From Streptomyces sp. NBC_00878 (GTDB lineage: Bacteria; Actinomycetota; Actinomycetes; Streptomycetales; Streptomycetaceae), in assembly GCF_026341515.1 (NCBI RefSeq), contig NZ_JAPEOK010000001.1:2418001-2482000 (forward strand): a DNA stretch of 64,000 bases. The letters are read 5' to 3'. The notes under the pieces were generated by a model that did not search any database, was not told the DNA's origin, and saw only the letters and a program-made list of their open reading frames with translations. The position numbers and the translations under genes were made by a program. Numbering within the stretch: the first letter of the stretch is position 1; each line of letters opens with the position of its first letter. Positions 1 through 64,000 of this stretch are shown piece after piece.

Positions 1-84
1 GGCCGGGGAGAACGTCGACGACTCGATGGCGAGCCCGGCGATCGCGATGACGGGACGGGCGACGGGGGTACGGGCTGGTGGCAT
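1..84 (-). CDS. M81 family (MlrC-like) metallopeptidase, N-terminal 28 codons only
   Basis: Only the first 28 codons lie in the window; the gene runs off the left edge. The start is ATG at 84, with a GAGGAG ribosome site just upstream on the minus strand. The visible N-terminus contains IAGLAIESSTFSP, which resembles the opening of actinobacterial M81/DUF1485 (microcystinase MlrC-like) proteins. It lies 33 bp downstream of the ROK regulator on the same strand, so the two are probably co-transcribed and divergent from the peptide-type ABC importer. The family call rests on a short segment. Substrate unknown; members are zinc enzymes thought to act on small peptides or amidated compounds. Confidence 0.6.
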   Translation of the reverse strand, partial: MPPARTPVARPVIAIAGLAIESSTFSPA

Positions 85-117
85 GGCTCCTCGCACGGTG
101 AGGGCGGTCAGGGACGG

Positions 118-1326
118 TCAGGGGTGGGTTGCGGGGGCGACGCCGCCGGTGACGGCCTGGAGGGCGTTCGCCAGGGCCCGTTGGAGCGCGAACTGGCCCG
201 CGCCGACGAGTCCCGCGTCCGCGCCGAGGCTCGTCCGCTCGATGACCAGGTGCTGGGTGACCAGCGGATGGCATCCCTCGTACAACTGGCTGCGGACGGC
301 GGCGACGAACGGTTCGAGCGTCGAGAGGAGGCCGCCGAGGTAGACGGCGTCGGGGTTGAAGAAGTTGACGTTCGCGGACAGGACCATGCCGAGGTAGCGG
401 CCGGCCTGGCGGACGGCGCGGGTGGCCTCCGGGTCGGCGTCGGAGGCGAGGCGTACGACGTCCTCGGTCGACTCGACCGCAAGGCCCCGCTCGCGCAGGA
501 TGCGGACCAGCGCGGCTCCCGAGGCGACGGTCTCCAGGCAGCCGGTGTTGCCGCAGGAGCACGGGGTGTCGCCGGCCTCGACGCGTACGTGGGTGATCTC
601 GCCGGCCGCGCCGGTGCCGCCCCGGTACAGCCGTCCGTCGGCGATGACGCCGGCGCCGATGCCGGAGCCGGTCTTCACCGTGATCGACTGGCGGCGCTCG
701 GCGGGCTGGACGCTGTGTTCGCCCACGGCCATGCAGTTGGCGTCGTTCTCGATCGCCGCCGGAACGCCGAACTGGTCCTCCAGCCAGGCCCGGACGGGGA
801 ACCTGTTCCAGCCGGGCATCCGGGCCGGGAGCGTCACGAGGCCCGACATGACGTCGACCGGACCCGGCAGGCAGAGGCCGACGCCCCGCAGCAGTTCCCG
901 GCCGTGCTGTTCGGCGAGGGCCTCCAGCGTCCGGGCAAGGCCCGGCAGCGCCGCCTCGGGCCCGTCGGCCGTCGCGACCGGCACGGTCGACACGTCGGTG
1001 AGCCCGCCACCGGGCAGTACGACGCCGACGTGGGCGTGTCTGCCGCCGAGTTCGGCCGCGACGGCGAACCCGTCGCTGCCACCGAGCCGCAGCACCTTGC
1101 GCGGACGTCCGCCGGTCGAGGACCGCGTGCCGTGCTCCGCGACCAGTCCGTGAGCCACGAGTTGACCGACCGTCAGCGAGACGGTCGACGGCGCGGCGCC
1201 GAGCAGACCGGCGAGTTCGGTGCGCGTGGTGGCCTGCCCGGAGGCGAGCAGTTCGAGGACCCGCTCGGCCAGCGAGGAGACACCCCCCGTGGGGCTTCGG
1301 CGGTGCGGCACGCTTTTTTCCACCAT
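118..1326 (-). CDS. ROK family transcriptional regulator
   Basis: A 402-residue sugar-responsive regulator. A winged-helix DNA-binding domain occupies about residues 18-75 (TRTELAGLLGAAPSTVSLTV). A ROK/actin-fold domain follows, with the END segment at 193-196 and the zinc-type motif CSCGNTGCLE at 256-265. An upstream in-frame start near 1602 would run through the promoter region; ATG at 1326 fits the family N-terminus better. It diverges from the ABC operon starting at 1548 and precedes the M81 gene. Inference: it controls both units in response to the imported ligand or to a product of the ROK kinase at 7013-8071. Confidence 0.88.
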   Translation of the reverse strand: MVEKSVPHRRSPTGGVSSLAERVLELLASGQATTRTELAGLLGAAPSTVSLTVGQLVAHGLVAEHGTRSSTGGRPRKVLRLGGSDGFAVAAELGGRHAHVGVVLPGGGLTDVSTVPVATADGPEAALPGLARTLEALAEQHGRELLRGVGLCLPGPVDVMSGLVTLPARMPGWNRFPVRAWLEDQFGVPAAIENDANCMAVGEHSVQPAERRQSITVKTGSGIGAGVIADGRLYRGGTGAAGEITHVRVEAGDTPCSCGNTGCLETVASGAALVRILRERGLAVESTEDVVRLASDADPEATRAVRQAGRYLGMVLSANVNFFNPDAVYLGGLLSTLEPFVAAVRSQLYEGCHPLVTQHLVIERTSLGADAGLVGAGQFALQRALANALQAVTGGVAPATHP

Positions 1327-1468
1327 GGACGAAGTAACTTCCGGCGTCGGGGTCTTGTCGGGGGTCTGCTGGGGTTCTGTTGAGGTTCCGGGCGACGAGC
1401 GTATGACCCCAGAGCCCCCTTCGCGCTTTTTGCAGAACGGCAGAAACAATCTTTTTACAGCGGTGCGC

Positions 1469-1484
1469 CTGTTTCTTCGAACAG
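1469..1484. promoter_or_regulatory. candidate operator in divergent ROK/ABC promoter region
   Basis: CTGTTTCTTCGAACAG is an inverted repeat (CTGTT/AACAG arms) in the 221-bp AT-richer gap between the divergent ROK regulator and the ABC operon. A related GCAGAAACA stretch lies about 25 bp upstream. Position suggests an operator for the ROK protein; binding is inferred only. Confidence 0.35.
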
Positions 1485-1547
1485 TCGGGTCGTTGACTGG
1501 CTCCGCCCCACCCCGCCCCGCCCCGCTGTTCCCTCCGGAGGAGAGCC

Positions 1548-3341
1548 ATGTCCCCTGCTCGCACGACGCTCGTCGCCTGTGCCGTCGTCTCGGCGGGCAC
1601 ACTGCTGCTCGCGGGCTGCTCCGGGACGACCGACACGTCGTCCCCGTCCCCCGACTCCATCAACTACGCGCTGCCCGCGAACTTCACGCCGAACTGGATC
1701 CTGCCGATCGGCACGGCCGCGCACCTCAACACCAACAACAGGTCCATCGCCGACAGTCTGTGGGAGCGGCTCGTCGCGTACGACGGTTCCACCGGCAAGA
1801 TCGCCTGGAACAAGAAGGCGTCCATCGCCACGGCCGCCGACTTCGCGTCCGACGGCAAGAGCGTCAAGATCACGCTGGGCGACCGCAGTTGGAGCGACGG
1901 CAAGCCGATCACCTCACGGGACGTCGAGTTCTGGTTCAACCTCATCAAGGCGAACAAGGCGGAGTGGGCGGGCTACAACCCGGGCAAGGCGCCGGACAAC
2001 TGGACCTCGTTCAAGACCGTCGACGACCGCCACTTCACGATCACCTTCGACAAGGCCTACAACTCCCAGTGGATGCTGGCCAACCAGTTCAGCGAGATCA
2101 CTCCGCTGCCGCAGCACGTGTGGGACAGGACCGACGCGTCCGCGCAGGTCGCCGACGCCGACCGGACCGCCGCCGGCGCGAAGAAAGTCTGGACGTATCT
2201 GAACTCGGCCGCGAAGAACATCTCCCGCTACGACAAGGACGCGCTGTGGAAGACCCTCAGCGGCCCGTACGCGGTCAAGTCGTTCGCCACGTCCGGCAAG
2301 GTCGTACTGGCCGCCAACAAGAAGTACGACGGCGGTGAGAAGGCGAACATCGCGACGGTGAACCTGCTCCCCTTCACCACGGCGGACGCCGAGAAGAACG
2401 CGCTGCGCTCCGGCAGCGTCGACTACGGCTACATCGAGGCCACCGACCTCGACCAGAAGGACCGGTTCACCGCGCAGGGCTACACGGTCAAGCCGTGGTC
2501 CGGCTGGGCGATCACCTACATGCCGTACAACTTCAACAACCCGGCCATGGGCGCGGTGTTCAAGCAGCTGTACGCGCGTCAGGCGGTCCAGCGGTCGATC
2601 GACCAGGCGAGCCTGGCGAAGGTCATCTTCAACGGCACGGCCGTGCCGGGCTACGGTCCGGTCCCGCAGGCGCAGGCCTCCGACTTCGTCTCGCAGGTGC
2701 AGAAGGACAACCCCTACCCGTTCTCGACGTCGGCGGCCAAGTCCCTGCTGACCGGCCATGGTTGGGAGGAGAAGGGCGGGGTCATGGTCTGTACGGACCC
2801 GGGGACCGGTGCCTCGCAGTGCGGTGAGGGCGTCGCCGAGGGAACGAAGTTCGAGATGCAGGTGCTGTCGCAGTCCGGGTCCACCGTGACCGACAACATG
2901 ATGAGCTCGATCCAGTCCTCGCTGGAGAAGACCGGCATCACGTTCTCGATCAAGACCGCGCCCGTCAACTCGGTGCTTTCGCAGACCCCGCAGTGCACGT
3001 CCGGCCAGCCGATCTGCAAGTGGCAGCTGTCGTTCTTCGGCACCGCGGGCAGCTGGTACTTCAACGCGTTCCCGACCGGCGACTCGCTGTTCCAGACCAA
3101 GGGCGGCTCGAACTTCGGCAACTACTCGAACCCCGACGTCGACAAGCTGATCACTGCTTCCACGACGTCGACCTCGTCGGAGGCCGTCCAGGACTACAGC
3201 GCGGCCCTCGCCAAGGACCTGCCGGTCATCTGGCTCCCTGCGCCGGACTACCAGATTTCCGTCGTCAAGAGCGGCCTCGGCGGCTTCTCGCAGGACTCGC
3301 TCGCCAACTTCCACCCGGCACAGTGGAAGTGGACCAAGTGA
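1548..3341 (+). CDS. ABC transporter substrate-binding lipoprotein, oligopeptide type (family 5)
   Basis: A 597-residue extracytoplasmic solute receptor of the SBP_bac_5 (OppA/DppA) family. The N-terminus is a lipoprotein signal peptide with lipobox LLAG-C at Cys24. The body carries family-5 features such as LWERLVAYDG and a W-S-D-G-K-P-I-T-S-R-D-V-E-F segment near residues 110-125. A strong GGAGGAG ribosome site precedes ATG 1548. It is the first gene of an operon with two permeases, a fused dual ATPase and a ROK kinase. The presence of the kinase and a ROK regulator suggests the ligand may be a glycosylated or amino-sugar compound rather than a plain peptide (inference). Confidence 0.92.
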   Translation: MSPARTTLVACAVVSAGTLLLAGCSGTTDTSSPSPDSINYALPANFTPNWILPIGTAAHLNTNNRSIADSLWERLVAYDGSTGKIAWNKKASIATAADFASDGKSVKITLGDRSWSDGKPITSRDVEFWFNLIKANKAEWAGYNPGKAPDNWTSFKTVDDRHFTITFDKAYNSQWMLANQFSEITPLPQHVWDRTDASAQVADADRTAAGAKKVWTYLNSAAKNISRYDKDALWKTLSGPYAVKSFATSGKVVLAANKKYDGGEKANIATVNLLPFTTADAEKNALRSGSVDYGYIEATDLDQKDRFTAQGYTVKPWSGWAITYMPYNFNNPAMGAVFKQLYARQAVQRSIDQASLAKVIFNGTAVPGYGPVPQAQASDFVSQVQKDNPYPFSTSAAKSLLTGHGWEEKGGVMVCTDPGTGASQCGEGVAEGTKFEMQVLSQSGSTVTDNMMSSIQSSLEKTGITFSIKTAPVNSVLSQTPQCTSGQPICKWQLSFFGTAGSWYFNAFPTGDSLFQTKGGSNFGNYSNPDVDKLITASTTSTSSEAVQDYSAALAKDLPVIWLPAPDYQISVVKSGLGGFSQDSLANFHPAQWKWTK

Positions 3342-3376
3342 GGACCGGGACCGGCTGAGGACCTGGGACCCAACTC

Positions 3377-4336
3377 ATGGATACCTTCGCTTACTTGACC
3401 CGGCGGGTCCTCCAGGCCCTCGTGGTGATCCTCATTGTCACGGTCGTGGTCTTCTGCCTGCTGCACGCGCTGCCCGGGGGTCCCGCACGCGGGATCCTCG
3501 GCCCGCAGGCGACGGCCCAGCAGATCGCGGCCTTCAACCACGAGCAGGGCCTGGACCGTTCGCTCCCCGTCCAGTACGCCTACTACCTGCGCACGCTGGT
3601 CCAGGGCGACCTCGGCACCTCGTACACGCTCAACGAGGGGGTCTTCCAGCTCATCGAGCAGCGGCTGCCCAAGACGCTCGTCCTGACCGTGCTGTCCGCG
3701 CTCGTCGGGCTGCTGGCGGCGATCCCGCTCGGCATGTGGCAGGCGGTGCGGCGCAACAAGCCGGTGGACTACGTCATCACCACGCTGAGCTTCGTGGCGT
3801 ACTCGACTCCCGTGTACTTCCTGGGACTTGTGCTCGTGCTCGTGTTCACCCAGTGGCTGCGCTGGTTCCCCTCGCAGGCGCCCCAGGGCGAGACGCTCGC
3901 GGACGTGTTCGCGCAGCCCGATGCGCTGGTCCTGCCGGTGGTCGCGGGGGCCGCGTCGATGGTCGCCGTGTTCAGCCGCTACATGCGCGCGGCGACGCTG
4001 GAGAACCTCCAGGAGGACTACGTACGGACCGCGCGGGCGGGCGGTTCGCGACCGCGCGCGATCCTCTGGCGGCATGTCTTCCGCAACTCCCTGACGCCCG
4101 TCGTCGCGATGCTCGGCTACTACGTGCCCGTGCTCTTCGGCGGTGCGCTCGTCGTCGAGCAGCTCTTCAACTACCCGGGGATGGGGCTGCTGTTCTGGAG
4201 TGCCGCGCAGTCCTCGGACTATCCGGTGCTGCTCGGCTGTGTGCTCGTCATCTCCGTCGCGACCGTCGTCGGCACCCTGCTGGCCGACGTCGTCCAGCGG
4301 ATCATCGACCCTCGTGTGAAGGCGGGCCGGACATGA
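3377..4336 (+). CDS. ABC transporter permease, DppB type
   Basis: A 319-residue inner-membrane permease with about six transmembrane helices. The first helix (residues about 9-30) is followed by a long extracytoplasmic loop, as is usual for DppB/OppB. The EAA-type coupling loop for the ATPase is visible around residues 210-235 (DYVRTARAGG followed by the ILWRHVFRNSL segment). It lies 35 bp after the binding-protein gene and overlaps the next permease gene by 4 bp (ATGA), so translational coupling is likely. Confidence 0.92.
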   Translation: MDTFAYLTRRVLQALVVILIVTVVVFCLLHALPGGPARGILGPQATAQQIAAFNHEQGLDRSLPVQYAYYLRTLVQGDLGTSYTLNEGVFQLIEQRLPKTLVLTVLSALVGLLAAIPLGMWQAVRRNKPVDYVITTLSFVAYSTPVYFLGLVLVLVFTQWLRWFPSQAPQGETLADVFAQPDALVLPVVAGAASMVAVFSRYMRAATLENLQEDYVRTARAGGSRPRAILWRHVFRNSLTPVVAMLGYYVPVLFGGALVVEQLFNYPGMGLLFWSAAQSSDYPVLLGCVLVISVATVVGTLLADVVQRIIDPRVKAGRT

Positions 4337-5217
4337 GTGCCGTACTCCAAACCAAGGCGCCCACACCGGAGTTGGCGACCGGGTACCGCCTCTCCGTCCG
4401 GCGGTTCGCGCGCAACAGGCTGGCGGTGGCAGGTCTGTTGGTGGTCGTCCTCTTCCTGCTCTTCTGCTTCGTGGGCCCGTGGCTGTACTCGACCGACCAG
4501 ACCCACACCCACCTCACCCAGGTGAACCTCGCGCCGAGCGGCGCGCACTGGCTCGGCACCGACGCGGTCGGGCACGACGAGCTGGGGCGGCTGATGTTCG
4601 GCGGGAAGGTGTCGCTGCTCGTCGGGCTCGCGGCCGGTCTCCTCGCGACGGTCATCGGGACCCTGTGGGGCGCGGTCGCCGGGTACGCGGGCGGCTGGGT
4701 CGACGCGGTCATGATGCGCGTCGTGGACGCCGGGATCGCCATCCCGGCGCTCTTCATCCTGCTCGTCGTCTCGGCGATCACGACCCCGGACTCGCTCGGG
4801 CTGATCCTCATCCTGGGGTTCGTGTCCTGGCTCGTCCCGTCCCGGCTCGTACGGGCGGAGACACTCACGCTGAAGAGCCGCGACTACGTGCTGACGCTCC
4901 GCGCGATCGGCGGGACGCACGGCCGGGCGATCTTCCGGCACATTCTGCCGAACTCCGTCTCGACCATCGTGGTCGCGGCGACGTTCCAGGTCGCCGACGC
5001 GATCCTGCTCGTCGCGTACGTCTCGTATCTCGGACTCGGTGTCCAGCCGCCCTCGACCGACTGGGGCGGCATGCTGTCGGCCGGGCTGACGGCCGCGTAC
5101 TCCGGGCGCTGGTGGCTGATCGTGCCGCCGGGCCTCGCGATCATCCTCGTCGTCTGCGCGTTCAACGCCGTCGGGGACGGGCTGCGGGACGCGTTCGACG
5201 TGAGGGGGCGGGCATGA
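4333..5217 (+). CDS. ABC transporter permease, DppC type
   Basis: A 294-residue partner permease. ATG 4333 overlaps the stop of the upstream permease gene. The N-terminus shows the OppC_N-like segment (RFARNRLAVAGLLVVVLF), then about five further membrane helices and the EAA loop around residues 175-200 (SRDYVLTLRAIGGTHGRAIF). The HWLGTDAVGHDELGRL motif typical of DppC/OppC lies near residue 75. It forms the heterodimeric membrane channel with the DppB-type protein. A much longer in-frame ORF from 3736 is antisense-like read-through of the previous gene and was discarded. Confidence 0.92.
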   Translation: MSAVLQTKAPTPELATGYRLSVRRFARNRLAVAGLLVVVLFLLFCFVGPWLYSTDQTHTHLTQVNLAPSGAHWLGTDAVGHDELGRLMFGGKVSLLVGLAAGLLATVIGTLWGAVAGYAGGWVDAVMMRVVDAGIAIPALFILLVVSAITTPDSLGLILILGFVSWLVPSRLVRAETLTLKSRDYVLTLRAIGGTHGRAIFRHILPNSVSTIVVAATFQVADAILLVAYVSYLGLGVQPPSTDWGGMLSAGLTAAYSGRWWLIVPPGLAIILVVCAFNAVGDGLRDAFDVRGRA

Positions 5218-7016
5218 GGACGACGACGGGGACGAGCGACATGAGCGGTGTGGGCAGTACGGGCGGCATCCTGGAGGTCGAGGACCTCGGGGTGACCTTC
5301 TCCACGGAGACGGGTGACGTGCCCGCGGTGCGCGGGGTGTCGCTGCACGTACGGCCCGGGGAGACGCTGGCGCTGGTCGGCGAGTCCGGGTCCGGGAAGT
5401 CGACGGTCGCGCTCGCCGCGATGGGGCTGCTGCCGGGGAACGCGCGGGTGTCGGGCCGGGCCTCGGTCGACGGCACGGACGTCGTGGGCGCCGCCGAGAC
5501 CGCTCTCGCGGGTTTGCGCGGGCGCACGGTCTCGATGGTGTTCCAGGAACCCGCGACCGCCCTCGATCCGCTGACCCGGATCGGGGCGCAGATCGCGGAG
5601 GTCGTACGGAACCACCGCCCGGTCTCCGCGCGCGAAGCCGCCGGAGAGGCGGTCGGGCTGCTGCGCCGGGTGGGCATCCCGGAACCCGCGAAGCGGGCGT
5701 CCGCGTACCCCTTCCAGCTCTCCGGCGGACAGCGGCAGCGCGTGGTGATCGCCATGGCGATCGCGAACTCGCCGAGCCTGCTGATCGCCGACGAGCCGAC
5801 CACCGCGCTCGACGTCACGGTCCAGGCCGAGATCCTCGACCTGCTCCGGGGACTCGCGGCGGACTCCGGCACCGGCGTCCTGCTCGTCACCCACAACATG
5901 GGCGTCGTCGCGGACTTCGCCGACCGGGTCGCGGTGATGCTGGAGGGGGAGATCGTGGAAACCGGCCCGGTGGAGGAGGTACTGCTGCGCCCGACGCACG
6001 AGTACACGCAGCGACTGCTGGCGGCCGTGCCGCGGTTGGCTGTGGCGGGGGTGGGCGGCGCGGTGCCCCGACTCCCCGCCGCCCAGCCCGTAGCCCCCGC
6101 GTCCCACCGCCGCGCCCCGGAAATCACCGCCGACCCCCGCACCCCCGCCGACGCCCCTGTCGACGCCCCTGTCGACGTCCCCGTCGTCGAACTGCGTGAC
6201 GTCTCCGTCCGGTTCGGGCGTGGAGCGCGGGCCGTGCAGGCACTCCACGGTGTCTCGCTCAGCGTGCGGCCCGGTGAAACCCTCGGGCTCGTCGGGGAGT
6301 CCGGGTCCGGCAAGTCGACGGCGGCCCGGGTCGCGCTCGGGCTCGTGGCGCCCTCCGCCGGCTCGGTGTCGCTGTTCGGTGCCGATCTCCGGCGGGCCAG
6401 GGGGCGCGGGCGCCGGGCCCTGCTCTCCGGTGTCGGTGTGGTGTTGCAGGACCCGGTGGCCTCCCTGGACGCGCGGATGAGCGTGGCCGAGTGCGTCGCC
6501 GAACCCTTGCGGGTGCACCGCCGGAGGATGCCGGCGGCCGAGCGCCGGGACCGGGTCGCGGAGGTACTCGAACGCGTGCGACTGCCCAGGGAGTTGGCGG
6601 GCCGTGGACCGCGCGAGCTGTCCGGCGGGCAACGGCAGCGGGTGAGTCTGGCCCGGGCGCTGGTGCTCGGGCCCCGGCTGCTGGTCGCCGACGAGCCGAC
6701 GAGTGCGCTCGACGTCAGCGTGCAGCGGACCGTCCTGGACGTGATCGCCGAACTCCAGGCCGAACTCGGCTTCGCCTGCCTCTTCGTCTCCCACGACCTC
6801 GCGGTCGTCCAGCGGTTCGCGCGGCGCGTCGTCGTCATGCGGGCGGGCCGGGTCGAGGAGGAGGGCGCCACCGCGACCACCCTCACCCACCCGGAGACGG
6901 ACTACACCCGCCGGCTCATCGCCGCCGTACCCGTACCCGATCCGGTGCTCCAACGCGTGCGCCGTACGGAACGACAGGCCGCGCTCGCCGCCGCAGGGAC
7001 GGAGGACCGGGCGTGA
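5214..7016 (+). CDS. fused dual ATP-binding protein of oligopeptide-type ABC importer (DppD-DppF)
   Basis: A 600-residue protein with two complete ABC ATPase domains. Each has a Walker A motif GESGSGKST (first at residues 56-64, second about 362-370), an LSGGQRQR signature, a Walker B/ADEPT motif and a switch histidine. The domains are joined by a Pro/Ala/Val-rich linker containing a short DAPVDAPVDVP repeat. Families usually encode DppD and DppF separately; fused versions are common in actinomycetes. ATG 5214 overlaps the stop of the permease gene. A second possible start is ATG 5241. It powers import through the two upstream permeases. Confidence 0.92.
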   Translation: MRTTTGTSDMSGVGSTGGILEVEDLGVTFSTETGDVPAVRGVSLHVRPGETLALVGESGSGKSTVALAAMGLLPGNARVSGRASVDGTDVVGAAETALAGLRGRTVSMVFQEPATALDPLTRIGAQIAEVVRNHRPVSAREAAGEAVGLLRRVGIPEPAKRASAYPFQLSGGQRQRVVIAMAIANSPSLLIADEPTTALDVTVQAEILDLLRGLAADSGTGVLLVTHNMGVVADFADRVAVMLEGEIVETGPVEEVLLRPTHEYTQRLLAAVPRLAVAGVGGAVPRLPAAQPVAPASHRRAPEITADPRTPADAPVDAPVDVPVVELRDVSVRFGRGARAVQALHGVSLSVRPGETLGLVGESGSGKSTAARVALGLVAPSAGSVSLFGADLRRARGRGRRALLSGVGVVLQDPVASLDARMSVAECVAEPLRVHRRRMPAAERRDRVAEVLERVRLPRELAGRGPRELSGGQRQRVSLARALVLGPRLLVADEPTSALDVSVQRTVLDVIAELQAELGFACLFVSHDLAVVQRFARRVVVMRAGRVEEEGATATTLTHPETDYTRRLIAAVPVPDPVLQRVRRTERQAALAAAGTEDRA

Positions 7017-8071
7017 CCGCACCGCAGCCGCGCCCACCCGCTCCCTCCCCCTCCCCCTCCCCCGCCCCCTCCCTCACTCCAACTCCCGCTCCCGAGGCCG
7101 CCCCCGAGGTGTTCGCCGGTGTCGACATCGGCGGCACGACCACCCTGGTCGCGCTCTGCACGCCCGAACTCGCCGTCGTGGACTGCCAGGAGGTGCCCAC
7201 CCCGGCGGCCGAGGGCGGCACGGCGATGGTCGGGGCCGCGCTCGACACCCTGGGCGTGCTCCTGGCGCGCGTACCGGCCCGGCTGCGCGCGGTCGGCGTG
7301 GGCGCAGCCGGATTGGTCGACGCCCGCGCCGGACGCGTCCTCGTGGCCAGCGACTCCTTCCGCGCCTGGGCCGGCTTCGAGGTCACGGCGACCATGGAGG
7401 CCGCGCTCGGCGTACCGGTCTTCCTGGACAACGACGTCAACGCGTTCCTGCGCGGCGAGACGTCCAAGGGCGCCGTCGTGGGCGAGCCGCACGTCCTCGG
7501 CATGACGCTCGGCACCGGAGTCGGCGGCGCGCTGTGGCTGGACGGCGCACTGTACGAGGGGCCGCACGGCGCGGCGGGCGAGGCGGGCCACATCCCGGGC
7601 TTCGGGGACCTCCCGTGCACCTGCGGTGGCCGCGGCCACCTGGAGACCCTGGCCTCCGGCCGGTCCATCGGCGCGCGGTACGGCGAACGGACCGGGCGCA
7701 GCCTGAGTGCCCGCGCCGTCGCCGAGGCTGCGGGGCGCGGCGACCCGGACGCGCTCGCCGTGTACGAGGCCGCGGGCGCGGCGGTCGCCCGCGGGATCCT
7801 GATCACCGCGGGGCTGCTGGACGTCACGACCTTCGTGATCGGCGGCGGTGTCAGCGGTGCCTGGACTCTCCTGGAGCCGTCGATCCGGGCCGCGCTCGCC
7901 GCCGAGCCGCCCGTCAGCGGCCACCCGGTCCGGGTCGTACGGACCGGTCTCGGCGGCGCGGCCGTCGCGATCGGCGCCGCGTCCCGCGCCCGTTCGGAAT
8001 CACAGGAACGTCTCGCTCCGTTCCAGCCCCTCCCCCGAGGGACCAACACGGCTACTTTCAAGAGTGGTTGA
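7013..8071 (+). CDS. ROK family sugar kinase
   Basis: A 352-residue cytosolic kinase-type ROK protein without an HTH domain. After a low-complexity Pro/Ser N-terminus (residues 5-30) come the phosphate-binding motif DIGGTTT (38-44), the LDNDVNAF catalytic-region segment near 142 and CTCGGRGHLE near 202. In the last motif the usual second cysteine pair is partly replaced by His, a common variant. The GTG start at 7013 overlaps the ATPase stop codon (GTGA). Its place as last gene of the importer operon suggests it phosphorylates the imported sugar, or a sugar freed from the ligand. Confidence 0.85.
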   Translation: MTAPQPRPPAPSPSPSPAPSLTPTPAPEAAPEVFAGVDIGGTTTLVALCTPELAVVDCQEVPTPAAEGGTAMVGAALDTLGVLLARVPARLRAVGVGAAGLVDARAGRVLVASDSFRAWAGFEVTATMEAALGVPVFLDNDVNAFLRGETSKGAVVGEPHVLGMTLGTGVGGALWLDGALYEGPHGAAGEAGHIPGFGDLPCTCGGRGHLETLASGRSIGARYGERTGRSLSARAVAEAAGRGDPDALAVYEAAGAAVARGILITAGLLDVTTFVIGGGVSGAWTLLEPSIRAALAAEPPVSGHPVRVVRTGLGGAAVAIGAASRARSESQERLAPFQPLPRGTNTATFKSG

Positions 8072-8266
8072 CCGCTTCCCACTCCACTCAAGATCAGCAA
8101 AGACAACTCAGGCCATCTGGGCGCTCACTTGACTACCGGGCGTCACACACGATTGGCTCCGGCCAGCGAAAGTCAGACAGTCGGCACACATGAACCGCCG
8201 CCGACGACACCGGCTTCACCGCTCCCCATCCGCTTGCCCGGCCGCACAGCGAGGTGCCTTACCCCC

Positions 8267-9289
8267 ATGAACATCACTCCCGCCCGTCACGTCTTCGACA
8301 GATCCGCCCGCGGCACCGCCCTGGCCTCCGCCATCGCGGCCGTCTGTCTCTTCGCGTCCGGCTGCTCCAGCTTCGGCGGATCGGACTCCGGCGCGGACAC
8401 CGACACGGCGGGCAAAGCGGGCGCCGCCGGAATCAAGGTCGCCCTGATCACCCACGCCGCCCCCAATGACGCGTTCTGGGAGCTCGTGCAGAAGGGCGCG
8501 CAGGCGGCGGCCGCCAAGGACGGCATCGCGCTGACGTACGAGAGCGACCCCGACGCCAAGGGTCAGGCGGACCTGGTGCGGGAGGCGATCGCCGACGGGG
8601 TCGACGGCATCGCGCTGACGCTGGCCAAGCCCGAGGCGATGAAGAGCGCGGTCGCCGCGGCCAAGGCGGCGGGCATTCCGGTGGTCGGCCTCAACTCCGG
8701 TATCGACGCCTGGAAGCCTCTGGGCCTGCTGCAGTACTTCGGCCAGAACGAGAGCGTCGCGGGCCAGGCCGTCGGCGACCAACTGGACACCCTCCGCGCC
8801 AAGCACGCCCTGTGCGTCATCCACGAGCGGGGCAACGTCGCCGTGGAGGCCCGCTGCGCCGGGGTGAAGAAGACGTTCGGCGGCCAGACCGACCTGCGCT
8901 ACGTGGACGGCACCGACATGGACGCGGTGACCGACTCCGTCGAGGCGGCCCTGCGGCAGGACCCGAGCATCGACGAAGTCGTCACGAACGGCGCGGGGTT
9001 CGCGCTCGCGGCGGTGAAGTCGGTGAAGGACGCGGACAGCAAGGCCAAGGTCGCCACCTTCGACCTCAACAAGGACCTGGTGAAGGCGGTCCAGAGCGGA
9101 GACGTACAGTTCGCGGTGGATCAACAGCCCTACCTTCAGGGCTATCTCGCCGTGGACTCGTTCTGGCTCTACAAGACCAACGGCAACGTCAGCGGCGGCG
9201 GAGAGGCCCCCGTGCTCACCGGACCGGCGTTCGTCACCAAGCAGAACGTCACGGCGGTGGCGAAGTTCGCGGCCAACGGAACCCGTTGA
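8267..9289 (+). CDS. orphan sugar-type ABC substrate-binding lipoprotein (periplasmic-binding protein 1 fold)
   Basis: A 340-residue protein with a lipoprotein signal ending in lipobox FASG-C at Cys33, then a RbsB-like type-1 periplasmic-binding fold (KVALITHAAPNDAFWELVQKG; PVVGLNSGIDAW; VDQQPYLQGYLAVDSFW). Such proteins bind sugars for ABC import or present them to sensors. No permease or ATPase of the ribose type lies nearby. The next genes form a conservon, so a ligand-sensing role is possible (inference). ATG 8267 is chosen because it directly precedes the signal peptide; a longer frame from 8129 lacks support. Confidence 0.82.
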   Translation: MNITPARHVFDRSARGTALASAIAAVCLFASGCSSFGGSDSGADTDTAGKAGAAGIKVALITHAAPNDAFWELVQKGAQAAAAKDGIALTYESDPDAKGQADLVREAIADGVDGIALTLAKPEAMKSAVAAAKAAGIPVVGLNSGIDAWKPLGLLQYFGQNESVAGQAVGDQLDTLRAKHALCVIHERGNVAVEARCAGVKKTFGGQTDLRYVDGTDMDAVTDSVEAALRQDPSIDEVVTNGAGFALAAVKSVKDADSKAKVATFDLNKDLVKAVQSGDVQFAVDQQPYLQGYLAVDSFWLYKTNGNVSGGGEAPVLTGPAFVTKQNVTAVAKFAANGTR

Positions 9290-9515
9290 ACCGCGGTGGC
9301 GGTCGCACCGGCCCGGTGTCGTCAGGTAACGGCGACGACAAGGTTTGGGGTACTCACGGTGCGTACGGTCACTTGTACGGATAGCATCCTGCGCATCCCC
9401 TGTGCTGTTCTGGACACGTGGCCACCAGCCGCCCTCGTCCGGCCTCTCACCCCCTCTGACCACCCGTCTTCCCTCAACCTCCCTTCCGCTCACCGCTGAT
9501 CGCCCTAGGACGACG

Positions 9516-12083
9516 ATGTCTCCACGGACAGGTTCCCGCCGCCGTCTCGGTTCCATCCGGCTCTCGCTGATCCTGCTGGCTCTGGTGCCCAGTGTCACCC
9601 TCGCCGCCATGTGGGGCGTGACGACGATCCAGATGTTCTCCGAGGGTCTGCGGCTGCGGGACCAGACGGAGCTCAGCAAGTCGACCGGGGCCATGGGCAC
9701 CGAGACCACGCTCGCGTTGCAGCAGGAGCGCAGTCTGTCGGCCGTACTGCTGGCCTCGCCCGGCAGTTCGCGTACCGCCCTGGACGAGCAGCGGGAGCGT
9801 ACCGACGAGGCGGTCGCGAAGCTCGTCAGCCAGTCCGACGCCGTCCAGCGGGCTCCCGAGCGGATCAGCGACCGGATGTACTCGGTCATCGCGTCGGTGG
9901 GCAGCCTGGAGTACTACCGGAGTCAGGTGGACCACCCCACCGACATCACCCCCACACAGGCGCTGGACCAGTACACCTCGATCATCGACGACCAGATCCA
10001 CGCCTTCCAGGAGCTCTCCCAGGTCGACGACGGGGACCTGACCTCACAGGCCGGCCCGCTCGTCGCGCTGGCGCACTCGGCCGAGCTGGTCTCCCAGGAG
10101 GACGCCCAGCTGCACCTGTACTGGCCGTCGCGGAAGATCGACGCGAACTCCTGGACCCACTACGTGCAGTTGGTCAACACCCGGCGCTGGCTCGTCGAGG
10201 ACCAGCTCGTACCCTCGCTGCGCGGCTCGGTGAAGACCCAGACCGAGCAGATCCTCCAGGGACCGGAGTGGAAGACCCTGCAGACCGTCGAGAACCAGGT
10301 GCTCGCGGCCCGCGCGACAGGCTCCACCACCAACAGCACGAAGATCGCCCTGCCGGACACGCAGAAGCGATGGAACAGCGCGTTCGCCAAACTCGGGGAC
10401 CAGTACACCGGCCTGATCCGCCAGGAGACGGCGGGACTGCTGGAGCGCAGCAACGACAAGGCGGAGGCACTGCTGATCAAGGCGGCCGCGCTGAGTGCCG
10501 GCGGGCTCGTCGCCCTGCTGGTGTGCGTCCTGATGTCCTGGCGCATCACCCGCTCCCTCTCCCAGCGGCTGCGCGGACTGCGGATCGCCACCCTCAGCCT
10601 GGCCGAGGAGCGGCTGCCCGACGTGGTGGCCCGGCTCGACCGCGGCGAGACGGTCGACGTGGAGTCCGCCACGCCCCCGCTGGACTACGGCACCGACGAA
10701 CTCGGGCAGGTGGCCCAGGCGTTCAACACCGCACAGCGCACCGCGGTCCACACCGCGGTGGAACTCGCCGACACCCGGCGCGGTTTCCAGAAGGTCATCC
10801 TGGGCATCGCCAGGCAGAGCCAGAACCTGGTCAACCTGCAGCTCAGCAAGCTCGACACCCTGGAGCGCCAGCACCAGGACCCGACCATCCTCAAGGGCCT
10901 GTACGAACTCGACTCCACCGCCAGCCAGTTGCGCCGCTACGAGGAGAACCTCGTCATCATCGCCGGCGAGCAGCCGCGGCGCAGCTGGACCGAGCCGGTC
11001 GCGCTGATCGACATCCTGCGCAGCGCCGTCGGTGAGGTCGCCGAATACCAGCGGGTGGAGGTGAACACCGACGAGGAGGTGTTCCTCAGCCCGCCGGCGG
11101 TGGCGGACGTCATCCATCTGCTGGCCGAACTCATCGACAACGCGACCGCGTACTCCCCCGCGCCCAGCCCGGTCGGGGTGCGGGCCGGGATGGTCGCCAA
11201 GGGCCTGGCCGTCGAGGTGGAGGACCGCGGTCTCGGCATGTCCGAGGAGGACTACGCGTCGTTCAACGCCCAGTTGGCGGTGCCCCCGCAGTTCGACGTG
11301 GTGGCGCTCGCGGACGACCTGCGGCTCGGCATGTTCGTGATCGCCCGGCTCGCCACCCGGCACGGCATCGCGGTCACGCTGCGGTCCTCGCCGTACGGGG
11401 GAACCACGGCGATCGTGCTGATCCCGCACGAGATCGTGGTGCACGACCCCCTCGAAATCACCTCCACGGACGGGAAGAACGCCGACGGGGCCGTGTCGGC
11501 GAACCGGGAGACGGTTGGAGAGACGAGCGGGAAGAGCGGAGAGACGAGCGGGGAGACGGTTGGCGAAACGGTTGGGGAGCAAGTCGGCGAACCGGTCGGG
11601 GCGACGGACGGGGCGACGGACGCGGAGCCGGTCGGCGCCGCCGCGAGGAACTCGGCCGCGAAGAGTCCGGCCGACAGGGCTTCGGGCCCGGACCGGCCGA
11701 CCCACGAGCGCTCGCGGGAGGCAGAGCCCGTCGCCCGGGTCCGGACGACGCACCAGGTGCCCGCGGCGCGGGGCGCCACCGACGGGTCCCGCCCCGACTC
11801 GGGCGCGGCGGGGCAGGGCGGTATCGCCCCGCTGCCGCGCCGGGTTCCGCAGACCAGCCTGGCCGCCGAGCTGCGGGAGGACACGGCACCCACCGCGTCC
11901 GCCGAGGCCGACGACGCCTTGGCGGACTTCACAGCGGAGCGCGCGGCCTCCTCACTCTCCGGTTTCCAGCGCGGAACACTCCAGGCGCGTGACAACGACA
12001 CGGATACGGCGTACGACCAAGGGGAAGTAACAGCACCCGAAGGCGCATCCGTCACCTCGACTCCGCCCGCAGACCGCTCATGA
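9516..12083 (+). CDS. cvnA: conservon sensor-like histidine kinase CvnA (nitrate/nitrite-sensing domain)
   Basis: An 855-residue membrane protein heading a conservon. It has a first transmembrane helix at about 20-42, an extracytoplasmic NIT-type sensor region to about 315, a second helix at about 320-345, a HAMP-like region, and an ATPase domain near 520-640 with N box (IDNATAYSP) and G box (VEDRGLGMS). A Thr/Gly/Glu-rich repeat (GETVGE/GETSG units) and a disordered tail follow. The segment that usually reads LDHLATR in CvnA proteins reads LDSTASQ here (Ser467 in place of His), so autophosphorylation at that site looks impossible. Conservons act as membrane-associated G-protein-like complexes. 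Confidence 0.88.
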   Translation: MSPRTGSRRRLGSIRLSLILLALVPSVTLAAMWGVTTIQMFSEGLRLRDQTELSKSTGAMGTETTLALQQERSLSAVLLASPGSSRTALDEQRERTDEAVAKLVSQSDAVQRAPERISDRMYSVIASVGSLEYYRSQVDHPTDITPTQALDQYTSIIDDQIHAFQELSQVDDGDLTSQAGPLVALAHSAELVSQEDAQLHLYWPSRKIDANSWTHYVQLVNTRRWLVEDQLVPSLRGSVKTQTEQILQGPEWKTLQTVENQVLAARATGSTTNSTKIALPDTQKRWNSAFAKLGDQYTGLIRQETAGLLERSNDKAEALLIKAAALSAGGLVALLVCVLMSWRITRSLSQRLRGLRIATLSLAEERLPDVVARLDRGETVDVESATPPLDYGTDELGQVAQAFNTAQRTAVHTAVELADTRRGFQKVILGIARQSQNLVNLQLSKLDTLERQHQDPTILKGLYELDSTASQLRRYEENLVIIAGEQPRRSWTEPVALIDILRSAVGEVAEYQRVEVNTDEEVFLSPPAVADVIHLLAELIDNATAYSPAPSPVGVRAGMVAKGLAVEVEDRGLGMSEEDYASFNAQLAVPPQFDVVALADDLRLGMFVIARLATRHGIAVTLRSSPYGGTTAIVLIPHEIVVHDPLEITSTDGKNADGAVSANRETVGETSGKSGETSGETVGETVGEQVGEPVGATDGATDAEPVGAAARNSAAKSPADRASGPDRPTHERSREAEPVARVRTTHQVPAARGATDGSRPDSGAAGQGGIAPLPRRVPQTSLAAELREDTAPTASAEADDALADFTAERAASSLSGFQRGTLQARDNDTDTAYDQGEVTAPEGASVTSTPPADRS

Positions 12084-12094
12084 AGGACAGAGAA

Positions 12095-12523
12095 ATGACA
12101 CGCCCCATCCCCGCCACGCACAGCCAGCTCGACCAGCTGCTCACCGGACTGGTGGACCGGGTCGCCGAGGTGAACCACGCCGTGGTGCTCTCCGAGGACG
12201 GACTGGTCGTCAGCAGGTCCACGGGCTTCCTGCGCGACGACGCCGAGCGGCTGGCGGCGACCGCGTCCGGACTGATGAGTCTCAGCAAGGGCGTCAGTAT
12301 GGACTTCCGCGGCGGCCCCGTACGCCAGGCACTCATCGAGATGGCCAACAGTTTCCTGATACTCAGTACCGCCGGGCCGGGCGCCCATCTTGCCGTGCTC
12401 ACCAGCCAGGGTGCGGACGTCGGCGTGGTCGCGTACCAGATGAACATGCTGGTGAAGAAGATCGGCGAGCACCTCAGCGCGGCACCGCGGGCGGGCATCG
12501 CCGTCACCGACCGCGGCGAGTGA
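12095..12523 (+). CDS. cvnB: roadblock/LC7 domain protein CvnB
   Basis: A 142-residue roadblock/LC7 protein (TRPIPATHSQLDQLLTGLVD at the N-terminus; NHAVVLSEDGLVVSRS). In conservons it is a regulator or scaffold of the CvnD GTPase and associates with CvnA at the membrane. ATG 12095 has a well-spaced AAGGAC ribosome site. An alternative ATG at 12080 overlaps the cvnA stop and would add five residues. It is 1 bp from the next gene, so coupling within the operon is tight. Confidence 0.88.
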   Translation: MTRPIPATHSQLDQLLTGLVDRVAEVNHAVVLSEDGLVVSRSTGFLRDDAERLAATASGLMSLSKGVSMDFRGGPVRQALIEMANSFLILSTAGPGAHLAVLTSQGADVGVVAYQMNMLVKKIGEHLSAAPRAGIAVTDRGE

Positions 12524-12524
12524 G

Positions 12525-12881
12525 GTGAACGGAGGCGATGCGGACGGCCGCCTGGTAAGGCCGTTCACACTCACCGGCGGCCGTACCCGGCCCAGCCGGA
12601 CCGACTTCACCCTCATCACGTCGGTGACCACGGTGGACCCGCAGCCCGACCGGGCCGCCCGGCCACAGCCGGAACACGCGCGGATCCTGCGGCTGTGCGC
12701 GAAGCCGGTCGTGGTCGCGGAGCTGGCAGCCCAACTCGACCTGCCGGTCAGCGTGGTCTGTATCTTGCTCTGCGATCTGCTGGAGGCGGGCCGGATCACC
12801 GCCCATGCCCCACGCCAGATCTCCCGAACCTCGGACATGGACCTGCTGCAGAAAGTGAGGGACGGCCTTGGCCGGCTCTGA
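12525..12881 (+). CDS. cvnC: DUF742 protein CvnC
   Basis: A 118-residue DUF742 protein. It has the family core RPFTLTGGRT near the N-terminus and the winged-helix-like region ILRLCAKPVVVAELAAQLDL to about residue 80. The GTG start at 12525 lies 1 bp after the cvnB stop, and the 3' end overlaps cvnD by 14 bp. It is the third conservon component. Molecular role is poorly known; the fold suggests protein-protein or DNA contact. Confidence 0.87.
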   Translation: MNGGDADGRLVRPFTLTGGRTRPSRTDFTLITSVTTVDPQPDRAARPQPEHARILRLCAKPVVVAELAAQLDLPVSVVCILLCDLLEAGRITAHAPRQISRTSDMDLLQKVRDGLGRL

Positions 12882-13488
12882 CCCCGTCATCCAGGGGACC
12901 TCAGCACCCGACACGGTCAAGATCCTGATCGCCGGGGGATTCGGCGTCGGCAAGACGACCATGGTCGGCTCGGTCAGCGAGATCGTGCCGCTGCGCACCG
13001 AGGAATCGCTGACCTCGGCCGGCCTGGGCGTCGACGACCTCAACGGCATCCCGGAGAAGCACGCCACGACCGTGGCACTGGACTTCGGCCGGATCACGCT
13101 CAGCCAGGAACTCGTGCTGTATCTCTTCGGCACGCCGGGGCAGCAGCGGTTCTGGTTCATGTGGAACGACCTGGCCATCGGTGCCCTGGGCGCGGTGGTC
13201 CTCGTCGACGTCCGCCGCCCGGAGTCCAGCTTCGCCGCCATCGACTTCTTCGAGCGGCGCGACATCCCGTTCGTCGTCGGCGTCAACGGCTTCCACGGCG
13301 CACATCCGTACGCCCCCGAGGAGATCCGGGACGCCCTGGCCCTGCCGGAGAACACCCACGTACTGCTCTGCGACGCCCGGGACCGGGAGTCGTGCCGGGA
13401 CGTACTGATAGCGCTGATAGACCAGTTGATCGCCATGTCGGCCCAGAAGAACGGGCGGGGACCGGGGCGGCCGAGCGGGAGGGTCTGA
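12868..13488 (+). CDS. cvnD: conservon small GTPase CvnD
   Basis: A 206-residue Ras-like ATP/GTP-binding protein. The P-loop is GGFGVGKTT near residues 17-25, the G3-type motif is GTPGQQRFW near 90, and the guanine-specificity region is degenerate (VGVNGFHG where NKxD is expected), as in other CvnD proteins. The TTG start at 12868 overlaps cvnC. It completes the CvnA-B-C-D set. No cytochrome P450 (CvnE) follows; the next gene is a membrane protein 254 bp away. Confidence 0.88.
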   Translation: MAGSDPVIQGTSAPDTVKILIAGGFGVGKTTMVGSVSEIVPLRTEESLTSAGLGVDDLNGIPEKHATTVALDFGRITLSQELVLYLFGTPGQQRFWFMWNDLAIGALGAVVLVDVRRPESSFAAIDFFERRDIPFVVGVNGFHGAHPYAPEEIRDALALPENTHVLLCDARDRESCRDVLIALIDQLIAMSAQKNGRGPGRPSGRV

Positions 13489-13742
13489 GCACCCTCGGCC
13501 AGAACGGACGGAAGGGACGGAACGGGCCGGCGGGCCGCGGGCCGGCGTGTGCAGCCCACTCCGCCCACTCCGCCCGCGCCATCCATGCCACCCGCGTCGC
13601 CCACCCGTCCGCACCCCTTCCGCTCCCGGACACCGCCACGTCACACCCAGCGGGAACGCTTCGGCCGTCCCCTGCTGCCTCGCCGTTGTATCCGTCCGCC
13701 CCGCGCCAGCGCGGGGCAGGACGCGGAAGGACGACGTGCACC

Positions 13743-14825
13743 GTGTCCCTGCTCCCGCTCGACACCGCTCCCCGGGCGCTCCCCACGCCCGACGCGCCCC
13801 TTTCCCCCTCCCCCTCCCCCTCCTCCCCTTCTCCCTCAAACTCTCCCTCTGCCTCCCCCTCCCCCTCCCCGTCCCGCTCCCGCTTCCCCTCCGTCGCAAG
13901 CCTGACCCGCTGGACGCTGAGCCTGCTCCCGCTGCTCCTCATCGGGGTGTGGGCGGTGGTCGACGGGGGTGCCGTCCGTGACGGAGCCGCCCGGCTGGCC
14001 GCGGCCGACCCCTGGTGGCTGCTGGCCGCGTCCGTGTTCACCTGCCTGGGCTGGGTGGCCGCCGCGTGTGTACGGCAGGGCGCCATACCGGACCGGCTCC
14101 CGCCGGGACTACTGCTCGCCTCGCAGGTCGCCGCGGGTACCGCGAACCACGTACTGCCGGCGAGCATCGGCGCCCACGCCGTCACCCTGCGCTTCCTGCA
14201 GGGCCGCGGCATCCCCCTCGCCAGGGCCACCGCCTCGCTCGCCCTCTACTCACTGGTCAAGCCGATCGCGAAGACACTGGTGCTCCTGGTCTTCCTGGTG
14301 GCCTTCCCCGAGCTGCTGCACCTCGGTGAACTGGTCCCGGACGAACAGACGATGCTCCTGGTCGCCGGAGCCGTGACCCTCGGGTTCGGCACGGCCGCCC
14401 TGCTCGTGACCGCCGTACGTCCGTTGCGCCGCCCGGCGCTCGACTGCGTCCGCACCGCCCTGACCGACGTACGGCTGCTGCACACCCGACCCTCCCGCGT
14501 CCTCGCCCTCTGGGGCGGATCGGCCGCAACTCCGCTGCTCCAGGGGAGCGTGATCGCCACGGTCGGGTTCTCGCTCGGGCTCCCGCTGTCCTGGGCGCAG
14601 GTGATCCTCGCGCTGCTCCTCGCCAGTACGGCGGTCGGGGCGGTGCCCGCGCCCGGAGGCATCGGGCCCGTGGACGCGGCCCTGGTGTTCACCATGGTCG
14701 CGTTCGGCGCGCCGATGGGCCTCGCCACGGCGACCGTCATCGGCTTCCGCGTCCTTACGGTCTGGGTACCCCTGCTACCGGGCGCGCTGGTCCTCTCGCT
14801 CCTGGTCCACCGCAAGGTGCTGTGA
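13743..14825 (+). CDS. lysylphosphatidylglycerol synthase transmembrane-region family protein (YbhN/UPF0104 type)
   Basis: A 360-residue integral membrane protein with about eight helices from residue 60 on, carrying PGGIGPVDAAL near 305 and the ASIGAHAVTLRFL loop near 145. Both are typical of the LPG-synthase TM/YbhN family (flippase-like membrane proteins without the synthase domain). Residues 15-45 are a Ser/Pro repeat (SPSPSPSSPSPS), encoded by a C-rich tract. The GTG start at 13743 follows a GGAAGGA ribosome site; the upstream part of the long frame overlaps cvnD and is not real. Substrate unknown. Confidence 0.8.
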   Translation: MSLLPLDTAPRALPTPDAPLSPSPSPSSPSPSNSPSASPSPSPSRSRFPSVASLTRWTLSLLPLLLIGVWAVVDGGAVRDGAARLAAADPWWLLAASVFTCLGWVAAACVRQGAIPDRLPPGLLLASQVAAGTANHVLPASIGAHAVTLRFLQGRGIPLARATASLALYSLVKPIAKTLVLLVFLVAFPELLHLGELVPDEQTMLLVAGAVTLGFGTAALLVTAVRPLRRPALDCVRTALTDVRLLHTRPSRVLALWGGSAATPLLQGSVIATVGFSLGLPLSWAQVILALLLASTAVGAVPAPGGIGPVDAALVFTMVAFGAPMGLATATVIGFRVLTVWVPLLPGALVLSLLVHRKVL

Positions 14826-14870
14826 GCCACGCCTGGACCGGGCAACGACGCCGGGTCCGGGCACGGCTAC

Positions 14871-14908
14871 ACAGCCGCACAGCCGCACAGCTGCACAGCT
14901 TCACAGCC
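14871..14908. repeat. 8-bp tandem repeat (ACAGCCGC-type, about 4.75 copies)
   Basis: ACAGCCGC appears twice, then degenerates through ACAGCTGC and ACAGCTTC to a partial copy. It fills the gap between the convergent membrane-protein and RpiB-like genes. Probably a slippage product. Confidence 0.7.
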
Positions 14909-14912
14909 AGGG

Positions 14913-15368
14913 CTACGAAACGGTCCTGCCGAGATCGAGTCGCCCGACGCGGGCCACGTTCCCCCGGTCCTCGGCGTCCTCACTGGCCTCGGCGGCGAAC
15001 CAGGCGTCGAGGATCTCCTTGAGCAGCGGCTCGGACGTCAGTCGCAGGCTGAGGGCCAGCACATTGGCGTCGTTCCACTGCCGTGCACCCTGAGCCGTGT
15101 ACGCGTCCGCGCACAGCGCGGCCCGCACCCCAGGCACCTTGTTCGCGGTGATCGACGCACCCGTGCCGGTCCAGCAGCACACGACGGCCTGATCCGCCGT
15201 CCCGGCAGCGACCTCCCGGGCCGCCGCCTCCGAGCACACCGCCCACTGCGGATCGTCCCCGGGGCTCAACGCCCCGTGCACCAGCACCTCGTGCCCACGC
15301 CCACGCAGCTCTTCGACCAGCGCACGGGCCACGGGTTCGTCCATGTCTGAGGAGACGGAGATCCGCAT
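14913..15368 (-). CDS. RpiB/LacA/LacB family sugar-phosphate isomerase
   Basis: A 151-residue protein with the RpiB fold: an N-terminal MRISVSSDMDEPVA, the catalytic-region segment VVCCWTGTGASITANKVPGVRAAL (around residues 62-85; WTGTG replaces the usual CGTGIG) and NDANVLALSLR. It likely isomerises a ribose-5-phosphate-like sugar phosphate in the cytosol. ATG 15368 is preceded by AGTAGG at good spacing; a TTG at 15386 is an alternative. It lies 58 bp downstream of the XRE-cupin regulator on the same strand. Confidence 0.82.
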   Translation of the reverse strand: MRISVSSDMDEPVARALVEELRGRGHEVLVHGALSPGDDPQWAVCSEAAAREVAAGTADQAVVCCWTGTGASITANKVPGVRAALCADAYTAQGARQWNDANVLALSLRLTSEPLLKEILDAWFAAEASEDAEDRGNVARVGRLDLGRTVS

Positions 15369-15426
15369 GCCTCGGAGCCTACTCAAGGAAGACCGGTCAC
15401 GTGGAGACCGGTCATGTGGAGAGCGG

Positions 15427-15963
15427 TCAGGGCGAGGGAGGGTTGATCGAGACGATGTACTCGACCGGATCGGGCGACGCGTTCAGGTAGCGGTGCGGCT
15501 GTCGGGAGTCGAAGGTGATCGACTCCCCGGCGGCAACCTGGTGAACCTGTCCGGTGATCTCCACGGTCAGCGCCCCTGCGACGACGAAGGCGCACTCGAC
15601 GGACGGGTGCGCCCAGGGCTCCGCGCTGGTGGCGGCGCCGGGTGGCAGTACCGCGCGCAGCACCTCCAGCTGCCCGTTGCCCGGGGTCAGACGCTCGTAG
15701 CCGACCAGCCCGCGTGGGCCGCTGAGTATGGTGCGTTCGCCCGGTCGGCTCACCCAGACGGCGGGCGCGGTGGCGTCGTCGAACAAGGACGCCACGGATT
15801 CGCCGAATACGGCGGCGAGCCGGCGCAGGGTGGACAGGCTGGGTTCGGTCACGCCACGTTCCACCTGGCTCAGCAGCGTCGGTGACAGCCCCGTCTCGGC
15901 GGCGAGCGCGCGCAGGCTCAGGCCCTGCTTCGTCCGAAGCATACGCAGCTGACTCCCGATCAT
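15427..15963 (-). CDS. XRE family regulator with cupin sensor domain
   Basis: A 178-residue regulator. A lambda-repressor-type HTH occupies residues 3-60 (GLSLRALAAETGLSPTLLSQ), and a small cupin ligand-binding domain occupies 105-175 (ECAFVVAGALTVEI; RQPHRYLN). AAGGAGGATC directly precedes ATG 15963. Such proteins (SutR/PuuR type) usually sense an amine or small acid and control adjacent transport and catabolism genes. It diverges from the DUF3311-symporter-TIGR04076-LLM operon, which is its probable target. Confidence 0.88.
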   Translation of the reverse strand: MIGSQLRMLRTKQGLSLRALAAETGLSPTLLSQVERGVTEPSLSTLRRLAAVFGESVASLFDDATAPAVWVSRPGERTILSGPRGLVGYERLTPGNGQLEVLRAVLPPGAATSAEPWAHPSVECAFVVAGALTVEITGQVHQVAAGESITFDSRQPHRYLNASPDPVEYIVSINPPSP

Positions 15964-16042
15964 GATCCTCCTTGTACGACCTCACTGCACAAACCGAGCA
16001 CGCCGTCGAACGCATTGGGTAGGTAAATTCGCCGCACCAGCC

Positions 16043-16071
16043 TTGACGGGTATTTCAAGCCACCCTATCGT
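16043..16071 (+). promoter_or_regulatory. candidate promoter for symporter operon (TTGACG-N17-TATCGT)
   Basis: A TTGACG -35 hexamer and a TATCGT -10-like hexamer at 17-bp spacing lie about 75 bp upstream of ATG 16144. This matches a housekeeping-type (HrdB) streptomycete promoter. Confidence 0.5.
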
Positions 16072-16081
16072 CGCAGCACCT

Positions 16082-16100
16082 TGTGCACCCGTACTGCACA
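16082..16100. promoter_or_regulatory. candidate XRE operator (TGTGCA-N7-TGCACA)
   Basis: An inverted repeat TGTGCA/TGCACA with a 7-bp spacer lies just downstream of the candidate -10 element. Another TGCACAA copy lies at 15986-15992 near the regulator's own start. The layout suits an autoregulated divergent operator for the XRE-cupin protein. Confidence 0.45.
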
Positions 16101-16143
16101 TCGTAGTGATGTCCCCGGCTGTGCCCCAACTCTGGGAGAGACC

Positions 16144-16494
16144 ATGGCATCGACACGACGCCGCAGACAACGGTCCAGCGGCAGATCCCGTCCCTACTAC
16201 TGGCTCCTCATCCTGCCCTTCGTCTGGCAGGTCGCCTTCGTTCCCCTGGTCAACGATGTGAGCGCCGCGCCGCTCGACATCCCGTTCCCCATGGTGTGGC
16301 AGATGGCCGGAGTGCTGGTCGCCTCGGCTGTCATCGGCGTCGTCTACCTCCTCGACGAACGGGCGGGTGTAGCGGCGGAGGAGGCCGCATTCATCGCAGC
16401 CACCGCGGCCACCCCCGAGGCCGCCGCCGAGGCCATGGGCACCGCCGAGGCCGGGCAACCCGGCGCCAACAAGCCCGGTGGTGACCGGTCATGA
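16144..16494 (+). CDS. DUF3311 small membrane protein, symporter partner
   Basis: A 116-residue protein with two predicted transmembrane helices (YYWLLILPFVWQVAFVPLVN at about 18-37; WQMAGVLVASAVIGVVYLL at about 52-70) and an Ala/Glu-rich cytoplasmic tail. DUF3311 proteins are characteristically encoded directly before a sodium:solute symporter, as here with a 4-bp overlap (ATGA). The role is probably an accessory subunit like YhdT with PanF. Confidence 0.82.
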   Translation: MASTRRRRQRSSGRSRPYYWLLILPFVWQVAFVPLVNDVSAAPLDIPFPMVWQMAGVLVASAVIGVVYLLDERAGVAAEEAAFIAATAATPEAAAEAMGTAEAGQPGANKPGGDRS

Positions 16495-18008
16495 CCCTAC
16501 TCATCGCCATCGTCATCGTCCTGGGCACCACCCTCGGTGCCATCGGCTTCGGGCGACGCTCGGGGACCGCCTCCGCGGCGACCGTGTCCAACTGGGCGGT
16601 CGGCGGCCGCCGCTTCGGCGTCGTGCTGTTCTGGTTCATGAACGCCGGAGAGATCTACACCACCTTCGCCGTCCTGGGCATCTCCGGATACGCCTGGGCC
16701 CTGGGGGCCCCGGCCTACCTGGCCTTCACCTCCGTCTCGCTCAGCTACGCCATCGGCTACTGGCTGATGCCGAAGATCTGGCGGGCAGGCCGCAAGCACG
16801 GGCTGATCACCCAGGCGGACTTCTTCACCGCCCGTTTCGACGCACCCTGGCTGGGCGCGGTGACGGCCCTGGTGGGTATCGCGGCGCTCATCGTGTACGT
16901 ACAGATCCAGCTCGTCAGCCTCAGCCTGATCGTGCGGCTGACGATCGGAAGCGCGGTCTCCCCGGACGTCGCCGTCGTGGTCGGCGCCCTGCTGATGCTG
17001 GCCTTCGTGTTCCTGGCGGGGCTGCGTTCGGCCGCCTTCTCGGCCGGCGTCAAGGACGTCCTCATGATCGTCGTCATGGTGCTGCTGACCGTCACCGTGG
17101 CGGGCAAGGTCGGAGCGTCGTCGTTCCTCGACATCTTCCACCTCGCCGAGCAGCAGCATCCAGGCATCGGAAGCTTCCCCGGGATCGATCCGGAGTCCCC
17201 GACGACGACCGTGTGGCTGATGACCTCGGCACTCAACGTGGCGCTGGGCAACTGGGTGTTCCCGCACCTCTTCCAGGTGTCCTACTCGGCGGCCTCGGGC
17301 AGCGCGATCCGGCGCAACGCGATCTGGCAGCCGCTGTACTCGCTCGCGTACTTCTTCATCATCCTGCTGGGCTTCGCGGCCCTCGTTGCCGGCACGAAAC
17401 CCGAGGGCGGCAACCTCAACGCGGCGCTCCTGCAGTTCGTCTCCGACGAGTACCCGAGCTGGGTGATAGGCCTCGTCGCGGGTACGGGCTTCCTGCTCGC
17501 CCTGGCACCCGGATCCGTCCTTCTCCTGACCAGCGGATCGCTGTTCGCCCGCAACGTCGTCGGACTGGCCCGGCCGGATCTGTCCGACCGCACCACGCTG
17601 TGGATCTGCCGCCTGTCCATGACCGTGTTCGCCGCGGTAGCGGTATGGCTGACGCTCGGGCAGAGCACATCGCTGGTGGACATCCTGCTCTACGCCTACT
17701 CGGCGATCGGCATGCTGGCGCCGGGCGTCTTCTTCTCCTTCGTATGGCGCAGGACATCGGCCGCGGGAGTACTGCTGGGCATCATCACCGGGTTCGTCGC
17801 CCTGCTCGCACCGTTCGCCAAGGACTTCTGGGCCGAGCAACTGCCCACATGGGAACCCGGTCTGATCGCCATGGCGATCAACGCGGCGGTGCTGGTGCTG
17901 GTGAGCGTACTCACGCCCGCACCCAAGGCCAAGGCCACCGCGGTGGGCCTGGACCTCACGGCCCCGACGGCCGCCCCCGCCGCCGAAGTCGTACGGCCCG
18001 CCCACTAG
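16491..18008 (+). CDS. sodium:solute symporter (SSS family)
   Basis: A 505-residue membrane protein with about 13 transmembrane helices and SSS-family features: NWAVGGRRFG near residue 40, the ITQADFFTARF segment near 105 and GTGFLLALAPGSVLLLTSGS near 330. It should import a small organic solute with sodium across the cytoplasmic membrane. It overlaps the DUF3311 gene and is followed 16 bp later by the TIGR04076 gene. The solute is probably the substrate, or precursor, of the downstream LLM oxidoreductase (inference). Confidence 0.9.
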   Translation: MTLLIAIVIVLGTTLGAIGFGRRSGTASAATVSNWAVGGRRFGVVLFWFMNAGEIYTTFAVLGISGYAWALGAPAYLAFTSVSLSYAIGYWLMPKIWRAGRKHGLITQADFFTARFDAPWLGAVTALVGIAALIVYVQIQLVSLSLIVRLTIGSAVSPDVAVVVGALLMLAFVFLAGLRSAAFSAGVKDVLMIVVMVLLTVTVAGKVGASSFLDIFHLAEQQHPGIGSFPGIDPESPTTTVWLMTSALNVALGNWVFPHLFQVSYSAASGSAIRRNAIWQPLYSLAYFFIILLGFAALVAGTKPEGGNLNAALLQFVSDEYPSWVIGLVAGTGFLLALAPGSVLLLTSGSLFARNVVGLARPDLSDRTTLWICRLSMTVFAAVAVWLTLGQSTSLVDILLYAYSAIGMLAPGVFFSFVWRRTSAAGVLLGIITGFVALLAPFAKDFWAEQLPTWEPGLIAMAINAAVLVLVSVLTPAPKAKATAVGLDLTAPTAAPAAEVVRPAH

Positions 18009-18024
18009 GGAAGGAAGGAAGCCC

Positions 18025-18342
18025 ATGAAGGACTTGACCGAGCTCTACGACCTGAGAGTCACCGTGGACCGCATCGAGGGCCGGTCGGTCTGCGGGATGT
18101 CGGTCGGCGACTACTTCGACCTGGTCAACAGCGCGGAGTTGCGGATACCCGAGGGACGGCACTTCTGCCTCTACGCCCTCCAGGCGGTGCTGCCCCTGTT
18201 GCCCGCCAAGCAGCGAGCGCTGCCCGAGAGCGACTGGCTGGAGCGAGACACCCTGGTGTGCTGCCCGGATCCCGAAGAAAGGCTGATCATGCGCATCGAC
18301 CGCACGGGCCGGTGCAGTCTCAACACAGAGGATCTGACGTGA
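18025..18342 (+). CDS. TIGR04076-like small conserved protein
   Basis: A 105-residue cytosolic protein. The C-terminal half (DTLVCCPDPEERLIMRIDR) resembles the CTDG-R-PVIFKIER signature of TIGR04076 proteins, which are of unknown function and often encoded beside redox enzymes. Ribosome site GGAAGGAAG precedes ATG 18025. It overlaps the LLM oxidoreductase gene by 4 bp (GTGA), so it is likely made together with it, perhaps as a partner or small binding protein. Assignment is from motif resemblance only. Confidence 0.65.
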   Translation: MKDLTELYDLRVTVDRIEGRSVCGMSVGDYFDLVNSAELRIPEGRHFCLYALQAVLPLLPAKQRALPESDWLERDTLVCCPDPEERLIMRIDRTGRCSLNTEDLT

Positions 18343-19436
18343 CCAGGACCGAGATCGGGCTGGGGTTCCAGAGCGACAAGCACCCTGCGGACTACGCCCG
18401 CCTCGCCTCGAAGGCCGAGGAGTACGGCTTCGACGTACTGTCGGTCTTCGGGGATCTGATGTACCAGCCGCCGGTCTTCCCCCTCCTGGAGATGGCCCGA
18501 GCCACCCGCCGGGTCCGAATCGGCGCCGCGTGCTGGAATCCGTACTCGCAGCACCCGTACGAGATAGCGGGACAGGTCGCGGCACTGGACCTGGCCTCGT
18601 CCGGCCGGGCATACCTGGGACTGGCCCGGGGCTCCTGGCTCGGGGACGTGGGCATCAGCCAGCCACGGCCGCTGGCCCATCTACGGGACGCCGCCGGACT
18701 GATCCGGACACTGCTGTCGGGCTCACCGGACGGCTTCCAGGGGGAGGTGTTCCAGCTCACCCCGGGAACGCGCCTGGCATACGAGACCTTTCGCCCGCGG
18801 ATTCCCTTGCTGATCGGCACCTGGGGACCTCGGACGGCGGCGCTGGCCGGGCGGATCGCCCAGGAGGTCAAGATCGGTGGAACGGCGAATCCCGCGATGG
18901 TGGAGGTGATGCGCGGCCGCATCTCCGCGGGCGTGAGCGGGACCGACAGCCCGGACCACGATGCCGGGACCGGGGAGCCCGGCATCGTGGTGGGGGCGGT
19001 GACCGTGGTCGACGAAGACGGGTCGCTCGCCCGGAGCAGGGCCCGCACGGAAGTCGCCATGTACCTGGCTGTGGTGGCTGAACTCGACCCCACCATCGAC
19101 GTGCCGGAGGACCTGCTGGCCCGTGTGAAGGACCTGCTGGCCCGCGGAAGGGCGTCCGAAGCGGGCGCGCTCATCCCCGACGACCTACTCGACCTGTTCG
19201 CCTTCTCCGGCACCCCGGAGCAGGTCGCGGCCCAGGCTCAGCGACTGATCGACGCCGGGGCGAGCAGGGTGGAGTTCGGCACTCCCCACGGCCTGAACGA
19301 CGACCGCGGAGTCGACCTGCTCGGAACCCGGGTGCTCCCACTGCTCGACACCGAATCCGAACCCGAACCCGAACTCCTCAACGCCGCTACGCCGCCCCAC
19401 CAGCGTCAGGCGCAAGCCTCAGCGAAACGCTGTTGA
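18339..19436 (+). CDS. LLM class flavin-dependent oxidoreductase (F420/FMN type)
   Basis: A 365-residue TIM-barrel enzyme of the luciferase-like/methylene-H4MPT-reductase group (N-terminal [33 protein letters not shown] near 92). Family members use F420 or FMNH2. It is the last gene of the DUF3311-SSS-TIGR04076 unit (GTG 18339 overlaps the preceding stop). Its last about 16 codons run antisense through the 3' end of the truncated msrB copy, with which it is convergent. The C-terminal tail after [10 protein letters not shown] is therefore probably not conserved. Confidence 0.83.
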
Positions 19437-19656
19437 TGCAGTACCGCTGATCCGTCGGGGTCGGATACCCCTCCCCCTCGAATACGTGACCGAGGTGCGA
19501 GCCGCAGCGGGCGCAGCGCACCTCCGTCCGCGCCATCCCGTGGGACCGGTCCTCGATCAGTTCGACGGCGTCGGAGTCCTTCGGGTCGTAGAAGGACGGC
19601 CAACCGTGAATCGTTGTACCCCAGGAGCCACAGGAGTTCACTTCCGCCACGTTCAC
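19387..19656 (-). pseudogene. truncated msrB (C-terminal about 75 residues)
   Basis: The frame encodes the C-terminal half of methionine-R-sulfoxide reductase B, from GWPSFYDP to the stop. It keeps the [12 protein letters not shown] zinc cysteines and the RYCIN catalytic cysteine, but lacks the N-terminal half that holds the other zinc CxxC. The first about 14 residues ([15 protein letters not shown]) are unrelated. An intact msrB lies at 50174-50581 in the same orientation with roughly 80% nucleotide identity over the shared part. The two copies bracket the island. Functional reductase is unlikely. Confidence 0.8.
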
Positions 19657-20138
19657 ACCGGGAAGACGTGAACGTCCGGCGGCTGCAGCACCTCCAGGAA
19701 CGCGTGGATGTCATCCGGGTCACTGGTGAAGATCACCGCGCTGCCGTGCCGGGCAGCAGCCAACGCTACCCACGCGTCCACCGCGTCCGGCCGCTTCTTC
19801 GCCGGCAGCGCCGCCTGCCCGAGCGCCGTCCCGATGCGCCGCCAATCGGTAACATCCAAGCCGGTCGCACAGGCCAGACACTCCGGCCGACCCGCCTTCG
19901 TCTCCCGCATCGCGGGCTCGGCCGACCGGGCCTGCGGAACCGTGCACCCCTTCAATGCCCCGGCCAGAGCGTGCACCAGGGCCGGGTCGGGACGCCAGAC
20001 CTGCGCCAGAACAGGACCGAGCACCAGCGCACGGTGCTCGGAGGTGCGCAGCCCTTCGTGCAGAGCTACCGCTTTGGCCTTTCGGTCGGCGAGAGCGATC
20101 AGCATGCCGGAGTCGTACACCGGCACCCGCCCACTCAC
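19653..20138 (-). CDS. PIN domain toxin (VapC-like)
   Basis: A 161-residue PIN-fold protein with acidic metal-site residues visible in VYDSGMLIA (Asp9), DAVDAWVAL near 120 and FTSDPDD near 140. PIN toxins are Mg-dependent RNases that act on tRNA or rRNA. The GTG start overlaps the upstream antitoxin stop by 4 bp, the usual coupling in vapBC pairs. It abuts the truncated msrB. Confidence 0.82.
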
Positions 20139-20464
20139 GCGGCGTGCCCCGACGTCCGGCTCCCCCGCCGATCCTCACCTCGCACCAGCGCCAGCGCCTC
20201 CTCGACCTCGCGGCGCTCCTGCTCGGTCAGCTCTCCCGCCAGAGCCGTCGGCTCCGCCGCAGTCGCACCGGCCTCTTCTTCCGCCCGCGCGATCAGCGCG
20301 TCCACCCCCGCGAACTGCTCCTCTATGGCATCGCTCTCCGCCATCTGCCGCGTCGCCGCGTGCACCAGGTACGCCGAGACGTCCATACCCGCCCGCTCCG
20401 CGTGCTGCCTGATCCGCTCGGCCTGTGCCTTCTCCAGACTGATACTGATCCGCGTCTTCGCCAT
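20135..20464 (-). CDS. ribbon-helix-helix antitoxin of VapBC-like pair
   Basis: A 109-residue protein with an N-terminal RHH/CopG-type DNA-binding segment (AKTRISISLEKAQAERIRQH) and an acidic C-terminal half (ELTEQERREVEEALALVRGE) suited to neutralising the PIN toxin. ATG 20464 is used; the 12-residue upstream extension overlaps the operator. First gene of the toxin-antitoxin operon. Confidence 0.8.
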   Translation of the reverse strand: MAKTRISISLEKAQAERIRQHAERAGMDVSAYLVHAATRQMAESDAIEEQFAGVDALIARAEEEAGATAAEPTALAGELTEQERREVEEALALVRGEDRRGSRTSGHAA

Positions 20465-20474
20465 ACCCGGTAGC

Positions 20475-20490
20475 GTATGACGCGTATTAC
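20475..20490. promoter_or_regulatory. candidate antitoxin autoregulatory operator
   Basis: GTATGACGCGTATTAC is an imperfect palindrome centred on ACGCGT, 11 bp upstream of the antitoxin ATG, where an RHH antitoxin would repress its own promoter. Confidence 0.45.
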
Positions 20491-20502
20491 GAAGGTTCAA
20501 GT

Positions 20503-20540
20503 GGCTGCCGGACCAACCCGGAGTGGACTTCCCGGCAGCC
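20503..20540. repeat. inverted repeat (9-bp arms)
   Basis: GGCTGCCGG and CCGGCAGCC are separated by 20 bp, between the antitoxin promoter and an IS110 remnant. It could be a transposon end or a terminator-like hairpin; no T-tract is present. Confidence 0.45.
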
Positions 20541-20612
20541 GGTCCCTCGGGCGACTCGACGGCGGGCCGTTCAGCGGGGCTGACTCATGATCTGCCTCGC
20601 CCGCCGACATGA

Positions 20613-21190
20613 TCCGGCGCTGCTGGAGCCTGGCTCGGCACCGGCCGCCGACTGGCATTCGAGGCACTCGACGAGCAGACCGTCGTCGTCCCGGGCACCG
20701 GCACCCTCGACATCGTGATCCCCTCCCTGGCCCGCTCGCTCGGCGCCGTCCACGAACAACGCCGGGCAACACAAGCCCAGATCGAGGCCCTGCTGGAGGA
20801 GCACCCTCTTTCGAAGGTCCTGACGTCCCTGCCCGGCGTCGGCGTCAGGACCGCCGCCACGCTGCTGGTCACCGTCGGCGACGGCACCAGCTTCCCCGCC
20901 CCCGCCCACCTGGCCTCCTACGCCGGCCTCGCCCCGACCACGAAGTCGTCGAGGCCCTCGATCCACGGCGAACACGCGCCCAGAGGCGGCAACCGCCAGC
21001 TCAAACGGGCAATGTTCCTGTCCGCGTTCGCCGCCCTGCACGACCCCGCCTCCCGCACCTACCGCGACCGATGCCGAGCCCGCGGGAAAACCCACACGCA
21101 GGCTCTTCTCCGCCTGGCCCGACAACGGATCAACGTGCTGTTCGCAATGCTCCGCGACGGCACCTTCTACGAACCCAGAAACCCCATGCC
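20613..21190 (+). pseudogene. IS110-family transposase remnant (C-terminal part)
   Basis: The frame after the stop at 20610 encodes the C-terminal transposase_20 domain of an IS110/IS116/IS902-type enzyme: AFEALDEQTVVVPGTG, LTSLPGVGVRTAATLL, LASYAGLAP and a terminal ARQRINVLFAMLRDGTFYEPR. The N-terminal DEDD catalytic domain is absent. The frame continues without homology to 21389. Not mobile by itself. Confidence 0.8.
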
Positions 21191-21376
21191 CCGCTTGACG
21201 ATGGACATAGAGGCCCCCCAGAGCAATCACCCGCCGTCCACGATCAGGGGAACTTCAGGGGTCGGCCGGACGGCGAGGTTGTACGGCAGGCACTCCCACT
21301 GGATCCCGGTGTGCATCACGTACAAGACGCCCGGTTCGAGCACGGTGGAAAAGTCGCTGAGCCGACCTGGACCGGT

Positions 21377-22867
21377 TCACCCTTGGTGAGTTCGGACTTC
21401 TTCTCCGATGAGACGAACGACGGGCATGGCATGCGTCTCACGGAGTCTGGCGTAGCCGCACACGAGTCCCTGCACGTGTCTTGGCGCAAGTGCGGATGAC
21501 CAGTATTGGCTGAGCGGGGCGCACGCCACCCCTCGTGCCGCCAACCTGGAGACAAGCTGTGCCTCATCCACTTGATCCCAAGCAAGCACTGTATGCAGTC
21601 CTGCGTTGATACCCAGGAGTCGGACGTCTGGCAGCAGCTCTTGCACAGCCCGCGTGAACCGATCTCGGCGGGCGCGATACGTACGCATCGCACGAACGGT
21701 GTGTCGGGTCACCGCACCGGAACGAAGGAGCTCGGTCAAGGCCCATGCCGACAACGCGCTGACAGAGTCTCCATCGTCCAGCAGCGCCTGCTGAATCGGT
21801 CCGCGAAGGTGAGGCGGTGTCACTGCCCAGGCGACGCGCAGATCGCGGGTGAGGATTTTTGATGCGGTGCCCAGATAAATCACATGGCGTTCCCCGGTTG
21901 ACATTGCCCGGAGGGGCGGCATCGGTGGGAGATCGTAACGGAACTCTCCGTCGTAGTCGTCCTCGAAGACATAGCCGCCATGGGCCGCTGCCCAACTGAG
22001 CAGCTGAGCTCGTCTCGTCACCGAGAGCCGCGAGCCGAGGGGAAACTGATGAGCGGGTGTGACGTACGTAGCGGCCGCTTCCGGGGGAATCTGGTCAACC
22101 CGTATCCCGTCGGCGTCAACAGCGACGCCGTGAATGCATGCCCCAGCGTTCGTGAGGGCGGTGCGCGCACTGCGGTAACCCGGGTCCTCCATCGCGACGG
22201 TGCGGCCCCGGAGGTCGAGCACGGACGTAAGGGTGCGAAGCGCACTGGTCACGCTGGGGAAGAAAAACACGTCCTGTGGGTCACACAGGAGGTGCCTGCG
22301 GGTTCGAATGTGCTCAGCGACCTGTTCCTGCAGGTCAGGAAGAAAGCGATGAACTCGCACATCGCCTGGTTGATGACTGATGGCCCTGTCCCAGAGTGCC
22401 TGCTGCGAGGCTGCCTTGAAAGCTCGGCGCCAATCAAGGGCGTCGATCAGCTCCGTGTCCGGGTACCCGGGCAGGAGGTCGAGGGACGCACTCTCCGAAA
22501 GACGTGTGTCCGGGGTGGGATCGGATCCTGTGGCCAGAGAATTGATCACGATGTCCCGGGCGGCAACTTCCTCTTGTCGGGCATCCAACGCCGCGGCCTG
22601 TTTCGCACCGACGGCCACACGGGTGGAGCTGCCTGCTCGTGCCGTAAGGAAACCGGATGCGACGAGCTCCTCGTAGGCGGAGACGACCACTGAACGCGAG
22701 TACCCGAGCTGCCTCGCGAGCACCCTCGTCGACGGGAGCTCCTCGCCTTCCTTCAGTTCCTGCCGCGCAATCGATGCCACCAGGGCCGCGGCCAATCTCC
22801 GAGGCAGGGTACCCGGTCCCGATACAACCTCCAGACGGACCTCACTGGGAATCGGGTACCTTGGCAT
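21377..22867 (-). CDS. MocR/PdxR-type GntR-aminotransferase regulator
   Basis: A 496-residue fusion: GntR winged helix at about 20-85 (ELPSTRVLARQLGYSRSVVV), then a fold-type-I aminotransferase domain. The latter has the EDDYDGEFRY motif at 302-311 and the PLP Schiff-base lysine Lys337 (GTASKILTRDLR). MocR proteins bind PLP as an effector and regulate vitamin B6, GABA or amino-compound genes. It is the last gene of a minus-strand unit, 9 bp after the APC permease gene. GC content is visibly below the chromosomal average here. It may autoregulate from within the operon. Confidence 0.9.
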   Translation of the reverse strand: MPRYPIPSEVRLEVVSGPGTLPRRLAAALVASIARQELKEGEELPSTRVLARQLGYSRSVVVSAYEELVASGFLTARAGSSTRVAVGAKQAAALDARQEEVAARDIVINSLATGSDPTPDTRLSESASLDLLPGYPDTELIDALDWRRAFKAASQQALWDRAISHQPGDVRVHRFLPDLQEQVAEHIRTRRHLLCDPQDVFFFPSVTSALRTLTSVLDLRGRTVAMEDPGYRSARTALTNAGACIHGVAVDADGIRVDQIPPEAAATYVTPAHQFPLGSRLSVTRRAQLLSWAAAHGGYVFEDDYDGEFRYDLPPMPPLRAMSTGERHVIYLGTASKILTRDLRVAWAVTPPHLRGPIQQALLDDGDSVSALSAWALTELLRSGAVTRHTVRAMRTYRARRDRFTRAVQELLPDVRLLGINAGLHTVLAWDQVDEAQLVSRLAARGVACAPLSQYWSSALAPRHVQGLVCGYARLRETHAMPVVRLIGEEVRTHQG

Positions 22868-22876
22868 TGCTCTACC

Positions 22877-24232
22877 TCAGGTTTGGGGTACTGAATCTGC
22901 CGGTGTGGGCTCGCGATCTGATATCTGCATTTCCGGTGGTTCCCTTGTGAAGCCTCTTGTGAGAACCGTCAGATACACGATCCCGACTGCCAGCCATCCT
23001 ACCCCGATCCAGATGGCTCTTGCGTCCAGCAGGGTAACGAGATAGAGGCATACGAGCACCCCCAGGCTCGGCAGCACGACAAAACCGAGGATTGAGAGGC
23101 GGCGGTGTCGGCGGTTGCGCATGTAGTAGGCGATCACGCACAGGTTGACCGAGGCGTACGCGAGGAGAGCGCCGAAGTTGATGAAGGAGGCGGCCTGTTC
23201 GATTGTGCTCCACAAGGAGATCAGAGAGGTGAGACCAACCAGTATCAGGTTGAAGACCGGCGTGCGAAAACGTCTATTGAAGTTTCCGAAGACCTTTCGC
23301 GGGAAGACCCCGTCGCGACCCATGACGAAAAGGAGTCGCGCAGTGGCGGATTGGATTGCCATACATGAGGCGAAGCCACCCACGATATACATCGTGTTGA
23401 TTATGTTCGCGAAGTCCCGGCCGCCGATGAGTCTGGCGATGTCGTAGTACGCCGCTTCTCCGTGATCCGCTCCCGGAACTGCCAGCTGCACGATATAAGA
23501 AACCACGACGAAGAACACGCCGCCGAGGGAAACGGCGAGCACTATGGCGCGAGGAATGCTCCGCTCCGGCTCACGGGTTTCCCCGGACAAGGTACTGATG
23601 GCCTCGAATCCCAGGAACGCGTACGCGGCGACGGCTGCGGCCGAGGTGACATGAGAGAACGAAGTCGTACTATTCCACCATGGAGCGGAGAAGCTGGGGT
23701 CGCCGTGCTGGAACGCATACCGAGTGCACCAGATGCTGAACAGCACGACCATGAGTATGGCGACTGCCAGTAGGAGGCGGTTGACCCAGTCGGCCAGCAC
23801 AACTCCCAGCACGTTGATAGCCGTCGTAGCCGCTGCGGTGATCAGCAACCATGCCCAAACCGGCAGCACGGAGAACTGGGCGTGGAAGAAAGTGCCCATG
23901 AAGAGCCATGCAAGCGAGGGCAGGAAGAGGTAGTCCAGCAGTATGGCCCAACCGACCAGGAAGCCGATCCGCGAGTCGAGCAGTCGCCGCGCATACGTGT
24001 AGGCCGATCCGGAGGACGGGATGATGCGTGCCAGCTTTGCGTAGCTCAGGGCGGTGAAAGTCAGTGAAATCGCGGCGATGGCGAACGCGGTCGGCGCCGC
24101 ACCACCGCTCGTGGCCGCTATCGCTCCGAATATGGAGAGAACGACACCAGGGGCCATGTAGGATAGACCAAAGGCCAGGGCGCCGGCCATCGACAGTTTT
24201 CTCTTGATGCCGACAGAACCTTGTGTGGTCAC
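22877..24232 (-). CDS. APC superfamily amino acid permease
   Basis: A 451-residue membrane transporter with about 12 helices. The N-terminal consensus helix GALAFGLSYMAPGVVLSIFG and the YSFLGFEA-like stretch YAFLGFEAISTLSGE near 215 are APC family marks. It probably imports an amino acid, amine or related amide. The GTG start overlaps the nitrilase stop by 4 bp. Codon usage is less GC-biased than in the core genes, pointing to transfer. Confidence 0.88.
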   Translation of the reverse strand: MTTQGSVGIKRKLSMAGALAFGLSYMAPGVVLSIFGAIAATSGGAAPTAFAIAAISLTFTALSYAKLARIIPSSGSAYTYARRLLDSRIGFLVGWAILLDYLFLPSLAWLFMGTFFHAQFSVLPVWAWLLITAAATTAINVLGVVLADWVNRLLLAVAILMVVLFSIWCTRYAFQHGDPSFSAPWWNSTTSFSHVTSAAAVAAYAFLGFEAISTLSGETREPERSIPRAIVLAVSLGGVFFVVVSYIVQLAVPGADHGEAAYYDIARLIGGRDFANIINTMYIVGGFASCMAIQSATARLLFVMGRDGVFPRKVFGNFNRRFRTPVFNLILVGLTSLISLWSTIEQAASFINFGALLAYASVNLCVIAYYMRNRRHRRLSILGFVVLPSLGVLVCLYLVTLLDARAIWIGVGWLAVGIVYLTVLTRGFTREPPEMQISDREPTPADSVPQT

Positions 24233-25131
24233 GATGGCTCTCCCTTATCTGTTTCAACCGAGGTTGTGCGGGTCGATACCGATCGCCACTTTTCTGGGTC
24301 GATCTGTCCGTTGTAGAAAGGGAGTTGAACAGGCGTGTCCGAGCCCTGGAAGTGGTCCCATGGGCGTGTGACGCCCGCTGTCCCGCGCTTGCGCACCGAT
24401 GTCACGGTGTCGAGATCGATGACATCGACCAAGGTCACTGGCTCCGCCGTGATGCTCTGGGTGCGGATCCGGCCTTCCGGATCGACGAGCAGGCTCTTTC
24501 CCATCCCGAGAGGGCCCGCGCCGTTGACGCTGGCGACGAAATTTTGGTTCACAATCGCATTGGCCTGTGCCAGTACGACTTCTTGTGTCCGGTCGTTTGT
24601 ACTGGTCGCGACGACGTTGACGACCAACTCCGCTCCCATCCACGCCAGATGACGGCTCACCTCGGGGAACCAGGCGTCGTAGCAGACGGACAGGCCGACC
24701 CTGCCGAACCCGGCCATTTCGAAAACCGTAAACCCAGAGCCTGGTGCTACGGTTTCCACGGGCCTGAATGGAAAGGTCTTGCGATAAGAAGCAGCGAGTT
24801 GCCCTTCGGGAGAATAGACGAGTGCGGTGTTGTACAACGCGCCGTCATCCCCGCGTTCGATGACGCTGCCCGGGATGAGCCAGGTCTTGAGATCCCCCGC
24901 CAGTTGGGAGAACGTGTCGCCGCGAGGGCCGTTCAGTGGCTCCGCTTCGGACTCGGCGAACTCGGCGAAGGATTCCTCGAGTCCGGTTGTATCCTCTCTC
25001 ACCACGTGATACTCGGGATAGACGAGAAGATCACACGAAGTCGAGCGGAGACGTCTCTCGACACCGGATGCGAACGCCTTCAGGTCCTCATGTGGGCTCT
25101 GCACCATGGCAAGAGTCAGTAGACGCGTCAC
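24229..25131 (-). CDS. carbon-nitrogen hydrolase (nitrilase superfamily amidase)
   Basis: A 300-residue cytosolic enzyme with the nitrilase triad visible as Glu40 (VYPEYH), Lys118 (YRKTF) and Cys150 (SVCYDAWFPE). It should cleave a C-N bond of an amide, carbamoyl compound or nitrile. The GTG start overlaps the upstream PNPOx-like stop and its own stop overlaps the permease start, so the three are translationally coupled. Substrate unknown; the transporter is likely to import it. Confidence 0.88.
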   Translation of the reverse strand: MTRLLTLAMVQSPHEDLKAFASGVERRLRSTSCDLLVYPEYHVVREDTTGLEESFAEFAESEAEPLNGPRGDTFSQLAGDLKTWLIPGSVIERGDDGALYNTALVYSPEGQLAASYRKTFPFRPVETVAPGSGFTVFEMAGFGRVGLSVCYDAWFPEVSRHLAWMGAELVVNVVATSTNDRTQEVVLAQANAIVNQNFVASVNGAGPLGMGKSLLVDPEGRIRTQSITAEPVTLVDVIDLDTVTSVRKRGTAGVTRPWDHFQGSDTPVQLPFYNGQIDPEKWRSVSTRTTSVETDKGEPS

Positions 25132-25799
25132 GATTCCTCCCTCTGAGAACTGGCGAGAAACCTCTGAATGGATGGCGACAGGGGAGTGCCTTCGGGAAGA
25201 CCCTCGGCCGGTATCGGTTCGCCGAATACAGTGGAGATGGGAATCACGCCACGCCAGAGCTCCGGATCGTAGCGCTCTCCGGGCTCGGGCGGTGTGGGTC
25301 CGCCATCACGGACTTTGACAGTCCAGTCGGCGTCGGTGATATCCATGAACAAGACCATGGTCGCAGCCAAATGCTTGCGTGTATGAGGGGGGACTTCATG
25401 AGACCTCCCTGGTGTGATTCCTTCAGTCAAAGCAGTGAGAGCTTCAGCCCTTTCTTCGTCTGGCAGGGGGCGCATCACTCCACGAATGACTGCCGAACGG
25501 AACCGGGCACTTTGGTTGAACATTGTGTGCGCGTAGATGAGGCCATCCATATGGGTAACGCCAAACGCCACCGGGCTGCCGTCGGCCATGTGGCGCAGGG
25601 CTCCGGCAGCGGTCGAGCCGTGGAACAGCACCCGATCGCCGTCGCGTGCGTAGAGCATGGGTACCATCCAGGGCTCGCCGTCAAAGACGGTGGCAAGGGT
25701 GCCGACCCGGTGCCCGGCATCCAGGACTGCGTACAGATCACGCACATCGTGGCGAGAACGTTCCGGGAGACGGTTTACTCGGTGCAATCGAGGATTCAT
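25128..25799 (-). CDS. pyridoxamine 5'-phosphate oxidase-family flavoprotein
   Basis: A 223-residue split-barrel protein of the PNPOx-like group (GTLATVFDGEPWMVPMLY; DRVLFHGSTAAGALRHM; SPVAFGVTHMDGLIYAH), which binds FMN or F420/haem-like cofactors. It is first gene of the cassette with nitrilase, APC permease and MocR. ATG 25799 is chosen because upstream sequence of the long frame is an IS256 remnant. A PLP-sensing MocR regulator with a PNPOx-like enzyme suggests a vitamin B6 or amine link (inference). Confidence 0.8.
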   Translation of the reverse strand: MNPRLHRVNRLPERSRHDVRDLYAVLDAGHRVGTLATVFDGEPWMVPMLYARDGDRVLFHGSTAAGALRHMADGSPVAFGVTHMDGLIYAHTMFNQSARFRSAVIRGVMRPLPDEERAEALTALTEGITPGRSHEVPPHTRKHLAATMVLFMDITDADWTVKVRDGGPTPPEPGERYDPELWRGVIPISTVFGEPIPAEGLPEGTPLSPSIQRFLASSQREES

Positions 25800-25819
25800 G
25801 AGGCCCAAGAGTAGAAACA

Positions 25820-26035
25820 GGCGGTATGGGTTTCTAGTCCAGTTAACGGCGATACGCGCAGACCAGTATCTGGGTGGGCCGGCTCGATCGTTGCCGAGCA
25901 GCCCTGTACGGGCTGCGAGTGGATGCCCATGAACTGGGCCGCCCGATCCGGCGTGTCCGCGGACCCGGACGGCCTCGCGTATGCGGGCGTTCACGGACTC
26001 GGTCGTGTTCGTCGAGCAGACTTCCGGTCCCAGGC
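25820..26035 (-). pseudogene. IS256-like transposase remnant, frameshifted
   Basis: The minus frame reads CSTNTTESVNARIREAVRVRGH, close to the conserved C-terminal IS256 mutator signature CSTNxxESxNARxRxAxRxRGHF. Matching sequence then continues only after a frame change. The rest of the 25800-26491 gap shows no intact gene on either strand. Confidence 0.6.
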
Positions 26036-26491
26036 TTCCTGAACTCCCGAACCGCTCCGTCGCGGCGTCTTCACTGGGTGCGGTGTGGGCGGGCTTGAGA
26101 TCGCGGTTCGTACGGCCCGTGGGTGAGGCCCTTCGCGTGCGAGTGCCGTTGCGGCTGCGCCTGAATGGGGCCGGCGACGGCTGGCCAGCAGCACAGCTGC
26201 CACGAGCGACACCCGGGCCCACCGATCTTGTTTGCCTGATGCAAGCCTCGGCGCGCCGGAAGGACGGCTTACACCACACCTGCTTGTTGTCCTACATTTC
26301 GCTACCCATGTCTTGTGATGCAGGATTATCTACGGCTACCGTGCAGCCATCGCGCAAGTCGCGGAGGAGGATCTGCAACCGCTTCGGGCGTGACGGTCCG
26401 AGGACGAGGACGGCTGGCGGGCGAGCGCCTGCGACGTACTCACCCTCCGGACCAGCGAAGTGGACACGTCGGGAACCTGGGAGGATCAATC

Positions 26492-27115
26492 GTGAGCATT
26501 TGGCGCAACAATCGGGAGCAACGGCATTCTGTGGGCATCGAATGCCCGACGAATCCCGGGGGCAAGAGCGTGCCTTCGGCTGCGGGCAGCAAGCACCGAC
26601 AGCTTTCGAAGCGTTCGATCGTGACATCGGGAATTTGCTTGTCGATTCTGGGGACGGCAGTGCTGGTAATGCCGGCCGAGGGCGCGACCCGGGACTCCGG
26701 CGGAGCACCGCTCGGCCTTCCCGTGGGGACCTGGAATCAGATCGTGCATCTGCCCCATGCCGATGAGCAGACCATGGTCTCCTTCCACGCTGACGGCACC
26801 GTTTCAGGGATCGCGCCGGCTGCCAGCCTTCCGTGCCCATCGGGCACGGGTACCTGCACCCTGGGCAGCGCCAGCTTGGGTAGGTGGAGGAGTACGGGCG
26901 GCAACACGCTCCAGTTCGTGCTCAAAGAGTACGTCTACGACACCAACGGTAATTTGGTGAATTTCATCATTCCCAAAGTGCAGGTCACCCTGTCAGATGG
27001 CGGCAATAGCTACCACGGAAAATCGACAACTGGATTCTGGACCACTGGCGACCAGCTTCTGTTCACAGCTGGGTCCACTGCGGATGCGACTCGGATGCCA
27101 TTCCCGTCTTACTGA
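26492..27115 (+). CDS. hypothetical secreted protein, lipocalin-like beta-rich
   Basis: A 207-residue protein. The GTG start at 26492 follows a GGGAGGA ribosome site. A hydrophobic signal segment lies at about residues 45-63 (TSGICLSILGTAVLVMPA) after a long basic N-terminus. The mature part is beta-rich, with GTWNQIVHLPHADEQTMVSF, a Cys pair (PCPSGTGTC) and an LGRWRSTGGNTLQFVLKEYV block that recalls lipocalin-like bacterial secreted proteins. GC is lower than in core genes. Function unknown; it is isolated among IS remnants. Confidence 0.6.
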   Translation: MSIWRNNREQRHSVGIECPTNPGGKSVPSAAGSKHRQLSKRSIVTSGICLSILGTAVLVMPAEGATRDSGGAPLGLPVGTWNQIVHLPHADEQTMVSFHADGTVSGIAPAASLPCPSGTGTCTLGSASLGRWRSTGGNTLQFVLKEYVYDTNGNLVNFIIPKVQVTLSDGGNSYHGKSTTGFWTTGDQLLFTAGSTADATRMPFPSY

Positions 27116-27143
27116 CGAACCCCTTGCGGTCATCAAGAGTGGA

Positions 27144-27400
27144 CTACGAAACAGGGTCTTCAAAGTTGGGCGGCGCGGAGGTGGCCCACGGGGCCGGGTG
27201 GTCGCGGAGCCTTTCACCCGTGACGCGAAGACCCCGCAGACCGGGCGGGCCCGACAGAAGCATCCCGCCGTGGCCAGGTAGACCCGGCGCCCACCGTCCA
27301 CGCACCGCTCGACCCGCATGACGGACACCCCGTCGAGGCCGAGCAGCAACGGCTTGTCGTTGGCCACGCCCGTGGCTCCCAGCGACCCTTCTGGGTAGAG
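27144..27400 (-). pseudogene. ISL3-family transposase N-terminal remnant
   Basis: The minus frame contains LLLGLDGVSVMRVERCVDGG and CGVFASRVKGSATTRPRG, matching the N-terminal zinc-finger region of ISL3 transposases (double CxxC before the TTRPRDLP segment). One zinc cysteine pair is damaged (CRARPVCGVF), and homology stops after about 70 residues. Confidence 0.6.
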
Positions 27401-27508
27401 AACAGAAAAGATCACCCAGGACTCTGGGCAGCCTGCCTCCAGGGCCGACAACCACCCCACCCATCACAGACTGCAACGGCCGGTCAGCGCGTACCGACGA
27501 TGCACGGC

Positions 27509-28010
27509 TCAAGTTCGAAGAGCTGTCAAAGTGACCACTTCGATCAGTTCCGCCTCCAAGTAGTGCTCCGCCCGACCGCTCCACGTCCTGTCGCCGACCG
27601 TGGAGCGGTCGTGCAACTCGTCCACCGTCTCGAGCAGCACCCGTTTCTGGATTGCCCACGGGACTTCGGACGGCGGTCGTGACAACAGATCGGTCTCGGC
27701 CTCGGTCAGACCCACCGCCGCGGTCACATACCGGTGGTGGCTCCACTGGTGGGCGGCGGCGCAGTTCCACCCGCTGCACAGAATGACCATCTCCCGGTGC
27801 CGCGCCTGGAGCCGACCGTCGATCACATCGCGGGCGATCGGCAGGGTCTCGGCGTACAGCTTGAGGTTGTGGGCGAGAGTGGTGTGGATGTTCGCCAGGT
27901 TCGCCGAGTGGAGGTCGAAGACGGCGTCGTCCCCGATGGCCCTGGGTTGAGCAGTGCCGGCGCCCCCGGCGTCCGGTCCACGAGCGGCGCGATGCGCGGT
28001 CCGGGGCACA
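27509..28010 (-). pseudogene. carboxymuconolactone decarboxylase-family pseudogene (AhpD-like)
   Basis: The main frame reads LHSANLANIHTTLAHNLKLY and HREMVILCSGWNCAAAHQW, with the Glu/Cys/His AhpD-like CMD motif. The expected N-terminus PRIAPLVDRTP is in another frame, so there is a frameshift near 27950. The C-terminus stops early (LIEVVTLTALRT) at a junction with IS sequence. CMD enzymes act on aromatic ring-cleavage products, fitting the neighbouring catabolic genes. Confidence 0.65.
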
Positions 28011-28029
28011 GCCCCGCGCCGATCTCCGC

Positions 28030-28416
28030 GGCGAGCTGCATGACATCCCGGGCGAGGACCGCAGCTCGGGCATTGACCAACGGCAGACGAGGGCGAACCC
28101 GGCCCTGCGGGTGAGGAGCACGAGCTTCCCGGTGCGCTCCACGAGGTACTGCATCAACGGGCGGGCCAGATCGACAGGCTCACACCCTTGCGGGCGAGGC
28201 GTGCCAGCTCCAGGGTCTGGGGCCGAGCCGGAATCCGGAGCCTTCGCTCTCCTCCCAGGAAGCCGTTGGAGGTGAGGCTCTGCAGGTACCGATAGGCGGT
28301 GGAGAGCGGGCCACCCCGCGGGGCTCGGCGACCTCGGTGACGGCCAGCACCAGTTGGCCATGGTCGAACATCAGCAAGATGTCCGGAGTCCGGTCCGCTG
28401 ATGACCTTGCCGCCAA
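28030..28416 (-). pseudogene. IclR-family regulator pseudogene
   Basis: Pieces in several frames match IclR regulators: DILLMFDHGQLVLAVTEVAE, then STAYRYLQSLTSNGFLGGE in another frame, then LELARLARKG and GKLVLLTRRAGFALVC. They align closely with the intact IclR protein at 46948-47778 (DILLLFDDNRLVISGQEVA; TAYRYLQSLVGSGF; LELARLARKG-like; TVLLTRRSGTVVVC). At least two frameshifts separate them, and the effector domain is lost. It appears to be a decayed paralogue. Confidence 0.75.
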
Positions 28417-28436
28417 CCTTCAACGTCCCGTTTTAC

Positions 28437-28450
28437 AGGACATCTATCCT
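28437..28450. promoter_or_regulatory. shared operator candidate 1 (AGGACATCTATCCT)
   Basis: AGGA-N6-TCCT, preceded by TTTTAC, 65 bp upstream of the FAH gene at 28515 and just beyond the IclR pseudogene. One of five related sites in the locus. Confidence 0.6.
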
Positions 28451-28514
28451 GCATTGCGCGACAAGCGTACGATCGGTTGCGGTATCCGGTCAACGAAGGA
28501 AGAGGTGCATCACG

Positions 28515-29354
28515 ATGCGACTGGCCACTCTCAGGACAGGCGAGGGAACGCGTGTGGGACGGCTCGACGGCGACTACTACACGCTGCTCCCACAATCCGA
28601 CCTGGGGGAACTGCTCAACTCCGGCGTCGACTGGCCGCAGGCCGCGCAGCGGGGCGGCGGGATGCGGATCGCGGTTCACGAGGCCCGCTTCGCACCGCTC
28701 GTGCCGCATCCCAACAAGATCGTGTGCCTCGGGCTGAACTACGCCACGCACATCAAGGAGATGGGGCGCGACACCCCCCAGTACCCAACGCTGTTCGCGA
28801 AGTACGACGGCTCCCTCATCGGTGCATACGACCCGATCATTCTGCCGTCCGTCAGTAAGCGGGTGGACTGGGAGGCCGAGCTTGGCGTCGTGATCGGACG
28901 GGCGGGCCGGCACGTCCCGAAGGCAAGGGCGCTGGAATTCGTTGCGGGTTATACCGTGGTCAATGATGTGACGGTGCGTGACTATCAGCGCCGCACACGG
29001 GAGTTCCTCTCCGGAAAGACCTTCGAGGCAACGACGCCGCTCGGGCCGGTCCTGGTGACCGCGGACGAGTTCGGTGGCCAGGAGCCGGACTTGGAGATCC
29101 GCTGCGAGGTCGACGGGGAGGTGATGCAGCAATCCCGCACGTCGGACCTGCTGTTCGGCGTCGCGGACATCGTGTCGTACGTGAGTGACATCATCACTCT
29201 GCTGCCCGGAGACGTCATCTGTACCGGCACCCCCGGGGGCGTCGGCGACGGCCGCGACCCCAAGGTGTACCTCAAGGAGGGGCAGGTGTTGCGGACGGTG
29301 ATCGAGGGAATCGGCGAGACCAGCAACGTCTGCGTGGCCGAGTCGGCTTCCTGA
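28515..29354 (+). CDS. fumarylacetoacetate hydrolase-family protein (first copy)
   Basis: A 279-residue enzyme with FAH-fold metal ligands visible as Glu120 and Glu122 (VDWEAELGVV) and Asp151 (TVVNDVTVRD). It also has the substrate-loop segment KIVCLGLNYATHIKEMG and a C-terminal LLPGDVICTGTPGGVG. Members cleave C-C bonds of acylpyruvates, or isomerise/decarboxylate hydroxy-diene-dioates in meta-cleavage pathways. ATG 28515 follows GAAGAGG. It is a single gene on the plus strand, convergent with the large minus operon, and carries operator candidate 1 in its promoter. Confidence 0.88.
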   Translation: MRLATLRTGEGTRVGRLDGDYYTLLPQSDLGELLNSGVDWPQAAQRGGGMRIAVHEARFAPLVPHPNKIVCLGLNYATHIKEMGRDTPQYPTLFAKYDGSLIGAYDPIILPSVSKRVDWEAELGVVIGRAGRHVPKARALEFVAGYTVVNDVTVRDYQRRTREFLSGKTFEATTPLGPVLVTADEFGGQEPDLEIRCEVDGEVMQQSRTSDLLFGVADIVSYVSDIITLLPGDVICTGTPGGVGDGRDPKVYLKEGQVLRTVIEGIGETSNVCVAESAS

Positions 29355-29413
29355 CACCTCCTGCGCGGGGTGAGGCATCACGACCTGCAGCCCCACCCCG
29401 CGGCCCCGAGGGT

Positions 29414-30505
29414 TCAGGCCCCGGGCTTGAGAACGACACGTCCGACGACGTCGCTGCCTCGTTCCATGAACTCGTGTGCCTCGGCGGCCTTGGCCAACGG
29501 AAAGCGCGCGGCGATGGGCGAGTGCAGCTTCCCTGCGGCAAGCAGCGCCATCACTCGCAGCGCATCGTCGTGCCGTGCTCCGCGGGCGCCGACGATGTCC
29601 GCTTCCAGGCGGGTGAGGTCGAACACGGTGAACGGCATCGGGCCGGGAGGGTTCTGTTCTCCGGCAGCCGGGCAGAGCCGGCCGCCCAGCCGCAACGCGT
29701 CCAGGGCCAGGCGCAGCAGATCGCGGCTGGTGGAGTAGTCGACAGCATGGTCGACGCCCTGCCCGTGGGTGAGGTCCCGTATGGCTTCGGCAGCCGCTTC
29801 GAGGTCATCCGTGACGACGACGTCGTCTCCGCATGCGGCCCGCAGCGCGTCGGCTCGCGCGGCGTGGCGCGTGGTGGCGATGGGGCGGAGCCCGAAGAGG
29901 TGGGCCAGTTGGATGGTGGCCCAGCCCATCGGCCCCGCAGCCCCGGTCACCAGGAGAAAGTCCCCGGCGGTGACCCGCAACCGGTCGCGCAGGATCCGGT
30001 GGCTGGTGCCGTACGAGGCCAGGGTGACCGCCGCCTGTTCCAGGTCGACGTGGTCGGGCACCGGCAGGAAGAGTTGTTGATCGCGTGCCAGGTAGGCGGC
30101 GTAGGAGCCGGGTGCCTGGTGGCCGGGGAGGGCAACGCCGGTGGAGAGGTTGCCCAGGCCGCGGTACGTCTCCCGGGCGTGCGGGTTCTCCGGATGGGCG
30201 GCGAGGACGACCCGGTCTCCTGGCCTCAGCTGCCGCGCGTCGGATCCGGTGGCGATAACGGTTCCCGAGCCTTCCCGTCCCAGTTGGTGAGGCAGGGGGA
30301 AGGGGGCACGGCCGGGCAGCTGAGTGCCGGGCTGGAGCCCCCGGCGATACTTCAGGTCCCACCCGGAGACGGCCGCGGTGTCGACTTCCACCAGGACATC
30401 GGTGGGCCCCAGAGGCGGCAAGGGCAGTTCCTCGTGGACGAGTTGCCCGGGACCGCCGTGTGCGTGAACCCTGACGGCGGCGGTGCTGGTCGGAAGAACG
30501 GTCAC
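29414..30505 (-). CDS. MDR-family NADPH:quinone reductase-like dehydrogenase
   Basis: A 363-residue medium-chain dehydrogenase/reductase of the zinc-free quinone-oxidoreductase branch. GREGSGTVIATG lies in the N-terminal domain and the Rossmann glycine motif is TGAAGPMGWATIQLAHLFG. No structural-zinc cysteine cluster is present. The GTG start overlaps the FAD-monooxygenase stop by 4 bp. It is the last gene of the minus-strand catabolic operon. Probably reduces an unsaturated ketone or quinone intermediate. Confidence 0.82.
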   Translation of the reverse strand: MTVLPTSTAAVRVHAHGGPGQLVHEELPLPPLGPTDVLVEVDTAAVSGWDLKYRRGLQPGTQLPGRAPFPLPHQLGREGSGTVIATGSDARQLRPGDRVVLAAHPENPHARETYRGLGNLSTGVALPGHQAPGSYAAYLARDQQLFLPVPDHVDLEQAAVTLASYGTSHRILRDRLRVTAGDFLLVTGAAGPMGWATIQLAHLFGLRPIATTRHAARADALRAACGDDVVVTDDLEAAAEAIRDLTHGQGVDHAVDYSTSRDLLRLALDALRLGGRLCPAAGEQNPPGPMPFTVFDLTRLEADIVGARGARHDDALRVMALLAAGKLHSPIAARFPLAKAAEAHEFMERGSDVVGRVVLKPGA

Positions 30506-32094
30506 GTGGTCTCCTGTTGCAGGGCCGCGGCCACGGGCAGGATGTCGTCGGGGCCCATGACGGCGGCGATATAGCGGTCGGGTTTGACCAGGACAAAGCG
30601 GTTGCGGGCGGCTGCGAGTACCTCGCCCAGACGGCCGTCGGCGTCGGCGACGGCCTCGCGCGGCCCGCGTACGGGGGGCAGCCGATCACCGAGCAGCACG
30701 TCGATCCGCTTGATGCGCACTCGGTCGTCGGGCCAATGGGGGCCGTCGAAGCGGCGCCAGGCCGCGGCGGGCACGTCGATGCCCAGCAGCGCGTACGCGT
30801 CACCGAGTACCTCGTCGAGCAGGTGTGGGCGCAGGCTCGGTGGCACCAGGACGCGCGGTTGCGGGAGCTGCGTTCCTGTCAGGGGGTGGCCGCCGATGAC
30901 GAGGCCGGCGTCATGCCGAGCGCGCGGCCGGAAGCGCATTTCGGTGAGGTAGCGCCGCCCCGCAGGGGTCTGCAGGAGGGTGCGGGCTGTGAGGTCCCGC
31001 ACCAGAGCGCGTCGCGGGTCGGTGGTCATGACGATGTCGCCAAGGCGTTGGGAGTAGCGGACCATCGCGGAGGCGTGGGGACGGCGCTCGGCCTCGTAGG
31101 TGTCGACGAGTTGTTGTCCGGCCCGGCCGTGCCACACGTCGTCGATCTTCCAGCAGAGGTTCGCGGCGTCCCGTATCCCCGAGTTGAGGCCCTGGCCAGC
31201 GAACGGCGGCATCATGTGTGCGGCGTCGCCGAGCAGCAGGGCGTGCCCGTCGCGCCACCGGTCGGCGATGACAGCGTTGAAGGTATAGGCGGTAACCCGT
31301 TCGATCTGACTCTCGGTCAGGGACCGGTAGGGCTCCACAAGCCGGCGCACCGTCTCGAAGGAGGGCCGCGTGCCCTTTTCGCATTCGCCGGAATGCAGAA
31401 GGAACTCGTATCGGCAGCGTCCGTCACGGCCGGGCACGATGACGGTGGGTCTGTCCGGGGTGCCGCGGTGCATGCCGTAGCGCTCGTCGTGCGGGTCGCC
31501 AGTGGTGTCGGCGACCAGCCACACCTGAGTGTGACTGCTGCCGGTCATGGGGATACCGCGCAGCTCTCGTACGGTGGAGCGGCCTCCGTCGCACGCCAAC
31601 AGCCAACTGGCACGAACGACTTCCGGTGCCGTGGCGCCGGCCGTCCGGATCGCCGCGGTGACGCCGGTGCCGTCGGGGTTCTCCTCCACGCCGACCAGCT
31701 CGGTGGAGAATCGGATATCGGCCTCGGGGCGGGATTTCAGGGCGTCGAGGAGAACCTTCTCCAGTTCGGGCTGGGCGAACTGGTTCTTGAAGGGATAGCC
31801 CAGCTGGTAGGGCCCCGGCCCACGGGCGTGGAAGAGGGGGCGGCCCTTACGGTCGTAGTAGCGAGTGCCGGTACCGGGGACGACGATGTCCAGCACCTGT
31901 TCGGCGAGGCCGGCCGCTTGCAGGGTACGCAGGGATTCGTCGTCCAGACTGATGGCTTTCGCTTCGTCGCTGGTGGAGGTGTTGCGCTCGACCAGAACGA
32001 GCGGGATGCCGCGAGCGGCCAGCAGGTTGGCAACGGTGAGCCCCACCGGGCCGCCGCCCACCACCAGTACCGGGTCGCGGTCGGAGCCGGTCAT
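30502..32094 (-). CDS. FAD-dependent aromatic monooxygenase (MhpA/PheA-like)
   Basis: A 530-residue class A flavoprotein hydroxylase. The dinucleotide-binding GGGPVGLTVANLLAARG lies at residues 12-28, the DG motif ACDGGRSTVRELRGIPM near 165-185 and the GD motif LLGDAAHMMPPFAGQG near 285-300. It should insert one oxygen into a phenolic ring using NAD(P)H. The upstream part of the long frame, out to 32901, is the antisense of the next gene and is not used. It overlaps both neighbours by 4 bp, so it is tightly coupled to the two dehydrogenases. Confidence 0.9.
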   Translation of the reverse strand: MTGSDRDPVLVVGGGPVGLTVANLLAARGIPLVLVERNTSTSDEAKAISLDDESLRTLQAAGLAEQVLDIVVPGTGTRYYDRKGRPLFHARGPGPYQLGYPFKNQFAQPELEKVLLDALKSRPEADIRFSTELVGVEENPDGTGVTAAIRTAGATAPEVVRASWLLACDGGRSTVRELRGIPMTGSSHTQVWLVADTTGDPHDERYGMHRGTPDRPTVIVPGRDGRCRYEFLLHSGECEKGTRPSFETVRRLVEPYRSLTESQIERVTAYTFNAVIADRWRDGHALLLGDAAHMMPPFAGQGLNSGIRDAANLCWKIDDVWHGRAGQQLVDTYEAERRPHASAMVRYSQRLGDIVMTTDPRRALVRDLTARTLLQTPAGRRYLTEMRFRPRARHDAGLVIGGHPLTGTQLPQPRVLVPPSLRPHLLDEVLGDAYALLGIDVPAAAWRRFDGPHWPDDRVRIKRIDVLLGDRLPPVRGPREAVADADGRLGEVLAAARNRFVLVKPDRYIAAVMGPDDILPVAAALQQETT

Positions 32095-33197
32095 GGGTTG
32101 ATTACCGCCATCCAGATCGGCTCGGCGCGGCTCTGCATCGCGGCCACCGCCTCGCCGACGTCGGCAAGCGGGTAGCGGTGGGTGATGAGGTCCTGCGCGT
32201 CGAGGGCTCCGCTGTCGAGGAGAGCGAGCACGTCCTTGGCGTCGGTGCGGGTGCAGGCCCGGGTGCCGACGACCCGCCAGCAGTTCGCCATGATCGCGAT
32301 CATGGGGAGCGTCAAAGGCGCCTGGTTGGCACCCATGTGCACGAGGGTGCCGCCGGTGGCGAGCGCGGCCAGGGACTGGGAGGTGGCGGGGCCTTCCGGA
32401 ATGAAGTCGAGTACGGCGTCGGCGCCCTGGGGTACCAGCTTGCGCAGGGCTCTGGTCAGTCCCTGGCCGGTGCCCCAGTCCGCGGGCAGGTCCTCGATCG
32501 CGACCATGTCGCAGGCGACGTCTCCGGCCAGCCGTCGCACCGCGCTCAGGCGCTCGGCGCTGCGTCCGACGAGGATCAGCCGTCCCACACCGAAGTGCCG
32601 GGCCAGCTTCACGGACGCGGTACCCATGGTGCCGGTGGCAGCGGTGACCACGAGGGTGCCGCCGAGGGGCAGTTGGGCCAGTTTGAGGGCGCGAACGGCA
32701 TTGGCGAGATCGTGGACTTTGGCGCCCACGTCGAAGCTCACCGAGTCGGGCAGGGGGTCTACGAGCCAGTGCGGCACGCGAATGTATTCGGCGAGGCCAC
32801 CGTCGTGATAGCGCTCGTACAACGGCATGGGGACCTCGCCGAACGCGGCGTGCCCGAGCATGGCTTGCTGGGGGCACATCATGTCCCGGTCCGAGCGACA
32901 ATAGGTGCAGCTGCGGCAGTTGAGGTTGGCGTGCACGCGGACGCGAGTGCCGGTCACCATGCCGGTGACATCGGCGCCGACGGCTGCGACAGTGCCCGCG
33001 ACCTCGTGCCCGAGGGTCGTCGGCAGGTGCTTGAAAGCCCCCATTGCCAGCAGCCTCATCATGCCGGGGGCGAGCCCGGCGGAGGCCACCTTGACCAGGA
33101 CGTCCATGGGTCCCGGTTCGGGTATGGAAATCTCTTGCAGGTGCAGCTCGGCAGAGCCCTTTTCGGCGCGCGCCGCCAGCATGGTGTTCGTGTTCAT
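32091..33197 (-). CDS. zinc-type alcohol dehydrogenase lacking the catalytic-zinc cysteine
   Basis: A 368-residue MDR protein with GHEVAGTVAAVG and a four-cysteine structural zinc lobe (NCRSCTYC then CP about 8 residues on). The NAD(P)-binding motif is AATGTMGTASVKLARHFG. The position that normally reads CGICGTD reads SAGLAPGMM here, so the first catalytic zinc ligand is missing. The enzyme may be a zinc-independent reductase. ATG 33197 is 22 bp after the bicupin gene in the operon. Confidence 0.85.
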   Translation of the reverse strand: MNTNTMLAARAEKGSAELHLQEISIPEPGPMDVLVKVASAGLAPGMMRLLAMGAFKHLPTTLGHEVAGTVAAVGADVTGMVTGTRVRVHANLNCRSCTYCRSDRDMMCPQQAMLGHAAFGEVPMPLYERYHDGGLAEYIRVPHWLVDPLPDSVSFDVGAKVHDLANAVRALKLAQLPLGGTLVVTAATGTMGTASVKLARHFGVGRLILVGRSAERLSAVRRLAGDVACDMVAIEDLPADWGTGQGLTRALRKLVPQGADAVLDFIPEGPATSQSLAALATGGTLVHMGANQAPLTLPMIAIMANCWRVVGTRACTRTDAKDVLALLDSGALDAQDLITHRYPLADVGEAVAAMQSRAEPIWMAVINP

Positions 33198-33219
33198 GAG
33201 GTACGGCTCCTCGGTCGTG

Positions 33220-34203
33220 TCAGGCGCCCACAGCGGCGAGGCGTTCTGGGGTGTAGGGCACGGCGGTCCTGGCCGTCTCGGCGACCTGCGGCAGTTCGCG
33301 GTCGCTGTACAGGGAGATGTGTCGGCTCTCCTCGGTGCACACGCTCGCGTGCGCGAGGCCGAGGGGAATGCGGACGAAGTCCCCGGGGCGGAGGTCGACG
33401 ATGCCGCGCTGACTGACGAGGGTGCGCCGTCCGCGGATCTGGTACTGGACCTCGTCGGCGTCGAGGGTGCGCCAGTAGGCGCGCGGGCTGTCCGGTGTCA
33501 GAAGTACGCTGCCCAGCCGGAACCCGGCGGAGCGGTACAGCCAACTCACCCCTGGCCGGTCCGCCCCGGTGAGCACCTGCAGCCGGGCCTTCTCCGCATG
33601 TACCTGTTCCAGGAGCCGGCGTTCGTCGACAGGAGCGACGGTGATGTCGTGTCCCGGAGTACCCAAGCACTGGGTGACGGCCTCGTTGACCGGGCTCGGT
33701 TCCCAGCCGGGGAAGGCCGGGAACACAGGCTCGGACTGCCGTACCGCAGCACGCTCTTCGCGGGCCGGGGAGGGCGTGTAGAAGAGCAGATGGCTTTCGC
33801 GGCGCCCGTAGTTGTCGTGGGCGACTCCGCGCGGCAGCCGGGAGAACTCGCCCGGCCGGTGCTCGACCACGCCGAGCTCGGTCATGAGGGTTCGCTCACC
33901 GGCGATCTGGTACGAGATCTCGTCGACATCGCAGTTGCGGTGATAGAAGGGCTGGCGATTGTCCATCGTCTGCCATTCGACGCGGATCCGAGCGCTTTCG
34001 TAGACGTCCCGAGGCGGAGCGAACGGCACCGCCTCGTACTGCTGGGAGAAGTGGACGACGGTGAGCGGCTCGTGGTCCCGCCACAGCTTCATCGGCAAGG
34101 GACTGGGGTGCGGGGGCGAGAGCAGGAGATGCTCTTCGCGCTCGACGACACGCGACGGTTCGTCGGAGAAGACGACCGCGATGGATTCGGTGACGGTACC
34201 CAT
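33220..34203 (-). CDS. bicupin protein, homogentisate/gentisate dioxygenase-like
   Basis: A 327-residue protein with two cupin halves: residues 80-155 with FYHRNCDVDEISYQIAGE and RPGEFSRLPRGVAHDNYG, and residues 235-305 with DEVQYQIRGRRTLVSQRG and LRPGDFVRIPLGLAHASV. The arrangement resembles homogentisate 1,2-dioxygenase-like proteins, which use Fe(II) to open a dihydroxy-aromatic ring. Histidine spacing in the second half is reduced, so ring-cleavage activity is not certain. Its position between dienelactone hydrolase and dehydrogenase genes fits aromatic catabolism. Confidence 0.72.
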   Translation of the reverse strand: MGTVTESIAVVFSDEPSRVVEREEHLLLSPPHPSPLPMKLWRDHEPLTVVHFSQQYEAVPFAPPRDVYESARIRVEWQTMDNRQPFYHRNCDVDEISYQIAGERTLMTELGVVEHRPGEFSRLPRGVAHDNYGRRESHLLFYTPSPAREERAAVRQSEPVFPAFPGWEPSPVNEAVTQCLGTPGHDITVAPVDERRLLEQVHAEKARLQVLTGADRPGVSWLYRSAGFRLGSVLLTPDSPRAYWRTLDADEVQYQIRGRRTLVSQRGIVDLRPGDFVRIPLGLAHASVCTEESRHISLYSDRELPQVAETARTAVPYTPERLAAVGA

Positions 34204-34266
34204 GAAACTTCCTTGTTTCGTCGGGGTGCTGGCAGTGTCGGGGTGCTGGCAGTACTGCCCCGGACG

Positions 34267-35013
34267 TCAGACGCCCGGGGGAAGGTGGATGTCGAGGAAG
34301 GCGTGCGTGCGCTGCCAGGCGGTGTGTGCGCTGTTCGCGTCGTACATGTTGGGGCGGGCATCACAGGCGAAGGCGTGCCCGGCGCCCGTATAGACGTGGC
34401 TCTCGAAGTCGACTCCCGCGGTCGTCAGGGCGGTTTCGATCGCCTCGACCTGTTCGGCGGGGATGGTGGGGTCCTCGGCCCCGACGTGCAGCAGCATGGG
34501 GGCATCGATGTTCTTGGCCCGGTCCACGACCGCGTGCGGGCCGGCGGCGATGCCGGGGCCGTAGAAAACGACGGTAGCTGCGAGTCCGCCGATGCCAGTG
34601 GCTGCCGTGAAGGCGGCTCGGCCGCCGAAGCAGAACCCGTTGACGGCCGTGCGGGAAACCTCGATGGCCTCCTGGTCGCCGAGGTGGGCCAGGACGGCTT
34701 CGATGTCGGTCACGATCGCGTCCGGCCCGATCGCGCCGATCAGGGGCATCGCTTCAGCGTGCTGGTCGTAGGTGAGGGTGCCGACGCCGTTGCGGTGGAA
34801 CAGGTCGGGGGCGAGGGCAAGGATGCCGCGGGCGGCATAGCGGCGTGCAATGTCCTGGATGTGTTCGTTGACGCCGAATGCCTCCTGCAGGACGATCACC
34901 GCCCGGTCCGTTCGGCCGGCGGGGCGGGCCGCATACACGCGCATGAGACCGTCAGCGGTGCGGACGGTGAGCCACTCGGTCGTCTCACGGGTGGGGGCGG
35001 TCTGGTCGTTCAT
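34267..35013 (-). CDS. dienelactone hydrolase family protein
   Basis: A 248-residue alpha/beta-hydrolase. The DLH nucleophile is Cys128 (NGFCFGGRAAF), the helper glutamate lies in VLQEAFGVNEHI near residue 44, and Asp/His follow in GAEDPTIP and TGAGHAFAC. DLH enzymes hydrolyse dienelactones from ortho-type ring cleavage to maleylacetate. ATG 35013 follows a GGACCC-type weak ribosome site; a longer frame upstream overlaps the aldolase gene. Part of the minus-strand operon. Confidence 0.88.
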   Translation of the reverse strand: MNDQTAPTRETTEWLTVRTADGLMRVYAARPAGRTDRAVIVLQEAFGVNEHIQDIARRYAARGILALAPDLFHRNGVGTLTYDQHAEAMPLIGAIGPDAIVTDIEAVLAHLGDQEAIEVSRTAVNGFCFGGRAAFTAATGIGGLAATVVFYGPGIAAGPHAVVDRAKNIDAPMLLHVGAEDPTIPAEQVEAIETALTTAGVDFESHVYTGAGHAFACDARPNMYDANSAHTAWQRTHAFLDIHLPPGV

Positions 35014-35026
35014 GGCACAGGGTCCT

Positions 35027-35785
35027 TCACTGGGACGGGGACGAGGAGTGATCGTTCGATGCGGGAGCGGGCCGGGCGGTGCCTGACACCGAAGCGCGGG
35101 CGACGCGGCGCAGGAGGTAGTGCCATCCGGCCTCCAACTGGCTGTCCGGCCAGCACTCGGCGCGCTTGGCTCGTGCCTCGGCAAGGTCGGAGTGGACGCG
35201 GACCGCACCGGCCGCTGTGGCGGTGAGCTGGACGGCGCAGGCCCGATCGAGCAGAACGGCGTGCATGACGGCAGCCGGCACTGTGCGGCCGGCGGAAACC
35301 AGGCCGTGGCTGGGCATCAGGGCTGCGGGGGCCTCGCCCAGGGTCGCGGCAAGCGCTCTGCCCAGTGCCGGGGTGGAGACGAGTCCGCCGGTGGCCTTGA
35401 AGCGCGGCGCGTCCTCGCCGGCAAAGAGGGCGCCCTCGTGGGAGAGGGGGAGCAGTTCCTGCCCGAGGGCCGCGAATGCGACCGCGCTGGGGGCGTGGGT
35501 GTGCACGGTGCACGTCAGGTCGGGTGACGCTGCAAGGATCTCCAAATGGATGTGGCACTCCTTGTGCGGGGCGCCGTCACCTTGCAGCACTTGGCCGTCG
35601 AAGGAGACGAGTTGGAGGCGGTCCTCGCGCACCTCTTCCAGGCCCCAGCCCGGTGCTTTGATCCAGATGCCGTCGCCGCGCGGGTCGCGCACGGCGACAT
35701 GACCCCAGACCATGTCGCCCTGCCCGGCCGCGGCCAGGGCGTGGGAGGCCTCGACGGCGAACCGGCGGGCCTGGTCCGGTGTCAT
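35027..35785 (-). CDS. class II aldolase/adducin family protein
   Basis: A 252-residue protein with zinc-site histidines in CTVHTHAPSAVAF and MPSHGLVSAG, plus the GDMVWGHVAVRD N-terminal segment. The family includes fuculose-type aldolases and aromatic-pathway decarboxylases and aldolases. ATG 35785 overlaps the TAXI-protein stop by 4 bp, and the gene is followed by the dienelactone hydrolase 13 bp on. It may perform a final retro-aldol or decarboxylation step. Confidence 0.85.
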   Translation of the reverse strand: MTPDQARRFAVEASHALAAAGQGDMVWGHVAVRDPRGDGIWIKAPGWGLEEVREDRLQLVSFDGQVLQGDGAPHKECHIHLEILAASPDLTCTVHTHAPSAVAFAALGQELLPLSHEGALFAGEDAPRFKATGGLVSTPALGRALAATLGEAPAALMPSHGLVSAGRTVPAAVMHAVLLDRACAVQLTATAAGAVRVHSDLAEARAKRAECWPDSQLEAGWHYLLRRVARASVSGTARPAPASNDHSSSPSQ

Positions 35786-36765
35786 GACGCTGCGGGCAGC
35801 GCGTCGAAATAGCGCCGTGCTCCCGGGTGCAGCGGGATGGGTGTCCTACCCATGGTGACCGGGTCGAGGGGGTAGGTGATCGGGCTTCTCTCCGGGGCGA
35901 GATGGCGGTACTGCGCTTCGATCTGGTGTCGCGTCTCGCCAAGCACCCATGCGATGGCGTAGGCGAGGTCATCAGGGAGGTCGGATCGGGTCAGCACGAG
36001 GAAGTCGGAGAAGTCGAGGGTGCGGAATGCGGAACGCCCGGGGAAGTAGCCGTCCTCGACGTCGGCGGCGGGCCAGCCGTAGTCGTCCCGGAGACCGGCG
36101 AGGACTTCCTCCTCGACCTCGAGGAAGTTCAGGTCCCGGCCGATGTCCTGCCAGTCAGGCAGCATGACCGCCTCCTGGACTATGGCGTTCGCCCGGCCTT
36201 GCTTGACGTGCTCAAGCGCTTCGAAAGGTCGCTCGTCCTGGAGTAGTCGGCCGCCCCAGCCGGTGACATCGACACCCGACCGGGTCAGAACCTCGTGGGC
36301 GGCCAGCCCGACGTGGTTGACGTCGTCGTGGACCGCGGTGGCCAGGCGTAGCGCGGGCTTGTGCCGGCGCAGCTCGGCGAAGGTAGTGATGCCCAGGTCC
36401 CGGTGGACAGCGACGACCAGGCGGTCGCGCTGCGGAACGACACCAAGGGCCCGCAGGTCCGGATAGTGCTCGCCCGTGTAGACGCCCCTCCCGTCGAGGG
36501 CAGCGGCCGCGAAGGCGGCCGGCGTGGTCAGCGCCACCTGGACCTCACCGCGGCCGACCGCGTGGACGGCATCGCTGAAACCTCGGCTGTTCCAGGTCGC
36601 AATGCGCGTGTGCGGGCCGCAGCGGTCGGCCAGCTCCTGGGCGATCCAGCCGCAGACCCGGTGGAGGTTGGCGCCGCCCCAGTCGCCACGCAGATGCAGC
36701 GTGAGGGATCGCTCTATGCGGGGTTCATCCGGTCGCCCGTGCGGGGCGGGTGTCGGACTCATCAT
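35782..36765 (-). CDS. TAXI-family solute-binding protein without signal peptide
   Basis: A 327-residue periplasmic-binding-type protein resembling TAXI TRAP receptors/NMT1-like proteins (WNSRGFSDAVHAVGRGEVQV; ALTTPAAFAAAAL; ALEHVKQGRANAIVQEAV). The N-terminus is polar (SPTPAPHGRPDEPRIERS): no signal peptide or lipobox is seen, and no TRAP membrane subunits are encoded nearby. It is first gene of the seven-gene minus operon. It may be a cytosolic ligand sensor or enzyme. Two adjacent ATGs (36765, 36762) follow a GGAG site; operator candidate 2 lies 20 bp upstream. Confidence 0.7.
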   Translation of the reverse strand: MMSPTPAPHGRPDEPRIERSLTLHLRGDWGGANLHRVCGWIAQELADRCGPHTRIATWNSRGFSDAVHAVGRGEVQVALTTPAAFAAAALDGRGVYTGEHYPDLRALGVVPQRDRLVVAVHRDLGITTFAELRRHKPALRLATAVHDDVNHVGLAAHEVLTRSGVDVTGWGGRLLQDERPFEALEHVKQGRANAIVQEAVMLPDWQDIGRDLNFLEVEEEVLAGLRDDYGWPAADVEDGYFPGRSAFRTLDFSDFLVLTRSDLPDDLAYAIAWVLGETRHQIEAQYRHLAPERSPITYPLDPVTMGRTPIPLHPGARRYFDALPAAS

Positions 36766-36784
36766 GGCTCCAGTCCTGATTTAG

Positions 36785-36798
36785 AGGACGCATGTCCT
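36785..36798. promoter_or_regulatory. shared operator candidate 2 (AGGACGCATGTCCT)
   Basis: AGGA-N6-TCCT, 20 bp upstream of the first gene of the large minus-strand catabolic operon, where it could block the promoter. The 317-bp gap 36766-37082 holds this site and otherwise no gene. Confidence 0.65.
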
Positions 36799-37082
36799 GC
36801 TTTTTGGTCAGCATAGATCCAGTCACCCGGAGAAGCGAGAGCTGTGCGAAGTGGATCCAGTGATCACCTCTGGGGCTGAACCCATACGGAACAAGAGGCC
36901 AAGGGGTGCCGTTACGGCAGGGCCGTCGCCTGGCGCGTATTCACGTACCGCCGGACACGAAGGGGGGCGGCAGTCACGCGGTCGTCAAGATTACCTCTCG
37001 CAGCTTCGGGCTGGCGAAAAGTTCTGATACGTAGGACACTAGTCTTCTTATTCGAGACTCTACGGACTCGAAGATGGTCCCC

Positions 37083-37874
37083 TCAGGCGCTCTCGCCACT
37101 GCCGGCGCCCGGGGGGTCGCATTCCGCGACACAGCGCAAGAGGGCTGCCGCATCCCGCTTGTCCAGGGCGTCGACAAGGTCGGCGTGCAACCGGTGCCGG
37201 GCCCGGAGGTACTCGGCGGGCGAGCCGTGAGGAGGCAGCACTTCGACGGCGTGGCCTTCGACAAGATCCTGCAGATTGACGTAGAGCGACCGTAGGAGGG
37301 CGTTCGGTGTGATGTCGGCGACACACTTGTGCAGTTGCCGGTGGGACCGGGCAAACGCGTCCATGTCTCCGGCCTGGCCCGCCCCGTCCATCTCTTTCAG
37401 CAGAACGCGCAGGTCTCGGACGTCAGCGGGCGAGGCGTGCCACAGCGCGTCCTGCCACAGCAGTGGTTCCAGGGCATCGCGGATCCGCAGGGCGTCGTCG
37501 GCATCCGCCTGCAAGCCGTCCAGCGCGAGGATGGAGTGGCCGAGCCGGACCATGGGGGTCTGCTCGATCGCGAAGAGGCCTCCGCCCGGCCCTGGCCGGA
37601 CCGTGACGAGCCCGCGCGACAGGAGCAGCCGCAGTGCCTCGTTGAACGTTCCGACCGACACGCCGCAGTGGGCCCGGAGCTCCTCCTTCGTTCCGAGCCG
37701 GGTGCCAGGCGCGACGCCCGAGGCGATCCGTGCCACGGCCCGCGCGGCCGCGTCCGCCCGCGAATTCGCCGGGGTTTGCCCCCAGTCCCCCCGCTGCAGC
37801 GCCGGAGGGTCGACGCTCCCGGCTGTCGCGCCCGGCCTGCCGCCCTGCGTCCCGCCCGCCTCCCGCGTCCCCAC
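37083..37874 (-). CDS. FadR-subfamily GntR transcriptional regulator
   Basis: A regulator of about 263 residues: winged helix near residues 45-100 (GTKEELRAHCGVSVGTFNEAL) and an alpha-helical FCD ligand domain with His-containing metal-site segments (FARSHRQLHKCVADI; ARHRLHADLVDAL). GTG 37874 has a well-placed AGGGGAG ribosome site; GTG 37898 is an alternative adding 8 residues. It diverges from the flavin-reductase operon and probably controls it through the palindrome at 37973-37988. Confidence 0.82.
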   Translation of the reverse strand: MGTREAGGTQGGRPGATAGSVDPPALQRGDWGQTPANSRADAAARAVARIASGVAPGTRLGTKEELRAHCGVSVGTFNEALRLLLSRGLVTVRPGPGGGLFAIEQTPMVRLGHSILALDGLQADADDALRIRDALEPLLWQDALWHASPADVRDLRVLLKEMDGAGQAGDMDAFARSHRQLHKCVADITPNALLRSLYVNLQDLVEGHAVEVLPPHGSPAEYLRARHRLHADLVDALDKRDAAALLRCVAECDPPGAGSGESA

Positions 37875-37972
37875 TGAGTCTCCCCTCACTACGAACACCT
37901 CTTCAGATTCATTGTGATGAATAGATTCGCACCTCTTGACGTCAGGCGAAACAGGGATACAGCATCAAACGT

Positions 37973-37988
37973 AATCATCATGATGATT
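37973..37988. promoter_or_regulatory. candidate FadR/GntR operator, perfect 16-bp palindrome
   Basis: AATCATCATGATGATT is a perfect palindrome directly before the ribosome site of the flavin reductase gene. A second inverted repeat, ATTCAT-N4-ATGAAT, lies at 37907-37922 near the regulator's start. Both occupy the divergent gap, fitting autoregulation and control of the plus operon. Confidence 0.55.
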
Positions 37989-37999
37989 GGAGACCGCAC

Positions 38000-38530
38000 A
38001 TGATCCCCGTCCTTGGTGAGCAGGAGTTCCGTGACCTCATGGCGGCTGTCTGTGCCCCCGTCACGATCGTCACCGCCTCGGTGGGAGAGATCCCGTACGG
38101 CACCACCGTCAGCGCCTTCGCCTCGCTGTCGCTCAAGCCGCCCATGGTCACCGTCGCCCTTGACCGCAGATCCGGACTCCTGCCTCACATCACCGCCAGC
38201 CGGCGCTTCGGCGTCAACGTTCTGGGCCAGGGGCAGGACGACCTCGCCCTGGGTTTCGCCCGGCGCACGCCCGACCGCTTCGCCGGTGTCGGCTGGCACT
38301 TCGACCACGGTCTGCCGCGCCTTGAGGCGGCTCCGGGGTGGCTGGCCTGCGACCTGACCGACGCGGTGGACGGCGGCGACCACCTGCTCCTGCTGGGCAC
38401 CGTCACGCACGCCAGGTCCACGCCCGCGGCCCCGCTCATCTACGGATACCGGACCTTCGGCACGCACTCGCACTTCGCGCTGCGTCCACGCCACCCCATC
38501 GGCGATCACGTGGCCGCGTGCGCCCGCTGA
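38000..38530 (+). CDS. flavin reductase (two-component monooxygenase partner)
   Basis: A 176-residue FMN-binding split-barrel reductase of the HpaC/HsaB type (APVTIVTASVGEIPYGTTVS; ALDRRSGLLPHI; GVNVLGQGQDDLA). It would supply reduced flavin to the monooxygenase encoded 79 bp downstream, using NAD(P)H. It is first gene of the plus-strand operon, with GGAG before ATG 38000 and the palindromic operator just upstream. Confidence 0.88.
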   Translation: MIPVLGEQEFRDLMAAVCAPVTIVTASVGEIPYGTTVSAFASLSLKPPMVTVALDRRSGLLPHITASRRFGVNVLGQGQDDLALGFARRTPDRFAGVGWHFDHGLPRLEAAPGWLACDLTDAVDGGDHLLLLGTVTHARSTPAAPLIYGYRTFGTHSHFALRPRHPIGDHVAACAR

Positions 38531-38609
38531 CCCTCCCGCCTCCTTCCGCCGGCCCGCTTCGCGGGCACGGATGTCCGACCCGCCACCCGACGAGAAAGAA
38601 CGCACCACG

Positions 38610-39782
38610 ATGACGACTCACGATGAACTGCTCGCCCGGGCCGTGGCCCTCCAGCCCCTGCTGCGTGAGCACACCGCCGACATCGAGACCGCCCGCAGGA
38701 TCCCGGATCCGGTGATCGACGCGATCGCGGAAGCCGGACTGTTCAAGCTCGCCACCCCTCGGCGCTATGGCGGTCATCAGACGTCCATGCGCATGATGCT
38801 CGACGTATCGGCGACCCTGGCCGAGGGCGACGGTTCGGCGTCCTGGGTGGTCACCCTCGTCAACGTGTGCAACTGGCTGACCAGTCTCTTCCCGTCCAAG
38901 GCACAGGACGACGTGTTCGGCGGCAACCCGGACGCCCGCGTCACCGGTGTCCTCGCCCCCACCTCCTCCACCACCAAGGTCGACGGCGGATGGCAGGTCA
39001 CGGGCCGCTGGTACTACAACTCCGGTTCCTCGCACGCCGACTGGGCCGTACTGGGTGCGCCGCTGACCGACACGGACGGGAAGGTTGTCGACCAGGCGCT
39101 CGTTCTTGTGCCGCGATCAGACTTCTCCATCGAGGACACCTGGTTCGTGGCCGGAATGAAGGGCACCGCAAGCAACTGCCTGATCGTCGAGGACGTCTTC
39201 GTGCCCGACCACCGGGTGCTGTCCGTGCCTGCCGCCATCGAGGGCCGGTACCCCACCGAGCACTTGGACGAGGCGATGGCCCGGTCCGCGTTCGTGCCGG
39301 TCCTCGCCCTCGTCCTCGCCGGCCCTCAGCTGGGCCTGGGCCGGGCGGCGCTGAAATACGCCGCGGACAAGGCCGCCCGCAAGCCCATCTCGTACACCTT
39401 CTACGAGACGCAGGCTGAGTCGGTGGCCGTGCAGATGCAGCTCGCCGAGGCGGCCCAGCGGATCGACACCGCCGTGCTGCACGCGGAGCGCGCCGCCGCC
39501 GACATCGATGAGGCTGCCCGGCGCGGCGTGTACCCGGACTTCACCCAGCGCGCCCGGGTACGGGCCGATGCCGGCTGGGCCGTCCAGAACGTGCTTGAGG
39601 CGATCAACACGATCATCAATGTCCATGGCGCCGGGTCCTTCGCCGACGTCAACCCCCTGCAGCGCATCTGGCGTGACGCGAACACCGCGGGCCGCCATGC
39701 GGTGGTCGCACCCACCGTGGCGCTCGAGGTGTACGGCAAGGCCCTGCTCGGAGTCGACGACAGCATCACACCACTCGTCTGA
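38610..39782 (+). CDS. flavin-dependent monooxygenase, acyl-CoA-dehydrogenase fold (HsaA/HpaB group D)
   Basis: A 390-residue protein with the acyl-CoA dehydrogenase fold. It shows AEGDGSASWVVTLVNVCNW near residue 72, FVAGMKGTASNCLIVEDVFV near 185 and the IINVHGAGSFADVNPLQRIWRDANTAGRH-type C-terminus near 345, seen in group D hydroxylases rather than in true dehydrogenases. With the upstream reductase it should hydroxylate a phenol to a catechol. ATG 38610 follows GAAAGAA; ATG 38571 has no ribosome site. Part of the operon leading to the extradiol dioxygenase. Confidence 0.87.
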   Translation: MTTHDELLARAVALQPLLREHTADIETARRIPDPVIDAIAEAGLFKLATPRRYGGHQTSMRMMLDVSATLAEGDGSASWVVTLVNVCNWLTSLFPSKAQDDVFGGNPDARVTGVLAPTSSTTKVDGGWQVTGRWYYNSGSSHADWAVLGAPLTDTDGKVVDQALVLVPRSDFSIEDTWFVAGMKGTASNCLIVEDVFVPDHRVLSVPAAIEGRYPTEHLDEAMARSAFVPVLALVLAGPQLGLGRAALKYAADKAARKPISYTFYETQAESVAVQMQLAEAAQRIDTAVLHAERAAADIDEAARRGVYPDFTQRARVRADAGWAVQNVLEAINTIINVHGAGSFADVNPLQRIWRDANTAGRHAVVAPTVALEVYGKALLGVDDSITPLV

Positions 39783-39821
39783 ACCGCGCTTCCTTCACCC
39801 CGTTCCGCAAAGGAGAAGCAT

Positions 39822-40667
39822 GTGCGTACAGCCAATCTTGCAGGGCGTCTGGTCCTTGTCACGGACGACGGCCTGGCCGTGGATGTCGAGGAGGCCAGCA
39901 ATGGTCGCTTCGGCTCCGACCCACAGGAGATCTACCAGCAGTGGAGGGCCTTCCGCACCTGGCAGGCCGACACCGTTCTGCCGCCCGGGCGCCCGTTCGT
40001 CTCAGCAGACCTCGGCTCGCCCACCCCGCGGCCACGGCAGGTTCTGGCCGTCGGACTCAACTACCGGGCCCACGCCGATGAGTCCGGCTTCGCCGCCCCT
40101 GACACACTCCCACCCGTCTTCCCGAAGTACGTCTCCAGCATCACCGGCCCCGTTTCTGAAGTCCGGCTGCCTGCGGGCGGACACACGGACTGGGAAGTCG
40201 AACTCGTCGCCGTCATCGGTGAAGAGGCATACCAGGTGGACGAGGAAGCGGCCTGGCTGCATATCGCCGGGCTCACCGCGGGACAGGATCTCTCCGAACG
40301 CATCACACAACTGAGCGGACCCGCCCCACAGTTCGGCCTCGGCAAGTCGTACCCGGGCTTCACACCGATGGGCCCCTGTCTGGTCACGCCCGATGCCCTG
40401 GCCGACCCCGATGACCTGGAGCTCGGCTGCACTCTCAACGGTGAGGAAGTACAGAAGGCGCGCACCCGAGACCTCCTCTTCTCCATACCCGCACTGATCG
40501 CACGGCTGTCGGCAATCCTGCCGCTGCTTCCCGGAGACGTCGTCTTCACCGGCACCCCCGCAGGCGTCGGCCTGGGCCGCACGCCCCAGCGCTGGATCGC
40601 GGCCGGCGACGTACTCGTCAGCCGCATCAAGGGCATCGGGGAACTCCGCCAAACCTTCCGCGCCTGA
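39822..40667 (+). CDS. fumarylacetoacetate hydrolase-family protein (second copy)
   Basis: A 281-residue FAH-fold enzyme with QVLAVGLNYRAHADESGF, metal-ligand region GGHTDWEVELVAVIGEEAYQ split across residues 125-145, and C-terminal LLPGDVVFTGTPAGVGLG. The GTG start at 39822 follows AGGAGAA. It lies between the hydroxylase and extradiol dioxygenase genes, so it likely processes the meta-cleavage product (hydrolase, isomerase or decarboxylase). It is clearly distinct in sequence from the copy at 28515-29354. Confidence 0.87.
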   Translation: MRTANLAGRLVLVTDDGLAVDVEEASNGRFGSDPQEIYQQWRAFRTWQADTVLPPGRPFVSADLGSPTPRPRQVLAVGLNYRAHADESGFAAPDTLPPVFPKYVSSITGPVSEVRLPAGGHTDWEVELVAVIGEEAYQVDEEAAWLHIAGLTAGQDLSERITQLSGPAPQFGLGKSYPGFTPMGPCLVTPDALADPDDLELGCTLNGEEVQKARTRDLLFSIPALIARLSAILPLLPGDVVFTGTPAGVGLGRTPQRWIAAGDVLVSRIKGIGELRQTFRA

Positions 40668-40693
40668 ACACCCGTCCGCCCAGGGAGTGCCGC

Positions 40694-41614
40694 ATGGCCC
40701 TGCACCGTCTGTCCTCGATCGTCATGGGCGTCCCCGACCCCGCCCGGACCATCTCCTACTACACCGAATTCGGCCTCTCCGCTGAACCTGACGGCTGGTT
40801 GAGCACACGCGACGGTGGCCGCCAGCTCCGCGTCGTCCCTGCGCCGACACGACGCCTACTGGAGGTGTCCATCGGTGTCGACAGCCCCGACGACCTCGCC
40901 TCAGTCCTTGTGCGCCTGGACCGGCTCGGCATTCCTGCCGACCTGGACTCGGACGCACTCATCGCATACGAGCAGACCACCCGCGTCCGCGCCGTCCTGC
41001 GGGTCGAACCCCGGATCACGCAGACGTTGGCCCCTCCCACCCCCTACAACGGGCCGGGCCGCACCGAGCGCACGACCAGCCGCGCCCCCGGGATCGTGCG
41101 CAGCTCTCCCGTAAGGCCCCGCAAGCTGGGCCACGCGGTTCTGGGCACAACCAACTTCGCGGCCACCACCAGCTTTTTCGCCGACGGCCTCGGTTTCAAG
41201 GTGTCCGACCTGATGGGCGAAGTCGGCGCCTTCCTGCGCTGCTCCACCGACCACCACAACCTCCTCGTCCTCGCCGCACCCGTCGTATTCCTGCACCACA
41301 CCTCCTGGCAGGTCGACGACATCGACGACGTCGGCCGAGGCGCCGCCGCGATGCTGGAGAACCATCCCGAACGGCACGTGTGGGGTCTGGGACGCCACCA
41401 CGCCGGCTCCAACTTCTTCTGGTACCTCAAGGACCCCGCCGGGAACTTCTGCGAGTACTACTCCGACATGGACTGCATCCTCGACGACCAGCTGTGGAAA
41501 CCGGAGGTCTTCGACGGCGCCAAGGGCCTTTTCAACTGGGGCCCGCCACCGCCGCCTTCGTTCATCAAGCCCGACGACCTGGCCGATCTGATGACCGGCT
41601 CACACAGCAACTGA
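40694..41614 (+). CDS. VOC-family extradiol ring-cleavage dioxygenase
   Basis: A 306-residue type I extradiol dioxygenase with two VOC modules. The catalytic C-terminal module shows metal ligands in LGHAVLGTTNFAAT (His), VFLHHTSWQVDDID (His) and NFCEYYSDMD (Glu). The C-terminal extension WGPPPPPSF is typical of catechol-2,3-dioxygenase relatives. It cleaves a catechol next to the hydroxyls using Fe(II) and O2. Last intact gene of the plus operon; an IS110 remnant follows at once. Confidence 0.88.
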   Translation: MALHRLSSIVMGVPDPARTISYYTEFGLSAEPDGWLSTRDGGRQLRVVPAPTRRLLEVSIGVDSPDDLASVLVRLDRLGIPADLDSDALIAYEQTTRVRAVLRVEPRITQTLAPPTPYNGPGRTERTTSRAPGIVRSSPVRPRKLGHAVLGTTNFAATTSFFADGLGFKVSDLMGEVGAFLRCSTDHHNLLVLAAPVVFLHHTSWQVDDIDDVGRGAAAMLENHPERHVWGLGRHHAGSNFFWYLKDPAGNFCEYYSDMDCILDDQLWKPEVFDGAKGLFNWGPPPPPSFIKPDDLADLMTGSHSN

Positions 41615-41649
41615 TAGCCCTCCGCGCTCAAGGAGTCTCAGTGGCGAAG

Positions 41650-42240
41650 TCAGGCCGCCTGCGCGACCGGTGGGGCGGAGGTGAATGCCCGGTTGTCGCG
41701 CAGCAGTGCCCATAGGACGCCGGCTCGCCGACGGGCCAGGGCGACGACGGCCTGGACGTGCTTGAGCCCTTCGCCGCGTTTCCCGAGGCAGAAGTCCCGG
41801 CTCGGTCCCTCGCGGATGATGCTGGTCTGCGCAGACATGTGGAACACCCGTCGCAGGCGGCGGCTGTAGCGCTTGGGCCGGTGCAGATTGCCGGTCCGGC
41901 GGCCCGAGTCGCGGGGAACGGGCACCAGCCCGGCCGCGGAGGCGAGATGGCCTGCGTCGGCGTAGGCCGGCAGGTCACCGGCCGCCACAACGAACTCCGC
42001 CCCGAGCATCGGCCCGATGCCGGGCAGTGACTCGATCATCTCCGCTCGCGGATGGCTGCGGAAGGCGTCACGGATCTGCCGGTCGGTGCTCTTGAGGCGG
42101 TTGTCCAGGGCGAGGATCTGAGCGCCCAGGTCGGCGACGATCTCAGCGCCGACGTCCTCCCCGGGCAACGCGGTCTGCTGGTCCTGGACGGCTTGCGGGG
42201 CTATGGCCGCGACATTGTCGGCAGCCATAGCCCCGAGAGC
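41650..42240 (-). pseudogene. IS110-family transposase remnant (second, C-terminal part)
   Basis: The minus frame encodes the C-terminal domain of an IS110/IS116-type transposase: LPGEDVGAEIVADLGAQILA, MIESLPGIGPMLGAEFVVAA, AAGLVPVPRDSGRRTGNLHR and ALARRRAGVLWALLRDN. The N-terminal catalytic DEDD domain is missing. It differs from the remnant at 20.6 kb and appears to have cut the end of the plus-strand catabolic operon. Confidence 0.8.
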
Positions 42241-42329
42241 CGGACGGCCACTCCTTGGGAGCCGCTGAGGGCAAGCCGCATAAGCCGCATCCGGTCCTCC
42301 CTGGCCGCCCAACAACTACGGAGCTTGCA

Positions 42330-42455
42330 TTGATCGAGCTGAAGGAACTCGACCCCGCCGCGGTGTTCCAGAGCCAACTGCTGGGCCCCGACAACGGACG
42401 GCCCATGAAGCTCGTCAACACCTTCGTCGCTCCTGCCGGGGATACCGCGGGATGA
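42330..42455 (+). pseudogene. N-terminal fragment of an antibiotic-biosynthesis-monooxygenase (ABM) type gene
   Basis: A 41-codon frame (TTG 42330 after GGAG) reads IELKELDPAAVFQSQL and RPMKLVNTFVAPAGD, then stops. This resembles the first strand of ABM-domain proteins just before the expected helix. It lies next to the IS110 remnant and is probably a gene of the plus operon truncated by rearrangement. Confidence 0.5.
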
Positions 42456-42619
42456 ACACGCCCCACCTCCACCACCGACGAGATGCCAGCCACCGGAACC
42501 AGCCGATGCGCTCCGCACCCCTGCCCGCCAGTGCGTCTTTGCTGCCCGCACACAACCACCCCGGCAGGAGAGCATTGCTTTCCTCGCCATTGCCCTGCTA
42601 TACAGGTCATAGGTTCTAT

Positions 42620-42640
42620 TTTACGGGACATCTTGACGGT
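42620..42640. promoter_or_regulatory. shared operator candidate 3 (half-site form)
   Basis: TTTTACGGGACATCTTGACGG aligns with operator candidate 1 (TTTTACAGGACATCTATCCTG) at 16 of 21 positions; the right arm is degenerate. It is 150 bp upstream of the YciI-like gene. Confidence 0.45.
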
Positions 42641-42792
42641 CGCGGCACGCCCATTGCCGAAGCGCTTTGTGACGCGGCTCAGAGGCAGCAGGCCCAGGAG
42701 GCTGCTCGGCGCTGAGCTTCCTCGACCCACTCACCCATAGAGAACCGGAGCCCGGCCCACATCATCGGCTCGCCCCGACAGTTGGAGGCACC

Positions 42793-43134
42793 ATGTGGCA
42801 TCTCACTCTGCACCGTTGGACCGGCGACAGAGAGGCGACGGTCCAACATGCGCTCGAACACCTTGATGACCACCTGGCATGGATGCGCGAGCAGCAGCTC
42901 GCGGGCAAAGTCCTGATAGCCGGCCCGACCCCGGACAAGGAGCTCGGGATCATGCTCTTCGGGCACATGTCGAAGCAGGACGTCCACGAGCTGTGCCGCA
43001 CGGATCCCTTCATCTCCGCCGGCCTCCGGGAGTACGAAGTCATCCCGTGGGAGGTGCACCACCTGCTGGGCATCGGCGCTTTCGACACCAGGACGGTGAA
43101 CGCAATGAACCAGGCCAAGGCACACCAGACCTGA
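42793..43134 (+). CDS. YciI-like small enzyme
   Basis: A 113-residue ferredoxin-like-fold protein (LTLHRWTGDREATVQHALEH; LAGKVLIAGPTPDKELGIML; FISAGLREYEVIPWEVHHLL) resembling YciI/muconolactone-isomerase-sized proteins. Such proteins take part in late aromatic catabolism or dehalogenation. ATG 42793 follows GTTGGAGGCACC. Operator candidate 3 is in its upstream region, and an ABM gene lies 306 bp downstream; that 306-bp gap shows no gene. Confidence 0.7.
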   Translation: MWHLTLHRWTGDREATVQHALEHLDDHLAWMREQQLAGKVLIAGPTPDKELGIMLFGHMSKQDVHELCRTDPFISAGLREYEVIPWEVHHLLGIGAFDTRTVNAMNQAKAHQT

Positions 43135-43440
43135 CCCACGACCTCGTGCAGGCGCGAACCACGCTGGGCGCCCCGCCGGACGAACGCCCCGGAACGCCCG
43201 GCCCTGCCGCCGGCAGTTCCCACCTCAACGACTGCGCCTGCTGTGAACGCCGCTCCCGCACGGGATGCGGCACATCGCAAGCCGGAAGGAACCAGCTTCA
43301 TCCGGCCAGGCACCACCATCGCCGCCATCGAGAATTCTTTGACCTCGGCGCGCGGGTCACACGACGGGCGCGACCCGTCTCCCCCGACCCATCGGCGAGC
43401 CCGCGCTCCAACCATCCTGAACCTTCCAAGAGGAGAGACC

Positions 43441-43791
43441 ATGACCACGCCAGTAACCACGATCACCGTCACGGCCAACACCGACCAGGTCACCTTGGTG
43501 AACGTGTTCACCGTCGCCCCCGAGCGGCAGATGGCGCTGGTGGAAGCGCTGGACGAGGCCACCCGACAGATCTTCACGACGGTGCCCGGCTTCATCTCCG
43601 CCAACCTGCACACCAGCCTGGACGGCACCCGCGTGATCAACTATGCACAGTGGGCAAGCGAGAAGCACTACAAGGACGCGCTCCAGCGCGCTGACGTCCG
43701 CGAGCACATAACCAAGGCCGCTGCCGGTGCGGACAAGTGGGACCCAACCCTCGCGCAGGTGCAGTCGATCCACCACCCAGGCCGGGCGTGA
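43441..43791 (+). CDS. antibiotic biosynthesis monooxygenase (ABM) domain protein
   Basis: A 116-residue cofactor-free monooxygenase-type protein. It shows the strand-helix pattern VTLVNVFTVAPERQMALVEA, the PGFISANLHTSLDGTRVINY core and WASEKHYKDAL. ABM proteins oxidise phenols to quinones or act on polyketide-like rings without cofactors. AGGAGAG precedes ATG 43441. It lies among catabolic enzymes between two decayed ABM-like sequences. Confidence 0.82.
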   Translation: MTTPVTTITVTANTDQVTLVNVFTVAPERQMALVEALDEATRQIFTTVPGFISANLHTSLDGTRVINYAQWASEKHYKDALQRADVREHITKAAAGADKWDPTLAQVQSIHHPGRA

Positions 43792-43906
43792 GCCTTGCCC
43801 GAGCAGTCGGCAGCACTCCGACCGAACCTGGCCGGCCGAACGACACCGCCGTCCGTCCCGAGGCGTCCCGCCGCGTGACGCCTCGTCGTCGGCAAGGGAG
43901 GACACC

Positions 43907-44400
43907 ATGACCGCACCGCGTCCCTTCACCATCCTGCGCGGCCGGATCCCACGGCCTCCGGTCGCCCCGAAGAGCCCGGCCCCCGGTGTCCTGCTACACC
44001 ATCGACAATGGGTTGCCCGGTACTGATCCCTCCCAACTCCCCTCCTGGGCTGCCACTTGAGCTCGGCGAAGCGCTGTACCTCGAGGACCTGACGATCACG
44101 CCCTGCGAGCACTACTGCCGCATCGGCGCCGATCCGGCCCCCAGCACCCGGGCGCGAGGGACAGACGGGCCGCCAGGGGTGGATCACCCTCACCACGGCC
44201 GGCGGGCAGCAACGGCAGCTCGCCGAATACAACATCACAGAGACCGCCTCGGCCATCCGGCACTTCCCCGGATTCCGTTCCGCGACCTCCTACCTCCAGC
44301 AGGACAGTCCTGTGCTGTACGGGCACGTCGCGTGGGAACCCGAACAGCATCTCGCCGCCGCGCGGCAACAGCCCGAGTTCACCCGTAACCTGCGTGATGG
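43907..44400 (+). pseudogene. ABM-type monooxygenase pseudogene
   Basis: An N-terminal start (TAPRPFTILRGRIPRPP) soon stops, and a later frame contains QRQLAEYNITETASAIRHFP, FRSATSYLQQDSPVLYGHVA and WEPEQHLAAARQQPEFTRNL, an ABM-domain body. The parts are in different frames, so the gene is broken. It sits 115 bp after the intact ABM gene. The gap 44400-44606 shows no other gene. Confidence 0.5.
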
Positions 44401-44606
44401 GGCTCGTTGGAAATCCCCACCCCCTGCTCAGGAGTTCCCCAGACCGGCTCGCCTTGTCTCCCCACCTACAGGCGGTCCCGTTCTCGATCACCGCCCGGAC
44501 GTGGCCTGGGCCCGCCACCGGGGGGAGGGACACGACACCGGGACCGACCGGTGATCGTTTAGCTTTGCGGCGGCACACGGCGCCCGCTCATCGAGCTCAG
44601 ACCGGT

Positions 44607-45065
44607 TCACCCACCGAGTGTTTCCGTCATGCGGTCCAGGTCGGCGAGAAGGGTGGCGAGGCGTTTCGGCGGGACGGCGTCGGTCATCTGCTGGTCGATG
44701 GTGTAGACGGCAGAGCGTGCCGCGGCGAGGCGACGGTGGCCCTCCTCGGTGAGGTGGGTGGGCAGAGCACGGCCATGGTCTGTAGAGGTCGCGCGGATGA
44801 TCAGGCCGGCATCCTTCAGTCCACGCAGGACGACGTTCATGGACTGCCGGGTGACGAAGGTGCCGCGGGCCAGCTCGGCGTTGGACAGCCCGGGTTGCTG
44901 GTCGAGCAGTTCGAGACAGGCATACTGCGGCACGGTCAGGCCGTACTCGCGCAGGGCCCTGTCCATCGCGCCGCGCAGCGCGGCCGCCGCGCGTTTGAGG
45001 CGGTAGCCCAGTCGCTCGGTCACGTCGGCGGCCGGGATCGGGTCGGTGGTTGTCCCATCACTCAT
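44607..45065 (-). CDS. MarR family transcriptional regulator
   Basis: A 152-residue winged-helix regulator (YGLTVPQYACLELLDQQPGL; NAELARGTFVTRQSMNVVLR; DHGRALPTHLTEEGHRRLAA). ATG 45065 is chosen since the 14 extra upstream codons lie in the divergent promoter. It diverges from the VOC-AlkA gene pair and likely represses it. The intervening TGTCAGGAGTTTGACA / TGTCAAAGTCCTGACA pair (about 45064-45126) are candidate binding sites. Confidence 0.85.
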   Translation of the reverse strand: MSDGTTTDPIPAADVTERLGYRLKRAAAALRGAMDRALREYGLTVPQYACLELLDQQPGLSNAELARGTFVTRQSMNVVLRGLKDAGLIIRATSTDHGRALPTHLTEEGHRRLAAARSAVYTIDQQMTDAVPPKRLATLLADLDRMTETLGG

Positions 45066-45150
45066 GTCAGGAGTTTGACATAGCCGAGGCGAGGCGCCTA
45101 CCGTCACTCATGTCAAAGTCCTGACATCGAGCATGTTTGAGGAGCACCTT

Positions 45151-45528
45151 GTGACCACCGCCGTTTCCGTCACCGGGCCCGACTTCATCGCACTGCAGGT
45201 GCGTGACGTCGACACGGCCGCCGCCTTCTTCGAGACACAGCTCGGGCTGCGCCGGGCCCCCGCCTCACCCCCCGGCGCCGTGGTGTTCATCACCGAGCCC
45301 GTCGCGTTCGCCGTCCGCGAGCCCCTGCCGGGCGTGGACCTCGACAGTGTGGAGCAGCCCGGCCTCGGCGTCGCCCTGTGGTTCAGGACCAGCGACGCCC
45401 AGGCCCTCCATGACCACCTCCAGGCCGCCGGGACCCCCATCGTCAAGGCACCGGAGGACGGCCCGTTCGGCAGGATGTTCACCTTCCTCGGCCCCGAGGG
45501 CTACGCCATCACCGCGCACGGGAACTGA
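45151..45528 (+). CDS. VOC family (glyoxalase/bleomycin-resistance fold) protein
   Basis: A 125-residue single-module VOC protein (FIALQVRDVDTAAAFFETQL; VALWFRTSDAQALHDHLQAA; MFTFLGPEGYAITAHGN). GTG 45151 follows GAGGAG at good spacing; ATG 45133 is a weaker start. Members bind or isomerise electrophilic compounds or act as resistance proteins. It diverges from the MarR gene and precedes the AlkA-like gene by 2 bp, so the two form an operon. Confidence 0.82.
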   Translation: MTTAVSVTGPDFIALQVRDVDTAAAFFETQLGLRRAPASPPGAVVFITEPVAFAVREPLPGVDLDSVEQPGLGVALWFRTSDAQALHDHLQAAGTPIVKAPEDGPFGRMFTFLGPEGYAITAHGN

Positions 45529-45530
45529 CC

Positions 45531-46481
45531 GTGCACGCCTTCACCATCACCCCGCAAGGGCCCTTCTCCCTCGCAGCCGGTCTCAGCTTCCTGAAGGGCT
45601 TCACTCCTGCCGGATATCACGACACCGCACAAGACCAGACGCTGCGCCTGGCATTCCCCGCCGACGACGGCCACTCGACCGTCGGCGTCGAAGTGAGACA
45701 GGCAGACGGCCCTCAGGGCATCGTGGAGGCGGAGGCCATCGTGCACACCGGCCGGCCCTGCGAGGGGCGGGCCCGGACGGCCACAGAAACCGAGCCCGAC
45801 CCGTCTTCCCCCGGGATGGATGTGGTGCGGCAGCAACTGGCGCGCGTCCTCTCGCTCGACGTCGACGGCAGCGGGTTTTCCCAGCTCGCCAAGGGCGATC
45901 CCGTCATGGCCGAGCTCATCTCGGCATACCCGGGACTGCGGCCGGTGTGCTTCCACTCCCCGTACGAAGCAGCGGCCTGGGCAGTCATCGGCCACCGCAT
46001 CCGCATGGTCCAGGCCGCCGCGATCAAAGCCCGCGTCGCCGAACACCACGGACAGCACGTCACCGTCGCTGGCCGCACCTTGCACGCCTTTCCCACCCCG
46101 CTGGTCCTGCGCCGGCTCGACCGCATCCCCGGGCTGCCCGACACCAAGGTCGAACGCCTGCGCCACCTCGCGGACGCAGCTCTCGCCGGCCACCTGAACG
46201 CCAGCCAACTGCGGGCGATGCCTGCCAAGGATGCCCTTGCCCATCTTCAGGCATTGCCCGGCATTGGCCCGTTCTCCGCCGAGCTGATCCTCATCCGCGG
46301 CTCCGGGCACCCCGACGTCTTCCCACGGCACGAACCCCGACTGCACGCCGCGATGGCGCGCGCCTACGGTCTGAGCGATCCGGACGCCTCAGACACGAAC
46401 CGCCTCGCCGACATCAGCAACCGCTGGGCGCCCTACCGCAGCTGGGCCGCCCTCCTGTTGCGCACGCACAGCGGGACGTGA
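45531..46481 (+). CDS. DNA-3-methyladenine glycosylase 2 family protein (AlkA-like)
   Basis: A 316-residue base-excision-repair glycosylase with an N-terminal TBP-like lobe (residues 1-95) and a helix-hairpin-helix GPD domain. The hairpin is LQALPGIGPFSAELILIRGS near 240-260, and the catalytic aspartate region is SGHPDVFPR near 263. It removes alkylated bases from DNA. GTG 45531 starts 2 bp after the VOC gene. MarR control of a VOC-glycosylase pair suggests defence against an electrophile (inference). Confidence 0.85.
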   Translation: MHAFTITPQGPFSLAAGLSFLKGFTPAGYHDTAQDQTLRLAFPADDGHSTVGVEVRQADGPQGIVEAEAIVHTGRPCEGRARTATETEPDPSSPGMDVVRQQLARVLSLDVDGSGFSQLAKGDPVMAELISAYPGLRPVCFHSPYEAAAWAVIGHRIRMVQAAAIKARVAEHHGQHVTVAGRTLHAFPTPLVLRRLDRIPGLPDTKVERLRHLADAALAGHLNASQLRAMPAKDALAHLQALPGIGPFSAELILIRGSGHPDVFPRHEPRLHAAMARAYGLSDPDASDTNRLADISNRWAPYRSWAALLLRTHSGT

Positions 46482-46732
46482 TGGTGCGTCGTCTGAAATC
46501 GCCCGACCTCCTGAATCCCCTTCGCAACCGATGCGTCACCCTGTTCAAAACAGCCACCCCGACTCGGACAGGCCCCGGGGGCATCTGTTGATTACTCAAC
46601 CGAGCGTGGACGGAGAGCAGGACTGGTGATTTTCACGAATCCGCATCATCCGTCGTTTCCGAGGTCGCGACAACAACATGGAGTCCGCTGGACCCGATGC
46701 CCCGCAGCACCTGAACCGTTCCGGTACCGACG

Positions 46733-46772
46733 CGACTACGCGCTCCGCGGGATCCCGCGGAGCGCGTAGTCG
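46733..46772. repeat. perfect 40-bp palindrome
   Basis: Each 20-bp arm begins CGACTACGCGCTCCGCGGGA, and there is no spacer. It lies in the 466-bp gap 46482-46947 between the convergent AlkA-like and IclR genes, where I see no gene. It could act as a bidirectional terminator or be a rearrangement scar. Confidence 0.9.
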
Positions 46773-46947
46773 GCCTGGAGGTGCACGTCCCGCTCTTCCC
46801 CTCCTGAAGGGCCCCGCAGCACAGACGATCCCATGTCCGAGCAAGATCAAGGCGGGGGCAGTCCGGGTCTGTGGCCTCACCGGCAGGCGGGAGCGCGGTC
46901 CTCGGCATCTTGGATCGCAGCTCGCGTTCTCGACGCCTGGACTGCGG

Positions 46948-47778
46948 TCAAGCGTCGAGAACGGCGAGCTGTTCGCTGATGCGCCCGGCTGCCTCGCGCA
47001 CAGCGGTGGCAAGTGCCGGGACTCGTTCGTGGGGCACCCGGTACGACAACGCCGCAATACTCACTGCCGCGGTCACCTCTCCTCTGGCGTCCCGGATGGG
47101 GGCGGCGATGCCCATCACGTCCTCGTCGAGTTCGCCGCTGGAAATGGCGATGTTCTCGCTGCGGATCGTCTGAAGCCGTCGGCGCAGCGTGGCCGGGTCC
47201 GTCACGGTGGCGCCGGTGAATCGCGGAAGGCCGCCGTTCTGCGTGAGCACCCGTTCCACCTCCTCATCCGGCGCCCAAGCCAGAAGCACGAGGGCGGCGG
47301 CACCGGCGTTGACAGGCAGGACGTGGCCGCGCTCGTAGGACAGGCGCACAGGTTGGTCGGCCTCCTCCCGTTCCAGACAGACCACCACCGTGCCCGAACG
47401 ACGGGTGAGCAGCACGGTCTCCGATGCTTCGGCGGCCAGCTCGCGCATGACAGGCCGCGCCACCTCGGACAGGCCGAGCCCCTTGCGGGCCAGTCGGGCC
47501 AGCTCGAACACGCGCGGCCCGAGCCGATATCCGGTGGGCTGCTGCTCCTCAATGAAGCCGGAGCCGACCAGGCTCTGCAGATAGCGGTAGGCAGTCGACC
47601 GTGCCACACCGAGCCGGGTGGCGACCTCCTGTCCGCTGATGACCAAGCGGTTGTCGTCGAAGAGGAGCAGGATGTCCAGTGCCCGGTCGGCGGTGGAGTT
47701 GCGTTCGCGATACGAGGTGGTCGATCCGCCGGTGGCCTCTTCGCTTTTCTGCTCTACTCGAGCCTTACGTCCCGTCAT
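46948..47778 (-). CDS. IclR family transcriptional regulator (intact)
   Basis: A 276-residue regulator with an N-terminal winged helix (ALDILLLFDDNRLVISGQEV; GVARSTAYRYLQSLVGSGFI) and a GAF-like IclR effector domain (ALVLLAWAPDEEVERVL; ISSGELDEDVMGIAAPIRDA). ATG 47778 lies about 8 bp after a TACAAT -10-like element, suggesting a leaderless transcript; ATG 47787 is possible. Operator candidate 4 touches its start. IclR proteins commonly control aromatic-acid catabolism. It is the best candidate for the protein that binds the shared sites. A decayed paralogue lies at 28.0-28.4 kb. Confidence 0.9.
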   Translation of the reverse strand: MTGRKARVEQKSEEATGGSTTSYRERNSTADRALDILLLFDDNRLVISGQEVATRLGVARSTAYRYLQSLVGSGFIEEQQPTGYRLGPRVFELARLARKGLGLSEVARPVMRELAAEASETVLLTRRSGTVVVCLEREEADQPVRLSYERGHVLPVNAGAAALVLLAWAPDEEVERVLTQNGGLPRFTGATVTDPATLRRRLQTIRSENIAISSGELDEDVMGIAAPIRDARGEVTAAVSIAALSYRVPHERVPALATAVREAAGRISEQLAVLDA

Positions 47779-47780
47779 GC

Positions 47781-47794
47781 AGGACATTGTATGC
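47781..47794. promoter_or_regulatory. shared operator candidate 4 (AGGACATTGTATGC)
   Basis: Left arm and core match the other sites, the right arm is degenerate, and it lies immediately before the IclR start codon; fits autoregulation. Confidence 0.5.
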
Positions 47795-47993
47795 GGAGAG
47801 TAGTTCGAATCATTAATCTGCTGGCGAAACACGGCACGGGGTGACGAGGGCCCCCACTCGTTGCTACGCAGGCGCCAGCGGGTGGGAAACCACGAAACTT
47901 CAGCGCTTCTTGCGAAGACTGTCCCGGCGTTCACGCCGGGGAGGGAATCGCATCCGGACGTCGCGAGGTCCGCCTCATGCACCCCGCGCACAC

Positions 47994-48134
47994 CCCATGG
48001 ACTGCGCATCATGCGGAGCGAGAATCAGGCACACACTTCCTCTGTCTGAACGCACCTGCACCTGCACCACATGTGGAGCCGCACCCCCGAGTTCCTTTCC
48101 GTCGCGGCGCAGGCACTGGCGGATCTCGATGATT
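47994..48134 (+). pseudogene. TnpB-like zinc-ribbon remnant (IS200/IS605 type)
   Basis: The frame reads DCASCGARIRHTLPLSERTC and TTCGA, resembling the C-terminal CxxC...CxxC zinc ribbon of TnpB. Nothing else of the element is recognisable. The rest of 47795-48672 shows no intact gene. Confidence 0.5.
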
Positions 48135-48634
48135 TGATCGAACCGCGCAGCGCACTTCCCGACTTCGTGCGCAGCGGATCCCTGAAGGCGAAGCGTCGTA
48201 GTGACGCCCCTGCGACCGGGCCGGGCATTCTGGACCCTGAGGCGCCCCCGCTCCCGCAGCGAACGAGGCGCGGCGTCAACAGATCGACCCGCGACGTGTC
48301 ACGGCTGACAGCCGGGGCCTACAAACCAGCGAGGCCGGACCAGGCGAGGTCGGTACGGGCAGGAGGCCGACCACCGAGCTGCCCACCGGCGCTCACCGCG
48401 TTGCGAGGAGTGGTCAGGACAACAGTCCAAAGCCGACTCAGCCGGCGAGGCGGAGCAGAACGCGGCGGCTCTCAAGACCCGGACGGGAGACCGGGAGTGT
48501 GCTGCGCAGACCGCACTGGAGACGGGCTGCCCGAGTGCCGCCCACAGGGGGCAGCACGGCCGGCCGCACAGCGCGTCCAACCCCGTTCTTCGTTGACCGC
48601 CGATGACTCACGACCGTAAGATGATTCGAAATAT

Positions 48635-48648
48635 AGGATGCATGTCCT
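48635..48648. promoter_or_regulatory. shared operator candidate 5 (AGGATGCATGTCCT)
   Basis: AGGA-N6-TCCT followed by GTAAA, 25 bp upstream of the VOC gene at 48673. ATGATTCGAA precedes it and also occurs upstream of site 4. Confidence 0.65.
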
Positions 48649-48672
48649 GTAAAGCGAGACATGAGGAGTGTC

Positions 48673-49167
48673 ATGGCGATCACCGGACTCGGGCACACCG
48701 GGTTGTGGGTCTACGACCTGCCGAAGATGCGGGACTTCTACGGGCGCCTCCTGGGGCTGACGGTGACCGATGAGGACGAGGAACTCCAGATCGTCTTCTT
48801 CAGTGCGCGACCCGACGAGGAGCATCACGAGTTCGTGCTCCAGACGGGGCGTACAGCGGCTGTGGGCGACAAGCAGCAGCACCAGATCTCTTGGCGAGTG
48901 GAGTCACTGGAGGATTTGCGGGCCTTCCACAAGCGATTCGCAGAAGAAGGCGTGAAGGTCCAACAGGAGGTGACACATGGCAACGCCCTCGGCATCTACT
49001 TTTTCGACCCTGAAGGCAACCGCAACGAGGTCTACCTGCGCGTAGAGAAGGACGTGCGCCAACCCTTCCGCAAAACAATCGACTTCGGCATGGCGCCGGA
49101 GGAGATCTACGCCGAGGTCGAGCGACTGCTCGCCGACGGCGGCACGGCGTATCAGCCCGTGGAATAG
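48673..49167 (+). CDS. VOC family protein, extradiol-dioxygenase-like single module
   Basis: A 164-residue protein with VOC metal-ligand positions in LGHTGLWVYDLPKMRDFYG (His), HHEFVLQTG region and FFDPEGNRNEVYLRVE (Glu). It resembles biphenyl-diol dioxygenase-type small VOC enzymes. ATG 48673 follows GAGGAG; ATG 48661 lies upstream. Operator candidate 5 in the promoter ties it to the IclR-linked regulon. Confidence 0.82.
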   Translation: MAITGLGHTGLWVYDLPKMRDFYGRLLGLTVTDEDEELQIVFFSARPDEEHHEFVLQTGRTAAVGDKQQHQISWRVESLEDLRAFHKRFAEEGVKVQQEVTHGNALGIYFFDPEGNRNEVYLRVEKDVRQPFRKTIDFGMAPEEIYAEVERLLADGGTAYQPVE

Positions 49168-49289
49168 GGCGAGGGAGTCGCCGAAGGCTGCGCTTCCTCC
49201 CACACGACATACTGCCTCAGCGGATGGCGTCCCGCGTGGTGGTGTAGGCGATCAAGGTGTGGGAGTGCGCAGGCGTCTGCCCTCGGCGT

Positions 49290-49850
49290 CCACCTGCACC
49301 GGATGGTCCGTGAGCAGGAAGGACGCACCGCCGAGCCCACCGCCTGCGTCATCGACGCCCAAAGCGTCAAGACCGCCCCCAGCGTCCCCACCGACACCCA
49401 GGGAACCGACGACGGCAAGAAGATCGTGGGCCGCAAACGCAGCATCGTCGTCGACACCTCGGCCTATTACTCCTGGTCATGATGACTGCCGCCAGCATCT
49501 CCGACAATGAGGCCGGCAAACAGCTCCTCACCCAGATCGCCGCCGACCACCCCACGATCACCAAGGTCTGGGTCGACACCGGCTACAAGACCCAGGCCAT
49601 CGAACACGGCGCCACTCTCGGCATCGACGTCGACGTCGTCCCGAGGAACACCCAGGTCAAGGGGTTCTCAGTGGTCCCGAGGCGGTGGGTCGTGGAACGA
49701 AGTTTCGGTTGGATCATGATGCACCGCCGACTCGCCTGCGACTACGAGGCCAAACCCGCCCACTCGGAGAGCATGATCCGACTCGCGATGATCTCGAACC
49801 TCGCAAAACGAGCAACCGGCGAAACACCCATAACTTGGCATAACCCATGA
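49290..49850 (+). pseudogene. IS5-family transposase remnant, frameshifted
   Basis: One frame reads EPTACVIDAQSVKTAPSV and GKKIVGRKRSIVVDT, then a one-base loss near 49457 shifts the rest. That rest reads AASISDNEAGKQLLTQIA, GFSVVPRRWVVERSFGWIMM and HRRLACDYEAKP, the DDE-type C-terminus (WVVERSFGW carries the last acidic residue). The N-terminus is absent. Mobility is lost. Confidence 0.8.
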
Positions 49851-50104
49851 ACTATCACTCAATCAATCGGGACGTCCCCTGAGTGGTCCGATTCGTCACC
49901 CAAGCCTGCACCACCGCTGCTCGGGCCGTCGACACCTCCTGCCGGACAACCTGGCCACGGCACTTCGGGGCCTCCGCCGCCACCCGTGCAGCCACAAGCA
50001 CCCAACCATCTGCCACCCCAAGACCAATGCACACCCAGCACACAACGTCGCAGGAACTCCCGGGAACACCCCAGGTCAACGGGGAACATCCCATCGACTG
50101 CAAA

Positions 50105-50142
50105 ACGGCCCTGCCCCGGATAAAATCCCAGGTCAGGGCCGT
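50105..50142 (-). terminator. intrinsic-type terminator downstream of msrB
   Basis: ACGGCCCTG and CAGGGCCGT form a 9-bp stem around a 20-nt loop, followed on the minus strand by TTTT. It is 30 bp past the msrB stop. The 323-bp gap 49851-50173 contains this and no gene. Confidence 0.6.
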
Positions 50143-50173
50143 AAAAGCAGACGAGTCGGGCTGTACGCCGGGA

Positions 50174-50581
50174 TCAGTCCGACTCCGGCTCCAGCCGCAG
50201 CGAAATACTGTTGATGCAGTACCTCTGATCCGTCGGCGTCGGATACCCCTCGCCCTCAAACACGTGCCCCAGGTGCGACCCGCACCGCGCGCACCGCACC
50301 TCGGTCCGCACCATCCCGTGCGACGTATCGGACACAAGTTCTACCGCGTCTGAGTTGCGTGCATCAAAGAAGCTCGGCCAGCCGCAGTGCGACTCGAACT
50401 TCTCCGTGGAGGTGAAGAGTTCGGCGCCGCAGGCGCGGCAGGAGTACACGCCCTTCGTCTTGGTGTCGGTGTACTCGCCGGTGAACGCCGGCTCCGTGCC
50501 TGCCTGGCGCAGGACCGCGTATTCCGCCGGGTTCAGCTCCGCGCGCCACTGCTCGTCCGGCTTTTCGATGTCGTACGACAT
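50174..50581 (-). CDS. msrB: peptide-methionine (R)-S-oxide reductase MsrB
   Basis: A 135-residue cytosolic repair enzyme. The zinc site is CRACG near residue 48 with CARCGSHLG near 97, the active-site cysteine lies in RYCINSISLRLE near the C-terminus, and the substrate motif is GWPSFFDARNSDAV. It reduces methionine-R-sulfoxide in proteins. ATG 50581 has a GAGGGG ribosome site. It lies 28 bp downstream of murC on the same strand. Its 3' half is duplicated, in diverged form, at 19.4 kb. Confidence 0.93.
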   Translation of the reverse strand: MSYDIEKPDEQWRAELNPAEYAVLRQAGTEPAFTGEYTDTKTKGVYSCRACGAELFTSTEKFESHCGWPSFFDARNSDAVELVSDTSHGMVRTEVRCARCGSHLGHVFEGEGYPTPTDQRYCINSISLRLEPESD

Positions 50582-50609
50582 GAAGCTCAACCCCTCACAA
50601 CAAGTACGG

Positions 50610-51998
50610 CTAGTTCGACAGGCGGGTCAGGATCTCGGGTCCGAGGTCCGTCACGTCACCCGCGCCCATGGTGAGAACGAGATCACCCGGCTTCGCCATT
50701 CCCGCCACCACCGCGGGCACCTCCGCCTTGTCGTGCACCGGCGTCACGTCCGCGCCCGCCGCCCGGGCCGCCTCGATGATCAGCTCGCTCGTCACGCCCG
50801 GGATCGGGTCCTCGCGGGCCGGGTAGATGTCCAGCACGACCGAGGCGTCCGCCAGGGACAGGGACTCGCCCATCTCCTTGCCCAGCTCCTGGGTGCGGGA
50901 GAACAGGTGTGGCTGGAAGACGACCAGGATGCGGGCGTCACCGGCGGCCGCCCGCATCGCCTCCAGGTCGGCGGACATCTCCGTCGGGTGGTGCGCGTAC
51001 GAGTCGATGACCTGCACGCCCGCCGCCTCGCCCTTCAGCTGGAGCCGCCGCTTCACGCCCGTGTACGAGGCGATGGCCGGGGCCAGCTCCGCCGCCGGGA
51101 TGCCCAGCGCCGCGCCCGCCGCCAGCGCCGCCACCGCGTTGTGCGCGTAGTGACGGCCGGGGACCGAGACCGTGAAGGTGAGCGGCGAGCCGTCCAGCTC
51201 GACGGTCACCTCGCTCTTCAGGCCCTGGGCGACCACGGACAGCACACGTACGTCCGCGTCCTCGGACTCGCCGTACGTCACCACCCGGACGCCGTCCGGC
51301 AGCCGCCGGGTCAGTTCGCGCGCGCCCTCCTGGTCCGCGGTGATCACCAGGGTGCCGCCCGGCACGATCCTGCCCGCGAACGTCTCGAAGGACTCGTAGA
51401 TCTCGTCCATCGAGGCGTAGTTGGCGTGGTGGTCCAGCTCCACGTTCAGCACGATCGCCACCTCGGGCGCGTACTTGTGGAAGCTGCGGTCCGACTCGTC
51501 GGCCTCGGCGACGAAGATCTCGCCCTCGCCGTGCAGGGCGTTGGAACCGGGGGCGTCGAGGTCGCCGCCGATCGCGTACGACGGGTTCAGGCCCAGGGTC
51601 GACAGGGAGACGGCCAGCATCGACGTCGTGGTCGTCTTGCCGTGGGTGCCCGCGACCGCGATCGGCCGCAGGCCGTCCATCAGGCGGGCGAGGGCGTCCG
51701 AGCGGTGGACGACCGGGATGCCCAGCTCGGCCGCGCGGGCCAGCTCCGGGTTGTCGGCGCGGATCGCGGACGACACGACCACGCAGGTCGCGTCGTCGTC
51801 GAGATGCCCGGCCGCGTGGCCGATGTGCACCGTCGCCCCCAGCGCGCGCAGGGCCTCGGCGGTCGCGGACTCCTTCGCGTCACTGCCCGCGACCTCGGCC
51901 CCGCGCTGCGCGAGGATCTTCGCGATCCCCGACATCCCGGCACCGCCGATGCCGATGAAGTGCGGTCGGTCCATGGCGGTGGGAAGACCGGGTGCCAT
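50610..51998 (-). CDS. murC: UDP-N-acetylmuramate-L-alanine ligase MurC
   Basis: A 462-residue Mur ligase that adds L-alanine to UDP-MurNAc in peptidoglycan synthesis. The N-terminal glycine-rich FIGIGGAGMSGIAKIL lies at about 13-28, the ATP-binding GTHGKTTTTSM near 117-127 and the ELDHHANYASMDEI central motif near 183. The C-terminal domain has YAHHPTEMSADLEAM. It starts at ATG 51998 and is followed by msrB. Gene order murC-msrB is usual in streptomycetes. Confidence 0.96.
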   Translation of the reverse strand: MAPGLPTAMDRPHFIGIGGAGMSGIAKILAQRGAEVAGSDAKESATAEALRALGATVHIGHAAGHLDDDATCVVVSSAIRADNPELARAAELGIPVVHRSDALARLMDGLRPIAVAGTHGKTTTTSMLAVSLSTLGLNPSYAIGGDLDAPGSNALHGEGEIFVAEADESDRSFHKYAPEVAIVLNVELDHHANYASMDEIYESFETFAGRIVPGGTLVITADQEGARELTRRLPDGVRVVTYGESEDADVRVLSVVAQGLKSEVTVELDGSPLTFTVSVPGRHYAHNAVAALAAGAALGIPAAELAPAIASYTGVKRRLQLKGEAAGVQVIDSYAHHPTEMSADLEAMRAAAGDARILVVFQPHLFSRTQELGKEMGESLSLADASVVLDIYPAREDPIPGVTSELIIEAARAAGADVTPVHDKAEVPAVVAGMAKPGDLVLTMGAGDVTDLGPEILTRLSN

Positions 51999-52175
51999 AG
52001 GTGTTTCTCCCAGGATTCGGGTACGACGATGAGCGCGCCCAGCTTATTCGGTACGGCGACAGCGGCCCCGCAAGGGCTGCGGAGACGGCGCCCTACAGGG
52101 GCGCGGGGAACTGCGCGACCAGCCCCCACGCACCCGCAGCCGAAACTCAGACCCCCGCAGCCGCAGCCCCACCAC

Positions 52176-52649
52176 TCACGACTTACTGTGCGAGAACAGC
52201 TTCAACACCGGCACCCCCACCTTGTGCCGAGCCCGCGAGGCCCAGTCCCGGTGGAAGAACTCCTCCACGTAATGAGGGTCGGTCAGCACGATGACCTCAT
52301 CCGCATCGATCTCGTCGACCAGCCCCTTCAGCGCATCCAGCGGATGATCCTCGATCAGCCGCCCCTCCGCCTCGCTGCCCGCCGCCCGCAGTGCCACCAG
52401 CGACACCTCCAGGGCCTTCTGTCCCTGGTCGACGGCCGCCACGCCCTCGGGCGTCTCACGCTCGCGGGTCGCCTCGTCCAGCTCGCCGAGCGCCACGTCG
52501 TCAATGGCCCGCAGCAACCGGTCCGCCTGGTCGCCCCGGGGCTGGAGCAGCACATGGAAGGCGACGCTCTCGTCACCGTGCAAGCTGGTGACGAACTCCA
52601 CGTCCGCGGACGTCAGGGCCTTCTCGATCATCAGTACGCTTGTGAACAC
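52176..52649 (-). CDS. conserved murC-neighbour protein (often labelled indole-3-glycerol-phosphate synthase-like)
   Basis: A 157-residue cytosolic protein (FTSVLMIEKALTSADVEFVT; RGDQADRLLRAIDDVALGEL; ADEVIVLTDPHYVEEFFHRD). Streptomycete relatives beside murC have been labelled indole-3-glycerol-phosphate synthase, but no TrpC motifs are present. The VIVLTDPHYVEEFFHRDWA segment resembles a universal-stress-type fold. GTG 52649 follows AAGGGCG; ATG 52667 lacks a ribosome site. Function unknown. Confidence 0.75.
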   Translation of the reverse strand: MFTSVLMIEKALTSADVEFVTSLHGDESVAFHVLLQPRGDQADRLLRAIDDVALGELDEATRERETPEGVAAVDQGQKALEVSLVALRAAGSEAEGRLIEDHPLDALKGLVDEIDADEVIVLTDPHYVEEFFHRDWASRARHKVGVPVLKLFSHSKS

Positions 52650-52783
52650 GACAGGCGCCCTTCTCATCCGTGGGCCGTCCGTAGGCCCCTGCGGAAACCA
52701 TCCTGCCCCGAGACCACACGGGGTCTGCGAGATTTAGTGTGCCCAGCGGAAGCAAAACGGAACGGATGATTCCGCCTACTTGG

Positions 52784-53677
52784 TCAGGTCCGACGGTAGC
52801 GGCTGAAGAGGAACCCGGCTTCCTCCAGTAGAGACGTCAGCTCGAACCGCCTCGGCACCGCCACCGGGGGGCCGCCGGCGATGCGCTGGGCGTCGCCCGC
52901 GGTGAGCATCGGGGACAGGGTCAGACAGAGCTCGTCGAGAACCCCGGCCGCGACGAACTGGCCGAGCAGCCGGGGCCCGCCCTCGGTCAGGAGCCGGTAC
53001 AGACCCCTGTCGGCGAGCTCACGTACGGCCCGGGCCGGGTCCACGCCCGTGCCGTCCCCGGCGATCACGACCTGTGCGCCCGCCTTCTCGGCGGTGGCGA
53101 TCCGGTCGGGGGCGGCCCCGGCCCCGGTGAGCACGAGCGTGGGGACCAGCGGCGAGGTGAACAGCGGCAGCGAGTAGTCCAGGTCCAGGCTCGCGCTCAC
53201 CACCGCGATCGCCGGGGCCGGGCCCTGCCCCGCCGCCTCCCTCAGCGCGGCGAAGTCCTCCCGCGCGCGTGCCGGGCGGTAACCCTCCTGGCGTACGGTT
53301 TCCGCACCGACCACCACGACGTCCGCGAGCCCCCGCAGCGTGCCGAAGATCCGCATGTCGGCGGCGCTGGAGATGGGCTGCGAACGCCCGTCGTGCGCGG
53401 CGGCGCCGTCGAGCGTGGACACCATGTTGGCTCGCAGCCAGGGCTGCCGCCGCGAGGCGCCCGACGGTCCCGAGCCGTCCGGCGGACCGGAGGCGCCCGA
53501 CGGACCCGACGACCCCGACGACCCCGACGGATAGGCATACGCCTCCGCCAGTTCCTCCAGCCCCCACTCCCGGTCGACCCCGTCGACCCCCTCCGCACCG
53601 GCCCGGCCGGCCGTACCAGGGGCCTCATCCGAGGCCCGAGCTGCTGTCTCGTCAGTCACAGGGAACAGGCGTCGCAT
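52784..53677 (-). CDS. pyrimidine reductase family protein (RibD C-terminal domain)
   Basis: A 297-residue DHFR-fold reductase of the RibD-C family. It has RANMVSTLDGAAAHDGRSQP near residue 82, VVVVGAETVRQEGYRPAR near 115 and LLTEGGPRLLGQFVAAGVLD near 235. It would reduce a pyrimidine-like compound with NADPH; it lacks the deaminase domain. Residues about 50-75 are a Gly/Ser/Pro repeat (SGSSGSSGPSGASGPP). It diverges from zapE over only 37 bp. Confidence 0.85.
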   Translation of the reverse strand: MRRLFPVTDETAARASDEAPGTAGRAGAEGVDGVDREWGLEELAEAYAYPSGSSGSSGPSGASGPPDGSGPSGASRRQPWLRANMVSTLDGAAAHDGRSQPISSAADMRIFGTLRGLADVVVVGAETVRQEGYRPARAREDFAALREAAGQGPAPAIAVVSASLDLDYSLPLFTSPLVPTLVLTGAGAAPDRIATAEKAGAQVVIAGDGTGVDPARAVRELADRGLYRLLTEGGPRLLGQFVAAGVLDELCLTLSPMLTAGDAQRIAGGPPVAVPRRFELTSLLEEAGFLFSRYRRT

Positions 53678-53714
53678 GTCGTGCAGTCTGGCACGAGCCG
53701 TACAGTAGGGAACC

Positions 53715-54869
53715 GTGTCAGCCTCCACCACCGCCTCCGGTCTCGGCTCCATAGCCGACGCGGCGCCGTCGTCCCTGTGCGCCCGCGAGCCGCACGTCCC
53801 CGCGGACCGGCTGGTCGCCGAGATGGTGCCGCCGCCGCGCTTCGACTCGGTCCGCTTCGCCACGTACATTCCGGACCCGAACCAGCCCAGCCAGACCGAG
53901 GCCGTCCGCGTCCTCGACGGCTTCGCGGCGGGTCTCGGCCGGGCACCGGCCACCGGTTCCGGAAAGAAAAAGGCGCGAAGCGCTTCCTTGGAAGGGCGGG
54001 GGCGGGAGACGGGCGGGCGCGGCTTCCTCGGCTTCGGGAAGAAGGCCGCGAAGGCCCCGGCCGGCTCCCGCGGTGTCTACCTCGACGGCGGCTACGGCGT
54101 CGGCAAGACACACCTCCTCGCCTCCCTCTGGCACGCGAACCCGGCCGAGCCCTCCCTCAAGGCCTTCGGCACGTTCGTGGAGCTGACGAACCTGGTCGGC
54201 GCCCTCGGTTTCCAGAAGACCGTGCAGACACTGAGCGGGCACCGGCTGCTCTGCATCGACGAGTTCGAGCTCGACGACCCCGGCGACACCGTCCTCGTGT
54301 CCAGCCTGCTGGGCAGGCTCGTCGAGGCGGGTGTGGCGCTCGCCGCGACCTCCAACACCCTGCCGGGCAAGCTCGGCGAGGGCCGGTTCGCCTCGGTCGA
54401 CTTCCTGCGCGAGATCCAGGGCCTGTCGGCGCACTTCCGGTCACTGCGCATCGACGGCGAGGACTACCGCCACCGCGGGCTGCCCGACGCCCCGGCCCCG
54501 TACTCCGACGAGCAGGTCACGAAGGCCGCGTACGCGACGCCGGGGGCCTCGCTCGACGACTTCCCGCATCTGCTCGACCACCTGGCCCGGGTCCACCCCA
54601 GCCGGTACGGCGCGCTGACCGACGGGGTCACGGCGGTCTGCCTCACGGACATACAGCCCGTCCCGGACCAGTCGACCGCGCTGCGGCTCGTCGTCCTCGC
54701 CGACCGTCTGTACGACCGCGAGGTGCCGGTACTCGCCTCGGGGCGGCCCTTCGACCAACTGTTCAGCGAGGAAATGCTGAACGGCGGCTACCGCAAGAAG
54801 TACTTCCGCGCGATCTCACGGCTCACGGCGCTGGCACGGGACGCGAAGGACCTCGTAAAGGCGCAATGA
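53715..54869 (+). CDS. zapE: cell division protein ZapE (AFG1-like P-loop ATPase)
   Basis: A 384-residue AAA-type ATPase. The Walker A is GGYGVGKTHLLASLWH near residue 117, Walker B is LLCIDEFELDD near 175, and the sensor-like SNTLPGKLGEGRF follows near 215. ZapE/AFG1 proteins are linked to Z-ring or membrane-protein turnover. The GTG start at 53715 follows AGTAGGG. The region after it (54870-55112) holds short direct repeats and a weak hairpin but no gene. Confidence 0.9.
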   Translation: MSASTTASGLGSIADAAPSSLCAREPHVPADRLVAEMVPPPRFDSVRFATYIPDPNQPSQTEAVRVLDGFAAGLGRAPATGSGKKKARSASLEGRGRETGGRGFLGFGKKAAKAPAGSRGVYLDGGYGVGKTHLLASLWHANPAEPSLKAFGTFVELTNLVGALGFQKTVQTLSGHRLLCIDEFELDDPGDTVLVSSLLGRLVEAGVALAATSNTLPGKLGEGRFASVDFLREIQGLSAHFRSLRIDGEDYRHRGLPDAPAPYSDEQVTKAAYATPGASLDDFPHLLDHLARVHPSRYGALTDGVTAVCLTDIQPVPDQSTALRLVVLADRLYDREVPVLASGRPFDQLFSEEMLNGGYRKKYFRAISRLTALARDAKDLVKAQ

Positions 54870-55112
54870 ACGGCTGAACGGCTGAACGGCCTCGTGAAGG
54901 AGTGAACCAGTCCCCCGTATCAAGGCCGTCGAATCAAGGCCGCCGAATCGGGGCCGTTTTTCGGTCTGTTTCCGGCCCGCATTCGATGCTCTTCAGCCCT
55001 CTTCAGGCTCTCTTCAGGGTGAAACGCTACGTTAACCCTGCAAACAAGTTCCCGCGTTAACGTACCTGTCAGCGTGAGAGCACCCGACCCGACGTCGGCC
55101 GAGAGGGGGCGC

Positions 55113-55487
55113 ATGTCACGAGGTAAGACGACCCGGATCCTGTTCGCCCTGCTCTCCGTCGTCCTGCTCGCCCTGCCCCTCTCCACGCCCGCTTCGGCGT
55201 TCGCTTCCGCGCACGTGACCCATGTCATGGGCCCCAAGAGCGAGGCCGAGTTCGTCACTTGTGACGAGGCCCTGCACCCGGGCGGTCCGACGGGTCCCCT
55301 GCGGACCCGTGACCGGATCCGCGTCGCGGACCAGGTCTCCCAGTCACCCGCGCGTTCGTTGCTCTGCAAGGACCCCGCGACCTACGACGACGACCCGTCG
55401 CACGTCGCCGCTCCCGCGGCGCACCACCGTACGACGAGATCGTCAACAGCCCATTCCGCGGCGGCACTTCAAGTGTTCCGCTGCTGA
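55113..55487 (+). CDS. small secreted hypothetical protein
   Basis: A 124-residue protein with a signal peptide (ILFALLSVVLLALPLSTPAS, cleaved near ASA-FA). The mature part of about 95 residues has four cysteines (FVTCDE, LLCKDP and a terminal C among them). ATG 55113 follows GAGAGGGGG; GTG 55074 would put the signal too far in. It precedes the carbonic anhydrase by 158 bp. Function unknown. Confidence 0.65.
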   Translation: MSRGKTTRILFALLSVVLLALPLSTPASAFASAHVTHVMGPKSEAEFVTCDEALHPGGPTGPLRTRDRIRVADQVSQSPARSLLCKDPATYDDDPSHVAAPAAHHRTTRSSTAHSAAALQVFRC

Positions 55488-55644
55488 CCCGACCCCCCAC
55501 CGGGCACGAAGCGACTCCGACCTGACCCGCCCTCACCACGCCACGTCCGCCGAGCGCGTCGACGTGGGGTCATGTCGCCGTACCCGCATGCGCTCCGTTT
55601 TTGTACGCCGACGCGCCCCCGGGCGCGCCAGGAGGAACAGACAC

Positions 55645-56235
55645 ATGCAGCCCCTCATCGATCACGCACGCTCCTTTCGCGCGCGGTCCGCGGACCGCGC
55701 GGAGGAGTTCGCCCGCCTCGCCGAAGGCCAGTCCCCGCAGGTCCTGTTCATCACCTGCTCCGACTCCCGGGTCGTCCCGGCCCTGATCACCGGAGCCCGG
55801 CCCGGTGAACTCTTCGAACTGCGCACGGCGGGCAACATCGTCCCCCCGCACACCTCCTCGCAGCCCACCAGCGAGGCGGCCACCATCGAGTACGCGGTGG
55901 AGGTGCTCGGGGTCGCGGACATCGTCGTCTGCGGCCACTCCCACTGCGGTGCCGTCGGCGCGCTGGTGCGCGGCGACGACCTGACGGCCGTTCCGGCCGT
56001 ACGCGACTGGCTCGCGCACTCGACTCCCCGCCCCGAAGGCGCTGTTGAGGACCCGTCCGTCGCCGAGGCCGTGCGGAGCCACATACTCACCCAGCTCCTG
56101 CGACTGCGCTCCTACCCGTGCGTGGCACGGCGTCTGACGGATGGTCAACTGCGCCTGCACGGCTGGTTCTACGAGGTGCACACCGGCTCCGTCCTGGCGC
56201 ACGACGTGCGCTCCGACTCCTTCGAGGAGCTGTGA
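55645..56235 (+). CDS. beta-class carbonic anhydrase
   Basis: A 196-residue zinc enzyme interconverting CO2 and bicarbonate. Zinc ligands are Cys38 (FITCSDSRV), His98 and Cys101 (VCGHSHCGAV), with the Asp40-Arg42 dyad in CSDSR. AGGAGGAACAG precedes ATG 55645. The long upstream frame overlaps the previous gene and is discarded. It sits 8 bp before a SulP transporter gene, a common bicarbonate-handling pair. Confidence 0.93.
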   Translation: MQPLIDHARSFRARSADRAEEFARLAEGQSPQVLFITCSDSRVVPALITGARPGELFELRTAGNIVPPHTSSQPTSEAATIEYAVEVLGVADIVVCGHSHCGAVGALVRGDDLTAVPAVRDWLAHSTPRPEGAVEDPSVAEAVRSHILTQLLRLRSYPCVARRLTDGQLRLHGWFYEVHTGSVLAHDVRSDSFEEL

Positions 56236-56243
56236 GCGACGCG

Positions 56244-57782
56244 ATGAACACTCCCACGAGCAACCACCCCACAAGCAAGCGCCCCGCAAACAACCGCCCC
56301 ACAAACAACCGAATGAGCCCGGGCAACCGAATGAAGTTCCCCCGACTGCGGCAGGACTTCGCCGCCTCGCTCGTCGTCTTCCTCGTCGCTCTGCCGCTGT
56401 GCGTGGGCGTGGCGGTGGCGTCGGGCGTGCCCGCCGAACTCGGCCTGGTCACCGGCATCGTGGGCGGCCTCGTCACCGGACTGCTGCCCGGCAGCAGCCT
56501 TCAGGTCTCGGGTCCGGCCGCGGGTCTGACCGTGCTGGTCTTCGAGGCGGTACGCGAGTACGGACTGCCCGCGCTCGGTGTCATCGTGCTGGCCACGGGT
56601 CTGATCCAAGTCGCCATGGGCGCCCTGAAGTTGGGGCGCTACTTTCGGGCCATCTCGGTGGCCGTCGTCGAAGGCATGCTGGCCGGGATCGGGCTCGTCC
56701 TGATCTCGGGGCAGCTCTACTCCGTGGCGGGCACGGAGGCGCCCGCCTCGGGGCTGGGCAAGCTGGCCGGGCTGCCGGGTCTGGTCGCCGACTCCGCCGG
56801 GTCCACCGAGGCGCTGGCCTCGTTCGGGCTCGGGGTCGGCACCATCGCCGTACTCGTCCTGTGGAAGCGGCTGCCGAAGAAAGTGCGTACGGTCCCGGGG
56901 GCGCTCGCCGCGGTCGCGCTGGCCACCCTCGTGACGCTCGTGTTCAGCCTGCCCGTGGCGACCGTCGAGGTGAAGGGCCTGCTCGACTCGATCCAGCTGC
57001 CGGGCCTCGATGCCTTCGGCGAGCTGGCGAGCGTGGGCATGCTCGGCACGATTCTGGCCTTCGTACTGATCGCCTCGGCGGAGTCGCTGTTCAGCGCCGC
57101 CGCCGTGGACCGGCTGCACGACGGACCGCGTACCGAGTACGACAAGGAACTGATGGCGCAGGGCGCGGGCAACACGGTCTGCGGGCTCCTCGGCGCCCTG
57201 CCGATGACCGCGGTGATCGTGCGCAGCGCGGCGAACGTACAGGCGGGCGCGCTGACGAAGGCGTCCCGGGTGATGCACGGTATGTGGCTGCTGCTGTTCG
57301 CGGCGCTGCTGCCGGCCGTGCTGGCCTACATCCCGCTGCCGGCCCTCGCGGGCATCCTGGTGCACGCGGGCTGGAAGCTGATCCCGCTGCGCGAGATCGC
57401 GTCGCTGTGGCGCGAGCACCGGGGCGAGGCGCTGATCCTCGTCGTCACGGCCGGGTCGATCGTCGCGGTGAGCATGTTCGAGGGGGTTCTGATCGGACTC
57501 GCCCTCGCGGTCGCCAAGACGGCCTGGGAGGCCTCGCACCTCAAGCTGGAGGTCATCGACAAGGGAGCGGGCCCCGTGCAGGCGTACCTGTCGGGCAACG
57601 CCACGTTCCTGCGGCTGCCGAAGATCCTCGACAACCTGGAGGCACTGCCCCAGGACCGGCCGGTCGAACTGGACCTCTCCGGGCTGCACCACCTGGACCA
57701 CGCGTGCCGAACGGCCCTGGAGAACTGGGCGGAGCGGCACAGCGCGACGGGCACGGAACCGGTGAAGGTCACGGCTCCCTAG
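56244..57782 (+). CDS. SulP/SLC26 family anion transporter
   Basis: A 512-residue membrane protein with 10-12 helices and SulP motifs: VVFLVALPLCVGVAVASGVP near residue 45 and GLVTGIVGGLVTGLLPGSSL following. A shortened STAS-like C-terminus (VELDLSGLHHLDHACRTALE) closes it. It likely imports bicarbonate, given the linked carbonic anhydrase, rather than sulfate. The polar N-terminus has NHPTSKRPANNRPTNNR repeats. ATG 56244 is used; GTG 56232 overlaps the upstream stop, and ATG 56331 would begin nearer the first helix. Confidence 0.88.
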   Translation: MNTPTSNHPTSKRPANNRPTNNRMSPGNRMKFPRLRQDFAASLVVFLVALPLCVGVAVASGVPAELGLVTGIVGGLVTGLLPGSSLQVSGPAAGLTVLVFEAVREYGLPALGVIVLATGLIQVAMGALKLGRYFRAISVAVVEGMLAGIGLVLISGQLYSVAGTEAPASGLGKLAGLPGLVADSAGSTEALASFGLGVGTIAVLVLWKRLPKKVRTVPGALAAVALATLVTLVFSLPVATVEVKGLLDSIQLPGLDAFGELASVGMLGTILAFVLIASAESLFSAAAVDRLHDGPRTEYDKELMAQGAGNTVCGLLGALPMTAVIVRSAANVQAGALTKASRVMHGMWLLLFAALLPAVLAYIPLPALAGILVHAGWKLIPLREIASLWREHRGEALILVVTAGSIVAVSMFEGVLIGLALAVAKTAWEASHLKLEVIDKGAGPVQAYLSGNATFLRLPKILDNLEALPQDRPVELDLSGLHHLDHACRTALENWAERHSATGTEPVKVTAP

Positions 57783-57828
57783 TCCCCCGTAGCCCCCTGA
57801 GCAGGCACGATAGCCGCCTGAGCAGGCA

Positions 57829-57866
57829 GGAACGGCCCGAGGCTCGACCGAGCCCCGGGCCGTTCC
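57829..57866. terminator. strong hairpin terminator after the SulP gene
   Basis: GGAACGGCCCG pairs with CGGGCCGTTCC, and an inner GGCTC/GAGCC stem leaves a 4-nt loop with one mismatch. It is preceded by two CCTGAGCAGGCA direct copies (57796 and 57817). No long T-tract, as is usual in Streptomyces. Confidence 0.75.
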
Positions 57867-57949
57867 GCTGCCGGAACTCGGGCGTATCGTTGAAATAGCC
57901 ATATAAGCGGCGACTCGATCGACAGAGGGCGCGGAGGCAGGGGGTCGTC

Positions 57950-58942
57950 ATGGTCGAAGAACTCGTGGTCGCGGCGGTGACGGTCGTGTCCGCCGGAGTC
58001 GTGTACGTCGCGGCGGCGGCACGGATCGTCAAGCAGTACGAACGCGGAGTGGTCCTCCGGCTCGGACGGCTGCGCGGTGACCCTCGCTCTCCGGGGTTCA
58101 CGATGGTCGTCCCCGGGGTCGACCGGTTGCACAAGGTGAACATGCAGATCGTGACGATGCCCGTGCCCGCACAGGAGGGCATCACCCGGGACAACGTCAC
58201 GGTGCGTGTCGACGCGGTCGTCTACTTCAAGGTGGTCGACGCGCCGAGCGCGATCATCCGGGTCGAGGACTACCGCTTCGCGGTCTCGCAGATGGCACAG
58301 ACGTCACTGCGTTCGATCATCGGCAAGAGCGACCTCGACGACCTCCTGTCGAACCGCGAGAAGCTCAACCAGGGCCTGGAGCTGATGATCGACAGCCCCG
58401 CCGTGGACTGGGGCGTCTCCATCGACCGCGTCGAGATCAAGGACGTATCGCTGCCGGAGACGATGAAGCGGTCGATGGCCCGGCAGGCCGAGGCCGACCG
58501 TGAGCGCCGGGCACGGATCATCAACGCCGACGCGGAACTCCAGGCGTCGAAGAAGCTGGCGGATGCCGCCGGGGTCATGGCCGAGCAGCCCGCCGCACTC
58601 CAACTCCGGCTGCTGCAGACCGTGGTGGCGGTCGCGGCCGAGAAGAACTCGACACTCGTCCTGCCCTTCCCGGTCGAGCTGCTGCGGTTCCTGGAACGGG
58701 CACAGCAGCCGAACGAGCCCCAAGGAACGACCGACGGGCAGACGGCAATCCAGCCCGAGGGACAGGCGGCGATCCAGCCCGCCGGACAGGCGGCAGACCA
58801 GCCCGACAGACAGACGACAGATCGGCCCGACAGACAGACGACAGATCGGCCCGACAGACAGACGCAAGACCGGCCCAACGGGCAGACGCAAGACCAGGAC
58901 GGGCCAACTCTCCCGCCATCCGGGTCATCTGACGGTCCGTAA
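57950..58942 (+). CDS. SPFH/band 7 domain protein (slipin/stomatin type)
   Basis: A 330-residue membrane-anchored protein. An N-terminal helix (residues 5-25) leads into an SPFH domain (IVKQYERGVVLRLGRLRGDP; VRVDAVVYFKVVDAPSAIIR; LRSIIGKSDLDDLLSNREKL) and a coiled coil near 180-215. The tail after residue 255 is Gln/Asp-rich with DRPDRQTT and EGQAAIQP-like repeats not seen in the family core. It scaffolds membrane microdomains; usual NfeD partner is not adjacent. Confidence 0.88.
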   Translation: MVEELVVAAVTVVSAGVVYVAAAARIVKQYERGVVLRLGRLRGDPRSPGFTMVVPGVDRLHKVNMQIVTMPVPAQEGITRDNVTVRVDAVVYFKVVDAPSAIIRVEDYRFAVSQMAQTSLRSIIGKSDLDDLLSNREKLNQGLELMIDSPAVDWGVSIDRVEIKDVSLPETMKRSMARQAEADRERRARIINADAELQASKKLADAAGVMAEQPAALQLRLLQTVVAVAAEKNSTLVLPFPVELLRFLERAQQPNEPQGTTDGQTAIQPEGQAAIQPAGQAADQPDRQTTDRPDRQTTDRPDRQTQDRPNGQTQDQDGPTLPPSGSSDGP

Positions 58943-59039
58943 GAACGCCACAGCTACGCGCGTGGTTCACGTGCCTGGGGTCGCGTGATACACACAGGCG
59001 GATCACATTCTCCTGTCCGCCAACAGGAAGGTCTGTCAC

Positions 59040-60437
59040 ATGTCTGCTTCTCGCATGCCCGCAACACGACGCGAGGTGCTCGCCCGCTCCGGTGCCCTGG
59101 GAGTTGGCATCGCGTTCACGGGAGCGATGTCGGAGCTCTTCACCGGCACAGCCACCGCGCTGGGCCACACCGGATACGGCCCCCTGGTCCCCGACCCGGA
59201 CGGCCTGCTGGATCTGCCGGAAGGTTTCCGCTACCGGGTGCTCTCGCGCGAGGGCGACCAACTGCGCTCCGGCGAGGGCCGGGTGCCGAGCAACCACGAC
59301 GGTATGGCCGCGTTCGCCGGACGGTCCGGCTCCGGCGACAGACACGGCCGCGTCGTCCACCTGGTCCGCAACCACGAGAACCGCAACACCGGCCGCATCC
59401 CGGTCCCGACGATCGAGGGCCTCACCTATGACCCGATGGGCAAGGGCGGCTGTACGTCGCTGACGGTCGACGCGCGCGGGAACGTACTCGACGAGCGGGT
59501 CGCGATCGCCGGTACGGCCGTCAACTGCGCGGGCGGGCCCACCCCTTGGGGCACCTGGCTCACCTGCGAGGAGACCGAGGACAAGGCCGGTACGAACGGC
59601 TACACCAAGGATCACGGCTTCATCTTCGAGGTCGACCCGGCGCATCCGCACCGCACGGGCGCGGTCCCCCTCACCGCGATGGGCCGCTTCCAGCACGAGG
59701 CGATCGCCGTCGACCCGAAGCGCGGCATCGTCTACGAGACCGAGGACGCCTTCGAGAGGCCCTTCGGCCTCTTCTACCGCTTCCTGCCCAACAAGCCGGA
59801 GGGCGGCCTGGGTTCGCTCCGCGCGGGCGGCCGGCTCCAGGCGATGCGCGTGCCGGGCGTACCGGACCTCTCCTCGATCCAGGAGACGGGCGCATCCTTC
59901 GACGGCATCGAGTGGGTGGACGTCCCCGACCCGCTCGCCGCCCAAACCGCCATCCGCTTCCAGGACTTCGGCCCGAAGGGCATCACCCACGCCCAGAAGC
60001 TGGAGGGCTGCTACTGGGGCGGCAGGTCCGTCTACTTCGTCTCGTCCTTCGCGCACAGCAGCGCGGGTTCGGCCGCCGACCACTTCGGCCAGATCTGGCG
60101 GTACGACCCCGACGCCCGCCGACTCACCCTGGTGATCGTCTTCGGCCCGGACACGGACGTACAGCTGCCCGGCGAGTCCCCGGACAACATCTGCCTCGCA
60201 CCCAGCGGCGGCCTGATGGTCTGCGAGGACGGCGGGGGCGTACAGCACGTGTACGGCGTGACGCGGCGCGGCGAGGTGTACGCGATGGCCCGCAACCGGC
60301 AGAACATCGGTACGCCGGACGCGCCCGAGTGGGGCGAGTTCGCGGGCGTCACCTTCTCGCCCGACGGCAGGACGATGTACGTGAACTGCTACACGCCGGG
60401 GACGACGTTCGCGGTGACGGGCCCCTGGCGGAGGTAG
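59040..60437 (+). CDS. PhoX family (DUF839) secreted phosphatase, Tat-exported
   Basis: A 465-residue protein. The Tat signal is TRREVLARSGALGVGIAF with cleavage near ATALG. The beta-propeller body has RVVHLVRNHENRNTGRIP, GTWLTCEETEDKAG, RFQHEAIAVDPKRGIVYETE and PDNICLAPSGGLMVCEDGGG, all PhoX marks for calcium/iron binding. It releases phosphate from organic esters outside the cell. AGGAAGG precedes ATG 59040. It converges on the ATPase gene with a 25-bp gap. Confidence 0.9.
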   Translation: MSASRMPATRREVLARSGALGVGIAFTGAMSELFTGTATALGHTGYGPLVPDPDGLLDLPEGFRYRVLSREGDQLRSGEGRVPSNHDGMAAFAGRSGSGDRHGRVVHLVRNHENRNTGRIPVPTIEGLTYDPMGKGGCTSLTVDARGNVLDERVAIAGTAVNCAGGPTPWGTWLTCEETEDKAGTNGYTKDHGFIFEVDPAHPHRTGAVPLTAMGRFQHEAIAVDPKRGIVYETEDAFERPFGLFYRFLPNKPEGGLGSLRAGGRLQAMRVPGVPDLSSIQETGASFDGIEWVDVPDPLAAQTAIRFQDFGPKGITHAQKLEGCYWGGRSVYFVSSFAHSSAGSAADHFGQIWRYDPDARRLTLVIVFGPDTDVQLPGESPDNICLAPSGGLMVCEDGGGVQHVYGVTRRGEVYAMARNRQNIGTPDAPEWGEFAGVTFSPDGRTMYVNCYTPGTTFAVTGPWRR

Positions 60438-60462
60438 CAACCGGCAGGTCACCTGCGGCACC

Positions 60463-60894
60463 TCACCTGGGGCAGTTCACGTCCGCCCAGACCGTCTTGC
60501 GGGGCGCCGGGCCGGGCTCGACGCCCCAGCGGTCGGCGAGGGCGGACACGATCAGCAGGCCGCGGCCGTGTTCGCCCTCCGGGCTCGCGGGGCCCGTGGC
60601 GAGCTGCCGTTCCGGGTGGGTGTCCGTGACCTCGATCCGCAGCACACCTTCTGCCGTACGGAGAGTCAGGCGCAGCTCGAAGTCCCGTCCGGGTACGCGG
60701 CCGTGGAGCACGGCGTTCGCGGCCAGCTCGGCGACGATCGCCTCCGCGTTGTCGGACGGGACGTCCCACTCCGTCAGCTGGTGCACCGCGAGAAGCCGGG
60801 CGAGGCGGGCGCCCCGCCGGGTGGACGAGAAGCGCTGTGTGAACACACGTACGGTAGCGGGAGGTTGGGGGGTGGTGGCTCTCATGGCCATCAC
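60463..60894 (-). CDS. ATP-binding protein, anti-sigma/HATPase_c type (WhiJ-cluster ATPase)
   Basis: A 143-residue GHKL ATPase of the RsbW/SpoIIAB-like group. The N box is AIVAELAANAVLHG, with LRIEVTDTHPERQL and GRGLLIVSALADRWGV as G1 and G2 boxes. Together with the HTH regulator and DUF397 protein encoded next door it makes the three-part WhiJ-like set common in streptomycetes. It is divergent from the regulator gene. Confidence 0.87.
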   Translation of the reverse strand: MMAMRATTPQPPATVRVFTQRFSSTRRGARLARLLAVHQLTEWDVPSDNAEAIVAELAANAVLHGRVPGRDFELRLTLRTAEGVLRIEVTDTHPERQLATGPASPEGEHGRGLLIVSALADRWGVEPGPAPRKTVWADVNCPR

Positions 60895-61043
60895 GGTGCC
60901 GGGCCGGTGAGCGGTCTGACCAGGCCTACGGCGTGTACGGCGGGCGAGCGTACATGCGTGTTCGGTGGACAGTACGCGTAACGTTCCGTGACCCTGGGTG
61001 AGTTGAGCGCGGGGAGATGCAACTCACCAGGAGGTAGGCGCGG

Positions 61044-61865
61044 ATGACAGGTGACTGGGAGCCGGACCCGTCCGACAGCCTGAAGACGTTCGGGGCGTTT
61101 GTGCAAGGGCTGCGGGAGCATGCGGGGTTCACTCGTGAGGAGTTCGCGCGGTTGGTCCGCTTCTCGGTGCACACGGTGACGTCGATCGAACTGGGCCGCC
61201 GAATGCCGGACAGCGAGTTCATCGAGCGGGCGGAGGCGGCACTGGGCAACACGGGTGCGCTGCGCAGAGCGGCCAAGCATTTGTCGCGGCAACCGGGGTT
61301 GGCCTCCTGGTTCCGGCGGTGGGCGAGCTTGGAGGGGCAGGCGGTGAGCTTGTGTACGTATGAATGCCGCCTGGTGCCCGGCCTCCTCCAATCGGAGGCA
61401 TACGTAAGGGCGGTGTGCGACAACGACATTCCTCCGGTGCCCGACGACGAGCTGGAAGCTCTGGTCTCGGCACGAATGGAGCGACAGAAACTGCTTCGCG
61501 AGAAGCCCCGGACGACGTTCGACTTCGTCATCGAGGAAACCCTCTTCGTACGGCGTATCGGCGGCGTGGAAGTGACGCGTGGGCTGCTCGATCACGTCCT
61601 CGCCTTCTGCGCCTTGCGCAACGTAACGCTTCAGATCATGCCGTTAGCGAGCGAGCACCACGCCTGCCTGGCCGGGCCATTGCAACTGCTGGAGACTCCG
61701 GACGGCAAGTGGCAGGCCTACGCCGAGGGACAGGAGAGCGGTCGACTGATCACTGACCGGAAAGAGGTCAGCAGGCTCCAGATGCGCTATGCGAGACTGC
61801 GTTCGCAGGCCCTCTCCCCGCAGGATTCGGTGGGCCTGCTGGAGCGGATGCGAGGAGCGCTGTGA
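61044..61865 (+). CDS. XRE family regulator with DUF5753 (WhiJ-like)
   Basis: A 273-residue regulator: HTH_31-type DNA-binding domain at about 12-75 (AGFTREEFARLVRFSVHTVT) and the DUF5753 domain at 95-270 (LVPGLLQSEAYVRAV; MERQKLLREKP; FVIEETLFVRRIGG). WhiJ-like proteins pair with DUF397 partners to tune development. It contains an in-frame TTA leucine codon at 61644-61646, so translation should depend on the bldA tRNA. It overlaps the DUF397 gene by 4 bp. Confidence 0.9.
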   Translation: MTGDWEPDPSDSLKTFGAFVQGLREHAGFTREEFARLVRFSVHTVTSIELGRRMPDSEFIERAEAALGNTGALRRAAKHLSRQPGLASWFRRWASLEGQAVSLCTYECRLVPGLLQSEAYVRAVCDNDIPPVPDDELEALVSARMERQKLLREKPRTTFDFVIEETLFVRRIGGVEVTRGLLDHVLAFCALRNVTLQIMPLASEHHACLAGPLQLLETPDGKWQAYAEGQESGRLITDRKEVSRLQMRYARLRSQALSPQDSVGLLERMRGAL

Positions 61866-62104
61866 ACACAACCGACCTAGCCTGGTTCAAGAGCAGCTAC
61901 AGCAGCGCCCAAGGAGACAGTTGCATAGAAGTCGCCCTCAGCTGGCGCAAGTCCTCCTACAGCAGCGCCCAGGGCGACGACTGCGTTGAGGTCGCCGCCT
62001 GCCCCTCCACCATCCACGTCCGCGACTCCAAGGCAGCCGAGGGCCCCGCCCTCACCCTCTCTCCCGGTGCCTGGACGGCCTTCGTCGCGCACGCTCGGCG
62101 ATAA
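61862..62104 (+). CDS. DUF397 protein with internal duplication
   Basis: An 80-residue partner of the WhiJ-like regulator. The DUF397 opening occurs twice: WFKSSYSSAQGDSCIEVA (residues 8-25) and WRKSSYSSAQGDDCVEVA (28-45). The normal ending IHVRDSKAAEGPALTLSPGA follows. Typical DUF397 proteins have one copy in about 60-65 residues, so the extra 20 residues are a duplication. GTG 61862 overlaps the regulator stop. Confidence 0.88.
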   Translation: MNTTDLAWFKSSYSSAQGDSCIEVALSWRKSSYSSAQGDDCVEVAACPSTIHVRDSKAAEGPALTLSPGAWTAFVAHARR

Positions 62105-62162
62105 AGTTAAGTAGACTTACCAAATCAGCCAACGGGTGCCATGAATGCGTGAGAATGGCGGG

Positions 62163-63344
62163 ATGCCCGCCATTGACGTCGCAGAGCAGCCGGAACAGCC
62201 CTGGAGTCGCCGTCGGCTGCGCAGCACCAACGAGCGGTTGCTCCTGGACCGGCTGCGGTCCGCCGGTGCCGCTTCCCGTGCCCAACTCGCCCGCGAGACA
62301 GGCCTGTCGAAGCCGACGGTGTCCAGCGCGCTGGCGGCCCTGGCGGAGGCCGGCCTGGTCCACGAGGTCGGTACGCAGGCACCGGAGCGCGGCCGGATCG
62401 CGGTCCTGTACGCCCCTGATCCCGGCGCCGGTCACGCACTCGGAATCGATATCGGCCGCGGCTGGCTGCGCGTCGCGGTGGCCGATCTGGACGGCGAGGT
62501 GGTGGCCCGCGCCGATGTGCGCAACCGGGCCCGCTCCTCGGGCGCCATGGCCGACCTGGTCGTGGCCACGGCCCGGCAGGTGATCACCAACTCGGGCGTC
62601 GCCCACGACGAGGTGACCCACGCGGTGGTGGGCACTCCGGGCGTCTACGACGAGGAACGGCGGCGGGTGCGGTACGCGATGCACCTGCCGGGCTGGGGCC
62701 GGGCCGGGCTGTTCGACCGGATGCGGGAGGAGCTGGGCATCCCGCTGGAGATCCACAACGACGCCAATCTGGCGGCGCTCGGCGAGTACACGTACGGCAT
62801 CGGCGCCGGCAGCAGACTGTTCGTGTACCTGCTGATCGGTACCGGTCTCGGCATGGGCGTCGTCAGCGAGGGGCGCCTGTTCACCGGTGCGCACGGCCTG
62901 GCCGGGGAGATCGGATTCCTGCCGTGGCCCGGGCAGCAGAAGCCGGAGACGCTGGAGGCCGCGGTGTCGGGTGTGGCGGTCGTCGAGTCGGCGCGGCGGT
63001 TCGGCATGAGCGGGCAGCTCACCGCGAAGGCCGTGTTCGACGCCGCCCGGCAGGGAGACCCGGCCGCGGTCAAGGCGGTCCGGCTGGAGGGCGAGCGGAT
63101 CGCCTACACGGTGGCGGCCGCGGCGGCCATGCTCGACCCGGACCTGGTGGTTCTCGGCGGCGGGGTGGGCCACAACGTCGACCTGCTACTGAGCCCCGTA
63201 CGCGAGACGCTGCGCACCCTGACCCCGCTGCGCCCGAAGATCGCGCCGAGCCGGCTGGGCGAGGACGCGGTGCTCCTCGGCGCGGTGGCGACGGCGCTGG
63301 GGACGGCCAGGGACGTGGCGTTCGAGCGGCGGACGGCTCTCTAG
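62163..63344 (+). CDS. ROK family transcriptional repressor (CsnR-like)
   Basis: A regulator of about 393 residues: winged helix at 20-75 (ASRAQLARETGLSKPTVSSA) and a ROK domain with HALGIDIGRGWLRVAVADLD and EIHNDANLAALGEY. The zinc-type CxCGxxGC motif is absent (GFLPWPGQQKPETLE instead), as in some repressors. ATG 62163 or ATG 62145 may start it. ROK repressors of the CsnR type control chitosan-degrading enzymes; here a glucosaminidase gene follows. Its stop codon lies inside a 24-bp tandem repeat. Confidence 0.85.
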   Translation: MPAIDVAEQPEQPWSRRRLRSTNERLLLDRLRSAGAASRAQLARETGLSKPTVSSALAALAEAGLVHEVGTQAPERGRIAVLYAPDPGAGHALGIDIGRGWLRVAVADLDGEVVARADVRNRARSSGAMADLVVATARQVITNSGVAHDEVTHAVVGTPGVYDEERRRVRYAMHLPGWGRAGLFDRMREELGIPLEIHNDANLAALGEYTYGIGAGSRLFVYLLIGTGLGMGVVSEGRLFTGAHGLAGEIGFLPWPGQQKPETLEAAVSGVAVVESARRFGMSGQLTAKAVFDAARQGDPAAVKAVRLEGERIAYTVAAAAAMLDPDLVVLGGGVGHNVDLLLSPVRETLRTLTPLRPKIAPSRLGEDAVLLGAVATALGTARDVAFERRTAL

Positions 63345-63503
63345 CCACTCCCTCGCCCGGCTCTCTAGCCACTCCCTCGCCCGGCCCTCCAGCCACTCCC
63401 CCGCCCGGCTCTCCAGCCACTCCCTCGCCCGGCTCTCCGGCCACTCCCTCGCCCGGCCCTCCAGCCACTCCCCCGCCCGGCTCTCCGGCCACTCCCTCGC
63501 TCG
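63336..63503. repeat. 24-bp tandem repeat, seven units
   Basis: Seven units of the form GCTCTCYRGCCACTCCCTCG plus CCCG, with few substitutions. The first unit supplies the TAG stop of the ROK gene. It spans most of the gap before the glucosaminidase promoter. Confidence 0.9.
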
Positions 63504-63664
63504 GCCCGCCCGGCCCAACCCGTCCGCCTCACCCCACCCCGTCACCCTCCGCACCCATTTCACCTCCATCCGGAGTCATTCCGGCCCTCCGTCGCGCCCC
63601 GTTCAACTTGCCCAATCGCAACGGTGATTGACACGGCCAACGCGTCCACTTAGCTTGTGGGACC

Positions 63665-63685
63665 AGTTAGTAAAGTTTCCTAACT
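63665..63685. promoter_or_regulatory. ROK-type palindromic operator upstream of glucosaminidase gene
   Basis: AGTTAGTAAAGTTTCCTAACT is a 21-bp palindrome with one mismatched pair, 48 bp upstream of GTG 63733. It resembles the CsnR operator family reported before chitosanase genes. A weaker related sequence, GTTAAGTAGACTTAC, lies at 62106-62120 upstream of the ROK gene. Confidence 0.7.
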
Positions 63686-63732
63686 TGAAATGTCGTCACG
63701 CGGATGCTCCCTCACCTCCCAAGGAGATCACC

Positions 63733-64000
63733 GTGTTCCACCGTCCTGTCCCATTGCGGCGCCTTGCCATGACAGCCGTCGTGCTGGGCCTGCTGGGCCC
63801 CCTCACTACCAGCGCCTGGGCAGGAGCCCGGGACCCCGACCCCGCGCCGCGCGCCCGGGAGACCCCGGTCTCCTCGGCGGCGGGCAGCAGCACCCCGCTC
63901 TCCGGTTTCGCCATTCAGTCGTCGGCGAAGGTCGGCGACCCGGCGGCCAAGGTCTCCTCCCCCGGTTATCGGGCGAGCGGCTGGTATCCGGCGGGTTCCC
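63733..64000 (+). CDS. csxA: exo-beta-D-glucosaminidase (GH2), N-terminal part, runs off window
   Basis: The first 89 codons: a signal peptide (RLAMTAVVLGLLGPLTTSAW, cut near WAGA) and the start of the mature enzyme with GFAIQSSAKVGDPAAKVSS and YRASGWYPAG, matching the N-terminus of secreted actinomycete CsxA-type enzymes of family GH2. These remove GlcN units from the non-reducing end of chitosan. AAGGAGATCACC precedes GTG 63733. The catalytic domain is outside the window, so the symbol is provisional. Confidence 0.75.
   Translation, partial: MFHRPVPLRRLAMTAVVLGLLGPLTTSAWAGARDPDPAPRARETPVSSAAGSSTPLSGFAIQSSAKVGDPAAKVSSPGYRASGWYPAGS

Follow-up and report, generated by a model that had tools for sequence, protein, structure and literature searches.

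Tandem 17-bp inverted repeats as probable operators of an IclR-family regulator at an aromatic-catabolism locus in Streptomyces sp. NBC_00878

Introduction

Within the 64,000-nucleotide stretch of Streptomyces sp. NBC_00878 analysed here (the window; contig NZ_JAPEOK010000001.1, positions 2,418,001 to 2,482,000), genes suggestive of aromatic catabolism lie scattered over both strands, raising the question of which DNA element, read by which protein, could join them into one regulon. An initial annotation proposed the palindrome AGGA-N6-TCCT as their shared operator and an intact IclR-family protein as its binder. The answer reached below differs in its first part: at a probability of roughly 85%, judged from sequence comparison, the operator unit is a 17-bp inverted repeat, GTCCTG-N5-CAGGAC, bound by the IclR protein encoded at 46948-47778.

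Genes of the Locus

The IclR protein carries an N-terminal HTH domain (PF09339, HTH_IclR, 2e-12) and a C-terminal effector domain (PF01614, IclR_C, 2.4e-37), and most likely acts locally, controlling a pathway of aromatic ring hydroxylation and ring cleavage. According to Pfam assignments, the seven-gene operon opens with a solute-receptor-like protein (35782-36765), its remaining genes encoding a class II aldolase family protein, a dienelactone hydrolase family protein, a cupin-like protein, an alcohol dehydrogenase, an FAD monooxygenase (30502-32094), and another alcohol dehydrogenase. Relatives of the FAD monooxygenase occur in 63 of 76 other IclR loci used for comparison, and relatives of the VOC protein in 45; the start of the latter was set at 48673 because GAGGAG precedes this position.

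Table 1. Genes, candidate operators, and promoter element of the window (unit scores from a matrix trained without the window; bits given for doublets refer to matches of model R1, introduced below, in the organism's own genome, bits given for genes to Pfam)
Feature	Position	Strand	Details
MocR-type regulator	21377-22867		
Probable doublet D7	26289-26326		Units 26289-26305, 26310-26326; scores 16.4, 22.6
Doublet D1	28425-28462		Units 28425-28441, 28446-28462; scores 28.7, 22.7; 27.1 bits; upstream of FAH gene start 28515
FAH-family hydrolase, predicted regulon member	28515-29354	+	PF01557, 216.7 bits; relative in 64/76 IclR loci
Seven-gene operon	29414-36765	-	Pfam assignments
Doublet D2	36773-36810		Units 36773-36789, 36794-36810; scores 21.7, 10.3; 20.5 bits
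Doublet D3	37021-37058		Units 37021-37037, 37042-37058; scores 20.6, 20.2; 14.3 bits
GntR/FCD regulator	37083-37898	-	PF07729, PF00392
Doublet D4	42592-42629		Units 42592-42608, 42613-42629; scores 18.4, 24.1; 19.1 bits; upstream of YciI-like gene
YciI-like protein, probable regulon member	42793-43134	+	PF03795; relative in only 2/76 IclR loci
MarR-family regulator	44607-45107	-	PF12802
IclR-family regulator	46948-47778	-	276 aa from dyad ATG (MTGRKAR...)
Single unit S6	47769-47785		GTCCCGTCATGCAGGAC; score 22.4; dyad centre on IclR start codon
TACAAT, -10-like hexamer	47786-47791	-	7 nt ahead of IclR ATG 47776-47778
Doublet D5	48623-48660		Units 48623-48639, 48644-48660; scores 20.9, 26.4; 18.6 bits; upstream of VOC gene
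VOC (extradiol-dioxygenase-like), predicted regulon member	48673-49167	+	PF00903, 69.2 bits for ORF from 48661

The Operator Unit and Its Geometry

Across the 76 IclR loci, GTCCTG-Nk-CAGGAC with at most one mismatch was counted for every spacer from 0 to 12. At k=5 there were 108 occurrences, versus 13 in the reversed sequence; the next largest excess, at k=9, was 38 versus 29, and small counts appeared at k=1 (13 versus 7) and k=2 (7 versus 1). The symmetrised matrix of the unit describes a palindrome with an A/T-rich centre.

Units tend to occur in doublets whose centres are 21 bp, or two helical turns, apart. With a unit matrix trained on the 76 loci, the window being excluded, 158 pairs at this distance were found versus 5 in the reversed sequence, and 154 strict doublets stood at 21 bp versus at most nine at every other spacing between 12 and 32 bp, although counts in these loci are partly circular because the matrix was trained on them. 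The tests on the window, the reversed sequence, and the genus are free of this circularity, except that G121 gave rows to model R1, the doublet model built without the window sites. No strict doublet occurred in the reversed sequence or in 42 control loci (127 kb).

The window holds five clear doublets, a weaker sixth, and a single unit at the start of the IclR gene. The sixth (D7) is less certain since R1 gave it 6.0 bits in the window (E 1.5) and it was not among the listed genome matches. One more lone unit, at 12353-12369, scored 14.8, just over the 13.3 reached at most in the reversed window; having no partner, it is taken as chance. The three full AGGA-N6-TCCT sites of the initial annotation were located exactly, at 28437, 36785, and 48635. 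Of its two weaker sites, 42620-42640 is real and belongs to D4, the proper extent of which is wider, while 47781-47794 touches a genuine unit and covers only one end of it; D3 and D7 are additions to that list.

D2 sits 7 nt ahead of the start codon of the first operon gene, where TATGCT occupies minus-strand positions 36810-36815, and a -10-like TAAGAT (48617-48622) immediately precedes D5. Among 60 doublet-gene pairs from 42 loci, 41 place the doublet centre 10-34 nt ahead of the VOC start.

Distribution Across Genome, Genus, and Clade

R1 was run over the organism's own 11.1-Mb genome, with scoring of 150 of 389 first-look candidates. The top five separate places were the five clear doublets of the window, D1 being the best of all (E 4.7e-5). 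The sixth-best match (C1:3617426, 13.6 bits, E 0.96) was taken as chance. Two extended patterns were tried and dropped as too loose for a G+C-rich genome: GTCNCG-N6-AGG-N9-CCT with two mismatches fell at 2692 places in the own genome versus 3057 for its backward control, and the first extended pattern without A/T demands, with 4 versus 0 backward in the own genome, matched 285 of 295 genus genomes.

Counting the window together with the 76 loci, doublets are present in 70 of 77 sequences and in none of the reversed ones, a strict doublet being absent from seven of the 76. Within the genus, a doublet at E<=0.003 was found in five of 295 genomes, each of them one of the nine that carry this IclR; the 286 without it have none at that threshold. 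Four of the nine also lack one there. The filters of the genus search were stricter and lose weak matches. In three of these (G007, 17.6; G011, 20.8; G222, 32.5), matrix matches above the reversed-sequence maximum nevertheless lie near the IclR gene; in G220, with a contig of 3850 bases, no matrix match exceeded that maximum. The clade reaches beyond Streptomyces into Actinomadura, Nonomuraea, Nocardia, Rhodococcus, Amycolatopsis, and others, and the 11 aligned IclR proteins all share the stretch ARSTAYRYLQSL without change, the recognition helix included.

Doublets thus follow the IclR clade, and on this distribution the IclR protein clearly outranks every other candidate as binder of sites that would form one regulon. 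Both proposals had been made in the initial annotation, and there the regulon had leaned on a motif too short to carry it: AGGA-N6-TCCT occurs 59 times in the genome, fewer than the 144 of its backward pattern, and is therefore common genome-wide, and at least three sites arose in four of 100 window shuffles. The claim is rescued because the short motif is part of the longer doublet pattern.

A Unit Centred on the IclR Start Codon

At the IclR gene itself, the single unit is centred on the start codon in 55 of 77 loci. A TANNNT hexamer stands 6 or 7 nt upstream of the start in 42 of 43 non-redundant cases (37 at 7 nt, 5 at 6 nt) and at any other listed gap in at most one; an SD-like sequence is seen in three of the 43. 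It is from this recurrent spacing that the start at the dyad ATG is proposed. In the window, the promoter at TACAAT is probably leaderless, and the arrangement suggests that the gene is both leaderless and self-regulated, which would make for a compact design of autoregulation.

Could such sites be common to IclR genes at large? In the same genome, TANNNT lies 6-8 nt before an in-frame ATG or GTG in two of 22 IclR genes (46948-47778 and L176; 22 of 23 IclR_C matches were used, one lacking a candidate start in range), versus four of 30 FCD genes taken as a yardstick (30 of 36 matches used). The general explanation was rejected on this count, and the trait looks clade-specific rather than family-wide in this genome.

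With the dyad centre on the ATG, selection on the operator would dictate both how the protein begins, M-(S/T/A/P)-G, and which seven bases precede the gene. Self-operator, leaderless transcription start, and first codons might then be the same 17 bp, with single and double units forming an affinity ladder (dimer at the own gene, tetramer at the pathway), a proposal to which we give even odds.

Repression or Activation

In the proposed mechanism, an IclR dimer would bind GTCCTG-N5-CAGGAC. At pathway promoters, two dimers would sit side by side on one helix face, 21 bp apart. Lying across the -10 box or next to it, they would keep the promoter closed until an aromatic effector frees them. At the leaderless gene, one dimer on the unit centred on the start codon, the presumed transcription start, would exert a milder self-repression. 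The sequence itself shows the unit with its N5 spacer, the 21-bp spacing, the link to this IclR clade, the clustering of the sites at this one locus of the genome, and the start-codon-centred unit behind TANNNT; binding, the tetramer, repression, and the effector are steps that we infer.

If operator and binder hold, the protein probably represses the pathway. Relative to the doublets, TANNNT occurs at offsets -7, -6, and -4 in 13, 12, and 24 of 234 orientations, whereas offsets between -58 and -20 average 0.26 each; the unit's own conserved T accounts for part of the -4 count. On either strand, 51 of 117 non-redundant doublets have the hexamer at -7 to -4, a position from which the doublet would cover the start site.

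The same protein might instead activate the pathway promoters and repress only itself. Members of the IclR family of the PcaU/PobR type activate their targets. That the family includes activators is also stated in PMC8222616. In the window, D1 and D4 would suit activation too. D1 ends ahead of a -10-like TACGAT (28468-28473), and the centres of D1 and D4 are as far as 71.5 and 182.5 nt ahead of the start codon. Over the 234 orientations, TANNNT is also frequent just past the doublet, with 10 cases at offset 43 and 10 at offset 46, which would put the bound protein upstream of the -10 box. Set against the enrichment at -7, -6, and -4, which places doublets over the start site, we consider activation unlikely, if worth keeping in mind, and repression remains the preferred reading.

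Other Readings of the Sites

A single IclR dimer might recognise the 14-bp AGGA-N6-TCCT palindrome itself, as first annotated; its inner arms are conserved in the doublets, and it is present at three promoters of the window. Yet 47 strong units stand without a partner, so GTCCTG-N5-CAGGAC can exist without the inner palindrome. In 1.43 Mb, moreover, AGGA-N6-TCCT has 39 matches, where 7 to 8 would be expected at the own-genome rate of 59 per 11.1 Mb, and 32 of them are flanked by two units, two by one, and five by none. This reading is thus very improbable: the sequence first annotated as operator is the seam between two adjoining 17-bp inverted repeats, and the operator at the pathway genes would be the tandem pair. 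The case shows how two genuine sites that adjoin can suggest to the eye a short palindrome that is no more than their junction.

The initial annotation also saw no other fitting regulator in the locus. It had overlooked three, of GntR/FCD, MarR, and MocR type, none of which follows the motif. The GntR/FCD protein comes into question as a rival binder in that its gene adjoins D3, which lies between it and D2, and that a doublet also stands beside a GntR relative in L108, L110, and L134; in the first two, the doublet on the same GntR side as D3 precedes a PNPOx-type gene. However, GntR relatives occur in only five of the 76 IclR loci, while 69 carry doublets. In the genus they occur in 10 of 295 genomes, seven of which lack both this IclR and any doublet; conversely, three of the five doublet genomes have no GntR relative. 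Since the motif follows the GntR gene neither in the IclR loci nor in the genus, this binder was rejected and is, if anything, a shade less credible than the 14-bp palindrome. The MarR and MocR proteins were set aside likewise, with relatives in two and none of the 76 loci.

It is scarcely conceivable that the sites are copies of some conserved repeat with no regulatory role (a mobile-element end or DNA-structure motif) that chanced into the island: element ends typically carry inverted repeats and transposase-like ORFs were seen by eye nearby (41650-42315 and 49479-49850), but the exact N5 and 21-bp geometry speaks against it. So do the orthologous genes found downstream across several genera, the link with a single regulator clade, and the absence of strong matches outside the window among the genome candidates scored.

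Relation to Known IclR-Family Systems

The initial annotation did not recognise the motif from described IclR operators, which holds for its exact bases and not for its architecture. Tandem IclR-family sites with centres 18-22 nt apart are reported by Suvorova and Gelfand 2021 (PMC8222616), a range that includes the 21 bp found here, and tetramers on DNA are discussed there; the doublet regulon thus belongs to a described kind of switch. The group 1 operators of that study (consensus GKTYCRYW3-4RYGRAMC, a 17-18 bp palindrome with an A/T-rich centre) resemble the present unit in its 17-bp palindrome, A/T-rich centre, tandem copies, link to aromatic catabolism, and a peak of site centres at -3 to +1 relative to the gene start, and differ from it at four of 15 compared positions, two per half; the geometry is shared, and base specificity may have changed. 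The peak is left unexplained in the relevant section, and start-codon-centred sites of the present kind could contribute to it, although most other IclR genes of this genome lack such a site.

GTCCTG-N5-CAGGAC is absent from Table 1 of PMC8222616. Among the consensuses compared from that table, the lowest share of mismatches (3/13) belongs to NdgR/LtbR of Actinobacteria (KTYCRSMWYSYGRRM), a regulator of amino-acid biosynthesis with a shorter motif. HutR of Corynebacterium resistens (GTCTGWWATWCCAGAC) is likewise an actinobacterial IclR protein with GTCTG/CAGAC-like arms; its site, however, is 16 bp long, serves histidine utilisation, and differs at four of 14 compared positions. Titles and opening lines of abstracts in the open-licence literature yielded none describing a GTCCTG/CAGGAC motif with IclR. 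The relevant parts of PMC6904314, where the CAGGAC strings are primers, and of PMC6710988 contain nothing on such operators. In the literature so covered, the motif, target set, and promoter architecture that the clade gains here were not found described before, and with motif and targets in hand the pathway substrate and effector can be sought.

Foldseek matches of the IclR protein were IclR-family entries throughout, among the 50 matches listed. TtgV of Pseudomonas putida is an efflux regulator with a different operator. Its operator-bound structure (PDB 2XRO) shares the IclR fold (E 2.5e-15 to 2xro_B), with only 25% identity in the structural alignment. An actinobacterial IclR homologue from Microbacterium, solved with 4-hydroxybenzoate (PDB 7CUO, 7DQB), has the same fold and an aromatic ligand, at 31-32% identity.

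The proposed operator and its genome-wide specificity

The initial annotation proposed AGGA-N6-TCCT as an operator shared by scattered aromatic-catabolism genes. All three of its full sites (28437, 36785 and 48635) are present, and the motif itself turns out to be a composite: the end of one inverted-repeat unit and the start of the next, with a 4-bp linker between them. Alone it proves little, because at least three matches arose in 4 of 100 shuffled versions of the window, and the host genome (11,124,787 bases in 6 contigs; the window is 2418001-2482000 of contig C1, NZ_JAPEOK010000001.1) contains it 59 times, less often than the backward pattern (144).

Relatives of the window IclR gene (E ≤ 1e-60) were found as 11 copies in 9 of the 295 genomes of the genus, the host included. 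Four of the ten copies from elsewhere, the four closest, have the same palindrome, flanked by conserved outer arms, within about 1.5 kb, and from these arms the operator is read as two copies of GTCCYG-N5-CRGGAC. A first 38-bp matrix, trained on seven sites (three from the window and four from relatives), picked up the untrained window sites at 37033 (32.8) and 42604 (30.9), against a maximum of 9.2 in the reversed window. A wider scan of one genome per species then yielded 76 loci whose IclR relatives share 54-73% identity over the best segment; Actinomadura, Nocardia, Streptomyces, Amycolatopsis and Rhodococcus supplied many of them. In these loci, GTCCTG-Nk-CAGGAC with at most one mismatch peaked at k=5 (108 matches versus 13 in reversed sequence); the runner-up excess was at k=9 (38 versus 29).

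A unit matrix was refined on the 76 loci from a starting consensus picked by eye, with the window left out. It gave 158 unit pairs with centres 21 bp apart (5 in reversed sequence) and 154 strict doublets in 70 of the 77 sequences, the window counted and contributing six. Since the matrix derives from the 76 loci, their counts are partly circular, which does not apply to the window, reversed-sequence and control tests. No strict doublet occurred in reversed sequence or in 42 control loci, nor in seven of the IclR loci (L078, L096, L105, L123, L131, L136 and L147), and no other spacing between 12 and 32 bp gave more than 9. Removal of near-identical copies left 117 of the 154.

A sequence-only doublet model was built from 50 of these 117 and their reverse complements, with the window excluded and one site from genome G121 present twice, on opposite strands. 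Among the 150 of 389 first-look candidates scored in the host genome, the five best places are doublets D1-D5 of the window, and the sixth-ranked place, outside them, reaches 13.6 bits (E 0.96). D7 has a good unit-matrix score, yet it is classed only as a probable doublet because of its low score with this model.

Operators and selected genes of the window (scores from the sequence-only model; doublet coordinates are starts)
Feature	Coordinates	Strand	Score (bits)	Position or basis
D7, probable doublet	26289		6.0	
D1, doublet	28425		27.1	centre 71.5 nt before FAH start
D2, doublet	36773		20.5	centre 26.5 nt before minus-operon start; doublet 7 nt from that start codon
D3, doublet	37021		14.3	centre 274.5 nt before minus-operon start
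D4, doublet	42592		19.1	centre 182.5 nt before YciI start
D5, doublet	48623		18.6	centre 31.5 nt before VOC start 48673
S6, single unit	47769-47785			at IclR start
Cupin-like protein	33223-34203	-		sub-threshold Pfam match only
Solute-receptor-like protein, first gene of minus operon	35782-36765	-		TAXI-TRAP solute-receptor fold (Foldseek 1us4 and 8u79; model pLDDT 86.8)

The likely binding protein

Doublets at E ≤ 0.003 occur in five of the 295 genus genomes (G000, G077, G108, G121 and G244), all among the nine with a window-type IclR; the 286 genomes that lack it have none. A hand calculation that ignores relatedness puts the probability of this nesting at about 7e-9. G121 contributed rows to the model, and the other four contributed none. 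The remaining IclR genomes (G007, G011, G220 and G222) show no doublet at this threshold, at which strict filtering misses weak matches. With the 38-bp matrix, weaker sites emerge near IclR in G007 (17.6), G011 (20.8) and G222 (32.5), and the G220 contig has only 3850 bases.

The rival GntR/FCD regulator has relatives in 10 of the 295 genomes and accompanies the doublet in G000 and G121 only; seven of the ten have neither a window-type IclR nor a doublet, and G222 encodes both regulators, yet has no doublet at threshold. Across the 76 IclR loci, relatives of the FAH (64), monooxygenase (63) and VOC (45) genes are frequent, and those of the GntR, MarR and MocR-type regulators number 5, 2 and 0. 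Together, the nesting of the doublets and the rarity of the rivals point with high confidence to the IclR protein as the likely binder, in line with the initial annotation.

According to PMC8222616, IclR-family operators form two groups; 94 of 181 orthologous groups carry tandem palindromes spaced 18-22 nt centre to centre, an arrangement that would suit tetramers, and site centres peak prominently between -3 and +1. The geometry of the window operator matches these published operators, whereas its bases depart from the group 1 consensus in 4 of the 15 positions compared; the NdgR/LtbR consensus is closer, with 3 differences in 13. The predicted structure of the window protein (mean pLDDT 76.7; residues 1-34 of low confidence) has the IclR-protein fold, and the TtgV-operator complex 2XRO is one of the structures matched. 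The operator is thus probably a new case of an already known kind.

Putative self-operator and leaderless start

The putative self-operator of the window IclR is unusually tidy. A single unit is centred on the in-frame IclR start codon in 55 of the 77 loci. Among 43 non-redundant loci, the gap from the end of TANNNT to the ATG is exactly 7 nt in 37 and 6 nt in five, other listed gaps occurring once each; an SD-like sequence precedes the gene in three, and the N-terminus is M-S-G, M-T-G, M-A-G or M-P-G in all 43. The window reads TACAAT-gtcctgc-ATG-acgggac, which places the predicted start at 47778 and gives a protein of 276 residues. The simplest reading is a leaderless mRNA that would begin at the operator centre. 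Only the window gene and L176, among 22 IclR-family genes of the host, have TANNNT 6-8 nt before a candidate start, so this trait seems to belong to the present IclR clade.

Promoter geometry and sign of regulation

Of 60 doublet-gene pairs involving VOC (42 loci, related ones included), 41 place the doublet centre 10-34 nt upstream of the start. TANNNT is enriched at doublet offsets -7, -6 and -4, where 13, 12 and 24 of 234 orientations have it; offsets -58 to -20 average 0.26 each. On either strand, 51 of the 117 doublets have it at -7 to -4; in the window, TAAGAT immediately precedes D5. Its position relative to the doublet is not single, because TANNNT is also frequent inside (2.4 per offset on average, with 20 at offset 17) and just past it (10 each at offsets 43 and 46), against 0.69 farther on, the counts at -4 and 17 being partly due to the conserved T of the unit. 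On balance, this placement favours repression by covering of the start site, although some promoters may be activated instead. For the IclR protein, effector, sign of regulation and oligomer state are inferred.

In two relatives (L108:17561-17598 and L110:15861-15898), a doublet adjoining GntR precedes a PNPOx-type gene, which is absent from the corresponding place in the window (37021-37058); D3 may thus be a relic of an earlier operator, or its present role may lie with the minus operon. Upstream of FAH relatives in L076, L079, L080, L082-L085 and L087-L089, doublets recur in pairs with starts about 77-80 bp apart, which suggests a larger four-unit array or looping.

Gene content of the island

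Pfam and NCBIfam matches include FAH hydrolases, an FAD monooxygenase, alcohol dehydrogenases, a flavin reductase, a YciI protein, a dienelactone-hydrolase-family protein, a class II aldolase-family protein, VOC dioxygenase-like proteins, an acyl-CoA-dehydrogenase-like (HsaA-like) oxygenase and four regulators (IclR, GntR/FCD, MarR and MocR-type). This domain content suggests that the island encodes a pathway for ring hydroxylation and ring cleavage.

The solute-receptor-like protein, with relatives in 25 of the 76 IclR loci (tblastn), has no signal peptide evident by eye, and Pfam assigned none of the seven minus-operon products to a membrane transporter family. The solute-receptor-like protein may act in the cytosol, as an enzyme or a sensor built on that fold. 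Relatives of the cupin-like protein lie in 29 of the 76 loci, yet neither NCBIfam nor a sequence search of the PDB gave a match to it at the thresholds applied.

Transposase-like ORFs, recognised by eye, lie between or beside regulon members (41650-42315, minus strand; 49479-49850, plus strand), which suggests rearrangement of the island. The FAH and VOC genes of the window are 20 kb apart, each with its own doublet; in several relatives (L100, L110 and L134), they diverge around a single one.
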